A stretch of 64,000 nt of DNA from Rheinheimera mangrovi (GTDB taxonomy: Bacteria; Pseudomonadota; Gammaproteobacteria; Enterobacterales; Alteromonadaceae), in the NCBI RefSeq assembly GCF_003990335.1, contig NZ_CP034683.1, positions 2,494,501-2,558,500 on the forward strand. Reading direction: 5' to 3'. The translations under genes were made by a program, and so were the position numbers. Below, piece after piece: positions 1 to 64,000 of this stretch. The notes under the pieces are model-generated. The model made no database searches and was not told where the DNA came from. It saw only the letters and a list, made by a program, of their open reading frames with translations. The stretch's first letter is position 1. Every line of letters starts with the position of its first letter.

Positions 1-48
1 GCGCAACTCGTCCTGGCTTTCAGCCCAGCTAAAACAAGGAGCGATTTG

Positions 49-846
49 ATGGCTAAGGATCAAATCAACAACGCCGTGGATCAACAGCAGATACAGTACA
101 AATCAGGCATGACCAGACGGGATTCGTTAAAACTAATGATGGCCTTAGCCGCCAGTACTCTGTTACCTGCAGTATTAACTGGCTGTGACAGCGCGCCGGT
201 CAGCAAGACGGATACCGGCGCAGAAGCGGCCAAAACGACCTCTGAACATTGGCCTGAACTGAAGTTATCCCCTATCACAGCAACTGGTTATGGCAAAGAT
301 CCAAACTTAATTCTGCCACCCGCATCACCATGGCCTTTGACCTTAACTCAGGCGCAACTGACTTTAGTGGCCGTGCTTGCAGATATTCTGGTACCCCGTG
401 AAGGCGCTGTGCCCAGTGCTTCTGAAGTGCATGTGCCTGCGGTGGTCGATGAATGGGTCAGTGCGCCTTACGAGCGTCAGCAACAAGACAGAGTTACTAT
501 TTTGTCGGCTCTGGCCTGGATAGACGACGAAGCGCAGATGCGTTTTAGTAAAACTTTTGTCGCGCTCACTAAAGTGCAGCAAAAAGCCATAATGGATGAC
601 ATCGCCTTTGACACAGCCGAAACTCCGGCTCAGTTTAAACGCATAGCCTCAGCCTTTGGCCGTTTCCGCAGTCTGGTTCTGGCCGCCTTTTTCTGTACGC
701 CTGAAGGCACAAAAGACATAGGTTATGTGGGTAATGTGCCTATAGGCGGTGATTATCCTGGCCCGACTAAAGAGGCTTATGCTCATTTAGATAAAGTATT
801 GGCGGATTTGGGTTTGACTGAATACGCCTACCCTATTCAGACATGA
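49..846 (+). CDS. Tat-exported lipoprotein, gluconate 2-dehydrogenase subunit 3 family
   Basis: A 265-aa protein that resembles the small subunit (subunit 3 family) of membrane-bound, flavin-dependent sugar dehydrogenases. The N-terminus carries a twin-arginine motif (TRRDSLK, about residues 22-28), a hydrophobic stretch and a lipobox-like LTGC, so a Tat-exported lipoprotein is expected. The family usually works beside a GMC-type flavoprotein oxidoreductase; none lies downstream, so a partner may lie left of the window. I chose the ATG at 49 over the in-frame TTG at 46 because AAGGAG (36-41) is 7 nt upstream of it. Family membership is from overall sequence character; substrate unknown. Confidence 0.75.
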   Translation: MAKDQINNAVDQQQIQYKSGMTRRDSLKLMMALAASTLLPAVLTGCDSAPVSKTDTGAEAAKTTSEHWPELKLSPITATGYGKDPNLILPPASPWPLTLTQAQLTLVAVLADILVPREGAVPSASEVHVPAVVDEWVSAPYERQQQDRVTILSALAWIDDEAQMRFSKTFVALTKVQQKAIMDDIAFDTAETPAQFKRIASAFGRFRSLVLAAFFCTPEGTKDIGYVGNVPIGGDYPGPTKEAYAHLDKVLADLGLTEYAYPIQT

Positions 847-868
847 TGTAGCAACTTGGTACCCAAAT

Positions 869-907
869 TACCTTTATGGGCGACCTTTAGGGTCGTCCAC
901 AAAGGTA
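869..907. terminator. Nested hairpin downstream of the Tat lipoprotein gene
   Basis: TACCTTT (869-875) pairs with AAAGGTA (901-907), and inside them a GG-CGACC/GGTCG-CC stem closes a short loop. There is no T-run, so this is a transcript-end or 3'-stabilising hairpin rather than a textbook intrinsic terminator. Confidence 0.45.
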
Positions 908-995
908 TTAGATTGGAATGGTCTGATTTAGATGGCTGCCTTGGTAATTACCGGCTTAAAGCTTGGAAAGCGCTCATCAATGTTACGGTCTTAAA

Positions 996-1377
996 TTAGG
1001 GGGAAAGTTTTTTTCCATGAATAACATAATGAATGCTACTTTCTAGTGCATCAGATACTATTATAGTGTCACCAAAGTTTTCATAATCTGCTTCTGTCAA
1101 ACCATAGCCATTTTTCTCAGTGCTTGTTATAAACATCAATCCGGTCACAGTCTTTTTATTAAATTTAAAACCAAAGCGAAGGGCATATCTTCCATAAATA
1201 CTCTTCGTAATTCCAACTTGATGTATCTTTGAGACTTCTGCGATAAAACCAAGTGTAAAATCAACCTTGCTTTTCTTGTCACTCAACTGGCGGTAAATTT
1301 CAAAGAAACGATGATACATTTCCCAAAATTGTTTATCTGTTTGCTGCGGATTAAATTCAGAATGTTTTAAGTCCTGT
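996..1377 (-). pseudogene. Small unknown gene cut at its 5' end by the IS3 element
   Basis: The reading frame from ATG 1319 gives 107 aa with no family I recognise. The frame stays open upstream of that ATG (codons ...DKQFWE then MYHRFF) up to the IS boundary near 1377 and meets a stop only inside the element (1383-1385). The true start was therefore probably further upstream and has been displaced. On the far side of the IS (after 2576) the corresponding minus-strand frame reaches a stop within about 12 bases, so no N-terminal half remains there. A start at ATG 1319, making an intact short gene, cannot be excluded. Confidence 0.4.
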
Positions 1378-1389
1378 GGTAATCATCCC
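1378..1389 (+). repeat. IS3 left terminal inverted repeat
   Basis: GGTAATCATCCC is the exact complement of the right end at 2565-2576. A few outer bases (TGT left, GTTA right) are not symmetrical, so the outermost base is uncertain. Confidence 0.8.
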
Positions 1390-1448
1390 TTAAATTAACT
1401 GACGCTAAAAGTAGAATTTTCTCGTAATATAAACGCAGGAGATTCTGC

Positions 1449-1715
1449 ATGAAAACATCAAAATTTAGTGACAGCCAAATCCTGGCAATTTTAAAACAAG
1501 CGGAAGCTGGAGCTCCGGTTCCCGAACTCTGCCGTGAGCACGGTATGAGTTCGGCCACCTTTTACAAATGGCGCGCCAAATTTGGCGGCATGGATGCATC
1601 CATGATGGCCCGGCTTAAAGAGCTGGAGGCGGAAAATGCCCGGCTGAAAAAGATGTACGCCGAAGAACGGCTCAAAGCCGAAATCCTCAAAGAGGCCATC
1701 GAAAAAAAGTGGTAA
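1449..1715 (+). CDS. IS3-family transposase OrfA (helix-turn-helix)
   Basis: An 88-aa protein with an N-terminal helix-turn-helix of the transposase_8 type ([12 protein letters not shown] ... [14 protein letters not shown]). A leucine-rich coiled coil follows (about residues 50-85, [15 protein letters not shown]), which multimerises OrfA and the OrfAB fusion. It ends at TAA 1713-1715, just after an A-run used for frameshifting into OrfB. Alone, OrfA binds the terminal repeats and regulates; fused to OrfB it forms the active transposase. Confidence 0.92.
1703..1709 (+). promoter_or_regulatory. Programmed -1 frameshift heptamer A AAA AAG
   Basis: In the OrfA frame the codons read gAA AAA AAG TGG TAA, so the slippery heptamer A AAA AAG lies immediately before the OrfA stop. 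OrfB is in the -1 frame and opens at 1709. This is the classic arrangement for making OrfAB in IS3 elements. Confidence 0.8.
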
Positions 1716-2560
1716 AGCCGTCGCGCCGACGGGAATTGGCGCAAAAGGCGGTGCGCGAGAAATCCATTTCTGTCACATTGGCCTGTGCGGTGTTTAGCAT
1801 CAGTGAAACCTGCTACCGCTATCAGGCCCGTCTGAGGGATGAGAACGCGGAAATTGCGGACTGGCTGCTGCGCTTAACCTCCACTTACCGGAGTTGGGGC
1901 TTTGGCATGTGTTTCTATTACCTGCGTAATGTGAAACGCTTTGGCTGGAACCATAAACGTGTGCTGCGGATTTACCGCGAGCTGGAGCTGAACTTAAGGA
2001 TAAAACCCAAGAAACGGCTCACCCGTGAAAAGCCTGAACCGCTGGCGGTGCCAGAGATGAAGAACCAATGCTGGTCGATGGATTTTATGCATGACCAGCT
2101 CGAGGATGGCCGCAGTTTCCGGCTGCTGAATATCATTGATGATTTTAACCGGGAAGGCTTAGCCATTGAGGTCGACTTCTCGCTACCGGCAGAACGGGTA
2201 GTCAGAGTGCTCAATCAAGTCATTGAGTGGCGAGGCAAACCCAAGGAAATCCGTAGCGACAACGGCCCTGAATACATTGGTTCTGTCCTCAAAAACTGGG
2301 CAGAATCAAACGGAGTGGCCCTGAAGTATATTCAGCCAGGCAATCCGCAGCAAAATGCCTATGTGGAGCGATATAACCGTACAGTTCGCTACGACTGGCT
2401 AAACCAATATTTATTCAGCAGTATTGCCGAAGTTCAGGACTATGCGACAGAATGGCTGTGGTTTTATAACAATGAACGGCCAAACAAAGCTTTGGGTGGC
2501 ATACCACCGAAGTACAAGGACAACTTAGTAACACAGGCTTCTACTTCAAGCGTCCATTAA
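1709..2560 (+). CDS. IS3-family transposase OrfB (DDE integrase core)
   Basis: A 283-aa frame with an rve integrase domain. The catalytic triad is visible as D in WSMDFMHD, D in [11 protein letters not shown] and E in [12 protein letters not shown], with the usual D-D(35)E look. An HTH_21-like region precedes it, and the C-terminal [16 protein letters not shown] motif is typical. It is probably translated mainly as the OrfAB fusion from 1449 by -1 slippage; the GTG at 1709 only marks where the frame opens. No frameshift or stop interrupts it. Confidence 0.92.
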
Positions 2561-2564
2561 AAAT

Positions 2565-2576
2565 GGGATGATTACC
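2565..2576 (-). repeat. IS3 right terminal inverted repeat
   Basis: GGGATGATTACC is the exact inverse complement of 1378-1389. Confidence 0.8.
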
Positions 2577-3033
2577 GTTATATCCGCTTATCGGTCACGC
2601 ATGCAAATAGAAGATAACTTCTGTGACAACAAATCAGCTTTTTATGGATTAAGCCTTGAGCCGCAAAGCTGCAACTGTCCCAATGGTTTAGCTGTGTTAG
2701 TTCTGACAGGCACTCCTAGCTGATACCTTACTGATATTTATAGGATTATCAGGAGCGAGTGCAAGCTTCACCGACACATCTAGGCAAACACAACTCGACA
2801 CAGGACTGTGCTGAGTTATGCCTACTTGCCCTACAAATGATAGAACGAAAACTGGCGCAGATAAGGCGAAGCGATTGGTTAAGCTGGACCCATGAATTCA
2901 GGCAAATCACCCTTTCTTATGGTGATGATTTACATGCTTAAATTCTTGGGAATGTGATTGAACTAATAGCTTTACGCTAACGCCAAAGCCCCTCTGCTTC
3001 AATCATTTTTTCTCAAAACAACTGATCCAAAAG
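2577..3033. other. IS-to-katG interval with one doubtful 60-codon ORF
   Basis: About 460 bp hold no recognisable gene. The only candidate is a GTG-started 60-codon plus-strand frame at 2759-2941. It is preceded by AGGAG at 2751-2755, but the spacer is only 3 nt, and I recognise no family in its short helical product. I see no remnant of the gene interrupted on the other side of the IS. Confidence 0.4.
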
Positions 3034-3066
3034 TAAAAAGGCAGCTGATAAAAAAAAGCCGCCTTT
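3034..3066 (-). terminator. Rho-independent terminator of katG
   Basis: On the minus strand a hairpin (AAAGGC-GC arms, 3037-3045 with 3058-3066, one mismatch) is followed by a T-rich stretch. It lies just after the katG stop at 3094. Confidence 0.75.
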
Positions 3067-3093
3067 GTATCACTCAGTTCAAAAATACTGCTT

Positions 3094-5342
<2,249 letters not shown>

Positions 5343-5656
5343 AAAAGGCGATAACTCTGCAATTGGAACCTGCACGTCCACGCGTGTTATCAATAAACAT
5401 CACCAGGTTGTTTTCATTCACATCTCATACTGAGCCATAAAGCGGCAGCAGCGAAGTCGCATGCACTTTGTCATCATCGACTTTGATGCTCAACAGCAGT
5501 CTACAGTATCCAAACAAAAAAACTTCATGAAAAAATTCAATGCCTTAAATCGCTATTTCAGATGCTGAAATGCGAAAGCACTGCACAGTGACTTAATAAA
5601 AGTAGCTTATGAGTGACAGATGACAGACTAATTACGGCAGAAAGGGAAAAAAGATC

Positions 5657-5932
5657 GGTGAGCGCAACAGATGGCAGCGAATACAAAAAACATCGGGAAT
5701 GTTGTTGAACAACGCAAAGCGTTGGCCCGCAGGGTGAGCGCCATGGATGGCAGCGAATACAAAAAACATCGGGAATGTTGTTGAACAACGCAAAGCGTTG
5801 GCCCTCAGGGTGAGCGCCATGGATGGCAGCGAATACAACAACATCAGGAATGTTGTTGAACAACGCAAAGCGTTGGCCCGCAGGGTGAGCGCCATGGATG
5901 GCAGCGAATACAACAACATCAGGAATGTTTTT
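5657..5932. repeat. 76-bp tandem repeat array (three full units, partial ends)
   Basis: Units begin with GATGGCAGCGAATAC at 5670, 5746, 5822 and 5897, giving periods of 76, 76 and 75 bp. The fourth copy breaks off after about 35 bp, and the left end carries part of a unit's tail. Each unit has the hairpin CAACGC-AAA-GCGTTG and the inverted repeat GTTGTT-G-AACAAC. Units differ at only a few positions. The ORFs across the array arise because 76 is not a multiple of three and overlap on both strands, so I call no gene here. Confidence 0.9.
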
Positions 5933-5977
5933 CACTCACATCGTCCATGATGTTCGCCTTCGGCAGCTTGAGCTGTG

Positions 5978-6001
5978 CAAAACGGCTATCCTGCCGTTTT
6001 G
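5978..6001. other. Perfect hairpin next to the repeat array
   Basis: CAAAACGG and CCGTTTTG (8 bp) are separated by an 8-nt loop. Read on the plus strand the right arm supplies a short T-run, so it could end rightward transcription from the array. Confidence 0.45.
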
Positions 6002-6017
6002 TGAACATTGGAGCGAA

Positions 6018-6051
6018 TAAAAAAAACGCGCTTAGCAGCAATCTAAGCGCG
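6018..6051 (-). terminator. Intrinsic terminator of the 49-aa gene
   Basis: A 9-bp perfect stem (CGCGCTTAG, 6027-6035, with CTAAGCGCG, 6043-6051) and 7-nt loop are followed on the minus strand by an uninterrupted T-run from the A-run at 6018-6026. This is a strong leftward terminator about 65 bp past the stop of the small gene at 6115. Confidence 0.85.
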
Positions 6052-6114
6052 CTCAAGGGGTTACGTTTTTTGCCACATTAAGCTCAGCACAGCTTAGCGC
6101 GGGTACAGCCACCA

Positions 6115-6264
6115 TTATTTGGTGTAAACAGCTCCACTCAGACTTAAAGCGCGGCCAATCTGAGCTAAAAACTGATTGATTCGACGCACCAGCAGCAGAG
6201 AAGATACGCTGCGCTCTGTCGTGCTCACGTTAGATTTTTCTACTGTGGTATTGATACTGTTCAT
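6115..6264 (-). CDS. Small unknown protein, 49 aa
   Basis: I recognise no family. The product is polar and Ser/Thr-rich in its first half, then has a hydrophobic/basic stretch (LLLVRRINQFLAQIGRAL) likely to form an amphipathic helix. I chose the ATG at 6264 over the in-frame ATG at 6297 because GAGG sits 6 nt upstream of it. The gene stands alone and has its own strong intrinsic terminator, which supports a real transcript. Function is unknown; a membrane-associated peptide or toxin-like role would be only a guess. Confidence 0.55.
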   Translation of the reverse strand: MNSINTTVEKSNVSTTERSVSSLLLVRRINQFLAQIGRALSLSGAVYTK

Positions 6265-6622
6265 GTCCAACCTCGTTAAGTCTGAGAAAGTGTTCATCCG
6301 AAAACGTGGTTATTATGCTGAAAATTTAACCAGATCACTAACGAGATAATTTATAGCCTGGGCATTAGTTTTTCTAATGAAAAATGTCGTTTTCCGTCAT
6401 GACTTATTCAGCTTGTTTTCATATTCACTATTCACTGCAATAATCATTCTTTAATAGAAATGCCGTTAAAACAGCTAATTATGCAAAAAACCAAGGTTGA
6501 ACCCAATAAAAAAGGCATAATCTAGTTATAGTTATGCCCTTTCAGGATTCATTTTTAAATTAGCTGTTCTAATAAAAAACAAAGGTACAAGCTAGCCGCA
6601 CCACTGAATCTCTGCTGGTAAA
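6265..6622. other. Intergenic region with an 11-bp inverted repeat around the yebG terminator
   Basis: About 360 bp without a gene. It holds the probable promoter of the 49-aa gene at its left end. An exact 11-bp inverted repeat, AACAGCTAATT (6470-6480) and AATTAGCTGTT (6558-6568), encloses the yebG terminator at 6508-6539. Nothing else was recognised. Confidence 0.5.
6508..6539 (-). terminator. Intrinsic terminator of yebG
   Basis: GGCATAA (6514-6520) pairs with TTATGCC (6532-6538). On the minus strand the stem is followed by a T-rich run from the A-run at 6508-6513. It lies 84 bp beyond the yebG stop. Confidence 0.75.
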
Positions 6623-6970
6623 TTAAGCAGCCAGATCGTCCGAGGCTTCCGTCACTTCTGTCAGTACAATAGCCGCTTTAGTGGTATCTGCCCTCTTGTC
6701 TTTTGCCTGTTCTTTATCAGCTACCGTGGCTTTGTTGCTTTTAGTTTTCTGATTCAGCGTCTGGATCACCAGCTCTTTTTGCTGAGCTAAATACAACGCC
6801 AGATCTTCACGTTGTTGCTCATCCGGGATCAGTTCGCTTTGACCCAGCATTAAAAACAGTTCATCAGCAATATCCAGCATCCGGTCATAGGCGTCTGCTT
6901 CAGGCTTTGAACTAAAAGTCATTTTTTCTACTCCAGCGCGCTCAACAATGTATTTAATAATAACGGCCAT
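6623..6970 (-). CDS. yebG: YebG family SOS-induced protein
   Basis: A 115-aa protein matching the YebG family: an N-terminal MAVIIKY...EKMTFSSKPEADAYDRMLDIADEL block that I recognise from E. coli YebG, then a longer charged tail rich in Lys, Ala and Thr. The family is DNA-damage inducible but its molecular role is not settled. I start at ATG 6970, 5 nt after AGGAGG; the frame stays open further upstream but would run into dgt on the other strand. A LexA box 21 bp upstream shows SOS control directly. It is divergent from dgt. Confidence 0.88.
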   Translation of the reverse strand: MAVIIKYIVERAGVEKMTFSSKPEADAYDRMLDIADELFLMLGQSELIPDEQQREDLALYLAQQKELVIQTLNQKTKSNKATVADKEQAKDKRADTTKAAIVLTEVTEASDDLAA

Positions 6971-6990
6971 AATTCCTCCTGCTTTCGGCA

Positions 6991-7006
6991 CTGAATATTT
7001 ATACAG
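6991..7006. promoter_or_regulatory. LexA (SOS) box of yebG
   Basis: CTGAATATTTATACAG fits the LexA consensus CTG-N10-CAG with an AT-rich centre and good flanks (CA on the left, TA on the right). It is 21 bp upstream of the yebG start and 100 bp upstream of dgt, so it surely covers the yebG promoter and might also affect dgt. Confidence 0.88.
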
Positions 7007-7105
7007 TACACACTGTTTATTTGTCCAGTTGTTTTTATAAAAAATACGCATCGCCTCTTTTCTGCTTTTGCCGTAGCATAAAGTGAGTAACCAGAAGGAT
7101 TTTGT

Positions 7106-8377
7106 ATGCAGCATCTGTGGGCCGAACGCCGTCTTGCCGAACATAGTCAGAGACCAAACGATCACCGTACACCATGGCAACGGGACAGGGCCAGAATTCT
7201 GCATTCCGCCGCTTTTCGCCGCTTGCAGGCAAAGACTCAGATTATGGGTATAGGCCAGAATGACTTCTACCGCACCCGCCTTACACACTCTTTAGAAGCT
7301 GCACAAATAGGCACTGCTTTAGTAGCACAATTAAGCTACCAACAAGAAGACCCGGCGCTGCGGGCATTATTAGCGCAGGACAGCCTGATGGAAGCTTTGT
7401 GTCTGGCCCATGATTTAGGCCATCCTCCTTTTGGCCACGGTGGCGAAAAAGCCCTGAACGCCTGTATGCAGCAGTTCGGTGGTTTTGAAGGTAACGGCCA
7501 AACCTTGCGTATTGTTGGCAAACTGGAACCCTACACAGCCAGTGGCGGTATGAACTTAAGCCGCCGGACTTTATTGGGTTTACTCAAGTATCCGATAGTA
7601 CAACCTGCGCTGGACCAGTTTGAACAAGGACTCACAGTCAAACCTTGCAAAGCTATTTATGCTGCCGACCGTGATTTACTCGACTGGATCTTAAGCCCAT
7701 TATCAGTGGCAGACCGCAGTGCTTTTCAGCGCACTGAAAAACTTGATAAAGCGCCCTTTCTAAAATCTCTGCATAAATCACTGGACGCTTCGATTATGGA
7801 GCTGGCCGATGACATAGCATACGGCGTGCATGACTTAGAAGATGCGATAGTGACTGGTACTGTGACCATTGAACACTGGCGCCGTTTAGCAGAACCTGAA
7901 ATGGCAAAGTTACCCCTTGATATTGCCAGTGCTTTGAAACATATCAGCCAGAAATTATTTATACCCGAACATCATATTCGCAAAGATGCCATAGGTGCTC
8001 TAGTGAACTTGCTGATCACCAGTATTGAGTTGTATCAGTCACTGCCGGACACTCAAGATCCATTGATCCGTTACAATGCCAGGCTTCCAGAGCCGCAGCA
8101 GCAGTTGTTGCAACTGCTAAAAAGCTTTGTCTATGAAGCTGTCATTTTATCGCCGGACGTGCAACGGGGTGAATACAAAGGCCAGCAAATTGTCCGCTCA
8201 TTGTTTGAGGCTTTTAGTTCAGAAGCGGAACGTTTGTTGCCCGCCAACACCAAAAACCGCTGGCTTATGGCGGACAACGAACAGAGTAAGATGCGCATTA
8301 TTTGTGATTATGTGTCAGGTATGACGGATGAATATGCGCTGCGTATGCACCAGCAATTATTCGCAGCATCTTTGTAA
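7106..8377 (+). CDS. dgt: dGTPase family deoxynucleoside triphosphate triphosphohydrolase
   Basis: A 423-aa HD-superfamily enzyme expected to hydrolyse dGTP (and possibly other dNTPs) to the deoxynucleoside and tripolyphosphate. The metal-binding HD signature is visible: His in RLTHSLEAAQIG (about residue 57), then LAHDLGHPPFGHGGEKALN (about 105-123), and a later DDIAYGVHDLEDAI segment. It is shorter than E. coli Dgt and fits the dGTPase-like subgroup. The start follows AAGGA. Divergent from SOS-regulated yebG, which suggests a link to nucleotide supply during DNA damage; that link is inference. Confidence 0.9.
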   Translation: MQHLWAERRLAEHSQRPNDHRTPWQRDRARILHSAAFRRLQAKTQIMGIGQNDFYRTRLTHSLEAAQIGTALVAQLSYQQEDPALRALLAQDSLMEALCLAHDLGHPPFGHGGEKALNACMQQFGGFEGNGQTLRIVGKLEPYTASGGMNLSRRTLLGLLKYPIVQPALDQFEQGLTVKPCKAIYAADRDLLDWILSPLSVADRSAFQRTEKLDKAPFLKSLHKSLDASIMELADDIAYGVHDLEDAIVTGTVTIEHWRRLAEPEMAKLPLDIASALKHISQKLFIPEHHIRKDAIGALVNLLITSIELYQSLPDTQDPLIRYNARLPEPQQQLLQLLKSFVYEAVILSPDVQRGEYKGQQIVRSLFEAFSSEAERLLPANTKNRWLMADNEQSKMRIICDYVSGMTDEYALRMHQQLFAASL

Positions 8378-8397
8378 ATTTTATTTTATATAGTTCT

Positions 8398-8525
8398 ATA
8401 CCCAAAGTAATTGGAGTTGCAGGGAGGCGACAAGAGCGCGAGACCCCAGGAGCATAGTTAACCTATGTGACTGGGGCTTGAGCTCGCAGTCAACAACGCT
8501 GCGGCTTCAAGTACGAAGGGGATAT
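8398..8525 (+). repeat. Dispersed palindromic element, copy A
   Basis: About 128 bp between dgt and the patatin gene. Imperfect terminal inverted repeats start near TACCCAAAGTAATTGGAG and end near TTCAAGTACGAAGGGGATA. The central hairpin is CCCCAG-GAG-CATAG-loop-CTATG-TGA-CTGGGG (8444-8476). The arms between, GAGCGCGAG and CTTGAGCTC, also pair, so nearly the whole element can fold. Its right end supplies the purine-rich stretch just upstream of the next start codon. Confidence 0.88.
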
Positions 8526-8535
8526 GTGAGGGATA

Positions 8536-9567
8536 ATGTCGACACTAAGAGTACTGGCGGGAGCCACGGCCTTTGAACATCTGCAACAACACGGCTTACG
8601 TCAGCAGGATATCCATTTAGTCTTAGGCGCCAGTGGTGGCCCTAAATGGTTTTGTTTATTTGGTTTAGATCAGTATTTGTTTGGTGAATTTTTTAAAGAC
8701 AGAAGCACGCCTTTATCTTTAGTTGGTAGTTCGGCTGGTGCCTGGCGTTTTGCCTGTGTCACGCAGCAAAACCCTGCTGCTGCGACTGAACGATTTGCCA
8801 AAGCTTACAGCAGATTGTGTTTTCCACCCAAGGCCAGCATAGATCAAATTACCTCAACCTCAGCCGCCGTCTTGGATCAGGTATTTCCTGACGAAGACTG
8901 CATCTTGCAGGTGTTAAATAACCCCGTACTGCAACTGAATTTTATTGCTGCCCGCGAAGTGAAAGTCAGAAAGTCGGAGCGCAAAGGCGCTCAACTGCGG
9001 CGTTTGCTGCTGGCTGCCGGCGCGAATTTGCTTAAACCTGCTTTGCTGCAAAAGTTCTACAAAAGAGTGGTGATGCAAAACCACAGTAATCCGGGCTTAT
9101 TGCAGCATGTGCCACATGAAGCTTACCCACTGACCATAGATAACTTTAAAGCCAGTTTGTTGGCTTCAGGTTCTATTCCTATGGTGATGCATCCGGTGAA
9201 AGATCCTGCCGGATTACCAGCGGGTTTATATATGGACGGTGGTTTGTTGGATTACCATCTTTCCTTGCCTTACCAGCAGGAAGGTTTGATTTTATATCCA
9301 CACTTTTATCCGTACCTGATCCCTGGCTGGTTTGACAAATCTTTACCCTGGCGCCGCGCTAAAGCAGCTCAAATGGACAAAATGATCCTGCTGTGCCCAT
9401 CAGAATCCTGGGTAAAATCTTTGCCTTACGGCAAAATTCCGGACCGCAAGGATTTCGACAAACTAACTGATGCCCAGCGTCTGGAGTATTGGGCCCTGGT
9501 GCTGGAACGATCAAAAGAGCTGGCAGAGGATTTAAAATCCGGTAATTATCTGCTGGAAAAAATTTAG
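8536..9567 (+). CDS. Patatin-like phospholipase family protein
   Basis: A 343-aa protein with the patatin signature: oxyanion-hole glycines in VLGASGGPKWF (about residues 31-41), the nucleophile elbow VGSSAGAWR (Gly-Ser-Ser-Ala-Gly, about 63-71) and the catalytic-dyad Asp in YMDGGLLDYH (about 234-243). Ser-Asp acyl hydrolase activity on lipids is therefore expected. No signal peptide is seen, so it is probably cytoplasmic or peripheral to the membrane. It follows dgt with palindromic element A between them; GAGGG lies just before the start. Confidence 0.85.
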   Translation: MSTLRVLAGATAFEHLQQHGLRQQDIHLVLGASGGPKWFCLFGLDQYLFGEFFKDRSTPLSLVGSSAGAWRFACVTQQNPAAATERFAKAYSRLCFPPKASIDQITSTSAAVLDQVFPDEDCILQVLNNPVLQLNFIAAREVKVRKSERKGAQLRRLLLAAGANLLKPALLQKFYKRVVMQNHSNPGLLQHVPHEAYPLTIDNFKASLLASGSIPMVMHPVKDPAGLPAGLYMDGGLLDYHLSLPYQQEGLILYPHFYPYLIPGWFDKSLPWRRAKAAQMDKMILLCPSESWVKSLPYGKIPDRKDFDKLTDAQRLEYWALVLERSKELAEDLKSGNYLLEKI

Positions 9568-10032
9568 TTCAGGCAGGCCCCCATGAATAAACTCTGAGCT
9601 TTGACTGTATACCGAAGAGTAATTGAGCTGGGCAGCCATCAGATCCGCTCAGGGCCTCATGAAAGATCAGTGTGCCTATGTGACTGGGGCTTCAGGTGGC
9701 GCCTTGACCTGATTTTTTGTTTTACCTGACAACACCAACGCCATGCTGACCTTAGGTTATGTGCCTGCTGATGGGGTAAGCGATCAGGTTCTGATGCCAC
9801 ATGGTGGTTTCTTCGACGCGCTTTATGGCTTGGTTGTCACTTATGCTCAGGGACCAGAACATGCTGTGATGCATAATGAGGAACCCGCTGTACAAAGAGC
9901 AGAAACACTGGGTAACAATGGGTGGATTAACTTTAATGGCGAAAAACCGGAATTATTAACTCAGGTGAAAAGTAGCAGTAAAGCCTTAGGATCCGGACTG
10001 GTGCTCCGGGTCTGTTGTTAAAAGGAAATAAA
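9568..10032. other. Gene-poor interval with a decayed repeat copy and an unrecognised ORF
   Basis: The 465 bp between the patatin and DUF1349 genes contain a degraded copy of the dispersed element (about 9606-9712). A 92-codon plus-strand frame (9743-10021) has no Shine-Dalgarno and no family I recognise. That frame may be a remnant of a lost gene or chance; I do not call it as a gene. Confidence 0.4.
9606..9712 (+). repeat. Dispersed palindromic element, decayed copy G
   Basis: The left end GAGTAATTGAG and the right-arm string CCTATGTGACTGGGGCTT match element A, but the left hairpin arm and the right terminal repeat are lost. It can no longer fold into the full structure. Confidence 0.6.
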
Positions 10033-10596
10033 ATGACAACAACCTATCAATGGTTTAACCCTCCTCTGCATTACTCAGACGAGCCACCATTGCAATTTAC
10101 AACCGACGCCAACACAGATTTCTGGCAACATACCCATTATCACTTCTATCGGGATAATGGCCATTTTTACTACTGGAAAAGCAAAGCCGCCAGATTATCC
10201 CTACTTGTTGAAGTGCAGGTGAACGCTAATAGCAAGTTCGATCAAGCAGGTATTATGCTGAGAAAAGACGCGCATAATTGGTTGAAAATTTCTGCTGAGT
10301 GGTTGTCACCTGAAGAAGCTGCACTGGGCTCAGTGAATACGTTGGCTGGAAAATCAGACTGGGCTAGCCAAAGCATCAAGCCTGCAAAAAGCTGGATATT
10401 AAAAATAGAAATTTCTCAGCAGGACGCTATTGTCTCAGCCCTATCAGGACAAAGCTGGCAGCAACTGCGAGTACTTGATATCAGCCATATTAGGGATAAA
10501 GATCTGATTTGTCTCGGTATTTATGGCTGCAGCCCGGATGGGCCAGGCTGCGAAATTATTGTTCAGCGTATCGAATTTAACGAATCAGCTTTATAA
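10033..10596 (+). CDS. DUF1349 domain-containing protein
   Basis: A 187-aa protein that fits the DUF1349 family (concanavalin-like beta-sandwich, function unsettled): a WxHTHYHFYRDNGHFYYW block, then QAGIMLRKDAHNWLKISAEW and SPDGPGCEIIVQRIEF near the C-terminus. No signal peptide. The ATG at 10033 is preferred over the in-frame TTG at 10015 because AAGGAAA precedes it at normal spacing. It converges on the following acetyltransferase gene: their stop codons meet in the palindrome TTATAA. Confidence 0.75.
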   Translation: MTTTYQWFNPPLHYSDEPPLQFTTDANTDFWQHTHYHFYRDNGHFYYWKSKAARLSLLVEVQVNANSKFDQAGIMLRKDAHNWLKISAEWLSPEEAALGSVNTLAGKSDWASQSIKPAKSWILKIEISQQDAIVSALSGQSWQQLRVLDISHIRDKDLICLGIYGCSPDGPGCEIIVQRIEFNESAL

Positions 10597-11088
10597 AGAG
10601 CAGGTCATATAACAGGCTATTTCCGGTAAATAAGTATCCAGAATAGCCTGTTGCTCTGCACTGATCTCCCTCACTTTTACAAAACCTTGTTTTGCCCAAT
10701 AGCCTTCAGCCCCCTGCACTGCCACCAGAGCCAATGCCTCTAAGCCTAGTTTCTTCGCTTCAGTGCTGGCATTAGCCAATAACGCAGGCGCTAACGCCTG
10801 TCCGCGAAAATCACTGGAAATCGCCATATCATGCAGATACAAGCAGTTGGTATTTTGATACTGAGGAAAAGGAGCAGCTAAAGGCGTGATACTGCCTAAC
10901 ACAGAGGGATAGGCCAATAAGTAACCTGCCATTTGCTGATCAACAAAATAACCCCAGCAGGTCTGAGTAAAAGCAGACACTCGTTCTGACATCACAGCTG
11001 CCGATTCAACCAGTTCTTCGCTGTAGCAATTTTGTTGTACCTGCATCAATTGTGGTACATCACAAGCGGATAAAGTAAAAACAGACAT
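10591..11088 (-). CDS. GNAT family N-acetyltransferase
   Basis: A 165-aa acetyltransferase of the GNAT fold. Visible elements are CWGYFVDQQMAGYLLAY (strands 2-3), then LHDMAISSDFRGQALAPALLANAS, which is motif A (Q/R-x-x-G/A) for acetyl-CoA, and a C-terminal AVQGAEGYWAKQGFVKV. The substrate is unknown. Start is ambiguous: GTG 11103 or ATG 11088; neither has a strong Shine-Dalgarno, and I give the ATG. The 3' end overlaps the DUF1349 gene by 6 nt. Confidence 0.8.
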   Translation of the reverse strand: MSVFTLSACDVPQLMQVQQNCYSEELVESAAVMSERVSAFTQTCWGYFVDQQMAGYLLAYPSVLGSITPLAAPFPQYQNTNCLYLHDMAISSDFRGQALAPALLANASTEAKKLGLEALALVAVQGAEGYWAKQGFVKVREISAEQQAILDTYLPEIACYMTCSL

Positions 11089-11127
11089 AACAGACACCGA
11101 CACACATCAGCGGTAACGCTTGAATTG

Positions 11128-11164
11128 AAAACAAAAACCACCTGCTTTGGCTAAGACAAGTGGC
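11128..11164 (-). terminator. Intrinsic terminator of the small secreted protein gene
   Basis: A CCACCTG (11138-11144) and CAAGTGG (11157-11163) stem with one mismatch is followed on the minus strand by a T-rich run. A T-run also follows on the plus side, so it may work in both directions. Confidence 0.65.
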
Positions 11165-11205
11165 TTTTTTAAAACACTGAGCCTAAAAGTTATTTGTTTA
11201 GTTTT

Positions 11206-11610
11206 TTAGTTCAGACTTTTTAACAACGTCTGGTCCAAACCGTCTGCAGTGAGTAGCTTCACGATAGCTGTGCAGTGATCCAAAGTAAAATCACCTTCGC
11301 TGATTTGCAGGTTTAATGCTTCACGACGTTTTTGTACCACATCAGACAAGGTTTTATTGTCAGCGTCTGCGCCTTTTAATTTCTGCTCTAATTTGGCTAG
11401 CCATGGATAAAGCTGCTTTTCAGCGTCATAGGCCTGCTGTCGAATTTCTGGATGGTAATCTTCGCACGCATTTAAATTTAACAAGTAAAAATTCAGATAA
11501 CCGGCAACGGTCAGATACTGGTAGTCCACTGTGTCAGCTTTCACCGCAGAAGACAATGTCGCAGAACTTAAACATAAAGCAGCGAACAGGCTGTAACCTA
11601 ATTTCTTCAT
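11206..11610 (-). CDS. Secreted protein of unknown function, 134 aa
   Basis: The N-terminus MKKLGYSLFAALCLSSATLSS with AVKADTVDY is a typical Sec signal peptide, probably cleaved after KA or AD. The mature part is helical, with two cysteines (CEDYHPE and DHCTAIV) that could form a disulfide in the periplasm. I recognise no family. ATG 11610 is chosen over TTG 11613 because GGGGAG lies 6 nt upstream. A terminator follows, so it is probably monocistronic. Confidence 0.75.
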   Translation of the reverse strand: MKKLGYSLFAALCLSSATLSSAVKADTVDYQYLTVAGYLNFYLLNLNACEDYHPEIRQQAYDAEKQLYPWLAKLEQKLKGADADNKTLSDVVQKRREALNLQISEGDFTLDHCTAIVKLLTADGLDQTLLKSLN

Positions 11611-11747
11611 CAAAGACTCCCCAAAAAAATCGTAAATTCGATACTCAATCTACAGAGAATAACCTTCCATTTCAACACGACAGGTTATTTATAAGCTGTA
11701 AATTTAACATCCAAGCACTGGCCTATCATTTTTTTCATTTAAGCCAA

Positions 11748-12941
11748 TTAAAATATGCCGGCAGGTATTCTGACCCAACCTTCCATTAATACCCGCGCAC
11801 TTCGACTCATGATAGCTTTGGTTACCTTCCACTCGCCATCCACTAAAGCCGCTTCGGCCCCTACCCTTAAAGTGCCGGACGGATGACCAAAACGCACAGC
11901 TTTGCGTTTTACACCACCAGCCGCCAAATTGACTAAAGTGCCGGGTATCGCAGCTGCAGTGCCAATAGCAACAGCAGCAGTACCCATCATGGCGTGATGC
12001 AATTTGCCCATAGATAAAGCACGTACCACCAGATCGATATCGCCTCTAGTCACGGCCTTACCGCTTGAGGAGACGTAATCAGTCGAAGGCGCGACAAAAG
12101 CTACCTTAGGCGTATGCTGGCGGGTTTTGGCATCGTCAATATGCGCAATTAAACCCATTTTCACAGCACCATATGCCCGGATAGTCTCAAACATCGCCAA
12201 TGCTTTGGCATCGCCATTAATGGCATCCTGCAGCTCTGTGCCTGTATAACCTATGTCTTTGGCGTTCACAAAAATGGTCGGAATACCAGCGTTGATCAGT
12301 GTCGCCTTGAAAGTACCGACACCTGGCACGTCCAACTCATCGACTAAGTTGCCGGTTGGGAACATAGAACCGCCGCCCTCGCCGTCTTCGTCTGCGGCCG
12401 GGTCGATAAATTCCAGCTGCACTTCAGCGGCAGGGAAAGTCACACCATCCAGTTCAAAATCACCGCTTTCCTGCACTTCGCCGTTGATCATCGGCACATG
12501 AGCAATAATGGTTTTGCCAATATTGGCCTGCCAAATCCGCACTGTAGCTTTGCCGTTTGCTGGAATACGGCTGGCATCGACTAAACCTGCGCTAATGGCA
12601 AAAGAGCCAACAGCGGCTGATAAATTGCCGCAGTTACCACTCCAGTCGACAAAAGCTTTATCAATAGATACCTGACCAAACAGGTAATCCACATCATGAT
12701 CCGGCTGCTGGCTTTTCGACAAAATCACGATTTTGCTGGTACTGGAAGTAGCCCCCCCCATACCATCAATTTGTTTGCCATAGGGATCCGGGCTGCCAAT
12801 CACTCGCAGCAACAGCGCATCACGCGCTGCTCCCGGAGTTTGAGCCGCTTCTGGCAAATCCTGCAGACGGAAAAACACGCCTTTACTGGTACCGCCACGG
12901 ATATAAGTGGCCGGAATTTTTAGCTGAGGTAAATAGGTCAT
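11748..12941 (-). CDS. prpF: 2-methylaconitate cis-trans isomerase PrpF
   Basis: A 397-aa member of the PrpF family (diaminopimelate-epimerase-like fold). In the AcnD-dependent methylcitrate cycle it isomerises the trans-2-methylaconitate made by AcnD to the cis form used by aconitase. The N-terminal IPATYIRGGTSKGVFF block and DPYGKQIDGMGGATSSTSK are characteristic; IDWSGNCGNLS-type spacing (DWSGNCGNLSAAVG) holds the active-site Cys. It is the last gene of the prp operon, starting 11 nt after acnD with GAGGAG upstream. Confidence 0.95.
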   Translation of the reverse strand: MTYLPQLKIPATYIRGGTSKGVFFRLQDLPEAAQTPGAARDALLLRVIGSPDPYGKQIDGMGGATSSTSKIVILSKSQQPDHDVDYLFGQVSIDKAFVDWSGNCGNLSAAVGSFAISAGLVDASRIPANGKATVRIWQANIGKTIIAHVPMINGEVQESGDFELDGVTFPAAEVQLEFIDPAADEDGEGGGSMFPTGNLVDELDVPGVGTFKATLINAGIPTIFVNAKDIGYTGTELQDAINGDAKALAMFETIRAYGAVKMGLIAHIDDAKTRQHTPKVAFVAPSTDYVSSSGKAVTRGDIDLVVRALSMGKLHHAMMGTAAVAIGTAAAIPGTLVNLAAGGVKRKAVRFGHPSGTLRVGAEAALVDGEWKVTKAIMSRSARVLMEGWVRIPAGIF

Positions 12942-12952
12942 GTTGCAGCTCC

Positions 12953-15541
12953 TCAGACTTTGGCTTCAAGGAAGTCTTTGGCAAAACGCTGCAATACACC
13001 GCCAGCTTCGTAAATAGACACTTCTTCGGCTGTATCCAGACGACAGGTCACAGGCACCTGTAGCACTTCGCCATTACGACGGGTCACTACTAGTGTCAGT
13101 GTCGCTCTTGGTGTGCGATCGCCCTGCACATCGTAAAGTTCAGTCCCGTCCAGTTGCAGGGTTTTGCGGTTCACTCCGGCTTTAAACTCAAGCGGTAATA
13201 CCCCCATCCCCACTAAGTTGGTACGGTGAATACGCTCAAAACCTTCAGCCACTATGGCTTCAACGCCCGCTAAACGCACGCCTTTGGCCGCCCAGTCACG
13301 TGATGAACCCTGACCATAATCAGCACCTGCCACAATAATCAGCGGCTGTTTGCGCTCCATATAAGTTTCAATGGCTTCCCACATCCGGGTGACCTGACCT
13401 TCAGGCTCAATCCGGGTTAAAGAACCCTGCTTGATTTTGCCATCCACTACAGCCATTTCGTTGATGAGTTTTGGATTAGCAAAAGTGGCACGCTGCGCTG
13501 TTAAGTGATCACCACGGTGGGTGGCGTAGGAGTTAAAGTCTTCTTCCGGCAAGCCCATTTTGTGCAGGTATTCGCCTGCAGCACTGTCCATCATAATGGC
13601 ATTGGAGGGCGATAAGTGGTCTGTGGTGATGTTGTCACCTAATACAGCCAGAGCACGCATGCCCTTCATGGTACGCTCACCTGCTAAAGCACCTTCCCAG
13701 TACGGCGGACGACGGATATAGGTACTTTGCGCGCGCCAGTCATACAGCGGGCTAATTTTTTCGCCGTAATCGACAGACAGCGCAAACATAGGCTCATAGA
13801 CTTTGCGGAACTGCTCTGGTTTAACACTGCTGGCCACCACCGCATCAATTTCTGCATCTGTTGGCCAAATGTCTTTTAAACGAATTTCGTTGCCGTTTTG
13901 ATCCAGCCCCAGCACGTCTTTTTCAATATCAAAACGCACAGTACCGGCAATGGCATAAGCCACCACTAAGGCCGGAGAGGCTAAAAACGCCTGCTTGGCA
14001 TAAGGGTGAATACGGCCATCAAAGTTGCGGTTACCTGACAACACAGCTGTGGCGTATAAATCACGCTCTATCACTTCTTGTTGGATCACAGGATCCAAAG
14101 CACCACTCATGCCATTACAGGTGGTACAGGCAAAAGCCACAATGCCAAAACCCAGACTTTCCAAATCGGCCATTAAATTGGCTTCTTCCAGATACAGCGC
14201 TACGGTTTTAGAGCCAGGGGCTAATGAGGTTTTCACCCAAGGCTTACGGCTTAAGCCTTTGGCTCTGGCGTTACGCGCCAGTAAACCGGCAGCTATTACG
14301 TTACGTGGGTTACTGGTGTTGGTGCAGCTGGTGATAGCAGCAATAATCACAGCGCCATCCGGCATCAAACCTGGTTCATTTTCGACCACGCCTGCTATAC
14401 CTTTGGCGGCTAAATCGCTGGTTGATACCCGCGCATGAGGATTGGAAGGACCTGCAATAGTGCGGCCTACACTGGATAAATCAAATCGTAATACCCGCTC
14501 ATATTCGGCCGTTTTTAAACTGTCAGACCACAGGCCTGCAGTTTTGGCGTAGGTTTCCACCAGCTTGACTTGCGCTGGCTCGCGGCCTGTCAGGGTTAAA
14601 TAATCCAGCGTTTGCTGATCGATAGAGAACATAGCGGCAGTAGCGCCATATTCAGGCGTCATGTTAGAGATAGTAGCGCGGTCGCCTAAACTCAGACTGC
14701 TTGCGCCTTCACCAAAAAACTCCAGATAAGCAGAGACCACTTTTTCTTTGCGTAAAAATTCAGTCAAGGCCAGCACTATGTCGGTGGCCATAATGCCCGG
14801 CTGTGCTTTACCCGTTAGCTCCACACCAATAATATCCGGCAGACGCATCCAGGAGGCACGGCCTAACATCACGCTTTCTGCTTCTAAACCACCTACCCCA
14901 ATGGCAATCACACCCAGCGCATCCACATGAGGGGTATGGCTGTCGGTACCGACTAAAGTATCAGGGAAAGCCACACCATCTATAGCGTGAATAACAGGTG
15001 ACATCCGCTCTAAATTGATCTGGTGCATGATGCCGTTACCTGGCGGTATCACATCGACATTTTTAAAGGCTTTTTTCGTCCAGTTGATAAAGTGGAATCT
15101 ATCGTCGTTACGTCTGTCTTCGATAGCACGGTTTTTCTCAAAGGCATCTTTTTCAAAACCACCATGCTCTACAGCCAACGAGTGATCAACAATCAGCTGA
15201 GTGGGCACTACAGGGTTTACTTTGGCCGGATCGCCACCTTGCAGCGCAATAGCATCACGCAGACCTGCTAAATCCACTAAAGCGGTTTGACCTAAAATAT
15301 CGTGGCAGACCACACGGGCCGGAAACCATGGAAAATCCAGATCCTGCTTGCGGTAAATCAGCTGTTTTAATGAGTCTGTTAAAGTCGCCGGATCGCAGCG
15401 GCGTACTAAGTTTTCAGCATGAACACGGGAGGTATAAGGCAGTTTGGCATAAGAGCCCGCTTCAATGTCGTTACAGGCTGCAGCTGCATCAAAATAATCC
15501 AGGTTAGTGCCTGGTAAGTTTTTACGGTAATTAGAATTCAT
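12953..15541 (-). CDS. acnD: Fe/S-dependent 2-methylisocitrate dehydratase AcnD
   Basis: An 862-aa aconitase-superfamily enzyme that dehydrates 2-methylcitrate in the methylcitrate cycle. The 4Fe-4S ligands appear as ITSCTNTSNP and ACTTCNGMSG, and the C-terminal swivel domain has YGQGSSRDWAAKG. It is acnD rather than acnA or acnB because of its length and its direct partnership with prpF. Upstream lies prpC, but 190 nt separate them and hold palindromic element B. Translation starts at ATG 15541. Confidence 0.95.
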   Translation of the reverse strand: MNSNYRKNLPGTNLDYFDAAAACNDIEAGSYAKLPYTSRVHAENLVRRCDPATLTDSLKQLIYRKQDLDFPWFPARVVCHDILGQTALVDLAGLRDAIALQGGDPAKVNPVVPTQLIVDHSLAVEHGGFEKDAFEKNRAIEDRRNDDRFHFINWTKKAFKNVDVIPPGNGIMHQINLERMSPVIHAIDGVAFPDTLVGTDSHTPHVDALGVIAIGVGGLEAESVMLGRASWMRLPDIIGVELTGKAQPGIMATDIVLALTEFLRKEKVVSAYLEFFGEGASSLSLGDRATISNMTPEYGATAAMFSIDQQTLDYLTLTGREPAQVKLVETYAKTAGLWSDSLKTAEYERVLRFDLSSVGRTIAGPSNPHARVSTSDLAAKGIAGVVENEPGLMPDGAVIIAAITSCTNTSNPRNVIAAGLLARNARAKGLSRKPWVKTSLAPGSKTVALYLEEANLMADLESLGFGIVAFACTTCNGMSGALDPVIQQEVIERDLYATAVLSGNRNFDGRIHPYAKQAFLASPALVVAYAIAGTVRFDIEKDVLGLDQNGNEIRLKDIWPTDAEIDAVVASSVKPEQFRKVYEPMFALSVDYGEKISPLYDWRAQSTYIRRPPYWEGALAGERTMKGMRALAVLGDNITTDHLSPSNAIMMDSAAGEYLHKMGLPEEDFNSYATHRGDHLTAQRATFANPKLINEMAVVDGKIKQGSLTRIEPEGQVTRMWEAIETYMERKQPLIIVAGADYGQGSSRDWAAKGVRLAGVEAIVAEGFERIHRTNLVGMGVLPLEFKAGVNRKTLQLDGTELYDVQGDRTPRATLTLVVTRRNGEVLQVPVTCRLDTAEEVSIYEAGGVLQRFAKDFLEAKV

Positions 15542-15608
15542 GGCGTGGCCACTCAGTTAAATTGTTTACTTTAGATCCTACAAAAGCCCTTCGCGGGCTT
15601 CTGTTCGG

Positions 15609-15732
15609 ATCCCCTAAGTAATTGATGTTGCAGGGAGGCGACAAGTGCTCGAGACCCCAGGAGCATAGTGTTCTATGTGACTGGGGCGAGGCACGCGGTC
15701 AACGAAGCTGCAGCTTCAATTACGACGGGGAT
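15609..15732 (+). repeat. Dispersed palindromic element, copy B
   Basis: 124 bp with the best-preserved terminal inverted repeats: ATCCCC...GTAATTGA.GTTGCAG on the left matches the complement of the right end CTGCAGCTTCAATTACGACG plus GGGAT. The hairpin is CCCCAG-GAG-CATAG-TGTT-CTATG-TGA-CTGGGG. Its right edge meets the prpC stop codon: base 15732 is shared. It lies inside the prp operon, between prpC and acnD. Confidence 0.92.
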
Positions 15733-16859
15733 TAACGCTGCGCCAATGGCGTTACAGTACGTGGTTCCACGCCCGTATATTCAGCACTTGGGCGGATGAT
15801 ACGGTTGTCGGCACGTTGCTCCATCACATGGGCAGCCCAGCCTGTTAAACGTGAACAGACAAAAATCGGCGTAAACAGCTTGGTTGGAATACCCATGTAG
15901 TTGTAAGCCGAGGCATGGAAAAAGTCTGCGTTACAGAACAGTTTTTTCTCGCGCCACATGACGCTTTCACAGCGTACAGAAATGTCGTACAAGGAAGTAT
16001 TGCCGTTGGCTTTACCCAGCTTTTCTGACCATTCTTTGATCACTGCGTTACGTGGGTCGGACTCTGCATAAATGGCATGGCCAAAGCCCATGATTTTTTC
16101 TTTACGTTCCAGCATGCCCATTAACTTGGTTTCGGCATCATCCGGATTGTCCATCTTTTCAATCAGTTCCATCGCAGCTTCGTTCGCGCCACCGTGCAGA
16201 GGGCCACGTAATGAACCTATAGCGCCTGTGATGCAAGAATGCATGTCACTTAATGTGGAAGCACAAACACGGGCCGTAAAGGTAGAAGCATTAAACTCGT
16301 GCTCTGCATATAAAATTAGCGAAGAGTTCATTACATCCGTGTGCAGCTGAGTTGGTTTTTCACCATGTAAAGTCCAGAGGAACTGCTCGGCAATAGAATC
16401 GGCCGCTGTTTCCACTTCAATGCGCTGACCTTTATGGCTGAAGTTATACCAGTAGTTAATTAAGCCAGGGAAAATCGCCAGTAACCTGTCGGTTGCATCC
16501 TGTTGCTGGGCAAAACTCTGTTCAGTTTCTAAGTTGCCTAACATAGAGCAACCCGTGCGCATCACATCCATAGGATGAGCAGAAGCAGGAATACGTTCCA
16601 GCACTTCTTTTAATGCCTGTGGCAGGTTACGCATAGCTTTTAAGCGTTGTTTGTACGCAGCCAGTTCTGCTTCGTTAGGTAACTCGCCTTTTAAAATCAG
16701 GTGCGCTACTTCTTCAAATTCACAGTGAGCGGCTAAGTCTTTGACGTCGTAACCACGATAGGTCAGGCCAGAACCTGTTTTGCCTACTGTGGATAAAGCG
16801 GTTTTACCTGCGATTTGGCCACGTAAGCCAGCGCCTGATAATTCTTTTGCGTTCGCCAT
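15732..16859 (-). CDS. prpC: 2-methylcitrate synthase PrpC
   Basis: A 375-aa type II citrate-synthase-family enzyme that condenses propionyl-CoA with oxaloacetate. Key motifs are GLTYRGYDVKDLA near the N-terminus, GSLRGPLHGGANEAAMELI (active-site His region), IMGFGHAIYAESDPR (second His) and a C-terminal Asp-containing block. The short length and GLTYRGY start match 2-methylcitrate synthases better than GltA. Second structural gene of the prp operon, 81 nt after prpB; its stop codon touches repeat element B. Confidence 0.95.
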   Translation of the reverse strand: MANAKELSGAGLRGQIAGKTALSTVGKTGSGLTYRGYDVKDLAAHCEFEEVAHLILKGELPNEAELAAYKQRLKAMRNLPQALKEVLERIPASAHPMDVMRTGCSMLGNLETEQSFAQQQDATDRLLAIFPGLINYWYNFSHKGQRIEVETAADSIAEQFLWTLHGEKPTQLHTDVMNSSLILYAEHEFNASTFTARVCASTLSDMHSCITGAIGSLRGPLHGGANEAAMELIEKMDNPDDAETKLMGMLERKEKIMGFGHAIYAESDPRNAVIKEWSEKLGKANGNTSLYDISVRCESVMWREKKLFCNADFFHASAYNYMGIPTKLFTPIFVCSRLTGWAAHVMEQRADNRIIRPSAEYTGVEPRTVTPLAQR

Positions 16860-16940
16860 CTTGTCTCTCCGTTTTTAATTTGTTCTGTTGATTTATTGAA
16901 TGCTGTTTGGCTTATGATTATTTTTTGTTGGCCCAACTTT

Positions 16941-17834
16941 TTATTTTGAGCTTTTGCCTACGGCAAATAACGCATCCAATTTCTGCTCATAACTGTGATA
17001 GTTCAGGAAATCGTAAAGTTCAGCCCGGGTTTGCATGTTGTCGACTACAGCTTTCTGATCGCCATTGGCCAGAATAGACTCATACACATTCAGTGCAGCT
17101 TTGTTCATAGCACGGAAGGCACTCAACGGATAGAGCACCATACCCACACCTACCCCAGCCAATTCAGCTTTGTTAAATAAAGGCGTTTGGCCGAACTCAG
17201 TGATATTGGCCAGCACAGGGACTTTCAGCACCTTAGTAAAGGCCTGATATTGCTCCAGCGTATAAACAGCTTCAGCAAAAATGGCATCGGCACCGGCTGC
17301 TTCGCAGGCTAAAGCGCGTTCAATAGCGGCTTCTAAACCTTGCTGTTGCAACGCATCGGTACGCGCCATAATAAAAAAGTTCTCGTCTGTTCTGGCATCC
17401 ACGGACGCCTTAACGCGGTCGACCATTTCGTCCAAAGAAACGATTTCTTTGTTCGGTCTGTGGCCACAACGTTTTTGCGCCACCTGATCTTCAATATGAA
17501 AACCTGCAGCACCGGCTTTGGTCATTTCTTTCACAGTGCGGGCAATATTAAAAGCACCACCCCAGCCTGTATCGGCATCCACCAGCAATGGCAGTTCAGT
17601 CGCACCAGTAATACGGCGGATATCTTCACAAACATCGTTGAGCGAAGTCATGCCTAAATCCGGTAAACCAAAAGAGGCATTAGCCACACCAGCACCTGAT
17701 AAATACAAAGCTTTATGACCCACACGTTCAGCCATCATGGCGGTGTAGGCGTTAATAGTGCCCACCAGCTGTAACGGATGATTGTCTTTAATTGCCTGAC
17801 GGAGCAGAGCGCCAGCGCTTTTTACATTAGCCAT
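16941..17834 (-). CDS. prpB: 2-methylisocitrate lyase PrpB
   Basis: A 297-aa isocitrate-lyase-superfamily enzyme that splits 2-methylisocitrate to pyruvate and succinate. The catalytic loop [10 protein letters not shown] (KRCGH) is present, as are [17 protein letters not shown] and [11 protein letters not shown] use ATG 17834 (MANVKSAG), which has AGGGGA 6 nt upstream; the frame open to 17867 only overlaps the regulator. The start overlaps the end of the GntR gene by 8 nt, showing translational coupling in one operon. Confidence 0.96.
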
Positions 17835-18513
17835 GTGAAGTCCCCTGTTGAAGTAACTGTTGTTCAATATTACGTTTGGATGCGGCGATATGACGGCGCA
17901 TTAATAAGTCGGCCAATTCGCCATCACGATTGGCAATGGCGTTGATAATAGCTTTGTGTTCGTCAAAAGCCCGTGATACCCGTGGGCCATTCATGCCAAG
18001 CTGCACTCTGTACATCCGCACCAGAAAATACAGCTCGTCACTTAAGATATTAATCAGATAAGGATTTTTACTGCCCAAAATCACCCGATAATGAAAGTCG
18101 ACATCACCAGCCTCCTGGTAATAACTTTCACCTTCGCGCACCCGTTGTGTCGACAAATGCTGATCAAGTAGCGCCCGCACTTCAGCAATTTCCTGCTCTG
18201 TCATATGCTCAGCCGCTAAACGACAAGCCAGGCCTTCCAGCTCTTCGCGCAGCTGATACAAAGAACGTAAGCCTTCAATCGACAGCTTGACCACACGGGC
18301 ACCAGCATTGGGTGTGCGCTCTATCAGATGACAGCGCTCTAAACGCGCTAAGGCTTCACGCAGCGGTGCACGGCTTAAATCATAACGGCGGGCCAGTTCA
18401 GGCTCACTGATCTTGGTGCCAGCGGGAATTTCGCCTTCCACTATAGCGGTACGAATTTGCACCAACACCCGGTCGGCCGCAGTAATAGCTTCTTTAAATT
18501 CGGTAGCCAGCAT
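17827..18513 (-). CDS. GntR family (FCD) regulator of the methylcitrate operon
   Basis: A 228-aa regulator. The N-terminal winged helix has [25 protein letters not shown] (the recognition helix typical of GntR), and the C-terminal FCD effector domain follows, with conserved Asp/His residues ([19 protein letters not shown]) for metal and ligand binding. It is the first gene of the prp operon and overlaps prpB, so it probably senses a methylcitrate-cycle intermediate and regulates itself. Two GTCGAC-centred palindromes lie upstream. No clear Shine-Dalgarno precedes ATG 18513. It is a GntR protein, unlike the sigma54-type PrpR of enterics. Confidence 0.88.
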
Positions 18514-18516
18514 TAG

Positions 18517-18528
18517 ATTGTCGACAAT
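18517..18528. promoter_or_regulatory. Palindromic operator 1 of the prp operon
   Basis: ATTGTCGACAAT is a perfect 12-bp palindrome 3 bp upstream of the GntR start codon, well placed for repression. Confidence 0.65.
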
Positions 18529-18588
18529 AATTAGAATGTTATTACGTTTTACGCCTGATACAGACTTTGGTCAAGCTAAAATGAGATG

Positions 18589-18602
18589 TTATGTCGACAT
18601 AA
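18589..18602. promoter_or_regulatory. Palindromic operator 2 of the prp operon
   Basis: TTATGTCGACATAA is a perfect 14-bp palindrome with the same GTCGAC core as operator 1. The centres are 73 bp apart, about seven helical turns, which would allow looping by the GntR dimer. It also lies 25 bp upstream of the divergent 30-codon ORF. Confidence 0.65.
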
Positions 18603-18627
18603 AGACTAAAGTACTAGAGGAAGTTGT

Positions 18628-18720
18628 ATGGATTTATGGACGGGTTTTGAAGATGCTTTTGTTTTAACTTTTGAAACACTGGTTACTGTATTCAGCTTTA
18701 CAGTAACCACGGCATTTTAA
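18628..18720 (+). CDS. Putative 30-aa hydrophobic peptide divergent from the prp operon
   Basis: ATG 18628 follows AGAGGAAG at good spacing and opens 30 codons ending at TAA 18718. The peptide begins MDLWTGFEDAF and ends in a hydrophobic run LVTVFSFTVTTAF that could sit in a membrane. It shares its upstream region, with operator 2, with the GntR regulator. The 3' half also forms a perfect 9-bp hairpin (GGTTACTGT with ACAGTAACC), so the signal could be an untranslated RNA instead. It ends 1 bp before the stop of the convergent DUF4386 gene. Confidence 0.35.
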   Translation: MDLWTGFEDAFVLTFETLVTVFSFTVTTAF

Positions 18721-18721
18721 T

Positions 18722-19447
18722 TTAAGACGCGGTTTGCGAGCTTTGCTGCCACTGTTGCATATTCACGCCTTTAATAATCATCCACAGACTTAAGCTTAAT
18801 TCAGCAGCTAACACCGGCATCAGAACCCAGGGGAATAGCAGCGAAGCCAGGGCTGGCGCCAGCAACAAGGCCAGGCTATTGATCAGATAACATAGACCCG
18901 CTAGCGCCAACATTGCTCCGATAAAAGCCGGAAAAAAGCCCGATTTAATAATCAGATAACCACGCAGCAAACAGGCCAGCGCAAAAAAGATCAGCCCTAT
19001 GCCAAAACCATAGCTGTGCAGCCCAATAGCAAGATAAGACCAGGCAGCCAATTGCTCCGAAGAAAACGCAGATGCAGCAGCCCCACCACCTAATAACAAC
19101 AATGGAATGACTAACAACAGTTTATTGGCCACCAACATAGCGGTTTGGATCAGGTTAAAAAAAGTGGCGGCCAGATTCAGCCCCGCGTTGACGCGTTTAA
19201 ACAATAAATAAAACAACACGATAATAGGGATATCGAGCAGTTGCATCGACAAGTCCCCTACTATGCCCAGCCTCCACAATGAGGATGACGCCATAATATT
19301 CTGCGCTGTGGCTGCTGCATCTAGAGGAACCACCAGAGAGCCTCTGACCATCAATTCACCAAAAAGGCCCAACACAATGATGGCCAGATAAAACACTCCC
19401 CCCAGACGCACATAAAACTGCGGTGCACGTTCAAACGCTGAATTCAT
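18722..19447 (-). CDS. DUF4386 family integral membrane protein
   Basis: A 241-aa protein with about six transmembrane helices, the first at residues 15-35 (VFYLAIIVLGLFGELMV). The QFYVRLGGVFYLAIIV opening and the NKLLLVIPLLLL and FALACLLRGYLIIKSGFFP blocks fit DUF4386, whose function is unknown. It stands alone between the prp region and tatD, with no partner visible in its neighbourhood. Confidence 0.75.
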   Translation of the reverse strand: MNSAFERAPQFYVRLGGVFYLAIIVLGLFGELMVRGSLVVPLDAAATAQNIMASSSLWRLGIVGDLSMQLLDIPIIVLFYLLFKRVNAGLNLAATFFNLIQTAMLVANKLLLVIPLLLLGGGAAASAFSSEQLAAWSYLAIGLHSYGFGIGLIFFALACLLRGYLIIKSGFFPAFIGAMLALAGLCYLINSLALLLAPALASLLFPWVLMPVLAAELSLSLWMIIKGVNMQQWQQSSQTAS

Positions 19448-19984
19448 AGTTGGACCTTTTAGTGGCAGTGGTTATTAAGTGAATTGAATCAAGTAATTAC
19501 ACTGGCAGATCTCAGTCAAAAAAGATAGCTACCACACAATGAAACATAGGGAGTCTCTGATTCTTTATTTCCGCAACGAAACAAATAAAATCAGCTGGTC
19601 AGATAGGTTCCTGCTGGCGGATTTGCAGTTTTTATTAGATTAATTTTTTCTAACATTCATAACCTGTAAAAACTTTGGCTTCTATGGAGATTTTATGACT
19701 CTGATTTTAATTCTTCAGCAAAAGCTTATACAGCCTGAGGTGGAGTGGATAACTTGGGGATAACTGCGGTATAAGGTTAGAATAAGTTTTGACTTCAGTT
19801 TCCAATTGAAGCACTTAAAAAGCAAAGACTGATGCAGGAAATTTCTGCAGCTTTGTCTACACTCAAAACCAGTAAGTTAACCTGTTTGTCCTCTTTGGTT
19901 CCGTATAGCGCACGGCTCATTTAGATGAGCCATTCCCCTAAGCCCAGAATGGTTCCCTTGATTCTGGGCTACTTTTCCCTTCAA
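19448..19984. other. Gene-poor region with a 22-codon ORF and two strong hairpins
   Basis: 537 bp without a recognised gene. A 22-codon plus-strand frame (19695-19763) has GGAG 5 nt before its ATG. Two perfect hairpins follow: GGCTCAT-TTAG-ATGAGCC (19914-19931) and AGCCCAGAAT-10 nt-ATTCTGGGCT (19941-19970). The second is followed on the plus strand by ACTTTTCCCTT. The layout suits a short rightward transcript, peptide or sRNA, ending there; this is inference. Confidence 0.4.
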
Positions 19985-20764
19985 CTAATCTCTTTTAACT
20001 GATTGAAATAGCTGGTAAAAATTTGCTGAGGTTTGTTCCGCCAACAATTCAATGCTGACATTACGCTGTTCTGCAATACATGCAGCCACTGCGCTGACAT
20101 AAGCAGGCTGATTGGTTTTGCCACGATAAGGCACAGGAGCTAAATAGGGCGAGTCGGTTTCAATTAATAAGCGGTCCGCAGGGATTTGCCGCGCTACAGC
20201 TCGCAACTCATCAGCATTACGAAAGGTCACAATGCCGGATAACGAAATATAAAAACCTAAATCCAACGCCGCTTTTGCTGTATCCCAGTCTTCGGTAAAG
20301 CAGTGCAATACACCACCACAATCAGCAGCGCCACCAGAGCGCAATAAATTCAAGGTGTCCGCTCTGGCATCACGGGTATGCACTATCAAAGGTTTTTTCA
20401 GCTCACGGCCGACCGCTATATGAGCGACAAACGCCTCTTGCTGAATAGCTTTGCTGTCCGGACTGTAAAAATAATCCAGACCTGTTTCGCCTACTGCGAC
20501 AACAGCAGGATCCGCGCAATAACGACGCAGTAACTCGATATCAATCTGGTCTTCCTGATGCAACGGATGCTCACCACAAGAGACTGACACTTGTGGATAA
20601 GCCGCCACCAGTTGTTTCATTGCGGGAAATTCTTTCAGGCTGACCGATACACACAACATATGCTCTACTTTGGCTGTCACAGCTTGTTGTATAACTTCAG
20701 GCAGGGTCAGGGCTAATTTATCCCATTCCAGACGGTCGAGGTGGCAATGTGAATCAACAAACAA
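19985..20764 (-). CDS. TatD family metal-dependent hydrolase (YcfH-like)
   Basis: A 259-aa TIM-barrel hydrolase of the TatD family. Metal-binding residues show as VDSHCHLDRL at the N-terminus, VGETGLDYFY (Glu), VHTRDA (His), GVLHCFT (His) and ETDSPYLAP (Asp). The family contains 3'-5' DNA exonucleases and D-aminoacyl-tRNA deacylases. It follows holB and pilZ at the end of the fab-holB block, the position of ycfH in enterics. Cytoplasmic. Confidence 0.93.
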   Translation of the reverse strand: MFVDSHCHLDRLEWDKLALTLPEVIQQAVTAKVEHMLCVSVSLKEFPAMKQLVAAYPQVSVSCGEHPLHQEDQIDIELLRRYCADPAVVAVGETGLDYFYSPDSKAIQQEAFVAHIAVGRELKKPLIVHTRDARADTLNLLRSGGAADCGGVLHCFTEDWDTAKAALDLGFYISLSGIVTFRNADELRAVARQIPADRLLIETDSPYLAPVPYRGKTNQPAYVSAVAACIAEQRNVSIELLAEQTSANFYQLFQSVKRD

Positions 20765-20804
20765 AAGTGTTCTCCAAAATAGTATTTAAAACAGCCTTTT
20801 CGTT

Positions 20805-21131
20805 TTAAAGGCTGTAGGTAGGCTCAGTAGAATCGAGCATACCACCTAATAGTTTTTCAATTTTATCCTGCAGCTGAAATTTATCGTCGATAAAAGCCAC
20901 GCCAATGCCAGCCGGAGTAGAGCTTTGTGCGCCTTGGGGGGTCAGCCAGGCAACTTTGCCAGTTACACGCACAGCTTCCAATGCGTCAGGTAAAGTGACC
21001 AACAAAGATAAAGAGTGCCCCATACGGTAAGGCCGTGCTGTACGCACAAACAAACCGCCATTTTTCAGAAATGGCATATAGCAGCGGTACAGCTCTTTTA
21101 GTTCAGTAAAATCCAGTTGGATTTCTTCCAC
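20805..21131 (-). CDS. pilZ: Type IV pilus assembly protein PilZ
   Basis: A 108-aa PilZ-domain protein. Its place between holB and tatD is the location of the original PilZ of Pseudomonas, needed for type IV pilus biogenesis. The sequence (FVRTARPYRMGHSLSLLVTLPD ... GKVAWLTPQGAQSS) lacks a clear RxxxR plus D/N-x-S-x-x-G pair, which agrees with true PilZ orthologues not binding cyclic-di-GMP themselves. No other pilus gene is in the window. Confidence 0.85.
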   Translation of the reverse strand: MEEIQLDFTELKELYRCYMPFLKNGGLFVRTARPYRMGHSLSLLVTLPDALEAVRVTGKVAWLTPQGAQSSTPAGIGVAFIDDKFQLQDKIEKLLGGMLDSTEPTYSL

Positions 21132-21143
21132 AGGTAGCTCCTG

Positions 21144-22049
21144 TTACAGCAAGGCCGATCGAAGTTGCACTAATAAGGCTGATAAATTCAGCGCGGCATT
21201 TTGCCCTGAAATCAGCTGACGGTCACGACCCCATTGCTGCAAAGACAACAATAACTGGTGATGTTTCAGCTGCATATCAGCGCCTTTCTGCCACAACTCC
21301 TGTCGTACAAACCAGAATAAGGTTGAAGGCAGTTGGTCAGTGTCCGGTAAATGGGCCAACAGCTCATACATATCTAACTGAGCGGACACGAACTTCTTCA
21401 GCATAACCAATTGTACAGAAATTGCTGCCGCTTCATCGTTTTCTAATAATTTCAATGCTAATAAAGGTGCACCGCCGACGTACTGCAGTAAAAAGTCAGG
21501 TACAGGCCTGCTGCTGTGCTCCTGCAACCAGTGTTCTATTTGTTCACCGTACACAGGAGCTAAAGCCCAGCTCTGACAACGGCTTAAAATAGTAGGCAAT
21601 AGCTGCGCTGGATGAGCACTTTGTAAAATCAGAAAACTGTTTTGTGGTGGCTCTTCCAGAGTTTTTAATAGCGCATTGGCCGCAGCTTCTGTCATCAGTT
21701 CGGCCTGTGGAATAAGCGCCAGCTTAACGCCACCTTGCTGCGATGCACCTTGCATAAACTGACCCAAAGCACGTATCGGATCCACCCCTATACTGCTGCT
21801 GCCTTCTGTCGGCAGTTGCCACAAGTCCGGGTGATGACCAGAAGCCATCAGCTGACAACTTTTACATAAACCACAAGGCAACAGCTGTTGTGGGCTTTTA
21901 CATAACAAATATGCGGCCAGGCGTTTGGCAAGCGCCAGTTTGCCAATACCAACAGGGCCAGTCAGCAACAAAGCGTGGTGCAACTGCCCTGCTTCTGCCA
22001 ATTCAGTCAGTTTGTATTGGTATGAGTCCAGCCAGGGGAAATCAGACAT
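21144..22049 (-). CDS. holB: DNA polymerase III delta' subunit HolB
   Basis: A 301-aa clamp-loader subunit. The N-terminal AAA+ domain has the P-loop-like [14 protein letters not shown] and the zinc-binding cysteines CGLCKSC (with Cys at [10 protein letters not shown]). The SRC motif occurs in [10 protein letters not shown]. HolB works with gamma/tau and delta to load the beta clamp. It overlaps tmk by 8 nt and is followed 12 nt later by pilZ, the usual operon order. Confidence 0.93.
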
Positions 22050-22701
22050 CAGAGAGTAGACCTGGGTTTAAGGAGCCGCTTTGATAAGCCTGTTGCAGAG
22101 CATTCAGTATTTGTTGCTGCACCTGCTCCATAGACTGACTGGCATCTATGGTGACTATATTGGCCTCAGTGGCCGCGATTTGCAGATACTTAGCCCGGGT
22201 GCGTTGGAAAAACGCCAGTTGCTCCTGCTCAATGCGATCCAATTCACCGCGAGCCTGAGCACGTTGTAAGCCTATAGCTGGGTCTATATCTAAATACAGT
22301 GTTAAATCCGGCTTTAAATCACCCAATACCACCTGCCGAATGCTGTTAATCAGACTTTCATCCAGTTGACGACCGCCCCCCTGATAAGCGCGGGACGATA
22401 AATCGTGACGATCACCCAGCACCCAGCAGCCTTGCTGTAATGCAGGCTGGATCACAGTTTTTACCAGCTGCACACGGGATGCATACATTAGTAATAACTC
22501 GGTTTCTGGCGCAACTAATTCATCCTGCACCTGCTTGACGAGGGTGCGGATTTGTTCGGCTAAAGGAGTGCCGCCTGGTTCACGGGTGCTGATAAACTTG
22601 ATGTGATGTTCGTTCAGCCATTGCTGGATAGTACGGATAGCGCTGGTTTTACCTGCGCCTTCCAGCCCTTCCACCACAATAAAACGACCTAAAGTTGTCA
22701 T
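22042..22701 (-). CDS. tmk: Thymidylate kinase
   Basis: A 219-aa P-loop kinase that phosphorylates dTMP to dTDP. It shows the Walker A motif [27 protein letters not shown], the DR(H/Y) motif [19 protein letters not shown] and the lid-like [12 protein letters not shown]. Overlaps mltG by 4 nt and holB by 8 nt, so translation is coupled. Confidence 0.96.
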
Positions 22702-23723
22702 TGTTTTTTCTTTCCAAAAATATACTGCTGCACTGCGGCATTGTGCTCTGCCAAAGTACGGGAAAACTGATGGGTGCCGTCGCCTTTTGAGACAAAATAC
22801 AGCCAGTCGCTGTGTGCCGGCTGAGCCGCAGCTATGATAGAACTGCCACTTGGCGCCGCAATTGGGCCTGGCGGTAAACCAAAATGCTGATAGGTATTGT
22901 AAAGGTGCGGATTCTTTAAATCCGCTCTGGTGATATCGCCATTAAAACTATCACCTAAACCATAGATCACAGTTGGGTCTGTTTGTAGTTTCATACCAAG
23001 CGCTAGGCGATTGACAAAAACTGAACTGACCAATGGTTTTTCCGGCTCGTGGCCACTTTCTTTTTCTACGATAGACGCCATGATCAGTAATTCATAGGGC
23101 GTTTTATAGGGTAATTTTTCCTGACGGCTATCCCAGGCATTTTGCAAACGTTGGATCAGAAGCTCGTTGGCGCGCTTTAATAATTCAGTACTGGTACTGT
23201 TGGCTGTGTAATTATAGGTTTCAGCAAAAAACAAAGCTTCGGCATTGGCTGGTTTATTGCCCCAGGCTTCAGGCCACTTTGCCAGTTCGACTAATGCAGC
23301 TTTATCCGTCAGATCATGCTGTAAATATTCAGCTTCAGCTAACCGCTTTAAGCTTTGGCTTAAGGTTTCACCTTCTTTGATGCTAAAGGCAAACTGCGCC
23401 ACTTTGCCACTGGCGAACAAATGCAGCATTTGTAATAAACGGGTTGGTTTTTGATCAGTAGGTACTCTGTACACGCCTTGATGTAACTTTGAAAGCTCAG
23501 GATGTATTCGCAAATAAACGGATAACCAACGGCACTGGGCGTTGCTCAGCAGATTTTGTTGCTGCCAGTTACGACAAAGTTTCATCGCGCTGTCGCCGGC
23601 TTTAATTTCTATATAAGCCTCTGTCAGCGGCAAACGGCTTTGGCTGTATTGTTGCCAGATATTGGTTAAACCAAAAAAACTGACTAGCGAAACTAACAGC
23701 ACTACAAATAAAGTTCGGATCAA
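22698..23723 (-). CDS. mltG: Endolytic murein transglycosylase MltG
   Basis: A 341-aa YceG-like protein. One N-terminal transmembrane helix ([19 protein letters not shown]) is followed by a periplasmic LysM-like region and the catalytic domain with the conserved Glu in [16 protein letters not shown] and [11 protein letters not shown]. It cuts nascent glycan strands and is thought to end their growth. It lies between pabC and tmk with 4-nt overlaps on both sides. Confidence 0.95.
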
Positions 23724-24484
23724 AGCTCAACTCCGCTAACAAACTGACGCACCAGTTCGATATTTTTAGTTTGCCCGGCAAATTGCTTTACCGGCACTAC
23801 GCCCATCAGGGCATTACAAATCAGTAGCGCATCAGCTTGCTGCAGATCCGCAAGACCAAAATTGCCTTCGGTGACCAGGAGATTAGCCATCAGATGTTGA
23901 CGCATCACACCCTTCACACCAGCTTGATCCAATGCAGGCGTATACCACTGGCCATTTCTACAAAACATCAGATTAGCAGCAGAGACTTCAATCACTGCAT
24001 CACTTTGGTCCAGCACCACTAGTTCATCTACATCACGCTCTGCTAATTCGGCTTTAATCAGCACTTGCTCCAGCCTGTTGTTGTGCTTGAGACCAGCCAA
24101 AGCAGGCTGCTGCGCCAATTTAAAATCAGCTACACCAAGGCAAATGCCCTGCTGCTGCCAGTTGCGGTAATCAGGTAAAGCAGCGGTGCTGATATAACAA
24201 CAAGGTGATTCAATACCTTGGGGGCTATAACCCCGGCCGGCCTGGCCACGGCTGATGAGTACTTTAATCACTTGCTCAGGTGCTGAAATTGCCTGCTGGA
24301 CTTGAGCTGTGAGCTCATCCGTATCAAAAGAATGGATCTGCAAAGCTTTAGCGCCTGATACCAAACGCTGCAGATGCAAATCCCACAGCATAGCTTTGCC
24401 GCCTTTTACCCTGATTGTGGTAAAAAGCCCATCACCATACTGAAAGCTGCGATCTGTGCTGCCGGGTCTCTGCAGATAAAGCAT
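23720..24484 (-). CDS. pabC: Aminodeoxychorismate lyase PabC
   Basis: About 254 aa, fold-type IV PLP enzyme that makes p-aminobenzoate for folate. The FQYGDGLFTTIRVKGG opening and the LKHNNRLEQVLIKAEL block, with E-VSAANLMF, fit PabC. The frame is open to 24580, but I prefer ATG 24484 (MLYLQRPGS), which matches the length and N-terminus of the family; its Shine-Dalgarno is weak. Overlaps mltG by 4 nt. Confidence 0.85.
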   Translation of the reverse strand: MLYLQRPGSTDRSFQYGDGLFTTIRVKGGKAMLWDLHLQRLVSGAKALQIHSFDTDELTAQVQQAISAPEQVIKVLISRGQAGRGYSPQGIESPCCYISTAALPDYRNWQQQGICLGVADFKLAQQPALAGLKHNNRLEQVLIKAELAERDVDELVVLDQSDAVIEVSAANLMFCRNGQWYTPALDQAGVKGVMRQHLMANLLVTEGNFGLADLQQADALLICNALMGVVPVKQFAGQTKNIELVRQFVSGVEL

Positions 24485-24623
24485 CAATGCCCATCCAAAG
24501 CTTCTGTAAAAATCTGGCCGAAGTATGCCTGAAATCAATGATTTTGGAAATGCAGGTGCCGAGTCTTGTCTCAGACTCAAAAATGGCTAGAACAGCAGGA
24601 ATTTGAATTAAACAATTGATAGA

Positions 24624-24649
24624 AGGGCCAGAGCTGAAGCTCTGACCCT
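24624..24649 (-). terminator. Hairpin between fabF and pabC (attenuator)
   Basis: An 11-bp stem with one mismatch, AGGG-CAGAGC and GCTCTG-CCCT around a 4-nt loop, lies just after the fabF stop. On the minus strand it is not followed by a good T-run, so partial termination or mRNA processing is more likely than a full stop. Confidence 0.5.
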
Positions 24650-24655
24650 CTCGTT

Positions 24656-25894
24656 TTAGATTTTCTTAAACAGAATAGAACCGTTAGTGCCACCGAAACC
24701 AAAGGAATTACATAAAGCGTATTCCATTTTGGCGTCTCGGGCCGTGTGCGGAACATAGTCTAAATCACAACCTTCGTCCGGATTATCCAGGTTAATGGTT
24801 GGAGAGACTTTCTGATCAATCAGCGACAAAATCGTGATGATAGATTCAACAGAGCCTGCAGCACCCAATAAGTGCCCCATCATCGACTTGCTGGAACTGA
24901 CCATTAAGCCTTCTGGTTTAGCACCAAAAATAGATTTAATCGCCATAGTTTCAGCTATATCACCTGCAGGCGTCGAGGTACCATGTGCATTGATGTACTG
25001 CACCTGATCGGCATTGACACCGGCATCACGCAGAGCGTTTTTCATCGCAAGCGCAGCACCACGACCATTTTCTGGTGGTGACGTCATATGATAGGCATCG
25101 CCACTCATACCAAAACCTACCAGTTCGGCGTAAATTTTTGCGCCACGGGCTTTAGCATGTTCGTACTCTTCCAGTACCACAACACCAGCGCCATCACCTA
25201 ATACAAAACCGTCACGGTCTTTGTCCCAGGGACGACTGGCCTGTTGTGGCGCATCGTTACGGGTCGATAATGCACGGGCAGCACCAAAGCCCCCCATACC
25301 TAAAGTCGTCGATGCTTTTTCTGCACCACCGGCAATCATGGCGTCTGCATCACCGTAAGCAATCATACGGGCGGCCTGACCAATGTTATGCACACCTGTA
25401 GTACAAGCAGTAACGATACTGATATTTGGACCTTGCAGACCTAACATGATAGATAAATGACCAGAAATCATGTTGATAATGGTAGAAGGCACAAAAAACG
25501 GCGATAAACGACGTGGGCCGCTGTTCAGTAATTTGGTGTGGTTTTCTTCGATTAAACCTAAACCACCAATACCTGAACCTACAGCAACACCAATACGTTC
25601 GGCGTTTTCTTCATTAATTTCCAATCCGGAATCTTTAAAGGCCTGCACACCGGCAGCCACACCGTACTGGATAAACAAATCCATTTTTTTGGCTTCTTTG
25701 GCCGGGAAAAACTGTTCGACGTCAAAATTTTTGACTAAACCAGCAAATTTGGTGGTGTAAGCCTCTGGATCAATATGATCAAACAGCGCTATTCCACTTT
25801 GACCTTGTAATAAAGCCTGCCAGGTCGACGTTACATCGTTCCCCAGGGGCGTTAGCATACCTAAGCCCGTCACAACCACTCGACGTTTTGCCAC
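24656..25894 (-). CDS. fabF: 3-oxoacyl-ACP synthase II FabF
   Basis: A 412-aa condensing enzyme of fatty-acid elongation (KAS II). The catalytic Cys lies in [14 protein letters not shown] (about residue 163), and the two His in [11 protein letters not shown] and [11 protein letters not shown]. It acts on acyl-ACP and malonyl-ACP in the cytosol and, in relatives, adjusts unsaturated chain length with temperature. It follows acpP across a terminator hairpin. Confidence 0.97.
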
Positions 25895-25972
25895 AGAATC
25901 CTCCGCAGTCTGATTTATTCTTTATTGCTGATCCGCTTCTGCATTTCATACGTAGCAGGCAGCTTCAGAAAC

Positions 25973-26002
25973 AAAAACGGGTAGCAGAGGCTACCCGTTT
26001 TG
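25973..26002 (-). terminator. Intrinsic terminator between acpP and fabF
   Basis: A perfect 9-bp stem, ACGGGTAGC (25977-25985) and GCTACCCGT (25990-25998), with a 4-nt loop, is followed on the minus strand by TTTTTG. It lies 12 bp past the acpP stop. It probably lets acpP be expressed far above fabF. Confidence 0.8.
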
Positions 26003-26014
26003 TCAGCTCATCGC

Positions 26015-26251
26015 TTACTCAGCGTGGGCTTTGATATAGTCGATAGCAGACTGTACCGTTGTAATTTTTTCAGCTTCTTCGTCTGGGATCTCTGTGTCGA
26101 ATTCTTCTTCCAGAGCCATAACTAATTCTACTGTGTCCAGAGAGTCAGCGCCTAAATCGTCAACGAAAGAAGATTCGTGCTTCACTTCTTCTTCTTTAAC
26201 GCCTAACTGCTCGATGATAATTTTTTTAACGCGTTCTTCGATGTTGCTCAT
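26015..26251 (-). CDS. acpP: Acyl carrier protein
   Basis: A 78-aa acidic protein with the phosphopantetheine attachment Ser in [15 protein letters not shown] (about residue 37), the carrier of fatty-acid intermediates. I start at ATG 26251 ([10 protein letters not shown]), with AAGGAAG upstream; the longer open frame (to 26425) is antisense to nothing known and holds part of repeat element C. Sequence is near-identical in style to enteric AcpP. Confidence 0.97.
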
Positions 26252-26557
26252 CTTTTCTTCCTTTTTCTCATGTAAATCGCAACAATTGGTGCAATTTTGT
26301 TTGGCGGCTAGTTTATGCGTAAGCCCGGTTTGTTGCAAGCAAAGCACTTCGCTTTTCATGCTGGTCAAACCATTTGCCTTCGTCTTTGCAGCCGCAGCTT
26401 TGTTGACTTCGCTCTGTCGCCCCAATCACATAGAATACTATGTTCATGGGGACTCATCGCTTGTCGTCGCGCTGCACCACCAATGACTTTGGCATTTTGC
26501 CTTAGTTCCTGAAACAGCAGTTTTATTGACTGCAACTTCAGCCACACTGGCAAAAGC
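26252..26557. other. fabG-acpP intergenic region
   Basis: 306 bp. The right part holds palindromic element C; the left part (26252-26373) is likely to hold the strong acpP promoter and 5'-UTR. No gene is seen. Confidence 0.6.
26374..26500 (-). repeat. Dispersed palindromic element, copy C
   Basis: Read on the minus strand it runs from CCAAAGTCATTGG to AAAGACGAAGGCA. The hairpin is CCCCAT-GAA-CATAG-TATT-CTATG-TGA-TTGGGG; the innermost outer-stem pair is T-T, as in copy D. It lies between fabG and acpP, in line with their transcription. Confidence 0.87.
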
Positions 26558-27307
26558 TTACACCATATACATACCACCGTTGATATGAATGGTTTCACCC
26601 GTAATATATGCTGCCGGACCTGAGGCCAAAAAGGCTACAGCGGCTGCTATTTCTTCCGGCTTGCCCAAGCGATTTGCCGGGACCTGGCTGAAAATTGCTT
26701 CTTTTTGCTCTTCTGACAATTCTTTGGTCATATCGGTGTCGATAAAACCTGGTGCAACAGCGTTCACCGTGATACCACGGGAAGCGACTTCTTTAGCCAA
26801 TGACTTGGTAAAACCTAATACACCGGCTTTCGCCGCAGCATAGTTAGTTTGACCCGCATTACCCATAGAACCTACCACTGAACCTATGCTGATGATCCGG
26901 CCGTGACGCTTTTTCATCATGCTACGCAGCACAGCTTTACTTAAACGGTACACAGATGTCAAATTGGTTTGCATGATGTCGAACCATTCTTCTTCTTTCA
27001 TGCGCATCAACAGGTTATCGCGGGTAATACCAGCGTTATTCACCAAAATGTCAATGTCACCAAACTGTGCTTTTATCGTCTCTAAACACTGCTCAATTGA
27101 CTCTGCATCGCCGACATTTAACACCAGGCCTAAACCTTTGTCACCTAAATAAGCGGAAATAGCTGCAGCACCTGATTCAGTTGTTGCAGTTCCAACCACT
27201 TTAGCGCCTAAAGCGGCTAATTGTTCAGCAATAGCACGACCAATACCGCGGCTAGCGCCCGTGACCAAAGCCACTTGACCTTCTAAAGAAATAAATGGAG
27301 TTGTCAT
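26558..27307 (-). CDS. fabG: 3-oxoacyl-ACP reductase FabG
   Basis: A 249-aa short-chain dehydrogenase that reduces 3-oxoacyl-ACP with NADPH. Cofactor motif TGASRGIGRAIAEQL, NNAGITRDNLLMRMKEEEW, the catalytic Ser (SIGSVVGSMGNAGQTN), Tyr/Lys (NYAAAKAGVLGFTKSLA) and the C-terminal INGGMYMV all match FabG. It is 14 nt downstream of fabD in the fab operon. A second, divergent SDR (57200) in the valine region is a different gene. Confidence 0.95.
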   Translation of the reverse strand: MTTPFISLEGQVALVTGASRGIGRAIAEQLAALGAKVVGTATTESGAAAISAYLGDKGLGLVLNVGDAESIEQCLETIKAQFGDIDILVNNAGITRDNLLMRMKEEEWFDIMQTNLTSVYRLSKAVLRSMMKKRHGRIISIGSVVGSMGNAGQTNYAAAKAGVLGFTKSLAKEVASRGITVNAVAPGFIDTDMTKELSEEQKEAIFSQVPANRLGKPEEIAAAVAFLASGPAAYITGETIHINGGMYMV

Positions 27308-27321
27308 TCTATGTAAGCCTT

Positions 27322-28257
27322 TTATTCTGCAGCTAAAGCGTCTTTTAATGACGCTACATCTGTGACTGAAGCCGTGTTCAGTTCTTTATTAATACGTTTA
27401 ATTAAGCCACTTAATACCTTGCCTGCACCCAGCTCAATCACTGTGTCCACGCCTTGTGCAGCTAAAAACTCGATACTTTCTGTCCAACGCACCGGACTAT
27501 ACAGCTGACGAACCAACGCATCTTTGATTGCGGCAACATCTGCAGCTGCAACAACGTCGACATTGTTCACTACAGGTATGACAGCTGTATGAAACGAAAT
27601 ACTGTTTAAATCAGCTGCCAGTTTGTCTGCTGCTGGCTTCATTAAAGCGCAGTGCGAAGGTACAGATACAGGTAAAGGCAACGCACGTTTGGCACCTGCG
27701 GCTTTACAAAGTTCATTGGCACGTTCAACTGCTGCTTTGTTACCGGCAATCACCACCTGACCAGGCGAGTTGAAGTTAACAGGAGAAACCACTTCGCCCT
27801 GTGCAGCTTCAGCGCAAGCTTTGGCAATCAGCGCATCGTCCAGGCCAATAATGGCAGACATAGCACCAGTACCAGCTGGCACAGCCAGTTGCATATACTG
27901 ACCACGTTTTTCCACCAGCTTGACTGCATCAGACAAGGACAATACACCAGCACAAACTAAAGCCGAGTATTCACCTAAAGAATGACCTGCTAAATAAGCA
28001 GGAGTCGCGCCGCCCTGCTCCAGCCATACACGATACACAGCAACAGAGGCTGTTAATAAGGCAGGTTGAGTGCGGTGCGTTTCGTTTAATGCGGTATCAG
28101 GACCATTGGCCACTAAGGCCCATAAGTCATAGCCTAAAGCAGCAGAAGCTTCGGCGAAGGTATCACGCACTGTTGCGAATTCAGCATGCAGTTCAGCTAA
28201 CATGCCAACGCTTTGTGAACCCTGTCCTGGAAATACCAATGCAAGTTTATTGTTCAT
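27322..28257 (-). CDS. fabD: Malonyl-CoA:ACP transacylase FabD
   Basis: A 311-aa acyltransferase that loads malonyl groups onto ACP. FPGQGSQSVGM opens the protein, the catalytic Ser is in AGHSLGEYSAL (about residue 92), and VPSHCALM holds the His. Of the two tandem ATGs (28260 and 28257) I give the second, which is 6 nt after AGGA. It lies between fabH and fabG. Confidence 0.96.
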   Translation of the reverse strand: MNNKLALVFPGQGSQSVGMLAELHAEFATVRDTFAEASAALGYDLWALVANGPDTALNETHRTQPALLTASVAVYRVWLEQGGATPAYLAGHSLGEYSALVCAGVLSLSDAVKLVEKRGQYMQLAVPAGTGAMSAIIGLDDALIAKACAEAAQGEVVSPVNFNSPGQVVIAGNKAAVERANELCKAAGAKRALPLPVSVPSHCALMKPAADKLAADLNSISFHTAVIPVVNNVDVVAAADVAAIKDALVRQLYSPVRWTESIEFLAAQGVDTVIELGAGKVLSGLIKRINKELNTASVTDVASLKDALAAE

Positions 28258-28288
28258 CATTGTTCCTGCAAATCTTGTCGTAATGTAA

Positions 28289-29248
28289 TTAGTAACGAAT
28301 TAAAGCTGAGGCCCAGGCAAAACCACTGCCAAAGGCTTCGAGCAAAATAGTTTGTCCACGCTGGATACGACCATCACGCACCGCTTCGTCTAAGGCTGTG
28401 GGCACTGTCGCTGCTGAGGTATTGCCGTAACGATCAAGGTTAATGACAACCTGATCCATCGACATATCCAGTTTACGGGCCACAGCTGAGATAATGCGCA
28501 GGTTGGCCTGATGTGGCACTAACCAGTCGATTTGTGATTTATCCATCTGGTTGGCAGCAAGGGTTTGCTCGACCACTTCAGATAAACGGGTGACCGCAAC
28601 TTTAAAGACTTCGTTGCCTTTCATCGCGCCCCAGGAGTTATGCACTGAAGCTTCATCACCACGTATAGGGTTGTCGACATATAATAATTCGGAGTATTTG
28701 CCATCGGCATGAATATGGGTGGATAAAATACCTGGCTCGGCAGAGGCTTCTAAAATAACAGCGCCTGCAGCGTCACCAAATAAAATTACCATGCTACGAT
28801 CTTCAGGGCTCATTAAACGCGATAAACAGTCAGCCCCTATCACCAGCACTCGTTTTGCCATACCACCTTTTACATACTGGTCAGCAATACTTAAGGCATA
28901 ACAAAAGCCTGCACAGGCTGCTGCAACGTCAAAAGCCGGAATGCCAGGAATATCCAATTCACGCTGCACTTCGCAGGCTGCGCTTGGCAGAGCCCGGGCA
29001 GCGCTGGTAGTGGCCATGACAATCATGTCGATGGAGTTTTTGTCTATGCCAGCTGCTTCTATGGCTTTTAATGCAGCCTGAGCCCCCATAGTAGCAACAG
29101 TTTCGTTGTCCCCTATAATGCGGCGTTCTTTGATACCAGTACGTTCGATGATCCACTCGTCTGTGGTTTCAACCATGGTTTCGAGATCAGCATTGGTTCT
29201 GACCTGAGACGGAAAGTAACTTCCGGTTCCAATAATGCGTGAATACAT
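28289..29248 (-). CDS. fabH: 3-oxoacyl-ACP synthase III FabH
   Basis: A 319-aa KAS III that starts fatty-acid synthesis from acetyl-CoA and malonyl-ACP. The catalytic Cys sits in [12 protein letters not shown] (about 112), with His in [12 protein letters not shown] and Asn in [11 protein letters not shown]. It begins 6 nt after plsX ends and precedes fabD. Confidence 0.96.
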
Positions 29249-29254
29249 TGGGCC

Positions 29255-30295
29255 CTACGCTTTGTCAATTAATACGTGTTCCAGCCTGTCTTTGATCTTC
29301 ACCGGCACCTGGCGTTCAACCTCGCGCACGGCCTGACGGATGGCACTAAGAAATGCTTCTTTTGTCGCATTTCCATGACTTTTCACTACAATTCCGCGCA
29401 ATCCTATCAGACTTGCCCCGTTATACTGGTCGGGGTTCACACCTAAAGACATACTTTTCAGGAAAGGTTTGATTAACCAGCCGAAAAGTTGAGCAGACAT
29501 GGAGTTTTTCAGTGCAGTTTCTAAGCGTTTTAAGATGAGTTTCGCCACACCTTCACAGGTTTTCAGCGCCACATTGCCAACAAAGCCATCACATACTATG
29601 ACGTCAGCTTTGCCGGAAAAAATGTCATTGCCTTCGATATAGCCAATGTAATTGATATCCGCACATTCGGATAAGAGTAAGGAGGTTCTTTTGATTTGAT
29701 CCGAACCTTTGATTTCTTCTTCGCCCATATTGAGCAAAGCCACTTTGGGTTTGGCTATGCCTTCCACTTCTTCGGCCATCACAGCGCCCATCACAGCAAA
29801 CTGGAATAAGGTGTCTGAATCACAATTGACCGTTGCCCCCAAATCCAGCATAAAGACCGGACTGCCGACCGTAGAAGGCAAGCTGCTGATTAAAGCAGGA
29901 CGTTCAACACCGTTCAGCATCTTCAAGACAAAATGCGCCATAGCAATCAAAGCCCCGGTATTACCGGCACTGACACAAGCGGCCACTTTATTTTGATCGA
30001 CTAAATCCAACGCAATACGCATCGACGACTGGCGCTTGTTGCGCAAAGCCACAGAAGGTTTGTCGGTCATCAGAACTAATTGGGAAGCATGCTGGATAGA
30101 AAGCTGAGGATGGTTTAAATAACCCGCCTGTTCTAATTCATTGGTAAGGATTTCAGAATCGCCGCAGAGGACAAGATCTACATGGGGAAATTCACACAGC
30201 GCTTCTATAGCTGCAGGAATAGTTGATTGGGGGCCATGGTCGCCCCCCATCATGTCTAAAGCTATCTTAAGTCGTAGTGGTTGCAACGAGTGCAT
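29255..30295 (-). CDS. plsX: Phosphate acyltransferase PlsX
   Basis: A 346-aa enzyme that makes acyl-phosphate from acyl-ACP for phospholipid synthesis. The N-terminal IALDMMGGDHGP motif and the GNTGALIAMAHFVL and VCDGFVGNVALKTCEG blocks are typical. Peripheral membrane protein in relatives. Starts 6 nt after rpmF in the conserved yceD-rpmF-plsX-fabH order. Confidence 0.96.
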   Translation of the reverse strand: MHSLQPLRLKIALDMMGGDHGPQSTIPAAIEALCEFPHVDLVLCGDSEILTNELEQAGYLNHPQLSIQHASQLVLMTDKPSVALRNKRQSSMRIALDLVDQNKVAACVSAGNTGALIAMAHFVLKMLNGVERPALISSLPSTVGSPVFMLDLGATVNCDSDTLFQFAVMGAVMAEEVEGIAKPKVALLNMGEEEIKGSDQIKRTSLLLSECADINYIGYIEGNDIFSGKADVIVCDGFVGNVALKTCEGVAKLILKRLETALKNSMSAQLFGWLIKPFLKSMSLGVNPDQYNGASLIGLRGIVVKSHGNATKEAFLSAIRQAVREVERQVPVKIKDRLEHVLIDKA

Positions 30296-30301
30296 CCAAC
30301 C

Positions 30302-30469
30302 TTACTTAATTACTTTACGACCTTTGTAGTAACCATCTTCAGTGATGTGGTGACGACGGTGCGTCTCACCTGAAGTTGCGTCTACAGACAGCGTTGGCCC
30401 AGTCAACGCATCATGAGAACGACGCATGTCACGTCTTGCACGAGATTTTTTGTTTTGCTGTACAGCCAT
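30302..30469 (-). CDS. rpmF: Ribosomal protein L32
   Basis: A 55-aa basic protein: [20 protein letters not shown] at the N-terminus and YYKGRKVIK at the C-terminus, the standard bL32. The Cys4 zinc motif is absent (HRRHH region instead), as in most gammaproteobacterial L32. Start ATG 30469 is preceded by AGGAGAAAGGC; it ends at TAA 30302-30304. It lies 19 nt after yceD and 6 nt before plsX. Confidence 0.96.
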
Positions 30470-30488
30470 TGCCTTTCTCCTAAAAAAA

Positions 30489-31016
30489 CTATTTTTTCTT
30501 CAATTCTTGCAATATTGCAAATGGGTTCGGTTTTTCTGGTTCTGGTTCTATTTCTCCCCAGCTCATCTGCACTTTGGTTGGATCACAAGATCCTTCGTCG
30601 TGCATCGGAAACAAGGGTAAAGCCAGAATTAATTCGTCCTCAACCAATTGCCTCAAGTTAACTTCGCCGTGTTCGTTTTTTTCGACCACTTCGTAGCGCT
30701 CTGGAATATCGTCATGAGCCGAATCTTTGTCACTCCGAATTGGAGTGTATGCAAAACTAGTGTTCAGTTCCAGGTTCATGTGTTCGTTACAACGTTCACA
30801 TTTCACTTGTACCTGACAACGAGCCTGAGCTTCAATGAAGATCAAACCCTGTTCATCAGTTCCGCAATTTACTACTACGTCTACATCACCCTCAGAACTT
30901 ACTAACGAGTCAGTTAATCTGGTTAAATTAACCAGAGGAACTATACCATCAAAGGTTGCACGTTTCTGCGCAGCTCGGGTTGGATCAAGGGTAATTGGAA
31001 TTTTTACCTTTTGCAT
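30489..31016 (-). CDS. yceD: YceD family protein (DUF177)
   Basis: A 175-aa protein of the YceD/DUF177 family, linked in other bacteria to 23S rRNA maturation. The zinc-type pair of cysteines ([14 protein letters not shown]) and the [18 protein letters not shown] block are visible. It is the first gene of the leftward rpmF-plsX-fab operon. ATG 31016 has no strong Shine-Dalgarno; the promoter presumably lies in the 265 bp shared with maf, which also hold element D. Confidence 0.92.
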
Positions 31017-31123
31017 AAGGCGCGCATCATATAGATCGAGGCTAAAGCTGTCAAAGGATTCCTGCCTCTTTTTTGTTAATTTTCCCGCCTAAACCGCTGT
31101 TCTGACGGCCGTTATGGCTTAAT

Positions 31124-31251
31124 CTACCCAAAGTGACTGATGTTGCAGCGCGACGACAAGCTTTTGAAACCCTATGAGCATAGAAAAACTATGTGATTAG
31201 GGCGAAAAAGTGCAGTCAACAAAGTTGCAACTTCAGGTAGGAAGGGTATAG
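31124..31251 (+). repeat. Dispersed palindromic element, copy D
   Basis: 128 bp from CTACCCAAAGTGACTGATG to GGTAGGAAGGGTATAG. The hairpin is CCCTAT-GAG-CATAG-loop-CTATG-TGA-TTAGGG. Relative to copies A and B the fourth outer pair changes from C-G to T-A on both sides, a compensatory change. It lies in the divergent yceD-maf promoter region. Confidence 0.9.
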
Positions 31252-31281
31252 TGCGGCGCATTGTCCCAACGAGGTGCATTT

Positions 31282-31875
31282 ATGTCAACTCAAGCTTTGT
31301 ATTTAGCCTCTACTTCTGTGTATCGTAAGGCTTTATTGGAAAAACTTACACCGAACTTTTCTACCGCAAAACCCGAAGTAGACGAAACCGCTTTGCCTGA
31401 TGAAACACCGGAACAACTGGTTAGCCGCTTAGCTGTATTAAAAGCACAAGCTGTGGCCAATCAGCTGACTGAAGGTTTAGTTATAGGTTCAGACCAGGTG
31501 GCTGTGTTTAACGGCCAAATCCTCGGTAAGCCTCATACCGCTGAAAATGCCTACAAACAATTAAAAAGCTTTAGCGGCCATTGTGTGACCTTTTTAACCG
31601 GCTTAGCTCTGGTCAACGCCCAAACCAAACAACATCAGCTTTGTATTGAGCCTTTTAAAGTGCATTTTCGTCAACTGACGGACGTGGACATTCTTGCTTA
31701 TATAAAGAGAGAGCAACCACTGAACTGCGCCGGTAGTTTTAAAAGCGAAGGTTTGGGTATCAGTTTATTTGAAAAACTAGAAGGCGATGACCCAAACAGC
31801 TTAATAGGCCTGCCGTTGATTCGTTTATTAGAGATGCTAAGAAACGAAGGTAGGGATTTGCTCACCCAGCCTTGA
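31282..31875 (+). CDS. Maf family nucleotide pyrophosphatase (YceF type, 7-methyl-GTP)
   Basis: A 197-aa Maf protein. YLASTSVYRKALLEKL (loop with Ser/Arg), PEVDETALPDETPE, VIGSDQVAVFNGQILGKP and CAGSFKSEGLGISLFEKLEGDDPNSLIGLPL match E. coli YceF, which hydrolyses m7GTP. ATG 31282 is 7 nt after GAGG; the frame's TTG at 31261 is not used. It is divergent from yceD, as in enterics. Confidence 0.92.
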   Translation: MSTQALYLASTSVYRKALLEKLTPNFSTAKPEVDETALPDETPEQLVSRLAVLKAQAVANQLTEGLVIGSDQVAVFNGQILGKPHTAENAYKQLKSFSGHCVTFLTGLALVNAQTKQHQLCIEPFKVHFRQLTDVDILAYIKREQPLNCAGSFKSEGLGISLFEKLEGDDPNSLIGLPLIRLLEMLRNEGRDLLTQP

Positions 31876-31910
31876 TTAGTCCACGTAGTATCAATAGATA
31901 GCCGGATGTA

Positions 31911-31971
31911 GGGGCCGTGGCTTGTCCCGGCCCGACCATTGGCTCCGCGGGGCGGGTACAAGACCCGCCCC
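31911..31971. terminator. Palindromic GC-rich terminator between maf and the HAD gene
   Basis: The right half is a perfect 9-bp hairpin (GGGGCGGGT-ACAAG-ACCCGCCCC, 31949-31971), followed by AACAATTT. The left half (31911-31933) resembles the complement of the right half, so the whole 61 bp is an imperfect palindrome. It separates two convergent genes and probably ends both transcripts; it also looks like a REP-type repeat, though only one copy is here. Confidence 0.6.
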
Positions 31972-31993
31972 AACAATTTGATATAAACAGAAA

Positions 31994-32641
31994 TCAAAGC
32001 GCTGTTAACAACTCCGGCAGCGAATCAATGATCGCCTTAGGCTGATAACGACTCAGCTCTTCCCTGCCATGCACACCATGAGTAACCCCAATACGCGGCA
32101 TCTCTATAGCTTTCGCCATTGCCATATCGTGAATAGTGTCGCCGACCATAATAGCGCGCTGAGCGGGTAAGTTTAGTTCAGCCAGAATTTGCTTCAGCAT
32201 ATCAGGGCTGGGCTTCGATTCTGCTTCATCGGCGCAGCGACTGGTGGTGAAGTACGGCTCTAATCCGGTTTCTTCAAACATCCGCTTTAAGCCTTTACGT
32301 GCTTTGCCTGTCGCAACAGCTAACAAAATACCTTGTTGTTTCAGTTCTCGCATAACCTGCTCTGCCCCTGCGAATAAAGGGGTTGGCGGATGATCGTGCG
32401 ATAAATACTGGTCGCGATAATGTTCAAACACCGTCTGGCGCTGTGTGGCATTGATACCAGGAAATAAAATATCAAACACAGGGTCCAGGCTCAAACCGAT
32501 AATTTGTTTCACCTGATGTTCAGTGGGCACCACTAAACCAGACAGCTCTGCAGCCGAGCGCATCGACGAGACAATGCGACCCACTGAATCCATCACTGTG
32601 CCGTCCCAGTCAAATACCACTAATGCAATATCTGAACTCAT
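31994..32641 (-). CDS. HAD-IA family hydrolase (phosphoglycolate phosphatase-like)
   Basis: A 215-aa HAD phosphatase. Motif I is VVFDWDGTVMDS (nucleophile Asp), the Lys motif is in TGKARKGLKRMFEETGL, and motif III/IV is MVGDTIHDMAMAKA. The substrate is uncertain; the family includes Gph and YqaB/YieH-type enzymes. It is 2 nt downstream of rluC on the same strand, so the two are cotranscribed. Confidence 0.88.
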   Translation of the reverse strand: MSSDIALVVFDWDGTVMDSVGRIVSSMRSAAELSGLVVPTEHQVKQIIGLSLDPVFDILFPGINATQRQTVFEHYRDQYLSHDHPPTPLFAGAEQVMRELKQQGILLAVATGKARKGLKRMFEETGLEPYFTTSRCADEAESKPSPDMLKQILAELNLPAQRAIMVGDTIHDMAMAKAIEMPRIGVTHGVHGREELSRYQPKAIIDSLPELLTAL

Positions 32642-32643
32642 GC

Positions 32644-33603
32644 CTATTTTCTCTTCAGTTTTTCAAGCACACTGCTTAATGCGTTATCTAAAGGCGCTTC
32701 GCAGGTTAATAGTTTGCCAGTTCCTGGATGAGTAAAAGTCAGGGTTTTAGCATGCAAATACAAACGGTTTAAGCCAAGCTTTTGCATTTGTGAGGTAAAT
32801 TCGTTATCGCCGTATTTATCATCACAGGCAATGGCATGGCCTTTACAGGCGGTATGCACCCGAATTTGGTGAGTTCGACCTGTGACAGGAAAGGCTTCTA
32901 CTAAAGTGCCTTCTTCATAACGCTGTAAAATTTTAAAGCGGGTTTCTGAAGGTTTACCTTGTGCTTCATCCACTTTCACCACACGCTCGCCACTTTGTAA
33001 GGTATTTTTACGCAGCGGATCTGTGACTTTTTTGATTTTGCTGTCCCACTGCCCCGCCACTAAAGCCCAGTATTTTTTCTCTACTGTTTTTAAGCGCAAC
33101 TGTTCGTGCAGGTTGGTCAACACTGAGCGTTTTTTCGCAATCAATAAACAACCTGAAGTATCCCGGTCTAAACGATGCACCAATTCAAGATGACGGGCTG
33201 TTGGGCGCAGAGCACGTAAGGCTTCAATCACACCAAAAGATAAACCGCTACCACCATGCACTGCCATGCCTGTAGGTTTGTTTAACACTATTAAATCGTT
33301 GTCTTCAAAAAGAATGTGGCTTTCGAGGTTTTTCACCATGGCAAGACCAATAGACACTGGCTCTTTTTCAGGTTCGTCATGCACCACCAAAGGTGGCACC
33401 CTCACCTGATCACCGGTTTGCAGTTTGTACTCAGGTTTTATTCTTTTTTTATTAACCCGTACTTCACCTTTACGCAAAACCCGATAAATCACACTCTTTG
33501 GTATGCTCTTCAACCGTGCCATTAAGAAGTTATCTATACGTTGACCGGAATAATCTTCTTCTACATCAATGTATTGCACTGGAGTTTTGATATTTTCAGT
33601 CAT
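32644..33603 (-). CDS. rluC: 23S rRNA pseudouridine synthase RluC
   Basis: A 319-aa enzyme that modifies U955/2504/2580 of 23S rRNA in E. coli. An N-terminal S4 domain (YSGQRIDNFLMARLKSIPKSVIYRVLRKGEVRVNKK... in the first 60 residues) precedes the RluA-type catalytic domain, with the Asp in VHRLDRDTSGCLLIAKK and RTHQIRVH. The position divergent from rne is that of rluC. Start ATG 33603. Confidence 0.95.
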   Translation of the reverse strand: MTENIKTPVQYIDVEEDYSGQRIDNFLMARLKSIPKSVIYRVLRKGEVRVNKKRIKPEYKLQTGDQVRVPPLVVHDEPEKEPVSIGLAMVKNLESHILFEDNDLIVLNKPTGMAVHGGSGLSFGVIEALRALRPTARHLELVHRLDRDTSGCLLIAKKRSVLTNLHEQLRLKTVEKKYWALVAGQWDSKIKKVTDPLRKNTLQSGERVVKVDEAQGKPSETRFKILQRYEEGTLVEAFPVTGRTHQIRVHTACKGHAIACDDKYGDNEFTSQMQKLGLNRLYLHAKTLTFTHPGTGKLLTCEAPLDNALSSVLEKLKRK

Positions 33604-34211
33604 GCGTTTCAGTTACTCTGCTAAGCTTAAATTAAGTTGCTATTGGTCGCTAATTAGTGGGATAATTATCGGGCTAATTATGCCAAAAACGGCAATTAGG
33701 GCGCTCATAGTGACGTAAGAGAAAATGTGAGGCACCGTTCGGGAGGCAGATCATACCGAATTCGTTGGGAAAACCAACGTATTTATACTCTGCGGGCGAG
33801 AATAACGCTATTTGTCTGAAGTAATGCTGCGTAATTTATTACTGACAGAGACAAAACACAGATTCCGGTCACTTAGGCAAAAAAAAATTGCGACAACGCA
33901 GCGCGGTATCGCGCGATCTCTGTGTCAGATCACAGCAAAAAACATTTAAGTGCGGCCCTGACAAGGCGGCGCAAAATATACCCGAACTGCTGAAGGTTAG
34001 AGTAAGGTGACACGCAGGCTCGCTATGACGGACTAAGATCCCTCAGATGAAGCCACAGAAGTCAACCTGAAGTAACGCAAAGGTGAAGGTATAAAATGAG
34101 TTAGCTCAAGCATCCCCAGTCGAGAGACTGCAGCATTGATATGTTTGACCATCTGAAACGCGGACGCAGGATGTCGTTGCGTTGTGGCCTATGCAATAGA
34201 GTCACAAAACA
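33604..34211. other. Long rne leader / rluC-rne divergent region
   Basis: 608 bp without a gene. The right part is likely a long 5'-UTR of rne, as in enterics, where RNase E binds its own leader to autoregulate. Clear hairpins are GCGCG-GTAT-CGCGC (33901-33914) and CAGTC-GAGA-GACTG with a GNRA tetraloop (34117-34130). Promoters lie to the left of these; I cannot fix them. Confidence 0.6.
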
Positions 34212-37200
34212 ATGAAAAGAATGTTAATTAACGCCACGCAGGAAGAAGAAATCCGCGTAGCACTTGTCGATGGACAAAAATTATACGACCTGGATATCGA
34301 AAGCCCAGGACACGAACAGAAAAAAGCAAATATCTACAAAGGACGAATCACCCGGGTTGAGCCCAGTCTGGAAGCAGCTTTTGTTGATTATGGCTCTGAA
34401 CGACATGGCTTTTTACCTCTGAAAGAAATCTCCCGCGAATATTTCCCTGCCGGTTATACCTTTGACGGTCGCCCAAATATTAAAGAAGTAGTCAAAGAAG
34501 GTCAGGAAGTTATTATCCAGATTGATAAAGAAGAACGTGGCCAAAAAGGTGCAGCCTTAACCACTTTTATCTCTTTAGCTGGTTCTTATTTAGTACTGAT
34601 GCCTAACAATCCACGTGCCGGCGGTATTTCCCGTCGTATCGAAGGTGACGAGCGTCAGGACTTAAAAGACTCTTTGGATCAATTACAACTGCCAGACGGC
34701 ATGGGTTTAATAGTGCGTACCGCTGGTGTGGGTAAGTCTCACGAAGAGCTGGATTACGACTTAAAAGCCTTATTAAAGCACTGGTCTGCTATTACGCATG
34801 AAGCACAAAACCGCCCTGCTCCATTCCTGATCCATCAGGAAAGCAACGTGGTATTCCGCGCTATTCGTGATTATCTGCGCCGTGATGTCGGTGAAATACT
34901 GATCGACAACCCACGTATTTTCGAAGAAGCCAAAGTTTATATTCAGCAATTCCGTCCTGATTTTGCCCACCGCGTCAAAATGTATCAGGGCGAAGTGCCG
35001 CTGTTTATGCATTTCCAGATTGAAACTCAAATCGAGTCAGCCTTCCGCCGTGAAGTGCGTTTACCTTCTGGTGGCTCTATCGTGATCGACAGCACTGAAG
35101 CCTTAACAGCCATTGACATCAACTCGTCAAAAGCAACTAAAGGCGGTGACATCGAAGAAACAGCCTTTAATACCAACTTAGAAGCAGCCGATGAAATTGC
35201 CCGTCAGTTACGTTTACGTGACTTAGGTGGTTTGATTGTGATCGACTTCATCGATATGACGCCAGTGCGTCATCAACGTGAAGTAGAAAACCGCTTAAAA
35301 GACGCCGTAAAACAAGACCGTGCCCGCGTACAGATTGGCCGCATTTCACGTTTTGGTTTACTGGAAATGTCACGTCAACGTTTACGTCCTTCACTGGGCG
35401 AGTCTGCGACTCATGTGTGTCCACGTTGTCATGGCCGCGGCACTATTCGCAGCACTGAGTCTTCCGCTCTGTCGATTTTACGTTTAATCGAAGAAGAAGC
35501 TATTAAAGACAACACCAGTCAAATTCATGCTCAGGTGCCTGTCTCAGTTGCGACCTACCTGATGAACGAAAAACGTGATTCAGTGCGTCGTATAGAGAGC
35601 CGTCACGGTATCCGGATTTACATCATCCCTAACGAACATATGGAAACGCCAAACTATGAAGTGACGCGTATTCGTATCGACGAAGAGATTGAAGAATCCA
35701 GCTACAACATGGTGAAAGCACCTGCGGTCGGCAGTGCTGTGTATCACCCTATTGGCGAAACAGTAAAAGAAAAACCAGCAGTATCCGCCATTAATATGGC
35801 TGAAGCTTCTTCCTCTGCCGCGCCAGCTGCAGCTGCAACCCGTAAAGTTGAAGTGGCTGAAGTAAAAGATGCAGGCCCTGGCCTGGTTGAATCTGTAGTG
35901 GGTTGGTTTAAATCTTTATTCGCTGCTGCACCTGCACCAGAGAAAAAGGTAGAAGAAGCCCCGCGTCGCAACAATAACCGTGATAACAACAGACGTCGTA
36001 ACAACAAAAATCGCCGCCGTCAGGAAGGGGATGAAAAAGTTGCAAAAGACGACAACGCTAGTCCAGCGAAAACTGAACGCACTACTGAGCGTACTGCAGA
36101 ACAACGAGCGCCAAGACAGGATAAGGCTCGTCAGGAACGTGGTGAGCGCCAGGAACGTGGAGAACGTTCAGAGCGAGCTGAACGAGGCGAGCGTAACGAA
36201 CGTCAGGAACAGAAGAAACCTGTATCAGAACGTCCAGCTCCGGTCAAAGCCGTAGATCACGACGAAGAGCACAGCACTAAGATTGTTGAGCGCCGTCAAC
36301 GTCGTCAGATGCGCAAGTCTGTTCGTCACGAAAAAGAAGGCGTTGAAGCAGTTGTAGTAACAACAGCTGTTGAAGCAGCTGTGGTAGCTACACCTGTTGT
36401 TGAGACCGCTGTAGTTGCACCTGTAGCCATCGACACTGTTGTAGCGGAAATTGCCGCGGCAGAACCAGTCACAGCGGCTGAAGCACCTGTTCAGGCCGAT
36501 GCTGTTGAAGCTGACACTGTGGCTACAGATGCGGGTGAAACAACTGGTGCAGAAAGCTCTGATGCGGAAAAAGAAGCCGCTGAAGGTCGTAGCCGCAGCC
36601 GTCGTTCTCCTCGTCATTTACGTGCTGCTGGCCAGAAACGTAAAAAAGAACAACAGGACCAGGAAGCTGAAGAAGCTTTAGCTGCCCGTTACCCTGAAGA
36701 TCAGGAGGCTGCGGTAAGCACTGAACAGCAACTGGATCTGCCTATCGCTGAAGAAGCGAAAGAAGTGGCTGTTGTTGAAGCTAAACCAGCTCCTGTCGTT
36801 GAAACTGCATCTGTTGCTGCTGAACCAGCTCCGGTCGTTGAAGCTGCACCTGTTGCTGCTGAACCAGCGCCAGTGGTTGAAACTGCACCTGTAGCTGCTG
36901 AGCCAGCGCCAGTGGTTGAAACTGCACCTGTAGCTGCTGAGCCAGCGTCAGTGGTTGAAACTGCACCTGTAGCTGCTGAACCAGCGCCAGTGGTTGAAAC
37001 TGCACCTGTAGCTGCTGAACCAGCGTCAGTGATTGAAGCTGCACCTGTAGCTGCTGAACCAGCGCCAGTGATTGAAGCTGCACCTGTAGCTGCTGAACCA
37101 GCTACAGTGGTTGAAACTGCACCTGATGCTGAAGAAGCTCCAAAAGCCAAAACACGTAAAGCGCCTGCGAAAAAAGTAGTAGCTGAAGTGAAAGCTCCGG

Positions 37201-37418
37201 TTGCTGCTGCTAACAGATACGCAAAAATGGTGACTGCGGATATGACTAAGCCAGTAGCCAAAGCTGAAGCTCTGGCTACTGTTGAAGCAGCACCTCAGGC
37301 AACTAGCATGGATAACAGCGAACGACCACTGGTCATCAGCTCAGAACGTCCTGGTGGCTCAGCCTCTGCCCGTCAGATGAGTGTTGCTCCTATGACAAAA
37401 CCAGGTTCAGTTGAATAA
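34212..37418 (+). CDS. rne: Ribonuclease E
   Basis: A 1068-aa endonuclease of mRNA decay and rRNA/tRNA maturation. The first about 80 residues, with the S1 domain ([21 protein letters not shown]), are nearly as in E. coli. Catalytic Asp residues are in [13 protein letters not shown] (about 303) and LIVIDFIDM (about 346), and the Zn-link is CPRCHGRG (about 404). The C-terminal scaffold half is disordered: basic RNA-binding blocks ([23 protein letters not shown]) and then a 13-residue tandem repeat. The end holds a short conserved-looking tail. A strong terminator follows. Confidence 0.97.
36795..37133 (+). repeat. 39-bp in-frame tandem repeats in the RNase E tail
   Basis: Eight full 39-bp units and one partial unit encode [17 protein letters not shown] 13-mers. 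Variation lies mainly at fixed positions (T/A, V/I, P/S/T). Neighbouring units are nearly identical, so copy number may vary between strains. Antisense frames over this stretch are artefacts. Confidence 0.93.
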
Positions 37419-37440
37419 GCTGGTTTAAAACCCAAAAGAG

Positions 37441-37464
37441 AGGCCACCGCAAGGTGGCCTTTTT
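37441..37464 (+). terminator. Intrinsic terminator of rne
   Basis: AGGCCACC-GCAA-GGTGGCCT, a perfect 8-bp stem with a GCAA tetraloop, is followed by TTTT. It lies 22 bp after the rne stop. Confidence 0.92.
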
Positions 37465-37504
37465 GTTTGCTGTGTCAAAGTACGCGATCACTGTCTAAGT
37501 GTTG

Positions 37505-38563
37505 TTACTCTGATGCAAAATGCGTCAGTACTTTCTCAAGCACTTGCTGACGAATTTCATCCTGCTCAAATAAGAGTTCATGTTTTGCGCCCTGAATCAC
37601 CTGTAAACCACCCACACAGCCTGAATTTGGGTTCTGTGCTAATGCAGCACAAAACTCTTGTTGTGCAGTTGCTGACACTATAGTGTCTAGCTCTGCCTGC
37701 ATTACCAGCACAGGAATTTTGATCTGGCCAGACTGCTGTTGCATGTCTGGCAATACAGCGCAGGCCTGATCCAACCAGCCCCAGGTGGCGCCACCTAATT
37801 GCAGCTGCGGATTGTCCTGATATAAAGTTTGCATCCACTGATAACGCTCTCTCGAACCGGTCAGCTCATTACCTTCAAATGAACCTGCGGCATAAGGCTT
37901 GTCCGCAAAACCGGCGTAACCTTCTGTGGAAAATAGTGTCACTGTTGATGCAAGACGACAGGCATCCCACTCGTCATAGGCCAGCTTGCCATTAATACCG
38001 TGCATAGGTGCAGACAACGCGGCTTTTTGAAATACATCCGGGTGCTGCTGTAAATACAAGGTACTGATAGCGCCGCCCATAGAATGGCCTAGCAGATACA
38101 AAGGCCGCTTCTGATCAGCCTGCACTTTTTCAGCCTGCACAACCTGGCTGATCAACTGATGCATATCGTCAATATACTGCTGGAAATTTTCGATATGCCC
38201 TTTATGTGGATTATCTGTTAAACGAGGCGATACTCCCTGCCCTCTGTGATCAAACATCAGCACCTGATAACCCTGCTGTGTCAGCTCATAAGCGAGTTCC
38301 TGATACTTTAAATAAGATTCAGTGCGGCCATTCACCACTACGACAGTGGCCTTTATTTGCTCCGGCACAGCTTGTTCAGGCTTAACCACTACATAGTGCA
38401 GGCTGGAGCCGTCCTTTAGCTCTAGTTTTTGCGCTACCACGCCTTGCCAGAACGGAGCAATCTGCTGTTGATACGACACGGCGAAGTTATCTGTGGCCTT
38501 TACCTGAGCTGTATAGACGCAGCAGAAGAGTGCTGCAGTCAGCAACGAATACCTCAATTTCAT
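37505..38563 (-). CDS. Secreted alpha/beta hydrolase (lysophospholipase, PldB-like)
   Basis: A 352-aa protein with a signal peptide (MKLRYSLLTAALFCCVYTAQVKA). The nucleophile elbow LLGHSMGGAISTLY holds the Ser; MFDHRGQGVSPR is the strand-4 motif; Asp in VLVMQAELDTIV and His in QGAKHELLFE complete the triad. This matches the monoacylglycerol-lipase/PldB group. Periplasmic or outer-membrane associated. It lies 9 nt after the serine hydrolase gene, so the two form an operon. Confidence 0.85.
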   Translation of the reverse strand: MKLRYSLLTAALFCCVYTAQVKATDNFAVSYQQQIAPFWQGVVAQKLELKDGSSLHYVVVKPEQAVPEQIKATVVVVNGRTESYLKYQELAYELTQQGYQVLMFDHRGQGVSPRLTDNPHKGHIENFQQYIDDMHQLISQVVQAEKVQADQKRPLYLLGHSMGGAISTLYLQQHPDVFQKAALSAPMHGINGKLAYDEWDACRLASTVTLFSTEGYAGFADKPYAAGSFEGNELTGSRERYQWMQTLYQDNPQLQLGGATWGWLDQACAVLPDMQQQSGQIKIPVLVMQAELDTIVSATAQQEFCAALAQNPNSGCVGGLQVIQGAKHELLFEQDEIRQQVLEKVLTHFASE

Positions 38564-38572
38564 AAATGGTCC

Positions 38573-39583
38573 TTATTTGTTCCTGCTCAGCAAGCCGATC
38601 ACTGAATATCTTATTTTGTCATGGTAATACATTGCTCTGGCTAAATCCTGTGGGTCCAACGACTGATTTTCCAGCACCACTAATGTCAGTTTGTGCTGCG
38701 GAAAATAATTAAACGCCGAAACATAACCTGGGATATAACCACTATGGCTCCATTCTATTCCTGCTGCAGTTTGCGAAATTTGCACCCCATAACCGTAATA
38801 GACTTCACCCCATCGATGCGGACGCAAAATCCCCGCTGTCGTCATTTGTCGCAGGCTGGTTTTAGTCAGATGTTGCTGCATACATAAAGGCAAGAGTGCG
38901 ACATCAGCGGCTGATGAAATTAAACCACCACTGGGCTCTGCTTCAACCGGCATAAAACCTTTCATGGCTTTTAGTTGCCCCTGCTCTTCATACCAGCCTT
39001 GAATTGCTCTCTCTGCCTTGTCAGCAAAACCAGTGCTGTGCATCTGGCATTGACTCAACACTTGTGCTGCTAACTCAGCATAAGGCCGCTTTGTGACAGC
39101 AGTCAGAATTTGACCAAGCAACTGGAAATTTAAATTGTTATAACGGAACTGACCATAGTTCTGCTGAGTATTGACATCCACCAGACCAGAGCTGTGGTTC
39201 AACAAATCAGCAACTTGTACTGACGCGGTCCAAGGCTGCTTAAGTTCAGGTAAATAGCGTTTTACCTGTGCCTGTAAATCCAGAGTCCCCTTCTGCACCT
39301 GCTGCATCACTAACACAGCAGCCAGAGTTTTACTGATGGAGCCAACAAAAAATGCGCTGTGTTGATCAAAAGACTTACCCTGTAAAGTACTGCCTTGTTG
39401 ATAGTGCCATAGAACTTCTGTCCCTTGCATAAGCAAGGCTGTGCCCTGAAACGCAGGGCGACCTTCTATTTTTTCTTGGATCTGTGTAGTTAAAAGTTCT
39501 GCATCAGAGGTAGAAAGTGGTACATCTGAACCTAGTGTATAACCGGAGAAAAATAAAAAAGGGATAACTAAGATCCTGAACAT
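38573..39583 (-). CDS. Beta-lactamase-family serine hydrolase
   Basis: About 336 aa with a signal peptide (MFRILVIPFLFFSGYTLGS). The SxxK motif is SISKTLAAVLV (Ser and Lys of the penicillin-binding/class C fold), the YxN-like motif lies in FRYNNLNFQLL, and the HSG-like motif is EWSHSGYIPGYVS. These enzymes are usually D-Ala carboxypeptidases or esterases, not resistance factors. TTG 39589 or ATG 39583 may be the start; spacing to GAG favours neither clearly. Confidence 0.82.
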   Translation of the reverse strand: MFRILVIPFLFFSGYTLGSDVPLSTSDAELLTTQIQEKIEGRPAFQGTALLMQGTEVLWHYQQGSTLQGKSFDQHSAFFVGSISKTLAAVLVMQQVQKGTLDLQAQVKRYLPELKQPWTASVQVADLLNHSSGLVDVNTQQNYGQFRYNNLNFQLLGQILTAVTKRPYAELAAQVLSQCQMHSTGFADKAERAIQGWYEEQGQLKAMKGFMPVEAEPSGGLISSAADVALLPLCMQQHLTKTSLRQMTTAGILRPHRWGEVYYGYGVQISQTAAGIEWSHSGYIPGYVSAFNYFPQHKLTLVVLENQSLDPQDLARAMYYHDKIRYSVIGLLSRNK

Positions 39584-39665
39584 AAGCAATTGAACTCACA
39601 ACTGATCATAAAAAAGGCCAAGTCTACCTTGAGCCTTCATCGCTGTAAGCAGAGTCAGAAACTAT

Positions 39666-40682
39666 TTATTTTACAGGGAACGCCATGAGCCAATCCACAG
39701 CCTTTGTGATCGCAGCAGGCTGCTGGAATAGCACCAGATGGTCAGAATCTTTAAGCTCTACATACTGACCACCAGAACGATCTGCTTGCTGTTTACTCCA
39801 ACCATCCCCCTCCTGTTGCCAGGCCAGCAACTGCGATTTTTGCTCAGGGTTCTGGTTGATTTGTTGTTGCTCAAAATCTGAATTGATCACTGACACGGGC
39901 CGCTTAGTGTAAAAAGGCAGAGCCTGATAGGCATCCAAATCGTCAGCGTAGGCGGCAATTTCTTTCGCCCTGTTTTGCTGGCGTTCAATGCGAAGTCGTT
40001 GCTGTGCCATAAAATCAAAATAAGCCCAGTCCATTTGATTGGCATAATCTGCCGGCACTAGCTTTTGCACCAGTTGTCGCTCTTGCTGCAGCTTTTTATC
40101 AGTGCGTTCTGTCCAGACGCCAGTTTCTAACGCTGGCAACAGTTGTGCCAGATTCGCCTTATACCAATCCGCAGGATAACCTTTGTACAAAGCAATGGAG
40201 CCAGGCAGAGGAATATCCGGGTCAATCAGCAGCAGCCCCCTGATCTTTTGTGTGGAATTTTGATGAGCGAATAACAAAGCAGACACAGAACTACTGGCAA
40301 AACTGAGCAGCAGGATTTCCGGTTCATTCAACTCAGTCAACACTAAGGCTAAATCCTCAGCAAAACGCCTGTAGGACGGATTATTTACCTCTGAACTCAG
40401 GCCCTGGCCCAATCTGTCTATGGCATAAGTTCGGTATTTTGCGGCCAGTACAGCTTGTAGTAACGCAAACCAGCCACTGTCACTGTGCCAGTGCTCATTG
40501 GGACCAGACAGCAATACTACAGCTGGCCCTTTGTGCGCCAGCCCTGCTGAGCGCAGCTGAAACTCTGCGCCGCCAGCTTTTATTAGTCTCACGCCTTCAG
40601 GTAAGGCTTCTGCAGCTTTTACTTCTGTCGTACTTATCCATCCAATCACAAGGTAAAATACCAGCCATTTCAACAGGGTCAT
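39666..40682 (-). CDS. Alpha/beta hydrolase with signal peptide
   Basis: A 338-aa protein, N-terminus MTLLKWLVFYLVIGWISTT, then a hydrolase domain: VVLLSGPNEHWHSD (oxyanion region), YAIDRLGQGLS, and LIDPDIPLP. The nucleophile elbow reads SFASSSVSA, where a G-x-S-x-G is expected. The His is in DSDHLVLFQQP. It may be a true hydrolase with an unusual elbow or an inactive relative. ATG 40682 is used because GGAG precedes it by 7 nt; the frame to 40826 would overlap the divergent regulator. Confidence 0.7.
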   Translation of the reverse strand: MTLLKWLVFYLVIGWISTTEVKAAEALPEGVRLIKAGGAEFQLRSAGLAHKGPAVVLLSGPNEHWHSDSGWFALLQAVLAAKYRTYAIDRLGQGLSSEVNNPSYRRFAEDLALVLTELNEPEILLLSFASSSVSALLFAHQNSTQKIRGLLLIDPDIPLPGSIALYKGYPADWYKANLAQLLPALETGVWTERTDKKLQQERQLVQKLVPADYANQMDWAYFDFMAQQRLRIERQQNRAKEIAAYADDLDAYQALPFYTKRPVSVINSDFEQQQINQNPEQKSQLLAWQQEGDGWSKQQADRSGGQYVELKDSDHLVLFQQPAAITKAVDWLMAFPVK

Positions 40683-40705
40683 TAGGGTGCTCCATCTATA
40701 AAACT

Positions 40706-40720
40706 CTGATGTTGCATCAG
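40706..40720. promoter_or_regulatory. Palindrome in the divergent hydrolase-regulator region
   Basis: CTGATG-TTG-CATCAG is a 6-3-6 perfect inverted repeat, 23 bp upstream of the hydrolase start and 89 bp upstream of the CadC-like gene. It is a candidate operator for that regulator or another factor. Confidence 0.45.
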
Positions 40721-40809
40721 AAAAAGACAGTAAGAACACAAGTGTTAAGGACATTTTTATGATAAAAAGCTTACCCTTAGCCAAAGCATCTTTCCGGACT
40801 TTTTGATCT

Positions 40810-42927
40810 ATGCCTGCACAGCACACTCATCAGCAATTTTTGATTGGCCAACTGACCTTTGACTCCGGCAGCCGTGAGCTGTGCTCTGCGACAGAGCGCT
40901 TGTATCTGGAACCTCAGGCTTACCAGCTGTTATCGCTTTTTATTACAGCTGAACAAGGCCAGCTGAGCCGCGACCAAATGATTGAGCTGCTGTGGGCTGG
41001 TCGGGTAGTCAGCGAAAGTGCCATTAATAAATCTGTGTCTTTATTACGCAAAGCTTTTGCTCAGTTAGACCCGGCAACCACTTATATTGAAACCCTGCCT
41101 AAAGTGGGTTATCGGCTTTGCCAGACTGTAACACCACAAATGACAGAAATGTCTGAGAAGGCAGAGAACGTGCAACACGCAGTGAATTCAACAGCAAAAC
41201 CTGCCATAGAGGTTGAAAGCACCACTGCAGCACACCCAGCTGTAGTAAAAAGCTCTGGCCTCAAAACCAAACTGATACTGGGTGTACTTTGGACTGCCCC
41301 GCTGCTGTTTTTTGTACTGTGGTTTTTTATTACGCTGGCCCCTGAACCAGAAAAATTGCCAACACCTTATATCAACGAACCAGTGCCGGTCAGTCATGCG
41401 CAGGGCGTTGACTATGATTTAAGTCTGAGTAAAGACGGCTCAACGTTATTGTATCTTTCTGCAGAAGCAGGAAAAAAACAGCTGATATTACAGCAGGATC
41501 CAGGAAAAACTCAGCTGTTAGCCGAAGACAAAGACCTGTTAACCGCAGCTTTAAGCCCGGATGGCTTACAAGTGTTGTGGGTCAAACAGCATCAACAAGG
41601 CTGTGTTGTTGAGTGGTTTTTAATTGAAGCACCTGATCAAAAGAAAACTGTAGCGTCGTGCAACACGGATTCAGTGGTGAAAATCGCCTGGCAAAACGAC
41701 AGCAAAGGCTTTTACCTGCGTGACAGAGCAAACAAAATCCAGCCTTATGCCTTAAGCCGGTATCGTTTGGATACCATGGCCAAAGAGCAGATCACCAACC
41801 CGCTCAGTGCAGAAAGCCCTACAGGAGAGCTGGCGTTTGCCGAATCTGATGACGGTAAAAAACTGGCTGTACTGCGTTATCTGGAAAACCAACAGACTCA
41901 GTTATTTATACTCGATAGCAGCAGCTTTGCCGTATTAACGCAAAAAACCTTGCCGCTGCAAGCAACGAACATCGACTGGTTAGCCGATCAGTTACTGCTA
42001 AGTAAAGACGCTGAACTGCTGCAATATAACGCTGACACAGATCAGCTGGAGTTCTTGTTTTATACCGGCCGCACTGTGCAGTCGCTTGCAGTGGTGGATC
42101 AACAGATTTATTACGCTGACTATGAACTGGACGCTGATATCTGGCAGCATGACCTAAAAGCCGATAAAGCCAGGATCCGTATAGGTAGCAGCAAGGTCGA
42201 CCGCATGCCACGCGTTAATCATAAGGGCGATTTAGCCTTTTTAAGCCAGCGCAGTGGCAAAGATCAGATTTGGCTACAACCTGCAGGTCAAAACGAGTAC
42301 CAACTGGCTGATTTACCTGGTTCTCCTGCTTTTGTGCGGCTGCAATGGTCACCGGATGGCGAGTCACTGATTTTTAGCAAAGACGGCGCTTTATGGCAAC
42401 TGATGGTCGCTTCAGGTCAAAGCAGAGTGTTAGTTGCGCCAGATAAACAAGTGGAAGTGGCCAACTGGATGGCAGATGGCAGCGGCATTATTTACTGCAG
42501 TAAACAAAGCGGCGACTGGCAACTGTGGCAGCTGGATTTGACCACAGCAACAAGCAAACAACTGACACAACAAGGTGGCTACAGCGGTTATCTGGTGAAG
42601 GATCAGCTGTATTTCAGCAAGTTTCATCAGGATGGCTTATTTGTACTGGATCTAATCTCTGGCGAGGAACAGCAGCTGATCGCTGATTTCAACAAAATTA
42701 ACTGGCTGAACTGGAGCTTGTCCGACGGCCAGATTTATTACTATCAACCTGATCAGGGTATCCGTCAGTATCAGCTACAAAACAAAGAAAACAGCCTGCT
42801 GTTGGCCACGCCGGAGCGTTTTGTTCATCATTACGACATTCAGAACCAGCAGCTGTTTTATGTAAAAGCAGGTGTGCCTAAAGGCGATATTTATAAGCTG
42901 GCGCCTGCGCTCGACAAAACAAAATAA
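40810..42927 (+). CDS. CadC-like winged-helix regulator with beta-propeller sensor
   Basis: A 705-aa membrane-bound regulator. Residues about 8-105 are an OmpR/CadC-type winged helix (LTFDSGSREL ... YLEPQAYQLLSLF ... VSLLRKAFAQLD ... TLPKVGYRL). A proline-poor linker and one transmembrane helix (LILGVLWTAPLLFFVLWFFITLA, about 155-180) follow, with a periplasmic TolB-like beta-propeller of repeated S-x-D-G/W-x-x-D blocks. It is expected to sense a periplasmic signal and bind DNA at the membrane. Divergent from three hydrolase genes, its likely targets by location. Confidence 0.85.
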   Translation: MPAQHTHQQFLIGQLTFDSGSRELCSATERLYLEPQAYQLLSLFITAEQGQLSRDQMIELLWAGRVVSESAINKSVSLLRKAFAQLDPATTYIETLPKVGYRLCQTVTPQMTEMSEKAENVQHAVNSTAKPAIEVESTTAAHPAVVKSSGLKTKLILGVLWTAPLLFFVLWFFITLAPEPEKLPTPYINEPVPVSHAQGVDYDLSLSKDGSTLLYLSAEAGKKQLILQQDPGKTQLLAEDKDLLTAALSPDGLQVLWVKQHQQGCVVEWFLIEAPDQKKTVASCNTDSVVKIAWQNDSKGFYLRDRANKIQPYALSRYRLDTMAKEQITNPLSAESPTGELAFAESDDGKKLAVLRYLENQQTQLFILDSSSFAVLTQKTLPLQATNIDWLADQLLLSKDAELLQYNADTDQLEFLFYTGRTVQSLAVVDQQIYYADYELDADIWQHDLKADKARIRIGSSKVDRMPRVNHKGDLAFLSQRSGKDQIWLQPAGQNEYQLADLPGSPAFVRLQWSPDGESLIFSKDGALWQLMVASGQSRVLVAPDKQVEVANWMADGSGIIYCSKQSGDWQLWQLDLTTATSKQLTQQGGYSGYLVKDQLYFSKFHQDGLFVLDLISGEEQQLIADFNKINWLNWSLSDGQIYYYQPDQGIRQYQLQNKENSLLLATPERFVHHYDIQNQQLFYVKAGVPKGDIYKLAPALDKTK

Positions 42928-42958
42928 CACCAGTACTGGTTGTAAAAGTGAGTATTGC

Positions 42959-43333
42959 TTAAAGCAGTACTTTTTCTCCCAACTGAAACAAGGCCTTTAC
43001 AATAAGGCCTTGTTTCACCTGATAACTACATAACATCTCCACATGACCTCGGCCTTCAGGGAAGTTACGCTGTATAAGTTCATGGTCTATCACCCAATCC
43101 CCCATCACCATGCGATTTAATAGTTTTGCATGCAGGTCCGGTTCGGAAAAACGCAAACTGATACGCTGCTGCATTTCATCATGGCCTCTGGCTAATACTG
43201 TACCGTGAAAATCCAGTTGCACCGCATCCGGATGATAACAAGAGAGCCAGGCTCCGATATTTTTACTGTTGTAAGCATCCAGTTGCTGCTGGATCAGTTG
43301 TACTGGATCCAGCTGTTGTATTGTGTTTGTCAT
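42959..43333 (-). CDS. SnoaL-like / NTF2-fold protein
   Basis: A 124-aa protein with the NTF2-like pattern VQLIQQQLDAYNSKNIGAWLSCYHPDAVQLDFHG ... GHDEMQQRISLRF. Such proteins are steroid isomerases, binding proteins or unknown. ATG 43333 is chosen; the open frame to 43372 adds 13 residues with no family match. It follows the flavodoxin-like gene by 73 nt and may be part of the same SoxR-type operon. Confidence 0.75.
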   Translation of the reverse strand: MTNTIQQLDPVQLIQQQLDAYNSKNIGAWLSCYHPDAVQLDFHGTVLARGHDEMQQRISLRFSEPDLHAKLLNRMVMGDWVIDHELIQRNFPEGRGHVEMLCSYQVKQGLIVKALFQLGEKVLL

Positions 43334-43406
43334 CAGAGTTTTACCTTGTGATAAAACTCTGATGATCGGCAAAAGCAGCTAAAAATACCAGCTCTGCTTT
43401 GGAAAC

Positions 43407-44003
43407 TCAGAGTTGCTGCCCTGACTCTGGTTTTTGCTCTTGCCACATGCATCGGCTTACGACACGAACAACACGCTGCCCCAGATAAAAAGCAGTCTGC
43501 AAGTCAGGTTGTTCTATAGCTCCATCTACGGCTCTGACAATTAAACCTGCCTGAGCTCCAAGCCGGTTGGGCGATTTCACATCACCAGCACCAGCCAAAT
43601 CCAGGCCAGTCCAGAGCATACCCTGCTGCGCTGCCAGAATTTGCAAGTAATGCAAGCTATGCAATGTATCTCCACAGTAACCTGTGCCTACAGTAAAACC
43701 CGCTGCCACTTTATCGGCCCAAAGCTGCTTGCCCCAACGGTCGCCCGCCGTAGCATCAGCAAAAGCTTTAAATTGTGAGGATACAGAGCCCATAAAGGTT
43801 GGAGAGCCAAAAATCACCCCATCAGCCTGATCGATGGCGTCAAGCAAGGAACTATTTCTGTAACGCCCTTGTATTATGTCTTCCCCTTCAATTCGAAGTA
43901 GCTGCACATCAACAGCCATCCCTGAACTGCAACCTGCAGCTATAGCTTCAGCCAACTGTGCTGTGGTGCCTGTAACTGAGTGATACACAATGACAATCTT
44001 CAT
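43407..44003 (-). CDS. Flavodoxin-family NAD(P)H-dependent oxidoreductase
   Basis: A 198-aa flavoprotein. The FMN-binding loop is VYHSVTGTTAQLAEAIA; the FGSPTFMGSVSSQFKAFAD block contacts the ring, as in WrbA/NQO-type reductases. It is expected to reduce quinones or other redox-active compounds. It overlaps the EamA transporter gene by 4 nt, so is translated with it, and shares the SoxR-type promoter. Confidence 0.85.
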   Translation of the reverse strand: MKIVIVYHSVTGTTAQLAEAIAAGCSSGMAVDVQLLRIEGEDIIQGRYRNSSLLDAIDQADGVIFGSPTFMGSVSSQFKAFADATAGDRWGKQLWADKVAAGFTVGTGYCGDTLHSLHYLQILAAQQGMLWTGLDLAGAGDVKSPNRLGAQAGLIVRAVDGAIEQPDLQTAFYLGQRVVRVVSRCMWQEQKPESGQQL

Positions 44004-44893
44004 TGGCTGGCCTCCGCTTTTACTGGCATTACAGCTACTGCGGCTTTATGTTGGCCAAGCCAGACTCCTGTCAGCACTAATACCATGCCCAGACTTTGCA
44101 CCAAGGTCAGATGCTGATCCAACACCACTAAACCAAGCACTGTGGCACTTAACGGGCTTAGCAAACTAAAACCTGTGACTGCACTGGCAGACATTCGCAT
44201 CACGCCCCGCAGCCAGAACACGTAAGTCAGGCCGGTCCCAATCAAACCCAGCCACAGATAACCCAGAATATGAGTCAGACTAAGACTTTGTGGCAGCGTT
44301 TCCACGCTAAAAGCCAGCGGTAATAAAAATAAGCCGCCCACGCTAAGCTGCCAGCTGGTGAGCACCAGCGCACTGACAGGAGGTTGCCACTTTTTCGTTA
44401 ATAAAGTGCCACAAGCCATAGCTAAGGCGCCGGCTGCTGCAGCCATTATTCCTATGCTATCCAATTGGGCCGCGGGTCCAAGCACTAACATAGCGACCCC
44501 CAATAAACCTGATAAAGCTGCAATCCAGCTGAGCCACGAAGTGCGACCACCCAACACTGCCCAGCTCAAGATCACCACAACTAAAGGCTGAATTGCCCCT
44601 ACTGTCGCAGCCACGCCGCCAGGTAAACGATAAGCGGCAACAAAGAGCAGCGCCTGAAACACGCCAATATTTAAAAAACCTAACAAAAAGATCTTTCCCC
44701 ACCAGCCCGCTGTTGGTAACTGACGTAACCATAACAACATCAACAGCCCAACCGGCAAGGTACGTAAAGCGGCAGATAACAAAGGTACATCAGGGGGTAA
44801 AAATTCTGTGGTCACTAAGTAGGTGCTGCCCCAAATCAGCGGGGCTAAAGCGGTTAACCAGGGATCATACCAACGGGATACAACTGAACTCAT
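44000..44893 (-). CDS. EamA/DMT-superfamily transporter
   Basis: A 297-aa exporter with about ten transmembrane helices in two EamA repeats (WGSTYLVTTEFLPPDVPLL ... VLSWAVLGGRTSWLSWIAALSGLLGV and FGLIGTGLTYVFWLRGV ...). Such proteins export metabolites, amino acids or toxins. ATG 44893 has AGGAG 9-10 nt upstream. It is first in an operon with the flavodoxin-like gene, under the MerR/SoxR-like promoter at 44946-44976. Confidence 0.88.
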   Translation of the reverse strand: MSSVVSRWYDPWLTALAPLIWGSTYLVTTEFLPPDVPLLSAALRTLPVGLLMLLWLRQLPTAGWWGKIFLLGFLNIGVFQALLFVAAYRLPGGVAATVGAIQPLVVVILSWAVLGGRTSWLSWIAALSGLLGVAMLVLGPAAQLDSIGIMAAAAGALAMACGTLLTKKWQPPVSALVLTSWQLSVGGLFLLPLAFSVETLPQSLSLTHILGYLWLGLIGTGLTYVFWLRGVMRMSASAVTGFSLLSPLSATVLGLVVLDQHLTLVQSLGMVLVLTGVWLGQHKAAVAVMPVKAEASQ

Positions 44894-44945
44894 TACAAAA
44901 CACTCCTTTTACAGTACTTAGTGCACAGACTTAAAATCTGCCGCC

Positions 44946-44976
44946 ACTGTAAAAGCTCAAGCTAACTTGAGGTCAA
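44946..44976 (-). promoter_or_regulatory. SoxR-type promoter of the EamA-flavodoxin operon
   Basis: On the minus strand a -35 TTGACC (44976-44971) and a -10 TACAGT (44951-44946) are separated by 19 bp, the over-long spacer of MerR-family promoters. Inside it lies CCTCAAGTTAGCTTGAGC (44955-44972), which matches the SoxR box of E. coli soxS at 16 of 18 positions. A redox-sensing SoxR protein, encoded elsewhere, is the likely activator. Confidence 0.75.
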
Positions 44977-45003
44977 GAAGAATTTAAATGATTTTTTAAT
45001 GGA

Positions 45004-45472
45004 TTAGAGTTTCAGCCACATCAGATAACCAGCAACAGCTTTGCCCTGAACTATGGTCACTTGCGGTATAGTTTCCATTTTTTGAAAACCAGCTTTTTTC
45101 AGCACCTGCATAGAGGCCAGATTTTCTGTCGCCACACAGGCCAATAAAACCATCAATCCCATCTGTTTTGCTTGTTGCATTAACTCATATAAAGCGAAAC
45201 TGGCAACACCTTTACCAGACCAGTGTTCCGCAATGCGATAGCCGACATACGCAGTTTTTGTCACCTGATCGATGTCTTTTAAATTAGCTCTGCCGATCAG
45301 TTCCTTTTCTGCATTAAAAATCAGCTATATGCTGCTGTACAGCGGCTGGCTGATAAAATTCGTCCGGTCGCGCTTCAATACTTTGCTCAAAGAAGCTTTT
45401 GTGGACCAACTCAAACTGAAGCACAACCTCGACATCATCTGCCTGTAAAGCACGGATAGAGTAGCCCGGCAT
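45004..45472 (-). pseudogene. Frameshifted GNAT acetyltransferase gene
   Basis: The first 52 codons from ATG 45472 (MPGYSIRALQADDVEVV ... QQHIADF) end at TAA 45314-45316. From there a second frame continues ELIGRANLKDIDQ ... WSGKGVASFALYELMQQAK ... ENLASMQVLKKAGF to TAA at 45004, which together complete a RimJ/L-type GNAT fold. The break lies at a CTGATTTTT stretch (about 45314-45327). The start abuts the stop of the DUF4440 gene, so the two were one operon. A sequencing error is possible. Confidence 0.75.
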
Positions 45473-45868
45473 TTAAACAGGCCCACTCGCTGGCAGCACT
45501 GGTGTACCCTGATGAAACACCATTTGCCAGCCGAGGCTATTGAGTTGCCATAAAGAGCTGCGCAGCGACAGTTTAGTTTGCATCTCTCCCGCTTTACGTA
45601 ATTTGGCTTTGTAGAGCACCTGAGCCACATCTTTAGATAATAAACGCACTTCAAAATCAAAAGCTTCCACCCAAGGCGCTTGTTCTTCCGGCAATCGTTG
45701 CAACACATGGGCTTTACCAAAACGCACACCGGAGGCTGCGATCTCTTCAAAACCATTAGCCAGCAACAGGTTCAACCGCGCTTTATTTCGCCTGGTTTCT
45801 GGTTGCTGTAACTGCAATTCCAGTGCAATCAGTTGCTTTGTTAGCTCTTTATATTGTTCTGATGTCAC
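45473..45868 (-). CDS. DUF4440-like (NTF2-fold) protein
   Basis: A 131-aa protein with LIALELQLQQPETRRNKARLNLLLANGFEEIAASGVRFGK and VRLLSKDVAQVLYKAKL ... SSLWQLNSLGWQMVFHQGTP, a pattern of the DUF4440/NTF2-like group. Function unknown. GTG 45868 is the only clear start; its Shine-Dalgarno is weak. The stop TAA abuts the ATG of the following GNAT pseudogene. Confidence 0.75.
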   Translation of the reverse strand: MTSEQYKELTKQLIALELQLQQPETRRNKARLNLLLANGFEEIAASGVRFGKAHVLQRLPEEQAPWVEAFDFEVRLLSKDVAQVLYKAKLRKAGEMQTKLSLRSSLWQLNSLGWQMVFHQGTPVLPASGPV

Positions 45869-46058
45869 GACGCTAGACTCTATGCTTTTTGCTGATTCGC
45901 CGTTTTACCTTAGTTCGTCGAATAGACGCAAGTCACAGTCGCAAGTTTTTCTAAAAGCATGACACTTCAGGTTCGTTAGCGCACAGACTCCGCAGCAGCC
46001 AAGGGTCAGTATCAAGTTATCCGACCTCCACACAGTTCGGCCCAACGGAGACTTTGTT

Positions 46059-46430
46059 ATGCGCTTATCTACTGGTTTTACATCATCTTTGATGCTGCTT
46101 GCGGTTTTTACACTGACCGCCTGTGATAAATCAACTCCAACCTACCCTACCTCTACGACGGCGGAAGATGACAAAAGTGCAGTTGCAAATGCAGCAGACA
46201 GCGCAGTTCCGGTCGCCATGTCAGACGCGAACATCAGCAATGATGTAAAAACCGCTTTATTGCGTAATGAAGAATTAAAGGACTTTCAGATCAACGTTGT
46301 CTCAACCAAAGGGGACGTCCGATGAACAGGGGTAATCAACAGCCAAAGCCAAATTAATCAGGCCATCCTTATTGCTGAAGGAGTGGTTGGCGTGAAGGCT
46401 GTGCATGACGAATTAACCTTGCAACAATAA
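46059..46430 (+). pseudogene. BON-domain lipoprotein gene with in-frame TGA
   Basis: The start gives a lipoprotein-like signal (LLAVFTLTAC) and a BON domain beginning ISNDVKTALLRNEELKDFQINVVSTKGDVR. It is cut at TGA 46323-46325. The same frame then continues TGVINSQSQINQAILIAEGVVGVKAVHDELTLQQ to TAA 46428, the rest of the BON domain. A Leu (TTA) to TGA change would explain it. Readthrough is possible but not expected. OsmY-like outer-membrane or periplasmic protein in its intact form. Confidence 0.8.
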
Positions 46431-46615
46431 TCCACAACTCCGTCACTTTTACAGAGTGACGGAATATTCTGTTTTATTCTCTGATCCCTGCTCTGGATTT
46501 ATTTGCACCAAGTAAATTCAAACCTGCTAATTTGTCGTTTTAACTCAGACCTATTGCAACTGCATATCCTTTAACTGATTGTTAGTTCATAAAATAATCA
46601 TGCAAAGGAACAGCG

Positions 46616-48127
46616 ATGCGCTTCTCTTTACTCAGCCTGCTGATGCTCTGCTCAGTGAGCCATGCGGCTATGCCATTACAAGAAATTACTGTGGCAAAAG
46701 CGAACAAACTTATGCAACAACAAGGCTTGAGTTCGGTTGAATTAACTCAGTATTACCTGCAGCAAATCAACACGGTAGACGATGCCGGGCCACATTTAAA
46801 TGCCATAGTGGATATCAACCCTGATGCCTTGCAGCAAGCTGCTGCGATGGATGCCGAACGCAAAGCTGGAAAGGTTCGCTCGGCATTGCATGGTATTCCC
46901 GTGGTATTAAAAGCAAATATCGCCACTGCAGATAAGCTGCCAACTACAGCAGGGGCTCTGGCATTAAAAGACTTTAAAACCAGCAAAGATGCAGCATTAG
47001 TGACGAAATTAAGGGCAGCAGGTGCGGTGATTCTGGCCAAAGCGAACTTATCGGAGTGGGCCAATTTCCGCGGTGAAGGTTCAGCCAGTGGCTGGTCTGC
47101 GTTAGGCGGACAAACCAAAAATCCTTATGTATTAACCCACAGCCCTTGCGGTTCCAGTTCAGGTTCAGGCGTGGCAGTTGCTGCTGATTTAACCTTGTTA
47201 GCCGTAGGTACTGAAACCGACGGTTCTATTGTCTGCCCTGCCTCTATGAATGCAGTGGTCGGTATAAAACCAACACGAGGCTCAGTACCAGGTCAAGGCA
47301 TTATTCCTATCGCCGATGCACAGGATATTGCAGGTCCTATGGCCAGAACAGTAGCTGATGCCGCCACATTGCTTGAAATACTGCAAACACCTGAAGCACA
47401 ACAAAAAACCGGCCCACTAGAGGCAAAGGCCTGGATGCCGAAAAAAGTAGTGCTGGTTCGGGCTTTTGATAAAGACTACCCAGCTATAAAGCGAATGCTG
47501 GATAACACTGAAGCCGCTTTATTAGTTGCAGGGGTGCAGGTACAGACAGTTCATAACTGGCAGCTGCCCAATGAGTTGTACCGGGATGAACTTAAAGTAC
47601 TGGTGTACGAATTTGGCAGAGATTTAGCCCGATGGCTGAAAGACTATCAAGCGCCAGAGCCGGTTAATTCAGTACAAAAGCTGGTTGATTTTAATTTAAC
47701 CAAAGGCAAAGCAGCGCTGGCTTTTTATGGGCAGGACTATTTACAGCAAGCAGCAGCAATGGATTTAGTCAAAGAGCAGGACGCCTATCAGCAAGCCTTA
47801 AATCACAGCAGAGCTTTGGCTGAACGGCAGTTGGATCAGTATTTAAAGCAAGCAAAGGCCGATCTGATCCTGCTCCCTACCTATGGTCCTTCCTGGCCCA
47901 TTGATCATGTCAAAGGTGATAGCTTTAACTTTGGTACTTCGACTGCAGCTGCAGTAGCGGGCTACCCAAACCTGAGTTTACCTGGCGGCTTTGACTCTGA
48001 CTTACCTCTTGGGTTAAGTCTGATTGGCTTACCCTGGTCAGAACAAAAACTGATCAGCGCAGCAACTTTTCTGGAGCAAAAACTTCAGGCCCGCAAAACA
48101 CCTGAATTTCTAAGCAAAGCCCGCTAA
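46616..48127 (+). CDS. Secreted amidase (amidase-signature family)
   Basis: A 503-aa amidase with a signal peptide (MRFSLLSLLMLCSVSHA). The Ser-cisSer-Lys triad shows as Lys in GIPVVLKANIAT, cis-Ser in PCGSSSGSGVAVAADL and Ser in GTETDGSIVCPASMNAVVGIKPT. It probably hydrolyses amides in the periplasm; substrate unknown. Monocistronic: its stop codon lies in the loop of the terminator hairpin. Confidence 0.9.
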   Translation: MRFSLLSLLMLCSVSHAAMPLQEITVAKANKLMQQQGLSSVELTQYYLQQINTVDDAGPHLNAIVDINPDALQQAAAMDAERKAGKVRSALHGIPVVLKANIATADKLPTTAGALALKDFKTSKDAALVTKLRAAGAVILAKANLSEWANFRGEGSASGWSALGGQTKNPYVLTHSPCGSSSGSGVAVAADLTLLAVGTETDGSIVCPASMNAVVGIKPTRGSVPGQGIIPIADAQDIAGPMARTVADAATLLEILQTPEAQQKTGPLEAKAWMPKKVVLVRAFDKDYPAIKRMLDNTEAALLVAGVQVQTVHNWQLPNELYRDELKVLVYEFGRDLARWLKDYQAPEPVNSVQKLVDFNLTKGKAALAFYGQDYLQQAAAMDLVKEQDAYQQALNHSRALAERQLDQYLKQAKADLILLPTYGPSWPIDHVKGDSFNFGTSTAAAVAGYPNLSLPGGFDSDLPLGLSLIGLPWSEQKLISAATFLEQKLQARKTPEFLSKAR

Positions 48128-48141
48128 CGCGGGCTTATTTT
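48119..48141 (+). terminator. Intrinsic terminator of the amidase gene
   Basis: GCCCGC-TAAC-GCGGGC is followed by TTATTTT. The loop contains the amidase stop codon (48125-48127), so termination overlaps the coding end. Confidence 0.82.
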
Positions 48142-48163
48142 GCTGGCTGAGGTCCGTTGTCTG

Positions 48164-49240
48164 TCAGAAGTTAAACAGCATCACACCCAGGCCTATACTG
48201 TTTTGCCTGAAATTGTAATCCAGTAAGGTTTCACCATAACCAGAAAACATCTGCAAGTGCCAGCGTAAACCGTCCATCTTACTGCTATCGACCGGATAGG
48301 TCAGATCCAACTGCCAGGAGCCACGGCTTAAATACGAAAAATCATTTCGCCAGGTGAGCTGCGCTGTTGCATCACCAGGTAACCAGTTAGCGCTGATTTC
48401 ATGACTGCCAATATAGTCGATTAAATCCGGGTTATCGTCTTCATCACCGTTTTCGGAAATGCGCTGGTTGTAACGCCAGTTCAGACCAAACTCACCTTTG
48501 TCGACAGCTAAACCCGTGTACACTTTATTCCAGCTGCGCGACAAGGGCTTCGCCTGACCATTAGACTGGTGAGCTATACCAAACTGCAGCATTCGGACCT
48601 GCCAGTCCCCAGGTAAATCGCCCCATGCATCAGACACTGGCACTATGTACATCAACTCTGGCTGATAATCAGTATTACGAAAAGGTGCCGAATCCTGTTT
48701 GTTCCATAATTGCCACATTGATCGCTGGCTAAAAGCAAACCATAAATCGGCTCCAGGCAACAGAAACTCTGTTATCAACTTAGCCCTTAACGAAATTTGC
48801 AGCTTACTTTCCATCTGTTTATAGTTTTCGCTGGCTTCTGCCTGGCCCCGGGTTGGGCTTTGTGGCGCTTTATTAATATTCGAGGTGATGTGAGCAGGTA
48901 AAAAGAAGTTTGGTTGATAAGTTCGAAATACAAAACGATCACGTTTTTCTTCTGGAGTTAACTCCCAGTATTTTTGCATCACGGTCGCTACAGCCACAGG
49001 CTCCGCCACCACTTCAGTTTCTGCTGCGGTCTGAGGTTTTACTTCAACATCGGCTTCGCCTGCAGCTGCAGTCTCAGTCAACACTGTAGCTGTAGTACCG
49101 AAGATCCGATCATAACAAGCCAGACGTGCTTTATTATCCAGAGTGCCCTGACAAACACTGACATCCTGAGCTGACACTGCAATGCTCATTGAACCAAGCA
49201 ACAATACAGTCAGTTTTGATTTTTTGTGTCCTCTATTCAC
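48164..49240 (-). CDS. pldA: Outer-membrane phospholipase A
   Basis: A 358-aa OMPLA. After a signal peptide (KLTVLLLGSMSIAVSAQDV) and a N-terminal extension with CQGTLDNKARLACYDRIF, the barrel domain carries the catalytic motif FGIAHQSNGQAKPLSRSWNK (His, Ser, Asn). The barrel ends LGVMLFNF, with a terminal Phe for BAM recognition. It cleaves phospholipids in the outer leaflet as a dimer with calcium. Start is GTG 49240 after AGGAG. The N-terminal extension is longer than in E. coli. Confidence 0.92.
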   Translation of the reverse strand: MNRGHKKSKLTVLLLGSMSIAVSAQDVSVCQGTLDNKARLACYDRIFGTTATVLTETAAAGEADVEVKPQTAAETEVVAEPVAVATVMQKYWELTPEEKRDRFVFRTYQPNFFLPAHITSNINKAPQSPTRGQAEASENYKQMESKLQISLRAKLITEFLLPGADLWFAFSQRSMWQLWNKQDSAPFRNTDYQPELMYIVPVSDAWGDLPGDWQVRMLQFGIAHQSNGQAKPLSRSWNKVYTGLAVDKGEFGLNWRYNQRISENGDEDDNPDLIDYIGSHEISANWLPGDATAQLTWRNDFSYLSRGSWQLDLTYPVDSSKMDGLRWHLQMFSGYGETLLDYNFRQNSIGLGVMLFNF

Positions 49241-49459
49241 GCCAACTCCTGTAGCCTAAAAGTTATCCTGGACGCTCAGGCATGTTATGCGCTAAACCTT
49301 AAAATCCAGTAGTATAAGACTTAAATATAAACAAGGACTTAACAACCTACTTATGTTCTATCTGTTTAAACCTAGCTGTTTATGCTCTGGATCAGGCCGG
49401 ACCTTCTGCTGAACATCATGTTGAATCACTTAAAAACACTCGCCACCTTGCCGCTTCTG

Positions 49460-49900
49460 TTACTCAGCGGCAAACAGCGCAAAAACTTCGCTCCCTGTCA
49501 GTTCAGTGGTCTGGTTAGCTAAGCTGTACCAGTCTGGTTTTTGTTCAATAAAAATTTGATGATCGAGCACCACATCTTTTAGCTGATCAAATAAACCTAC
49601 AGGCACAAAATACTGGCCAGTTTGTTTCAGCCGGTAAAACAAATGTGTACCGCAGTTATTGCAAAAGCCCCGCTCAGCCCAATCAGACGAATTAAAACTG
49701 GAAACAAAACAGCTACCATCGAGTTTGACCACGGTCCCCGCATCCAGAGTAAAAAGCGGACCACCAGACCATTTACGACAATAGTGGCAATGGCAAGCCC
49801 CTGCATGCAATGTTACTTCTGCAGCTTTGATTTTTACTTTGCCACATAAACACTGGCCATGAATATTTTGTTGCGAAGACTGACTGGATGAAACTGACAT
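49460..49900 (-). CDS. GFA/CENP-V-family zinc protein
   Basis: A 146-aa protein with the Cys pattern of the GFA family: GQCLCGKVKIKAAE, HAGACHCHYCRKWSGGPLF and GFCNNCGTHLFYRLKQ. The family binds zinc and includes enzymes said to act on S-hydroxymethylglutathione, but most members have no proven role. Monocistronic. Another member lies at 52361. Confidence 0.85.
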   Translation of the reverse strand: MSVSSSQSSQQNIHGQCLCGKVKIKAAEVTLHAGACHCHYCRKWSGGPLFTLDAGTVVKLDGSCFVSSFNSSDWAERGFCNNCGTHLFYRLKQTGQYFVPVGLFDQLKDVVLDHQIFIEQKPDWYSLANQTTELTGSEVFALFAAE

Positions 49901-49958
49901 ACACCAAGGCCTGATGGTTAGAGACAGACCCTCAGCCTACTGGATTTTGTATTGGCTG

Positions 49959-50753
49959 TTAAGCAATTGTTGCAATGAGTCTGGTCAGATGCGGCAAATT
50001 CACAGCCTGAGTCTTTAGTTGTAGTAGATCAGGATCTATAAGCATCGAAAAGCTGGCTGGTATTGCTGAACATTGCCGCACATGCAACTCAGCCAGACCA
50101 CTTTTTTCAAACCAATAAGGAGCTAGTGAACATTGGGCTGAACCTGTGGCTATGTCTTCATCTATACCAATAGCGGGAGCAAAATAACGCAATACATAAG
50201 TAGCTGGAGCACTGAAAGCGGTCACAATGAGCGCATGCTGGGGCAATAGGCGTATCAGCTCAACATCAGGCTGAAACTGTGTTACAGCCTGCTCATCAGC
50301 AAGCACCAAAACTAAATCCCGGGTTTGGAAATAATCAACAGGCTGACAGGCCAATAAGGCTGCGGGTAATTCAACGGCAGTTTCAACATCAGAATGCCAC
50401 TGCGGCAAACTCATTTGTAACGATTGAGCCTGGGCTTGTATTGTTAACTCACCATACTGACTTAAAAAGCTATAACTGCCCTCACCTTTTAACTGACGCA
50501 ATAAAGCCGCCGCAGCTAAAGTGCCATGACCACATAAGTTGATTTCTTGTGCACGGGAAAACCAGCGAATGTGGTACTGATAAGGGCTATCTGCAGCAGG
50601 CACAACAAAAGCCGTCACCACCTGATCAGCTTCGAAAGCGATCTGCTGTAACAGAGCTGTGTCAGGCCATTGACTGAGTAGGGCGCAAGCTGCTGGATTA
50701 CCGCTTTTTGCTTGTTCGGTGAAAACTTTAAAGAAATACAGCTTTGCTTCCAT
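49959..50753 (-). CDS. PhzF-family isomerase
   Basis: A 264-aa PhzF/diaminopimelate-epimerase-fold protein: FKVFTEQAKSGNPAACALL, the catalytic Glu-like region, WFSRAQEINLCGHGTLAAAALL (CGHGT) and IDEDIATGSAQCSLAPYW. Members isomerise small cyclic acids; the substrate here is unknown. ATG 50753 (MEAKLYF) is chosen over the upstream start at 50906, which would overlap the DUF1456 gene. Confidence 0.88.
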   Translation of the reverse strand: MEAKLYFFKVFTEQAKSGNPAACALLSQWPDTALLQQIAFEADQVVTAFVVPAADSPYQYHIRWFSRAQEINLCGHGTLAAAALLRQLKGEGSYSFLSQYGELTIQAQAQSLQMSLPQWHSDVETAVELPAALLACQPVDYFQTRDLVLVLADEQAVTQFQPDVELIRLLPQHALIVTAFSAPATYVLRYFAPAIGIDEDIATGSAQCSLAPYWFEKSGLAELHVRQCSAIPASFSMLIDPDLLQLKTQAVNLPHLTRLIATIA

Positions 50754-50793
50754 GCTTTCAATCCTATTCGTCGCTTTTGCTGTGAAGCTGCTT

Positions 50794-51264
50794 TTAGTCT
50801 TCAGAGCTTTCGCGGTATTTAATCTGCACAGCTTTGATAAAGTTACGCAGAATTTGGTCCTGACACTGGCGGAAATGGTGGTGGTCGGCACGGCGGAAAA
50901 ATGCACTTAATTCAGGTTTACTGATGCGAAAGCCAATATTCGTCATCATTTGCACTATGTCATCGTCTTTTAAATCCAGTGCAATTTTTAACTTACGGAA
51001 AATAATATTGTTGTTTAAACGACTTTCCGGTACTGGCTGCTCGCCATCTTTACGACCACGTTTTTCAATGATCAGGCCATTTAAAAAGTTGGCTAAAGTG
51101 ACGTCATCACAGGCCTGGAAGGCTGCGTCTTCATCTTTTTTCAGCCAGTCACTCACCTGGGCCCGACTGACGGTCAAACCAGCATGGGCAAATAAATTCA
51201 TCATTTGTTGATCGCCAAAATCAAAGGCGTAACGTAAACGGCGTAATACATCATTGTTGTTCAT
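50794..51264 (-). CDS. DUF1456 family protein (YehS-like)
   Basis: A 156-aa protein with two copies of a domain beginning NNNDVLRRLRYAFDFGDQQMMNLF and NNIIFRKLKIALDLKDDDIVQMM, each ending near SDWLKKDED and SAFFRRADH. This is the YehS/DUF1456 pattern; function unknown. ATG 51264 is used rather than the upstream codon 51291. It precedes the PhzF gene by 40 nt. Confidence 0.85.
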   Translation of the reverse strand: MNNNDVLRRLRYAFDFGDQQMMNLFAHAGLTVSRAQVSDWLKKDEDAAFQACDDVTLANFLNGLIIEKRGRKDGEQPVPESRLNNNIIFRKLKIALDLKDDDIVQMMTNIGFRISKPELSAFFRRADHHHFRQCQDQILRNFIKAVQIKYRESSED

Positions 51265-51400
51265 AAAAAATTCGCAAAGCGCTCCTATCAAGTTGCGAAC
51301 ATTTTAACAGACACCAGGCAATGCTGGCTGATTTTCTTTCGAGGTTTCAAGCAGATGTCATGTTATAGTCCAGCCAATCTTGTTTCTGGCTTTGCTTGTT

Positions 51401-51874
51401 ATGACTAAAATCGCTGTTTTTGTCGATGTACAAAACATCTACTACACCACCAAGCAGGCTTATGGCCGCTCTTTTAACTACCGTAAGTTCTGGCAGCAAC
51501 TACAACTTCGCGGCGATATTAGCTATGCCTATGCCTACGCCATTGATAAAAAAGACGATCAACAGATTAAGTTTCAGGATGCTTTGCGCCACATAGGCTT
51601 TAAAGTGAAACTCAAACCTTTTATTCAGCGCGCTGACGGCTCAGCCAAAGGCGACTGGGATGTCGGTATTACTATTGATGTATTGACCTTAGCTGCCGAA
51701 GTCGACACAGTGGTATTGCTCTCTGGCGACGGCGATTTTGATTTACTATTGCAGGCCGTTTACAAGCAACATGGTGTCGATACTGTGGTTTATAGCGTGC
51801 CAGGTCTAACAGCTCAATCCTTGCAACAAAGCTGTGCGGTGTGGCGGCCTATTGAAACCGACTTATTGCTCTAA
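51401..51874 (+). CDS. NYN-domain nuclease (LabA/DUF88 family)
   Basis: A 157-aa PIN-like protein. The acidic metal site shows as VFVDVQNIYYTTKQAYG (Asp, Asn), GDWDVGITIDVLTLA and VLLSGDGDFDLLLQAVYK. RNA cleavage is inferred from the fold. ATG 51401 is preferred over TTG 51380. It stands alone, divergent from the DUF1456 gene. Confidence 0.85.
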   Translation: MTKIAVFVDVQNIYYTTKQAYGRSFNYRKFWQQLQLRGDISYAYAYAIDKKDDQQIKFQDALRHIGFKVKLKPFIQRADGSAKGDWDVGITIDVLTLAAEVDTVVLLSGDGDFDLLLQAVYKQHGVDTVVYSVPGLTAQSLQQSCAVWRPIETDLLL

Positions 51875-51889
51875 AACCCTGTAAAAAGT

Positions 51890-51919
51890 AAGGCCTTTCG
51901 GCTACAATGCCGGCCTTTT
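51890..51919 (+). terminator. Hairpin between the NYN and YjdM genes
   Basis: AAGGCC and GGCCTT arms are followed by TTTC. The loop contains TACAAT, which may be the -10 of the next gene. Confidence 0.5.
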
Positions 51920-51949
51920 CAAGCCCTACAGCAATAAATCAGGAACATC

Positions 51950-52291
51950 ATGAGCCAATTACCCGCCTGTCCACAATGCAGCTCTGCATATGCTTACGAA
52001 GATAATAACCTGCTGATATGCCCTGAATGTGGTCATGAATGGTCAGCAAACGCCGGCACTGATACGGCAGAAGGCGACAAAGTGATCCGTGATTCAGCCG
52101 GCAATGTATTGCAGGACGGCGACACAGTGACCGTCATTAAAGACTTAAAAGTTAAAGGCTCATCTTTGGTAGTAAAAATTGGCACTAAGGTCAAAGGCAT
52201 ACGTCTGGTCGAAGGCGATCATGATATTGACTGTAAAATTGATGGGTTTGGCGCGATGAAGTTAAAGTCTGAATTTGTCAAAAAGCAGTGA
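51950..52291 (+). CDS. PhnA/YjdM-family zinc-ribbon protein
   Basis: A 113-aa protein: zinc ribbon [25 protein letters not shown], then an SH3-like PhnA domain ([28 protein letters not shown]...[24 protein letters not shown]). It matches YjdM, whose role is unclear despite the old PhnA name. It has its own terminator and probable promoter. Confidence 0.9.
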
Positions 52292-52313
52292 TTTAAACAC
52301 TCTCACACCTCAA

Positions 52314-52341
52314 GGGCCGAAGCCGGCCCCTGACTTTTAGT
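52314..52341 (+). terminator. Intrinsic terminator of the YjdM gene
   Basis: GGGCCG-AAGC-CGGCCC, then a T-rich stretch (CTGACTTTTAGTTTT). It may also serve the convergent GFA gene. Confidence 0.7.
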
Positions 52342-52360
52342 TTTGAAGCCTTACCATTGT

Positions 52361-52708
52361 TTAGCTATGTTTTCCATCATGCTTGTGGATCTCCAGCGCA
52401 TCTAAATCTATATCCTCCAAACAACGCAGATTAATAGCAGCCACTTCATTGCCTTGCGGATCTGTGCCTAAAGCAAAAGGTGAACAACCGCAGACAGGAC
52501 AAGTCTGGTGCTTAATGGTATGAGTATGAAAGGTATAAGTGGTGAGTGGCTGATCGGTTTTAAGCATAGTCAGATTGCTGCCTGGCACAAAGCTCAACAA
52601 ATAGCCTTTTCTGTTGCAAATCGAACAGTTACAGCTTAAGGCGGAACTGATCTCCGCTTCCACCTGATAGGCTACAGCCCCACAATGACAACTGCCGTTG
52701 TAAATCAT
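52361..52708 (-). CDS. GFA/CENP-V-family zinc protein, second member
   Basis: A 115-aa protein: NGSCHCGAVAYQVEAEI, LSCNCSICNRKGYLLSF and HQTCPVCGCSPFALGTD give the GFA zinc ligands. It is a more divergent member than the one at 49460. ATG 52708 is 5 nt after AAGGAG. Function unknown. Confidence 0.85.
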   Translation of the reverse strand: MIYNGSCHCGAVAYQVEAEISSALSCNCSICNRKGYLLSFVPGSNLTMLKTDQPLTTYTFHTHTIKHQTCPVCGCSPFALGTDPQGNEVAAINLRCLEDIDLDALEIHKHDGKHS

Positions 52709-52844
52709 AAAGACTCCTTGTATTTGTTTTAATCTCTGTACACTATGGTCCATTCCATCTATTTTTCAACTTTTTGCAGACCCACAATTTAATTCAATAA
52801 CAACAGGCTTGCCGAGCCCTTTGGTTTAATTTCAGGGAAGATCT

Positions 52845-54587
52845 ATGTCAAACCAACAGCAGTTACCAACTCCCATTATGCTACTGCTTGCTTTAGTACA
52901 GGGCTTGTCACTTTATCTTTTGCATCAATCAATCAGCTTTGATTTTTGGCCATCCAACCAGCCTCAGTGGTTATTTTGTTTTTACACTCTGGTTGTAGTC
53001 GCACCAGTGACTTTATTGTTATCCCTGGAAAAAGGCCTTGAGCTGAAGTTTGCCCTGCGCTTAGGTGCTTTTGCACTGGTCGCTGCAGCATTGGGCTTTT
53101 ATGCCGGTTTACAAGCAATTCCACTGGAACAAATCAGCTACCAGCCTGTGCTCTTTGTTTTTATTTTCTCCATGTTACTCGCCAGCTTTAAAGCTTTGCT
53201 GTATATCCAGCAACTGGTTACAGGCTCTGCTCTGAGCTACAGCGTATTGTTTCTGCATTCATGGCGTAACTTTCTGACTCTGGGATTGTCGGTACTTTTC
53301 ACACTGGCTGTGTGGGCAGTATTAATGCTTTGGGCGGCCTTGTTTAAAGTGATCCAAATCGACTTTTTTGACGATCTATTTGCAAAACAATGGTTTTACT
53401 ACCCTACGCTCAGCCTGGCTTTTGCTTTTGGCATTATTATTTTCCGCAATCAGGCTGGGGTCATTGACACTATTACCCGTATTCAGCAGGCGTTGATGAA
53501 GTTTTTGCTGGTCATTCTGGCTCTGGTGTCTGTGCTCTTTATGCTGGCTTTGCCTTTTACCGGCTTGGAACCGCTCTGGAAAACCGGGCATGGTAGTTTA
53601 CTGATTTTATGCCTGCAGGCATTGATGCTGTTTTTCCTTAATGCCGTGTATCAGGCCGACGCCGATAGCCGCCCTTACCCACTCTGGTTACACAGAGCCA
53701 TTTATGCAGCTGTGGCCTTGTTGCCTGTGTATAGCCTGATCGCCTGTTATGGCCTGATGCTGCGGGTAGAACAATATGGCTGGAGTGTCAGTCGCTGCTG
53801 GGGCTTGGTGTTATGGGCAATACTGGCGTTATTTTCTGTAGGTTACCTCTGGGGGATTCTGAAGAAACGTGATTTGTGGCTACCGCATTTAAGTTGGATC
53901 AATGTTCGAATGGGATTGGTGTTGCTGGCCGTGATGCTGCTGGTGAACTCCCCTTTAATAGATTTTCGCAAAATTACAGTACAAAGCCAGCTGGCCCGGC
54001 TTGAAGACGGCAAAACGCTTTTGGCAGATTTTGATCTTCACTATTTCCGTCACGATCTCGCCAAACCAGGTTACGACGCCTTGCAGCAATTAAAGGCTCA
54101 ACATGGTGAAACAAACCCGGCGTTGGCCCTGCGTATTGATGCTCTGTATCGCAAAGATATGCATAACGAAACCACGGAGCAAAACAGCAAGGACCAACTG
54201 CAGCAATTGCTGGTGGCTTTGAAGTTACCGGATCATGTCATTCTGCCTCCGGCATTAAAACAAGCCTTGTCAGATTGGCAAAAAGACCAGCGCTGGCAGT
54301 TAAGTTATATCAGCCAGTACCATTTACGCCCTATTGACTTAAATACGGATGGGGTACAGGACTATGTGCTTTTGACCTATGCCCATAACTCTATTGATGC
54401 GGTGTTGTTTAGTTTAAAAGGCGAAAAGTGGCAGCGTTCTGTAGTGAACCCGCTGTTTTCCGACGTTAAATCTGACCCACAGGCAGAGCCACAACTGGAG
54501 ACATTGGAGTTAAAAGCTGTTCCTCCGCAATGGCCTTTACTGCAAATTGGCGAGCAGAAATTTCAGGTTCAGACTGAGCACCAATAG
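52845..54587 (+). CDS. DUF4153-family membrane protein
   Basis: A 580-aa protein with about ten to twelve transmembrane helices in the first two-thirds and a soluble C-terminal domain (from about 390, RKITVQSQLARLEDGKTLLADFDLHYFRHDL...), with an IDLNTDGVQDYVLL repeat-like motif near the end. It fits DUF4153, sometimes described as a two-component-system inner-membrane partner. No partner is adjacent. Confidence 0.78.
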   Translation: MSNQQQLPTPIMLLLALVQGLSLYLLHQSISFDFWPSNQPQWLFCFYTLVVVAPVTLLLSLEKGLELKFALRLGAFALVAAALGFYAGLQAIPLEQISYQPVLFVFIFSMLLASFKALLYIQQLVTGSALSYSVLFLHSWRNFLTLGLSVLFTLAVWAVLMLWAALFKVIQIDFFDDLFAKQWFYYPTLSLAFAFGIIIFRNQAGVIDTITRIQQALMKFLLVILALVSVLFMLALPFTGLEPLWKTGHGSLLILCLQALMLFFLNAVYQADADSRPYPLWLHRAIYAAVALLPVYSLIACYGLMLRVEQYGWSVSRCWGLVLWAILALFSVGYLWGILKKRDLWLPHLSWINVRMGLVLLAVMLLVNSPLIDFRKITVQSQLARLEDGKTLLADFDLHYFRHDLAKPGYDALQQLKAQHGETNPALALRIDALYRKDMHNETTEQNSKDQLQQLLVALKLPDHVILPPALKQALSDWQKDQRWQLSYISQYHLRPIDLNTDGVQDYVLLTYAHNSIDAVLFSLKGEKWQRSVVNPLFSDVKSDPQAEPQLETLELKAVPPQWPLLQIGEQKFQVQTEHQ

Positions 54588-54615
54588 TACAAAGCCAGCG
54601 CAGAATCAGTATAGG

Positions 54616-55320
54616 TTATTGCGCTGCCAACAGTTCTGACAGGGTGACCATGCGATACCCTTTGTCTTTTAAGCCTTTGAGAATAAGAGGTAAAGCCGCG
54701 CGTGATGCTTCGCGGTTTTTGTACATTAAGTGCAGTAATACAATGGAGCCGGGTTCTACCTGCTCCAGTACTTCTGCAGCCATAGTCTGTGGATCTTCGG
54801 AGTCCTCGCCAAAGGTCTCCGGCGCTATATCCCACATGATGTTGGTTCTGTTGCTGTTTGCCAAATACCAGGGCAACAGCACCAGCTTTTTACCATAAGG
54901 CGGCCGGAACAAAATCTCGCCTTGATAACCAGCCTCGCGGATTTGTTGATCTGTACCTTCAATTTCACGCTGGATCTCGTCCAGCGACATAAAGATCATG
55001 CGCTGATGCGACCAGCTGTGATTGCCAAGCTGATGACCTGCCGCAACAATTTGCTTAGCCTGCGTTATATAACGCTGGGTTTCTGTACCTGTGACAAAAA
55101 AAGTAGCTTTGACCTGATACAAATCCAACAGCTGCAAAATATCAGCTGTGTAATGTGGGGTTGGGCCATCATCAAAAGTTAAAGCAACCAGCTTTTGTTC
55201 TGTATCCACTTTGTGTATCAGCTCACCAAACAGCTGAAAGCTGACACTGGAAGACAGTTTCCATAAACCAAAGAAGACAACGACCACCACCAACAATAGT
55301 CTCAGCACCAGTTTATTCAC
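54616..55320 (-). CDS. Polysaccharide deacetylase (NodB domain)
   Basis: A 234-aa membrane-anchored enzyme. An N-terminal helix (LVLRLLLVVVVVFFGLWKL) precedes the CE4 domain, with the catalytic Asp in ALTFDDGPTPHYT, HS-x3-H in GNHSWSHQRM, RPPYGKK and a later His in VLLHLMYKN. It probably deacetylates peptidoglycan or a surface glycan in the periplasm. GTG 55320 is used; it overlaps the desaturase gene by 8 nt, so the two are coupled. Confidence 0.85.
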   Translation of the reverse strand: MNKLVLRLLLVVVVVFFGLWKLSSSVSFQLFGELIHKVDTEQKLVALTFDDGPTPHYTADILQLLDLYQVKATFFVTGTETQRYITQAKQIVAAGHQLGNHSWSHQRMIFMSLDEIQREIEGTDQQIREAGYQGEILFRPPYGKKLVLLPWYLANSNRTNIMWDIAPETFGEDSEDPQTMAAEVLEQVEPGSIVLLHLMYKNREASRAALPLILKGLKDKGYRMVTLSELLAAQ

Positions 55321-56188
55321 AGCCTTCCAGCTCCTTTCCTTGTGTTTTATTGTCCGATACGCACAAATCAGCAAAAGCCTCTGGTGGACCAAACAGCAGT
55401 TTATGTTTATTACGCCAGCCTTTGAGCTGCGGCCATAACAAAGCTATTTTGCGCCATTCATAAAACGTAATAGTGATAGGGTTGTTTGACTGAAAATCGT
55501 CGGTAATACCATAACGACAGGCTTCTTCTTCAGGCACAAAAGTGCCAAAGAGCCTATCCCAGATCACTAAAACACCGGCATAGTTTCGGTCTATATATTG
55601 AGGATTACAGGCGTGATGCACCCGATGCCAGGACGGTGTGTTTAGGACCCAACCGAAAATACCCCAATGTTTACCGGATTGAGTATGAACAAAAAACTGA
55701 AAAGCCAAATTGATGGCCACGACAGCCAGCACCAGCTGAACCTCAAAGCCCAGCAGCACCAGCGGTAACCAAAACAACCACATGCCAGAAATAGGGTAAG
55801 TTAAGGACTGGCGAAAAGCCGTACTGAAATTCATTAAACGTGAGCTGTGATGCGCCACATGCGAAGCCCATAACCAGCGCACTCTGTGAGAGCAGCGGTG
55901 AAACCAGTAATACAAAAAGTCTTGAGCGATAAAAAGTAAAAACAAATTCAGTGCTGAAAACTCGATTGAAAACAAGGCGAACTGCGATAACCACAGCATC
56001 AGTGGCAATAGCACCAGCAGAGCAATAAAATCGCCAGCCTGATGCAATGCCGCCAAACCAAAATTAGCTGCTGTATCACGCCATTGGTACAACGCCTTGC
56101 CACGTTTTTCGCTATGGAGCCATTCAAAGGCAATAAAGATGAAAAAAACCGGGCTCAGTAGCAACAAAATAAATTCAACTGGGATCAC
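55313..56188 (-). CDS. Sterol desaturase / fatty-acid hydroxylase family protein
   Basis: A 291-aa membrane di-iron enzyme. The histidine boxes are HRCSHRVRWLWASH, HHSSRLMNFST and HRVHHACNPQYIDRNY; four to five helices surround them. Such enzymes hydroxylate lipids or carotenoids; the substrate is unknown. It follows the GNAT gene by 24 nt. Confidence 0.85.
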   Translation of the reverse strand: MIPVEFILLLLSPVFFIFIAFEWLHSEKRGKALYQWRDTAANFGLAALHQAGDFIALLVLLPLMLWLSQFALFSIEFSALNLFLLFIAQDFLYYWFHRCSHRVRWLWASHVAHHSSRLMNFSTAFRQSLTYPISGMWLFWLPLVLLGFEVQLVLAVVAINLAFQFFVHTQSGKHWGIFGWVLNTPSWHRVHHACNPQYIDRNYAGVLVIWDRLFGTFVPEEEACRYGITDDFQSNNPITITFYEWRKIALLWPQLKGWRNKHKLLFGPPEAFADLCVSDNKTQGKELEGCE

Positions 56189-56212
56189 GCTGTTACTCCT
56201 GTGCCGTCATTT

Positions 56213-56740
56213 TTAAGCTGTTTTTTTGTAAATTAAATCTGCAAAAAACTTATCACCTATCTGATACCCATTATGCTGACGTTCAATCAGGCTAAACCCA
56301 CATTTTTCCAGCACGCGGCCTGAACCCACATTGCCTTCGGTGACCACGGCCTGCCACTGCTTTATACCCAGTGTAGTTCCATAATCCAGGCAGGCTTTTA
56401 ACGCCAAAGTCGCATAACCTTTGCCAAAAAATTCTGGCAAAAACAGATAGCCGACTTCTGCGGTTAAAGGTGAGTCCGCATCCAATTCTAAACAATGAAA
56501 GCCACAAACCCCTGTGACTGCATTACTGTAGTTCTCCACGACCACCAAACTCAACCAGTGCTGGTCGCCGGCTTGCCAGAGTTTTAACCGCTCATCAAAA
56601 CGCTGGCGGATTTGTGCATCAGATAACGGGTCTGCGACGTACTGCAACACCTGTTCATGACGGTGTAATTGCAGAAATAAAGGCCAGTCAGTCTCCGTTA
56701 GTAAACGCAGCGTCAAGCCACCGGCTTCCAAGGAAGTCAT
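56213..56740 (-). CDS. GNAT acetyltransferase (RimJ/RimL type)
   Basis: A 175-aa acetyltransferase: LTLRLLTETDWPLFLQLH, GVCGFHCLELDADSPLTAEVGYLFLPEFFGKGYATLALKACLDYG (motif A) and NVGSGRVLEKCGFSLIE. The substrate is probably an amine or protein N-terminus. It overlaps the upstream secreted-protein gene by 4 nt. Confidence 0.85.
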   Translation of the reverse strand: MTSLEAGGLTLRLLTETDWPLFLQLHRHEQVLQYVADPLSDAQIRQRFDERLKLWQAGDQHWLSLVVVENYSNAVTGVCGFHCLELDADSPLTAEVGYLFLPEFFGKGYATLALKACLDYGTTLGIKQWQAVVTEGNVGSGRVLEKCGFSLIERQHNGYQIGDKFFADLIYKKTA

Positions 56741-57138
56741 GGCTGAACCTGTGGTTCTATTTTAGTATTGTGTTCTGGGTCCTGTTGCTGATAGTCCCAG
56801 ACGCCCTGCTCTTCCAGTAGTATGTTGCCAGAGCTGCCGATGACCTGTAACAACCCCGATTCATGCACCAGATAACGAATACGGCCATTCTTGAACTGAT
56901 AACCTAAAAAGCGGCAGGGTGTAACACCATCAGCGCACAGGCTGTGCAAAGTTGTGCCTTTTAACTCGATATTGGCGCCCGATACTTTAGAGGTGCCTGT
57001 GTACAGCACCTGTTGGCATTGCACTTCACCTTCAGGACACAGCTGCTGAATTTCAACGGTATAATTCGGGGTATCCAGTTGCTGTGCAAAGCTAAAAGCA
57101 GAGGCCAAAAGCAGCAAAGGCAGGAGAATAAGTTTCAT
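56737..57138 (-). CDS. Secreted protein of unknown function, 133 aa
   Basis: A signal peptide (MKLILLPLLLLASAFSFA) is followed by a beta-rich domain with four Cys (LCPEGEVQCQQ and LCADGVTPCRF) that may form two disulfides in the periplasm. No family recognised. First of a four-gene operon with the GNAT, desaturase and deacetylase genes. Confidence 0.75.
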   Translation of the reverse strand: MKLILLPLLLLASAFSFAQQLDTPNYTVEIQQLCPEGEVQCQQVLYTGTSKVSGANIELKGTTLHSLCADGVTPCRFLGYQFKNGRIRYLVHESGLLQVIGSSGNILLEEQGVWDYQQQDPEHNTKIEPQVQP

Positions 57139-57199
57139 CGGTGATGATCCTGTAACCAGATGTTATAGAGGCAGAGTTTATCACTCCGCCTCTGTAAAG

Positions 57200-57961
57200 T
57201 TACATACTAATACCGCCGTCTATTTCTACAACTCGACCGGTAAAAAAGTCGTTTTCAAAGATGTATTTCGCAGTGTGCGCAATTTCTGTGGCTTCGCCTA
57301 AACGCCCAACCGGCTTCATCGCCACTAAACGGTCGCGGGCTTCAGGTTTCATCGCGTCCGTCATCGCAGTGCGGATCACACCTGGTGCTATAGCGCCGAC
57401 ACGAATACCATAACGGCCTAACTCACGAGCCCAGGTTACAGTCATAGCCACTACACCAGCTTTGGAAGCAGCATAGTTGGTTTGGCCCATATTGCCTGCA
57501 CGGGCCACGCTCGACATATTGATAATCACACCTTTGCGGCCTGACTTCACCATCAGAGCCGCCGCTTCACGGCCACACAAAAACACGCCGGTTAAATTCA
57601 CATCAATCACAGACTGAAACTGTTGATGCGACATTTTGCTGACCAGCTCACCGTCTTTAAATTTCAGCAATAAACCGTCACGTAAAATACCAGCGTTGTT
57701 AATCAGACCATCAATAGCGCCAAAATCTGCGGCTATGGCAGCAAAGGTGGTTTCGACACTTTCTTCATTGGCAACGTTACAGGCATAAGTACGTACTGTC
57801 ACACCAGTGGACGACAACTCATCTTTGGCTGATGCCAGTTGCTCTGCATTCATATCCAGCAATGCTAAATGAGCACCTTCAGCAGACAACATCCGGGCCA
57901 TTTCTAAACCCAGGCCCTGAGCACCACCTGTCACTACTATAATTTTGTCTTTTAAATTCAT
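57200..57961 (-). CDS. Short-chain dehydrogenase of the valine-degradation cluster
   Basis: A 253-aa SDR with cofactor motif TGGAQGLGLEMARML, NNAGILRDGLLL, and catalytic Ser/Tyr/Lys in INMSSVARAGNMGQTNYAASKAGVVAMT. In gene order it sits after mmsB at the end of the valine cluster, so it is likely a 3-hydroxyacyl-CoA or ketoacyl reductase of branched-chain degradation; substrate inferred from position. Related to fabG at 26558 but clearly distinct. Confidence 0.85.
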   Translation of the reverse strand: MNLKDKIIVVTGGAQGLGLEMARMLSAEGAHLALLDMNAEQLASAKDELSSTGVTVRTYACNVANEESVETTFAAIAADFGAIDGLINNAGILRDGLLLKFKDGELVSKMSHQQFQSVIDVNLTGVFLCGREAAALMVKSGRKGVIINMSSVARAGNMGQTNYAASKAGVVAMTVTWARELGRYGIRVGAIAPGVIRTAMTDAMKPEARDRLVAMKPVGRLGEATEIAHTAKYIFENDFFTGRVVEIDGGISM

Positions 57962-57999
57962 TATCTTATTACCTGCAAAAAGGGCTTGCCGCAGAACTC

Positions 58000-58905
58000 T
58001 TAGTTCTTTTTGGCAAACATCTTAAAAATACCGGAGAAATCTTCTTTGCCGTGGCCCTGACGCTGATGCGCCACATAGAGGCTACGGGCTAAGGTCCCCA
58101 TAGGGGTACTGGATTGACTGGACAATGCGGTTTCAGTGGCTAAGGATAAATCTTTGGCCATTAAATCCACCATAAAACCGCCCTGATAACCATTGCTCGA
58201 CGGCACATTTGGCATCACATCAGGACATGGATTATACAGTTCTAGAGTCCAGTTACGGCCAGAACTTTTCAGCATAATATCGGACAATACTTTCGGATCC
58301 AGGCCATTGTCTATGCCTAGTTGCAGGGCTTCACTGGTCCCCACCATCAAAATGGACAACAGCATATTGTTGCAAATTTTCGCAACCTGACCTGCACCAA
58401 CATCACCGGCATGAAACAGGTTTTTACCCATCACAGATAATACAGGTTCGGCGCGTTTAAAGTTTTGCTCTGAACCACCGACGATAAAGGTCAGAGTGCC
58501 AGCTTTCGCACCGCCTACGCCACCTGATACGGGTGCATCGATAAAGGCTATTCCCTGCTCTGCCAGTTCAGCACCTACTTTGCGGGCTGTGGCGGCGTCA
58601 ATAGTAGAGCAATCAATCACCAGCGTATCTTTGCCAAGCACTGAAGCTATGCCTGTCTCGCCTGTGTACACCATAGCGACATGCTTACCAGCGGGCAGCA
58701 TGGAAATCACAAAATCAGCCCCTGTCGCAGCTTCAGCTGCAGAAGTGCAGGCTTTCGCACCTTCAGCTGCCAGTTGAGCTAAAGCTGTTTCGGATAAATC
58801 AAAAGCCTGAACCTTAAAACCTGCTTTTAATACATTGCTGGCCATTGGGCCGCCCATATTGCCTAAACCAATAAATGCAACCGTTGCTTGAATAGTAGCG
58901 CTCAT
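58000..58905 (-). CDS. mmsB: 3-hydroxyisobutyrate dehydrogenase
   Basis: A 301-aa enzyme that oxidises 3-hydroxyisobutyrate to methylmalonate semialdehyde with NAD. FIGLGNMGGPMASNVLKAG binds NAD, FIDAPVSGGVGGAKAGTL is the substrate loop, and the catalytic Lys is in GAGQVAKICNNMLL. It starts 1 nt after the hydrolase gene ends. Confidence 0.95.
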   Translation of the reverse strand: MSATIQATVAFIGLGNMGGPMASNVLKAGFKVQAFDLSETALAQLAAEGAKACTSAAEAATGADFVISMLPAGKHVAMVYTGETGIASVLGKDTLVIDCSTIDAATARKVGAELAEQGIAFIDAPVSGGVGGAKAGTLTFIVGGSEQNFKRAEPVLSVMGKNLFHAGDVGAGQVAKICNNMLLSILMVGTSEALQLGIDNGLDPKVLSDIMLKSSGRNWTLELYNPCPDVMPNVPSSNGYQGGFMVDLMAKDLSLATETALSSQSSTPMGTLARSLYVAHQRQGHGKEDFSGIFKMFAKKN

Positions 58906-58906
58906 A

Positions 58907-60058
58907 TTAATGCTCCAGCGAACCTAAATGTTGTAATGGATGTAAGTCAGCAGCCCATGGCGAATGAAACAGCTGATTAATCACATCAGCGGGCACGTCA
59001 GACACAGATTTATAGCGCCAGTTTGGCTTTTGGTCTTTATCAATCAGCAGCGCCCGCACTCCTTCGGTAAATTCGCCTAATTTGCCGCACTGCACGCTTA
59101 AACCCAGCTCCAGCCGGAAGGAGTCGGCCAGAATTTTGCTTTGGCCCAGTTGTAATAAGCGATAGACAATATGAGCAGTAATAGGACTGCCGTAGTTCAA
59201 CGAGGCTTTAGCTTTGATGAGCCAGGCGTCTTCGTTTGGCATGGCCAGAATAAGCTCAACGGCCTGTTGCAACGAGGTAGCGCGACCTACAGCGCTGATA
59301 GAGGCCTGATGTAAACGAATTTGACTCGGTGGCATCTGACTACGACACATGTCTTCCATACCGAGTAATAAGTCGGTCAGCTTCTGATGATTCAGCGCTA
59401 TGGTATTGCCCCATTTCACCTGGGTTAATTTATCCAGCACAGCGGCTTTTTTATCATGAGTTAAAAAATGATCGGCTAAATCGATGAGTTTGGCATCGGC
59501 TGAATTAATGGAGGCACCTGTCAGGCCCAAAAACAAGCCACACCCTTCCGGCATCCGGTTTAAAAACCAACTGCCGCCAACATCAGGGTATAAACCTATG
59601 GCCATCTCAGGCATAGCAATGCGGCTGCTGGCTGTGACTATACGATGTGATGCGCCCGCCATCAGGCCTAAACCGCCGCCCATCACTATGCCATTGCCCC
59701 AGACCAGCACAGGCTTGTCGAAGGTATGGATCAAATAATCCAGGTTGTATTCTTTGGTAAAAAATTCTTCGACATAAGGCTGGTAGCTATCAGGAGCTGC
59801 TTTCATCGCCTGATATAAATCGCGGATATCACCACCGGCACAAAAGGCTTTATCGCCAGTGCCCTGCAGCACCACCAAGGCTATATTGGTGTCGTTTTTC
59901 CATTGCTGCATTTGCGGCAGCAACAGCTCCACCATAGCTAAACTCAGGGCATTCAGTGACTTTTCTGAGTTTAAGGTCGCTATACCAATAATTTTGCCGC
60001 CAACACAGGCGATTTCTTCAAACAGCACCACATCTTGCTGGCTTATGTTTTCAGTCAT
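58907..60058 (-). CDS. 3-hydroxyisobutyryl-CoA hydrolase
   Basis: A 383-aa crotonase-superfamily enzyme. The fold motifs GDKAFCAGGDIRDLYQAMK and VWGNGIVMGGGLGLMAGASHRI, with MPEMAIGLYPDVGGSWFLNRMPEG, are those of HIBYL-CoA hydrolases, which free 3-hydroxyisobutyrate for mmsB. ATG 60058 has AAGGTG 6 nt upstream; the open frame to 60076 is not used. It follows the enoyl-CoA hydratase by 10 nt. Confidence 0.92.
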   Translation of the reverse strand: MTENISQQDVVLFEEIACVGGKIIGIATLNSEKSLNALSLAMVELLLPQMQQWKNDTNIALVVLQGTGDKAFCAGGDIRDLYQAMKAAPDSYQPYVEEFFTKEYNLDYLIHTFDKPVLVWGNGIVMGGGLGLMAGASHRIVTASSRIAMPEMAIGLYPDVGGSWFLNRMPEGCGLFLGLTGASINSADAKLIDLADHFLTHDKKAAVLDKLTQVKWGNTIALNHQKLTDLLLGMEDMCRSQMPPSQIRLHQASISAVGRATSLQQAVELILAMPNEDAWLIKAKASLNYGSPITAHIVYRLLQLGQSKILADSFRLELGLSVQCGKLGEFTEGVRALLIDKDQKPNWRYKSVSDVPADVINQLFHSPWAADLHPLQHLGSLEH

Positions 60059-60068
60059 GTTTTGCACC

Positions 60069-60842
60069 TTATCCATTCACCCAGCTGGCTTTACGTTTTT
60101 GTAAAAAGGCCTGTACCCCTTCGACCTGATCCTGGGTATCAAACAACTTCACAAAAAGCTCACGCTCTAAAGGCAAGGCAGTTTGTACTGGAGCACTACG
60201 ACCTTTTTGGATCAGCTGTTTACAGGCGGCTACGGCTGGCGGGCTTTGCTCTGCAACTTTATCCGCCAGCAATAAAGCAGCTTCCAGCGCCATACCAGTC
60301 CCCACCACTTCTTCGACTAAACCTATCTGTAAGGCTTTCTCTGCCGTTACACGTTCACCACAGAGGATCATACGTTTAGCCCAACCTTCACCCACCAGAA
60401 TCGCCAGATTCTGGGTACCGCCAGCGCAAGGCAATAATCCTACTTTGGCTTCAGGTAACGCCATTTGCGCCTGAGTTTCAGCAATACGAATGTCACAGGC
60501 TAACGCCACTTCCAGACCACCTCCCATGGCATAGCCATTGATAGCGGCGATAGAAACGCCACGAAAGGCGGTTAAAGTTTCAAAGGCCTCACCAAAAATG
60601 GCCGACATATCAGCTGCTACTGCTTTGTCACCCGAGGCAAACAAATTTAAATCTGCACCAGCAGAGAAGAATTTTTCGCCTTCTCCCGTGACCACTAGCG
60701 CATAAATATTTTTATCCTGATCCAAAGATTTCACCGCATCACGCAGTTGAGTTAAGGTCTCTTTGGTCCAGGTATTGGCAGGAGGATTTGCCATGGTAAT
60801 TAAAGCGGTATGGCCGCGTTTTTCGAGTTTGAGTTGTGCCAT
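60069..60842 (-). CDS. Enoyl-CoA hydratase (methacrylyl-CoA hydratase)
   Basis: A 257-aa crotonase. GEGEKFFSAGADLNLF and GYAMGGGLEVALACDIRIAE form the oxyanion hole, with the glutamate in MALPEAKVGLLPCAGG. In this cluster it should hydrate methacrylyl-CoA to 3-hydroxyisobutyryl-CoA. ATG 60842 follows AAGGAG. Repeat element E lies just upstream, between it and the acyl-CoA dehydrogenase. Confidence 0.9.
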   Translation of the reverse strand: MAQLKLEKRGHTALITMANPPANTWTKETLTQLRDAVKSLDQDKNIYALVVTGEGEKFFSAGADLNLFASGDKAVAADMSAIFGEAFETLTAFRGVSIAAINGYAMGGGLEVALACDIRIAETQAQMALPEAKVGLLPCAGGTQNLAILVGEGWAKRMILCGERVTAEKALQIGLVEEVVGTGMALEAALLLADKVAEQSPPAVAACKQLIQKGRSAPVQTALPLERELFVKLFDTQDQVEGVQAFLQKRKASWVNG

Positions 60843-60916
60843 AAAATCTCCTTTTTTACCGGTTTTTTTATCAGATAATCCGGTTAGCTTTTTACCTAAA
60901 GTCCAGCGCACTGCAA

Positions 60917-60963
60917 CCCTAAATCATTGGAGTTGCAGCGCGGCGACATGTACGACGGGCATA
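60917..60963 (+). repeat. Dispersed palindromic element, internally deleted copy E
   Basis: The left end (CTAAATCATTGGAGTTGCAG CGCGGCGACA) is joined directly to the right end (TGTACGACGGGCATA), with the central hairpin missing. It sits between two genes of the valine cluster, antisense to them. Confidence 0.75.
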
Positions 60964-60966
60964 AAC

Positions 60967-62124
60967 TTACAAAATGTCGTTGGCTGCTTCGTCCAGTAAA
61001 CGACGACCAATAATCAGTCGCATAATTTCATTGGTGCCTTCCAAAATCTGATGCACCCGAACATCGCGGAAATGCCGCTCCAGCGGATATTCTTTGATAT
61101 AACCATAACCACCGTGTAATTGCAGCGCCTGATCACAGACCTGGAAACCCACATCTGTGGCAAAACGTTTCGCCATAGCACAGTAAGCTGTTTTTTCCGG
61201 GTCGTTTGAATCCAGTTTAAACGCTGCTAAACGCACTAATTGCCGGGCAGCGACTAATTCGGTGGCCATATCTGCCAGTTTAAACTGCAGCGCCTGAAAC
61301 GCAGCTAAAGGCTTGCCAAACTGCTGACGCTCCAGCATGTAGTTACGGGCTGTATTTAAGGCTTGTTGTGCTGTGCCGATAGAGCAAGTGGCGATATTAA
61401 TACGACCGCCGTCTAAGCCTTTCATGGCAAAGCCAAAACCTTCCCCTTCGTTACCAAGCAGGTAATGAGTCGGAATACGCACATTATCAAAAGTAATTAA
61501 ACGGGTTGGCTGGGCATTCCAACCCATTTTCTCTTCGGCTTTGCCGTAAATAACGCCTTGTGCGTCTGCTGGCACTATAAAAGCAGAAATGCCTTTGGGA
61601 CCAGCTTCGCCAGTGCGGGCCATCACCACTAAAACTTCAGTTTCGCCAGCACCAGAGATAAACATCTTGGAGCCGTTTAATACATAGTGATCGCCGTCTT
61701 TTTTTGCACTGGTGCGCAACGAGGCAGCGTCCGAGCCTGAACCTGGTTCAGTTAAACAATAAGACGCCAGCTTTTCGCCTGTGACTAACGCAGGACACCA
61801 CTGAGCTTTGGCATCTGCTGTGCCCCAGCTGGCAATCATCCAGGTCGCCATATTATGGATGGTTAACATGGCCGTTGTGGCCGTACAGCCCATCGACAGC
61901 TGTTCAAAAATAATGCTGGAATCTAAACGGGATAAGCCCATACCGCCTTGATCTTCAGGCGTATATAACGAACAAAAACCTAATTCTCCGGCTTTTTGAA
62001 TAACGTCTTTTGGAAAATGATGTTCGCGGTCCCACTGTGCTGCATGAGGCGCCAGTTCTTGTTCAGCGAATTGTTTAGCGACCTCCACAAAGGCCTTTTG
62101 ATCATCTGTTAAATTAAAATTCAT
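60967..62124 (-). CDS. Acyl-CoA dehydrogenase (isobutyryl-CoA type)
   Basis: A 385-aa flavoprotein. YCLTEPGSGSDAASL and MFISGAGETEVLVVM bind FAD and substrate, LQLHGGYGYIKEYPLERHFRDVRVHQILEGTNEIMR is the C-terminal signature with the base Glu. In this gene order it should oxidise isobutyryl-CoA to methacrylyl-CoA. ATG 62124 is preferred over GTG 62127. The 177 bp between it and mmsA hold an imperfect hairpin near 62250-62296. Confidence 0.92.
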   Translation of the reverse strand: MNFNLTDDQKAFVEVAKQFAEQELAPHAAQWDREHHFPKDVIQKAGELGFCSLYTPEDQGGMGLSRLDSSIIFEQLSMGCTATTAMLTIHNMATWMIASWGTADAKAQWCPALVTGEKLASYCLTEPGSGSDAASLRTSAKKDGDHYVLNGSKMFISGAGETEVLVVMARTGEAGPKGISAFIVPADAQGVIYGKAEEKMGWNAQPTRLITFDNVRIPTHYLLGNEGEGFGFAMKGLDGGRINIATCSIGTAQQALNTARNYMLERQQFGKPLAAFQALQFKLADMATELVAARQLVRLAAFKLDSNDPEKTAYCAMAKRFATDVGFQVCDQALQLHGGYGYIKEYPLERHFRDVRVHQILEGTNEIMRLIIGRRLLDEAANDIL

Positions 62125-62301
62125 CACATCACCCTGAGGTTTTAGCAGAGCAGTGTCTGGTGCACTGTGATCTTTCTGCCACTTTGGTCTTCATGCGTTT
62201 ATACGCATTTAATCTGGCTTGGTTGTTTGCCTAAAGGCTTTTTATTCATAAAGCGTTCTGCTTCTCACGCAGAGCAAACAGAACGTTTTTCTGCTGCTTA
62301 A

Positions 62302-63798
62302 TTAACGCAGGTTAATCGACATATTAGGGCCTGACACCGGAATGGAGTCGTCAAACCAACGGGCGGTAATGGTTTTGGTTTCTGTGTAAAAACGCACAGC
62401 TTGTTTACCGTAAGCATGTTGATCGCCATAGAACGAGCCTTTCCAGCCTGTGAAAGAGAAAAATGGCAGAGGTACAGGAATAGGAATGTTGATACCGACC
62501 TGACCTACTTCAATTTCATGCTGGTATTTACGCGCTGCAGCGCCACTGGCGGTGAAAATAGAAGTACCGTTGCCATATGGGCTGTTGTTCACCAGCTCAA
62601 TGGCTTCATCCAACGAAGCGGCATTCACTGTAGCCAGTACTGGGCCAAAGATCTCTTCTTTGTAGATGGTCATATCAGGAGTGACATCACTAAATACAGT
62701 TGGCCCCACCCAGTTGCCATTTGGATAACCCGCCACTTTGATATCTGAGCCATCCACTAAACAAGTGGCGCCTTCGACTTTGCCTTGTTCAATTAAAGAC
62801 AAAATACGGGCCTTCGCCTGAGGGCTGATTTGTGGGCCGTAGGCAGCTTCAGGGTCTGTGTACACACCTGGGCGCACTTTAGCGATGGCAGCGGCAACTT
62901 CCGGGATCCACTGCTGCGAATCACCGACAAAAACAGCCACAGAAATCGCCATACAACGCTGCCCTGCAGCACCGACTGAAGCGCCAACCAAGGCATTGAT
63001 CACTTGTTGTTTATTGGCATCCGGCATGATGACCATATGGTTTTTGGCACCAGCAAAAGCCTGCACACGTTTTAAATGGTCAGTGCCTGTTTTGTAAATG
63101 TACTGGCCGACATTAACAGAGCCAACAAAAGAAATAGCTTTGATGTCCGGGTGACGTAATAACACATCCACCTGCTCTTTGTTGCCATGCACCACCTGCA
63201 ATACGCCTGCAGGTGCACCAGCTAAAGCAAAAAGCTCAGCGATTTTATTCACTGTCATCGGATCTTGTTCAGACGGCTTCAGAATAAAAGTGTTACCGCA
63301 GGCAATAGCCATAGGGAACATCCACAGCGGGATCATAGCCGGGAAGTTAAAAGGCGTAATACCAGCACACACACCTAAAGGCTGAATATAGCTGTAGGTG
63401 TCGATGCTGCGTGCTACGTTTTCCACCGTCTCGCCCATCATCAACGACGGAATATTCGCCGCTTGTTCCACCACTTCAATACCACGCCAGACGTCACCTT
63501 TGGCATCTTCCACTGTCTTGCCTAATTCACGGCAAATAATCTCAGCAATTTCAGCCTGGTGTTCTTTTAATAAGTGAGCAAAACGCATCATTAAACGGGC
63601 ACGTTCTGACACCGGCACTTCTTTCCAGCTTTTAAAAGCTTCTTTGGCGGAGGCAATAGCATAAGCCATTTCATCTGCGGTAGTGCAAGGCACCTGAGCT
63701 ATCACGTCCTGAGTGGCAGGATCGGTCACCGGAATAAAACGCTCTGACTTGGACGGGACAAATTCACCGTTGATAAATAACTGAACCTGGTGGGCCAT
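62302..63798 (-). CDS. mmsA: Methylmalonate-semialdehyde dehydrogenase
   Basis: A 498-aa CoA-acylating aldehyde dehydrogenase that turns methylmalonate semialdehyde into propionyl-CoA and CO2. The catalytic Cys lies in [17 protein letters not shown], with the [20 protein letters not shown] and [13 protein letters not shown] blocks typical of MmsA. ATG 63798 (MAHQVQLF) has GGGGAG upstream; the longer open frame to 63876 is repeat element F, not gene. It leads the operon for valine degradation. Confidence 0.95.
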
Positions 63799-63815
63799 AA
63801 TACTTCTCTCCCCTT

Positions 63816-63957
63816 TATAGCCTTCGTATTTGACGCCACAGCGGCGTTGACTGCGCTTCTCGCCCCAGTCACCCATTCCTTATTGAAAAGGGACAACTAT
63901 GCTCCTGGGGTCTCGCTCGCTTGCCGCCTTGCTGCAACACCAATTACTTTGGCTATT
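63816..63957 (-). repeat. Dispersed palindromic element, copy F with enlarged loop
   Basis: About 142 bp, read on the minus strand. The outer stem CCCCAG-GAG ... TGA-CTGGGG is kept, but the CTATG partner is replaced and the loop is longer. Its inner edge touches the ribosome-binding region of mmsA, so it is probably transcribed in the mmsA leader. The sequence beyond it (63958-64000) is AT-rich with no recognised feature. Confidence 0.85.
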
Positions 63958-64000
63958 TTTTGTTAAATTAAACCTGTTGATTTGAATATATTTTTTATTA

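Follow-up and report, generated by a model that had tools for sequence, protein, structure and literature searches.

The window, a stretch of 64 kb from Rheinheimera mangrovi, harbours five full-length copies of a palindromic element, described here with their scores against R1, a covariance model built from these same five copies. The first (8396..8526, plus strand, 140.8 bits), which has a match to ERIC of E. coli, is located between the co-directional ORFs 7106-8377 and 8536-9567. The second (15607..15735, plus strand, 136.9 bits) directly follows a hairpin that by eye resembles a terminator, and the third (26370..26498, minus strand, 124.5 bits) separates two ORFs which, by eye, we take to be fabG and acpP. 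The fourth (31122..31252, plus strand, 131.5 bits) occurs upstream of an ORF at 31261, taken by eye for a Maf-like gene, and its right end makes the motif TATAGT upstream of this ORF. The fifth (63814..63958, minus strand, 111.7 bits) has a central hairpin lengthened at its tip by ~15 nt. A search of the window with R1 recovers exactly these five on their own strand (111.7-140.8 bits), together with four weaker matches on the opposite strand at the same places. Full copies in mixed orientation at 8398, 15609, 26374, 31124 and 63816, as listed in an earlier note on this DNA, are thereby confirmed (strands +, +, -, +, -). Since R1 was built from the five copies, independent support comes from the E. 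coli match, from 123 further matches in the genome and from the fold z-scores of the five full copies (-3.7 to -8.3 on the element plus strand).

Seven copies had been counted in the window; six stand, namely the five full ones and one deletion derivative. The latter is an internally deleted element at 60912..60965 (plus strand). Taken alone, its scores are weak (for 60917-60963, only 8.8 bits against R1 with filters off, and a pairwise alignment score of 61 for a shuffle maximum of 62, n=1000), but a full-length element occupies the syntenic spacer in three of five relatives (G001, G019 and G005) and is lacking in the other two (G020 and G008), which upholds the assignment. The stretch at 9606-9712, regarded previously as a decayed copy, drops out, since it belongs to a ruined LysR-type gene. 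The remains of this regulator gene (feature 9568..9720, plus strand, the remains extending to ~9691) were recognized by alignment with a congener, which has an intact LysR gene (Pfam PF00126 and PF03466) at the corresponding site. Positions 9568-9691 align with the beginning and with an inner segment of that intact gene, and are joined to a short DNA piece situated further downstream in the congener. The stretch 9606-9712 lacks a hairpin (fold z +1.40) and reaches 0.9 bits against R1 with filters off; its score against the ERIC consensus is 83, above the shuffle maximum of 75 (n=1000). LysR homology accounts for it better than similarity to ERIC. Another reading, in which part of it would be the beginning of a gene for a short-chain dehydrogenase, was overturned by the congener alignment.

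The dispersed palindromes are very probably ERIC (enterobacterial repetitive intergenic consensus, also called IRU or RU-1). This MITE, ~127 bp long and non-coding, is here resident in Rheinheimera. The Rheinheimera consensus, derived from 205 copies (kept out of 267 places after partial and duplicate matches were left out), is identical to the published E. coli ERIC consensus (Table 1a of PMC2759123) in 104 of 128 columns. This alignment scores 182, i.e. 18 sd above shuffled sequences (n=500; mean 43.3, sd 7.7, maximum 68). A single window copy used as query finds matches (E up to 1) in 5,372 of 5,426 E. coli genomes, and in 2,844 of the 5,426 they span at least 80% of the copy; identity is 74-76% among the E. 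coli matches listed. The same query matches 44 of 72,556 plasmid records, some of them chromosome-sized, which name Salmonella, Escherichia, Klebsiella, Citrobacter, Yersinia, Proteus, Vibrio, Serratia or Kosakonia. The consensus element is 128 nt long, with a unit length of 117-129 nt in 195 of the 205 full copies (nhmmer alignment), and has the ends TATACCC...GGGTATA, the left-end TATA columns being conserved at 66-82%. The ERIC end sequence is TACCCNNNGTNNTTGNNGYTGCAG, inverted at the opposite end; a scan of the Rheinheimera genome for the pattern of the ends yields 97 matches on one strand and 98 on the other (reversed control, 2 and 0). A new, unnamed family is ruled out by the E. coli genome matches and by the consensus identity to ERIC. 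The earlier note knew of no named family with this sequence and was wrong in this; a match to a described family, which it had itself named as the result that would speak against it, is what was found. At gathering level, Rfam reports no ERIC in the window, where it recognizes only two small RNAs of other kinds. A literature search found no published report of ERIC in Rheinheimera, which adds the genus as a new host to an established family.

At least 128 matches, ~one per 36 kb, are present in the 4.63-Mb genome, a lower bound obtained by scoring 150 of 770 first-look candidates. Set against five in 64 kb, this makes the window richer than the genome average; as far as candidates were scored, the count does not reach the hundreds per genome projected from one per 9 kb. 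In the genus, ERIC occurs in 22 of 22 Rheinheimera genomes (the host included), with 4 to 148 matches each. By simple ORF calls, 134 of 138 non-redundant copies lie between ORFs; counts of placement and orientation left out partial matches, copies <1 kb from the end of a locus and loci chosen by place. Several head-to-tail arrays of 124-127-bp units are found, as are long variants. Among the 35 better-scoring copies of the host, rough mean pairwise identity is 0.674 and the nearest-neighbour median 0.80; from such sequence comparison, the copies look old on the whole.

Syntenic sites, whose occupancy was read by eye, differ between species. At the 8398 site, 3 of 12 clade members carry the element, and the 31124 site contains a full or decayed full-length element in four of the 12, a short remnant in three and is empty in five. 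At the 26374 site (22 syntenic sites), none of the 10 species outside the clade has the element; within the 12-member clade, it is full in seven and present in the short form only in five. The 15609 site has no element in five of six relatives examined and an opposite-orientation copy in the sixth (G001). At the 63816 site, the same hairpin insert is found in G019 and no insert in G020, while the copy is divergent in G008 and internally deleted in G005. All six real sites of the window thus vary in occupancy among species of one clade. At the 8398 site, the empty sequence (G001) reads TCTA-AGTGAGGG and the filled one (G020) TCTA-TATCC...GGGTA-TA-TGCGAGGG, which is best read as a probable TA duplication, readable at this one site only and with two bases beyond the TA differing between filled and empty sequences; at the 31124 site the left flank has diverged and TA is unreadable. 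Precise loss or gene transfer could be the source of part of the presence/absence pattern. Filled and empty syntenic sites, with the one probable TA duplication, support a MITE. They also support the original description, in which palindromes dispersed as a MITE have terminal inverted repeats and a central hairpin and are accompanied by deletion derivatives.

The long imperfect hairpin is kept by compensatory change, with two-sided changes at 39 of 42 pairs in a 39-sequence alignment; 95.3% of the cells of these 39 sequences are paired, in a structure derived from the same alignment. The consensus folds better on the plus strand (-53.9 kcal/mol) than on the minus strand (-34.1 kcal/mol). Across the 31 pairs that emerge whichever strand is folded, plus-strand G-U outnumbers A-C (21 versus 10 cells, 12 versus 3 pairs). 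These properties favour a view of the palindromes as mainly a structured mRNA element, acting in stability or processing, which spread long ago and is now kept by selection on its RNA fold, and so does ERIC of Yersinia, described in PMC2229807 as affecting transcript decay in an orientation-dependent manner. However, the G-U to A-C asymmetry falls from 108:16 to 21:10 after correction for the bias of one-strand fold prediction, copies show no clear bias of orientation relative to co-directional neighbours (33 sense, 46 antisense), and the six window sites vary in occupancy within the clade, as expected of mobile elements. Such a role as the main explanation is rather unlikely.

For the MITE, we infer mobilization in trans by a transposase. 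The enzyme moving the copies would be a TA-targeting DDE transposase specific for these ends, with a gene that either resides elsewhere or has been lost. Internal deletions may stem from slippage or recombination between the two hairpin arms, and head-to-tail arrays from local duplication. An element between co-transcribed genes would become part of the mRNA, and its hairpin may then alter transcript stability according to orientation, as reported for Yersinia. A partial search, covering IS630 among the TA-targeting families and lone ends among ~100 of the 195 pattern matches, found no transposase with ERIC ends (nearby ORFs were judged by size and position); of 11 lone ends inspected, six coincide with weak R1 matches and resemble truncated copies, and five lack such a match. 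Derivation from, and movement by, an IS630-type insertion sequence of the same genome, in the manner proposed for RUP and IS630-Spn1, would agree with the TA at the ends, with the probable TA target and with the one IS630-type gene of this genome (open frame of 359 aa). It is nevertheless very unlikely: IS630-type genes occur in eight of 22 genomes and do not track ERIC copy number, genomes with >100 copies (e.g. G001, G014 and G020) have no PF13358 match, and none of the eight IS630 loci displays ERIC-like ends: without gaps, the 26-nt ERIC ends match there at no more than 15-16 of 26 positions, the level of shuffles (15-17, one per locus). With no shared ends, IS630 was rejected as a partner. 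REP/BIME-type palindromes mobilized by a RAYT (Y1) transposase, similarly palindromic, intergenic, of high copy number and sometimes tandem, can be dismissed almost entirely, given a unit of ~127 bp against the 20-40 nt by which PMC3733652 defines the REP palindromic unit, the TA at the ends and the sequence match to ERIC.

As an element ERIC is ordinary, but its hosts seem more varied than the name implies. Outside the order of the host, ERIC-like elements with 60-72% identity and the same hairpin reach up to 55 per genome (loci measured: 26 of 27 in the order and 15 of 17 outside, with L289, L304 and L312 cut short and left out). On balance, it seems probable that ERIC, instead of being enterobacterial, forms a single lineage within an ancient gammaproteobacterial superfamily of hairpin MITEs with TA ends. 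Its members would share the ends TATACYC...GRGTATA, AGGCG-CAAG and CAACA blocks, a central GGAG-stem-loop-GACT and a fold maintained by compensatory change, with homologues expanded in at least one other order and present in several further families; the common mobilizer should then be looked for in those hosts and not in enterobacteria. ERIC is used for typing. According to PMC2229807, a review of 2007, its mode of movement lacked experimental support. Rheinheimera, whose species contain 4 to 148 copies at sites of varying occupancy, and the ERIC-like elements of other orders constitute a comparative system in which insertions can be dated, the target site defined and the transposase sought by co-occurrence.

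YPAL/RU-2 and Correia/NEMIS share with the Rheinheimera element the overall build of bacterial MITEs but differ, by the table of PMC2229807, in length and terminal repeats. RUP of Streptococcus pneumoniae, a 107 bp MITE with a TA target for which IS630-Spn1 is the proposed mobilizer (PMC2229807), is by description also small, palindromic and non-coding with TA at its ends; it differs in length and host, and the test for an IS630 partner failed for the Rheinheimera ERIC. ERIC/IRU/RU-1, described from Enterobacteriaceae and Vibrionaceae (PMC10969869), is alike in length, sequence, TATACCC...GGGTATA ends, single long stem-loop and intergenic placement. Differences reside in the host, here Rheinheimera, in the head-to-tail arrays and, relative to E. 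coli, in the central hairpin, which is mostly CATAG...CTATG in Rheinheimera and CTTAC...GTAAG in the E. coli consensus.

The palindromic repeats dispersed through the window are copies of ERIC (also IRU or RU-1), a non-coding MITE of ~127 bp. When a consensus built from 205 non-redundant full copies is aligned, with one gap, to the ERIC consensus published for E. coli (PMC2759123, Table 1a), 104 of 128 columns are identical. The alignment score is 182, against a mean of 43.3 (sd 7.7, maximum 68) in 500 shuffles. The element is an ordinary one, correctly noticed in the earlier note, which knew of no named family with this sequence; this match supplies the name. Alone, the copy at 8396 finds matches (E up to 1) in 5,372 of 5,426 complete E. 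coli genomes, 2,844 of which have a place covering ≥80% of it; among the matches listed, identity is 74–76% across 88–95%. The same copy matches 44 of 72,556 plasmid records, some of them chromosome-sized, with names from Salmonella, Escherichia, Klebsiella, Citrobacter, Yersinia, Proteus, Vibrio, Serratia and Kosakonia.

The own genome is a single contig of 4,628,354 bases, with the window at positions 2494501–2558500. Full elements matching R1, the covariance model made from the five full window copies, lie at 8396–8526 (+), 15607–15735 (+), 26370–26498 (−), 31122–31252 (+) and 63814–63958 (−). On the element's plus strand, all five fold much better than their shuffles do (z −3.7 to −8.3). 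The weak match at 60912–60965 (8.8 bits) is an internal-deletion derivative, because the same spacer holds a full-length element in the relatives G001, G019 and G005 and none in G020 and G008. Seven copies had been claimed; the five full elements and this derivative stand, and 9606–9712 is rejected, since this stretch aligns with a LysR-type gene of which G001 has an undamaged version at the corresponding place. From 9568 on, the alignment is with the start of that gene (Pfam support); 9646–9691 aligns with its later part, and 9691–9720 with G001 DNA past the gene. The stretch 9568–9720 holds a LysR-type gene remnant with internal deletions. Other features of the window are a 75–76-bp unit in three to four head-to-tail copies at 5657–5916, unlike ERIC by eye; opposite-strand Rfam matches at 19832–19981 to the overlapping small RNAs SdsR/RyeB and SraC/RyeA; and about ten 39-bp tandem repeats at 36695–37209 within the long ORF 34212–37418.

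Genome-wide, R1 gives at least 128 matches at E 0.001 or better, short or decayed ones among them, from 150 of 770 first-look candidates scored. That makes an average of one every ~36 kb, less dense than in the window. A pattern of the ends has 97 matches on one strand and 98 on the other; the reversed pattern has 2 and 0. Each of the 22 Rheinheimera genomes, the own one among them, has R1 matches, numbering 4 to 148 as lower bounds. Among the matches listed for a core pattern of the element (at least 120), many are in contigs named Rheinheimera; Tolumonas, Serratia, Vibrio nereis and unclassified MAGs also occur. Head-to-tail arrays of 124–127-bp units are found at own-genome positions 693150–693906, 1398710–1399093 and 3271863–3272242, and copies and arrays are dense in G000:C1:3265680-3284570, with 11 R1 matches inside 19 kb. 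Six own copies of 184–188 bp (at 3457524, 2322500, 1971019, 77666, 648482 and 288237) carry an extra 55–60 bp at a single position, immediately following the CTATGTG in the central hairpin. These inserts are of two sequence types sharing a GGATTGARGCG stretch, at exactly the same hairpin position. Interrupted ERICs are known from enterobacteria. Three further own copies of 64–75 bp have internal deletions and retain both ends.

Syntenic spacers, read by eye between relatives, contain filled and empty sites. At site 8398, the element is present in the own genome, G008 and G020 of 12 clade members; the others are without it, though a possible short remnant is present in G014. The empty site in G001 has similar flanks and a single TA (TCTA-AGTGAGGG), and the filled site in G020 reads TCTA-TATCC...GGGTA-TA-TGCGAGGG. 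The best reading would be a TA duplication, despite the two bases past the TA that differ between the two genomes. Site 31124 is full in the own genome, G001 and G005, decayed in G008, reduced to short remnants in G002, G014 and G020, and empty in G004, G011, G013, G017 and G019; duplication is unreadable there because the left flank has diverged, and losses or exchange could contribute to this scatter. Site 26374 is absent from all 10 species outside the clade; inside it, 7 of 12 members have a full element (one locus ends within the element) and 5 a short palindromic relic alone, relic and full element being adjacent in several. Site 15609 is empty in five of six relatives, and G001 has a copy of opposite orientation at nearly the same place. 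At site 63816, G019 is full with the same insert, G020 full without it, G008 divergent and G005 internally deleted; G001, without one anchor, was left out. Judging by the 35 better-scoring own copies (rough mean pairwise identity 0.674, nearest-neighbour median 0.80, closest pairs within one array), the copies as a group appear not to be young.

No mobiliser emerged from the loci inspected. Eleven ends without a full element, drawn from ~100 listed of 195 pattern matches, were read in ten stretches, and no enclosing transposase gene was apparent there, judged by ORF positions and lengths. Six of the ends look like truncated copies, with weak R1 matches on the spot (13.6–27.2 bits); the other five have no R1 match. 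The IS630-type domain PF13358 occurs in 8 of 22 genomes and is absent from several with >100 ERIC matches; ERIC ends in eight such loci were not above shuffle level.

The wider interest of the finding lies in ERIC relatives beyond the host's order. As lower bounds, since few candidates were scored per genome under stricter filters, 32 of 147 genomes match in the family (1e-5) and 90 of 394 in the order (1e-6; 36 of 114 genera). In a class sample of 369 genomes there are 12 with matches, namely the own genome and, from nine families of other orders, 11 more. Six of the 11 match at 1e-14 or better; the other five range from 4e-7 to 3e-11, and four of the five have a single match. The phylum sample of 398 has 27 matching genomes, 26 in the own order (own included); the other match is weak, and the genome that has it is 76% complete. 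G843 is an out-of-order genome carrying ERIC-like elements; its order has matches in 8 of 14 genomes, at 55, 54, 45, 39, 11, 5, 2 and 1 copies. Identity to the consensus is 60–72% out of order (15 of 17 loci measured; one shuffle each, 48–55%), partly selected by a search model that requires the fold, and 67–88% in order (26 of 27 loci). Homology is more likely than convergence, given the ends, several sequence blocks and fold that the out-of-order elements retain. The literature places ERIC in Enterobacteriaceae and Vibrionaceae, at 30 copies for E. coli K-12, 150 for Salmonella and 711 for Photorhabdus (PMC10969869), and in V. cholerae and Y. pestis (PMC2267715). A literature search for Rheinheimera and repetitive intergenic consensus found no report, and in a wider one the sole Rheinheimera paper among the matches listed concerned an integrative element. 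Rheinheimera is an ERIC host genus for which the search showed no report. For ERIC-like elements in other Gammaproteobacteria, nothing relevant was among the matches listed; the wider range may already be described in Zo 2011, on ERIC among the Gammaproteobacteria, and Wilson and Sharp 2006, both outside the search.

Of 138 non-redundant copies flanked by ≥1 kb on either side, four fall inside an ORF call (100 aa or more) and 134 between such calls, 116 of these within 60 nt of one. Copies between co-directional ORFs number 33 in sense and 46 in antisense orientation, hence no clear orientation preference. Aligning 39 elements (Rheinheimera, its order, other orders) gives support for a single long predicted hairpin: 95.3% of cells are paired (75.9 in shuffles), 39 of 42 pairs show two-sided change (24.2 in shuffles), and slid versions of the structure are 33–39% paired, a comparison that favours a structure predicted on the same alignment. 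G-U pairs exceed A-C by 108 to 16 when the plus strand is read, which would suggest that one strand is the selected form; most of it is strand bias, because the fold was predicted on that strand, and at 31 pairs predicted from either strand the ratio is 21 to 10. At 31240–31252, the right end of the ERIC copy joins host DNA as GGGTATAGTG and empty sites in relatives read GTTATAGTG, so that insertion preserves a TATAGT box, which could be a −10 promoter element.

In Yersinia, ERIC in mRNA is reported to influence transcript decay in an orientation-dependent manner (PMC2229807, PMC10969869). Among the ERIC properties tabulated in PMC2229807, the terminal inverted repeat and the TA at the ends are both present in the Rheinheimera element, and one of its sites is best read as showing a target duplication.
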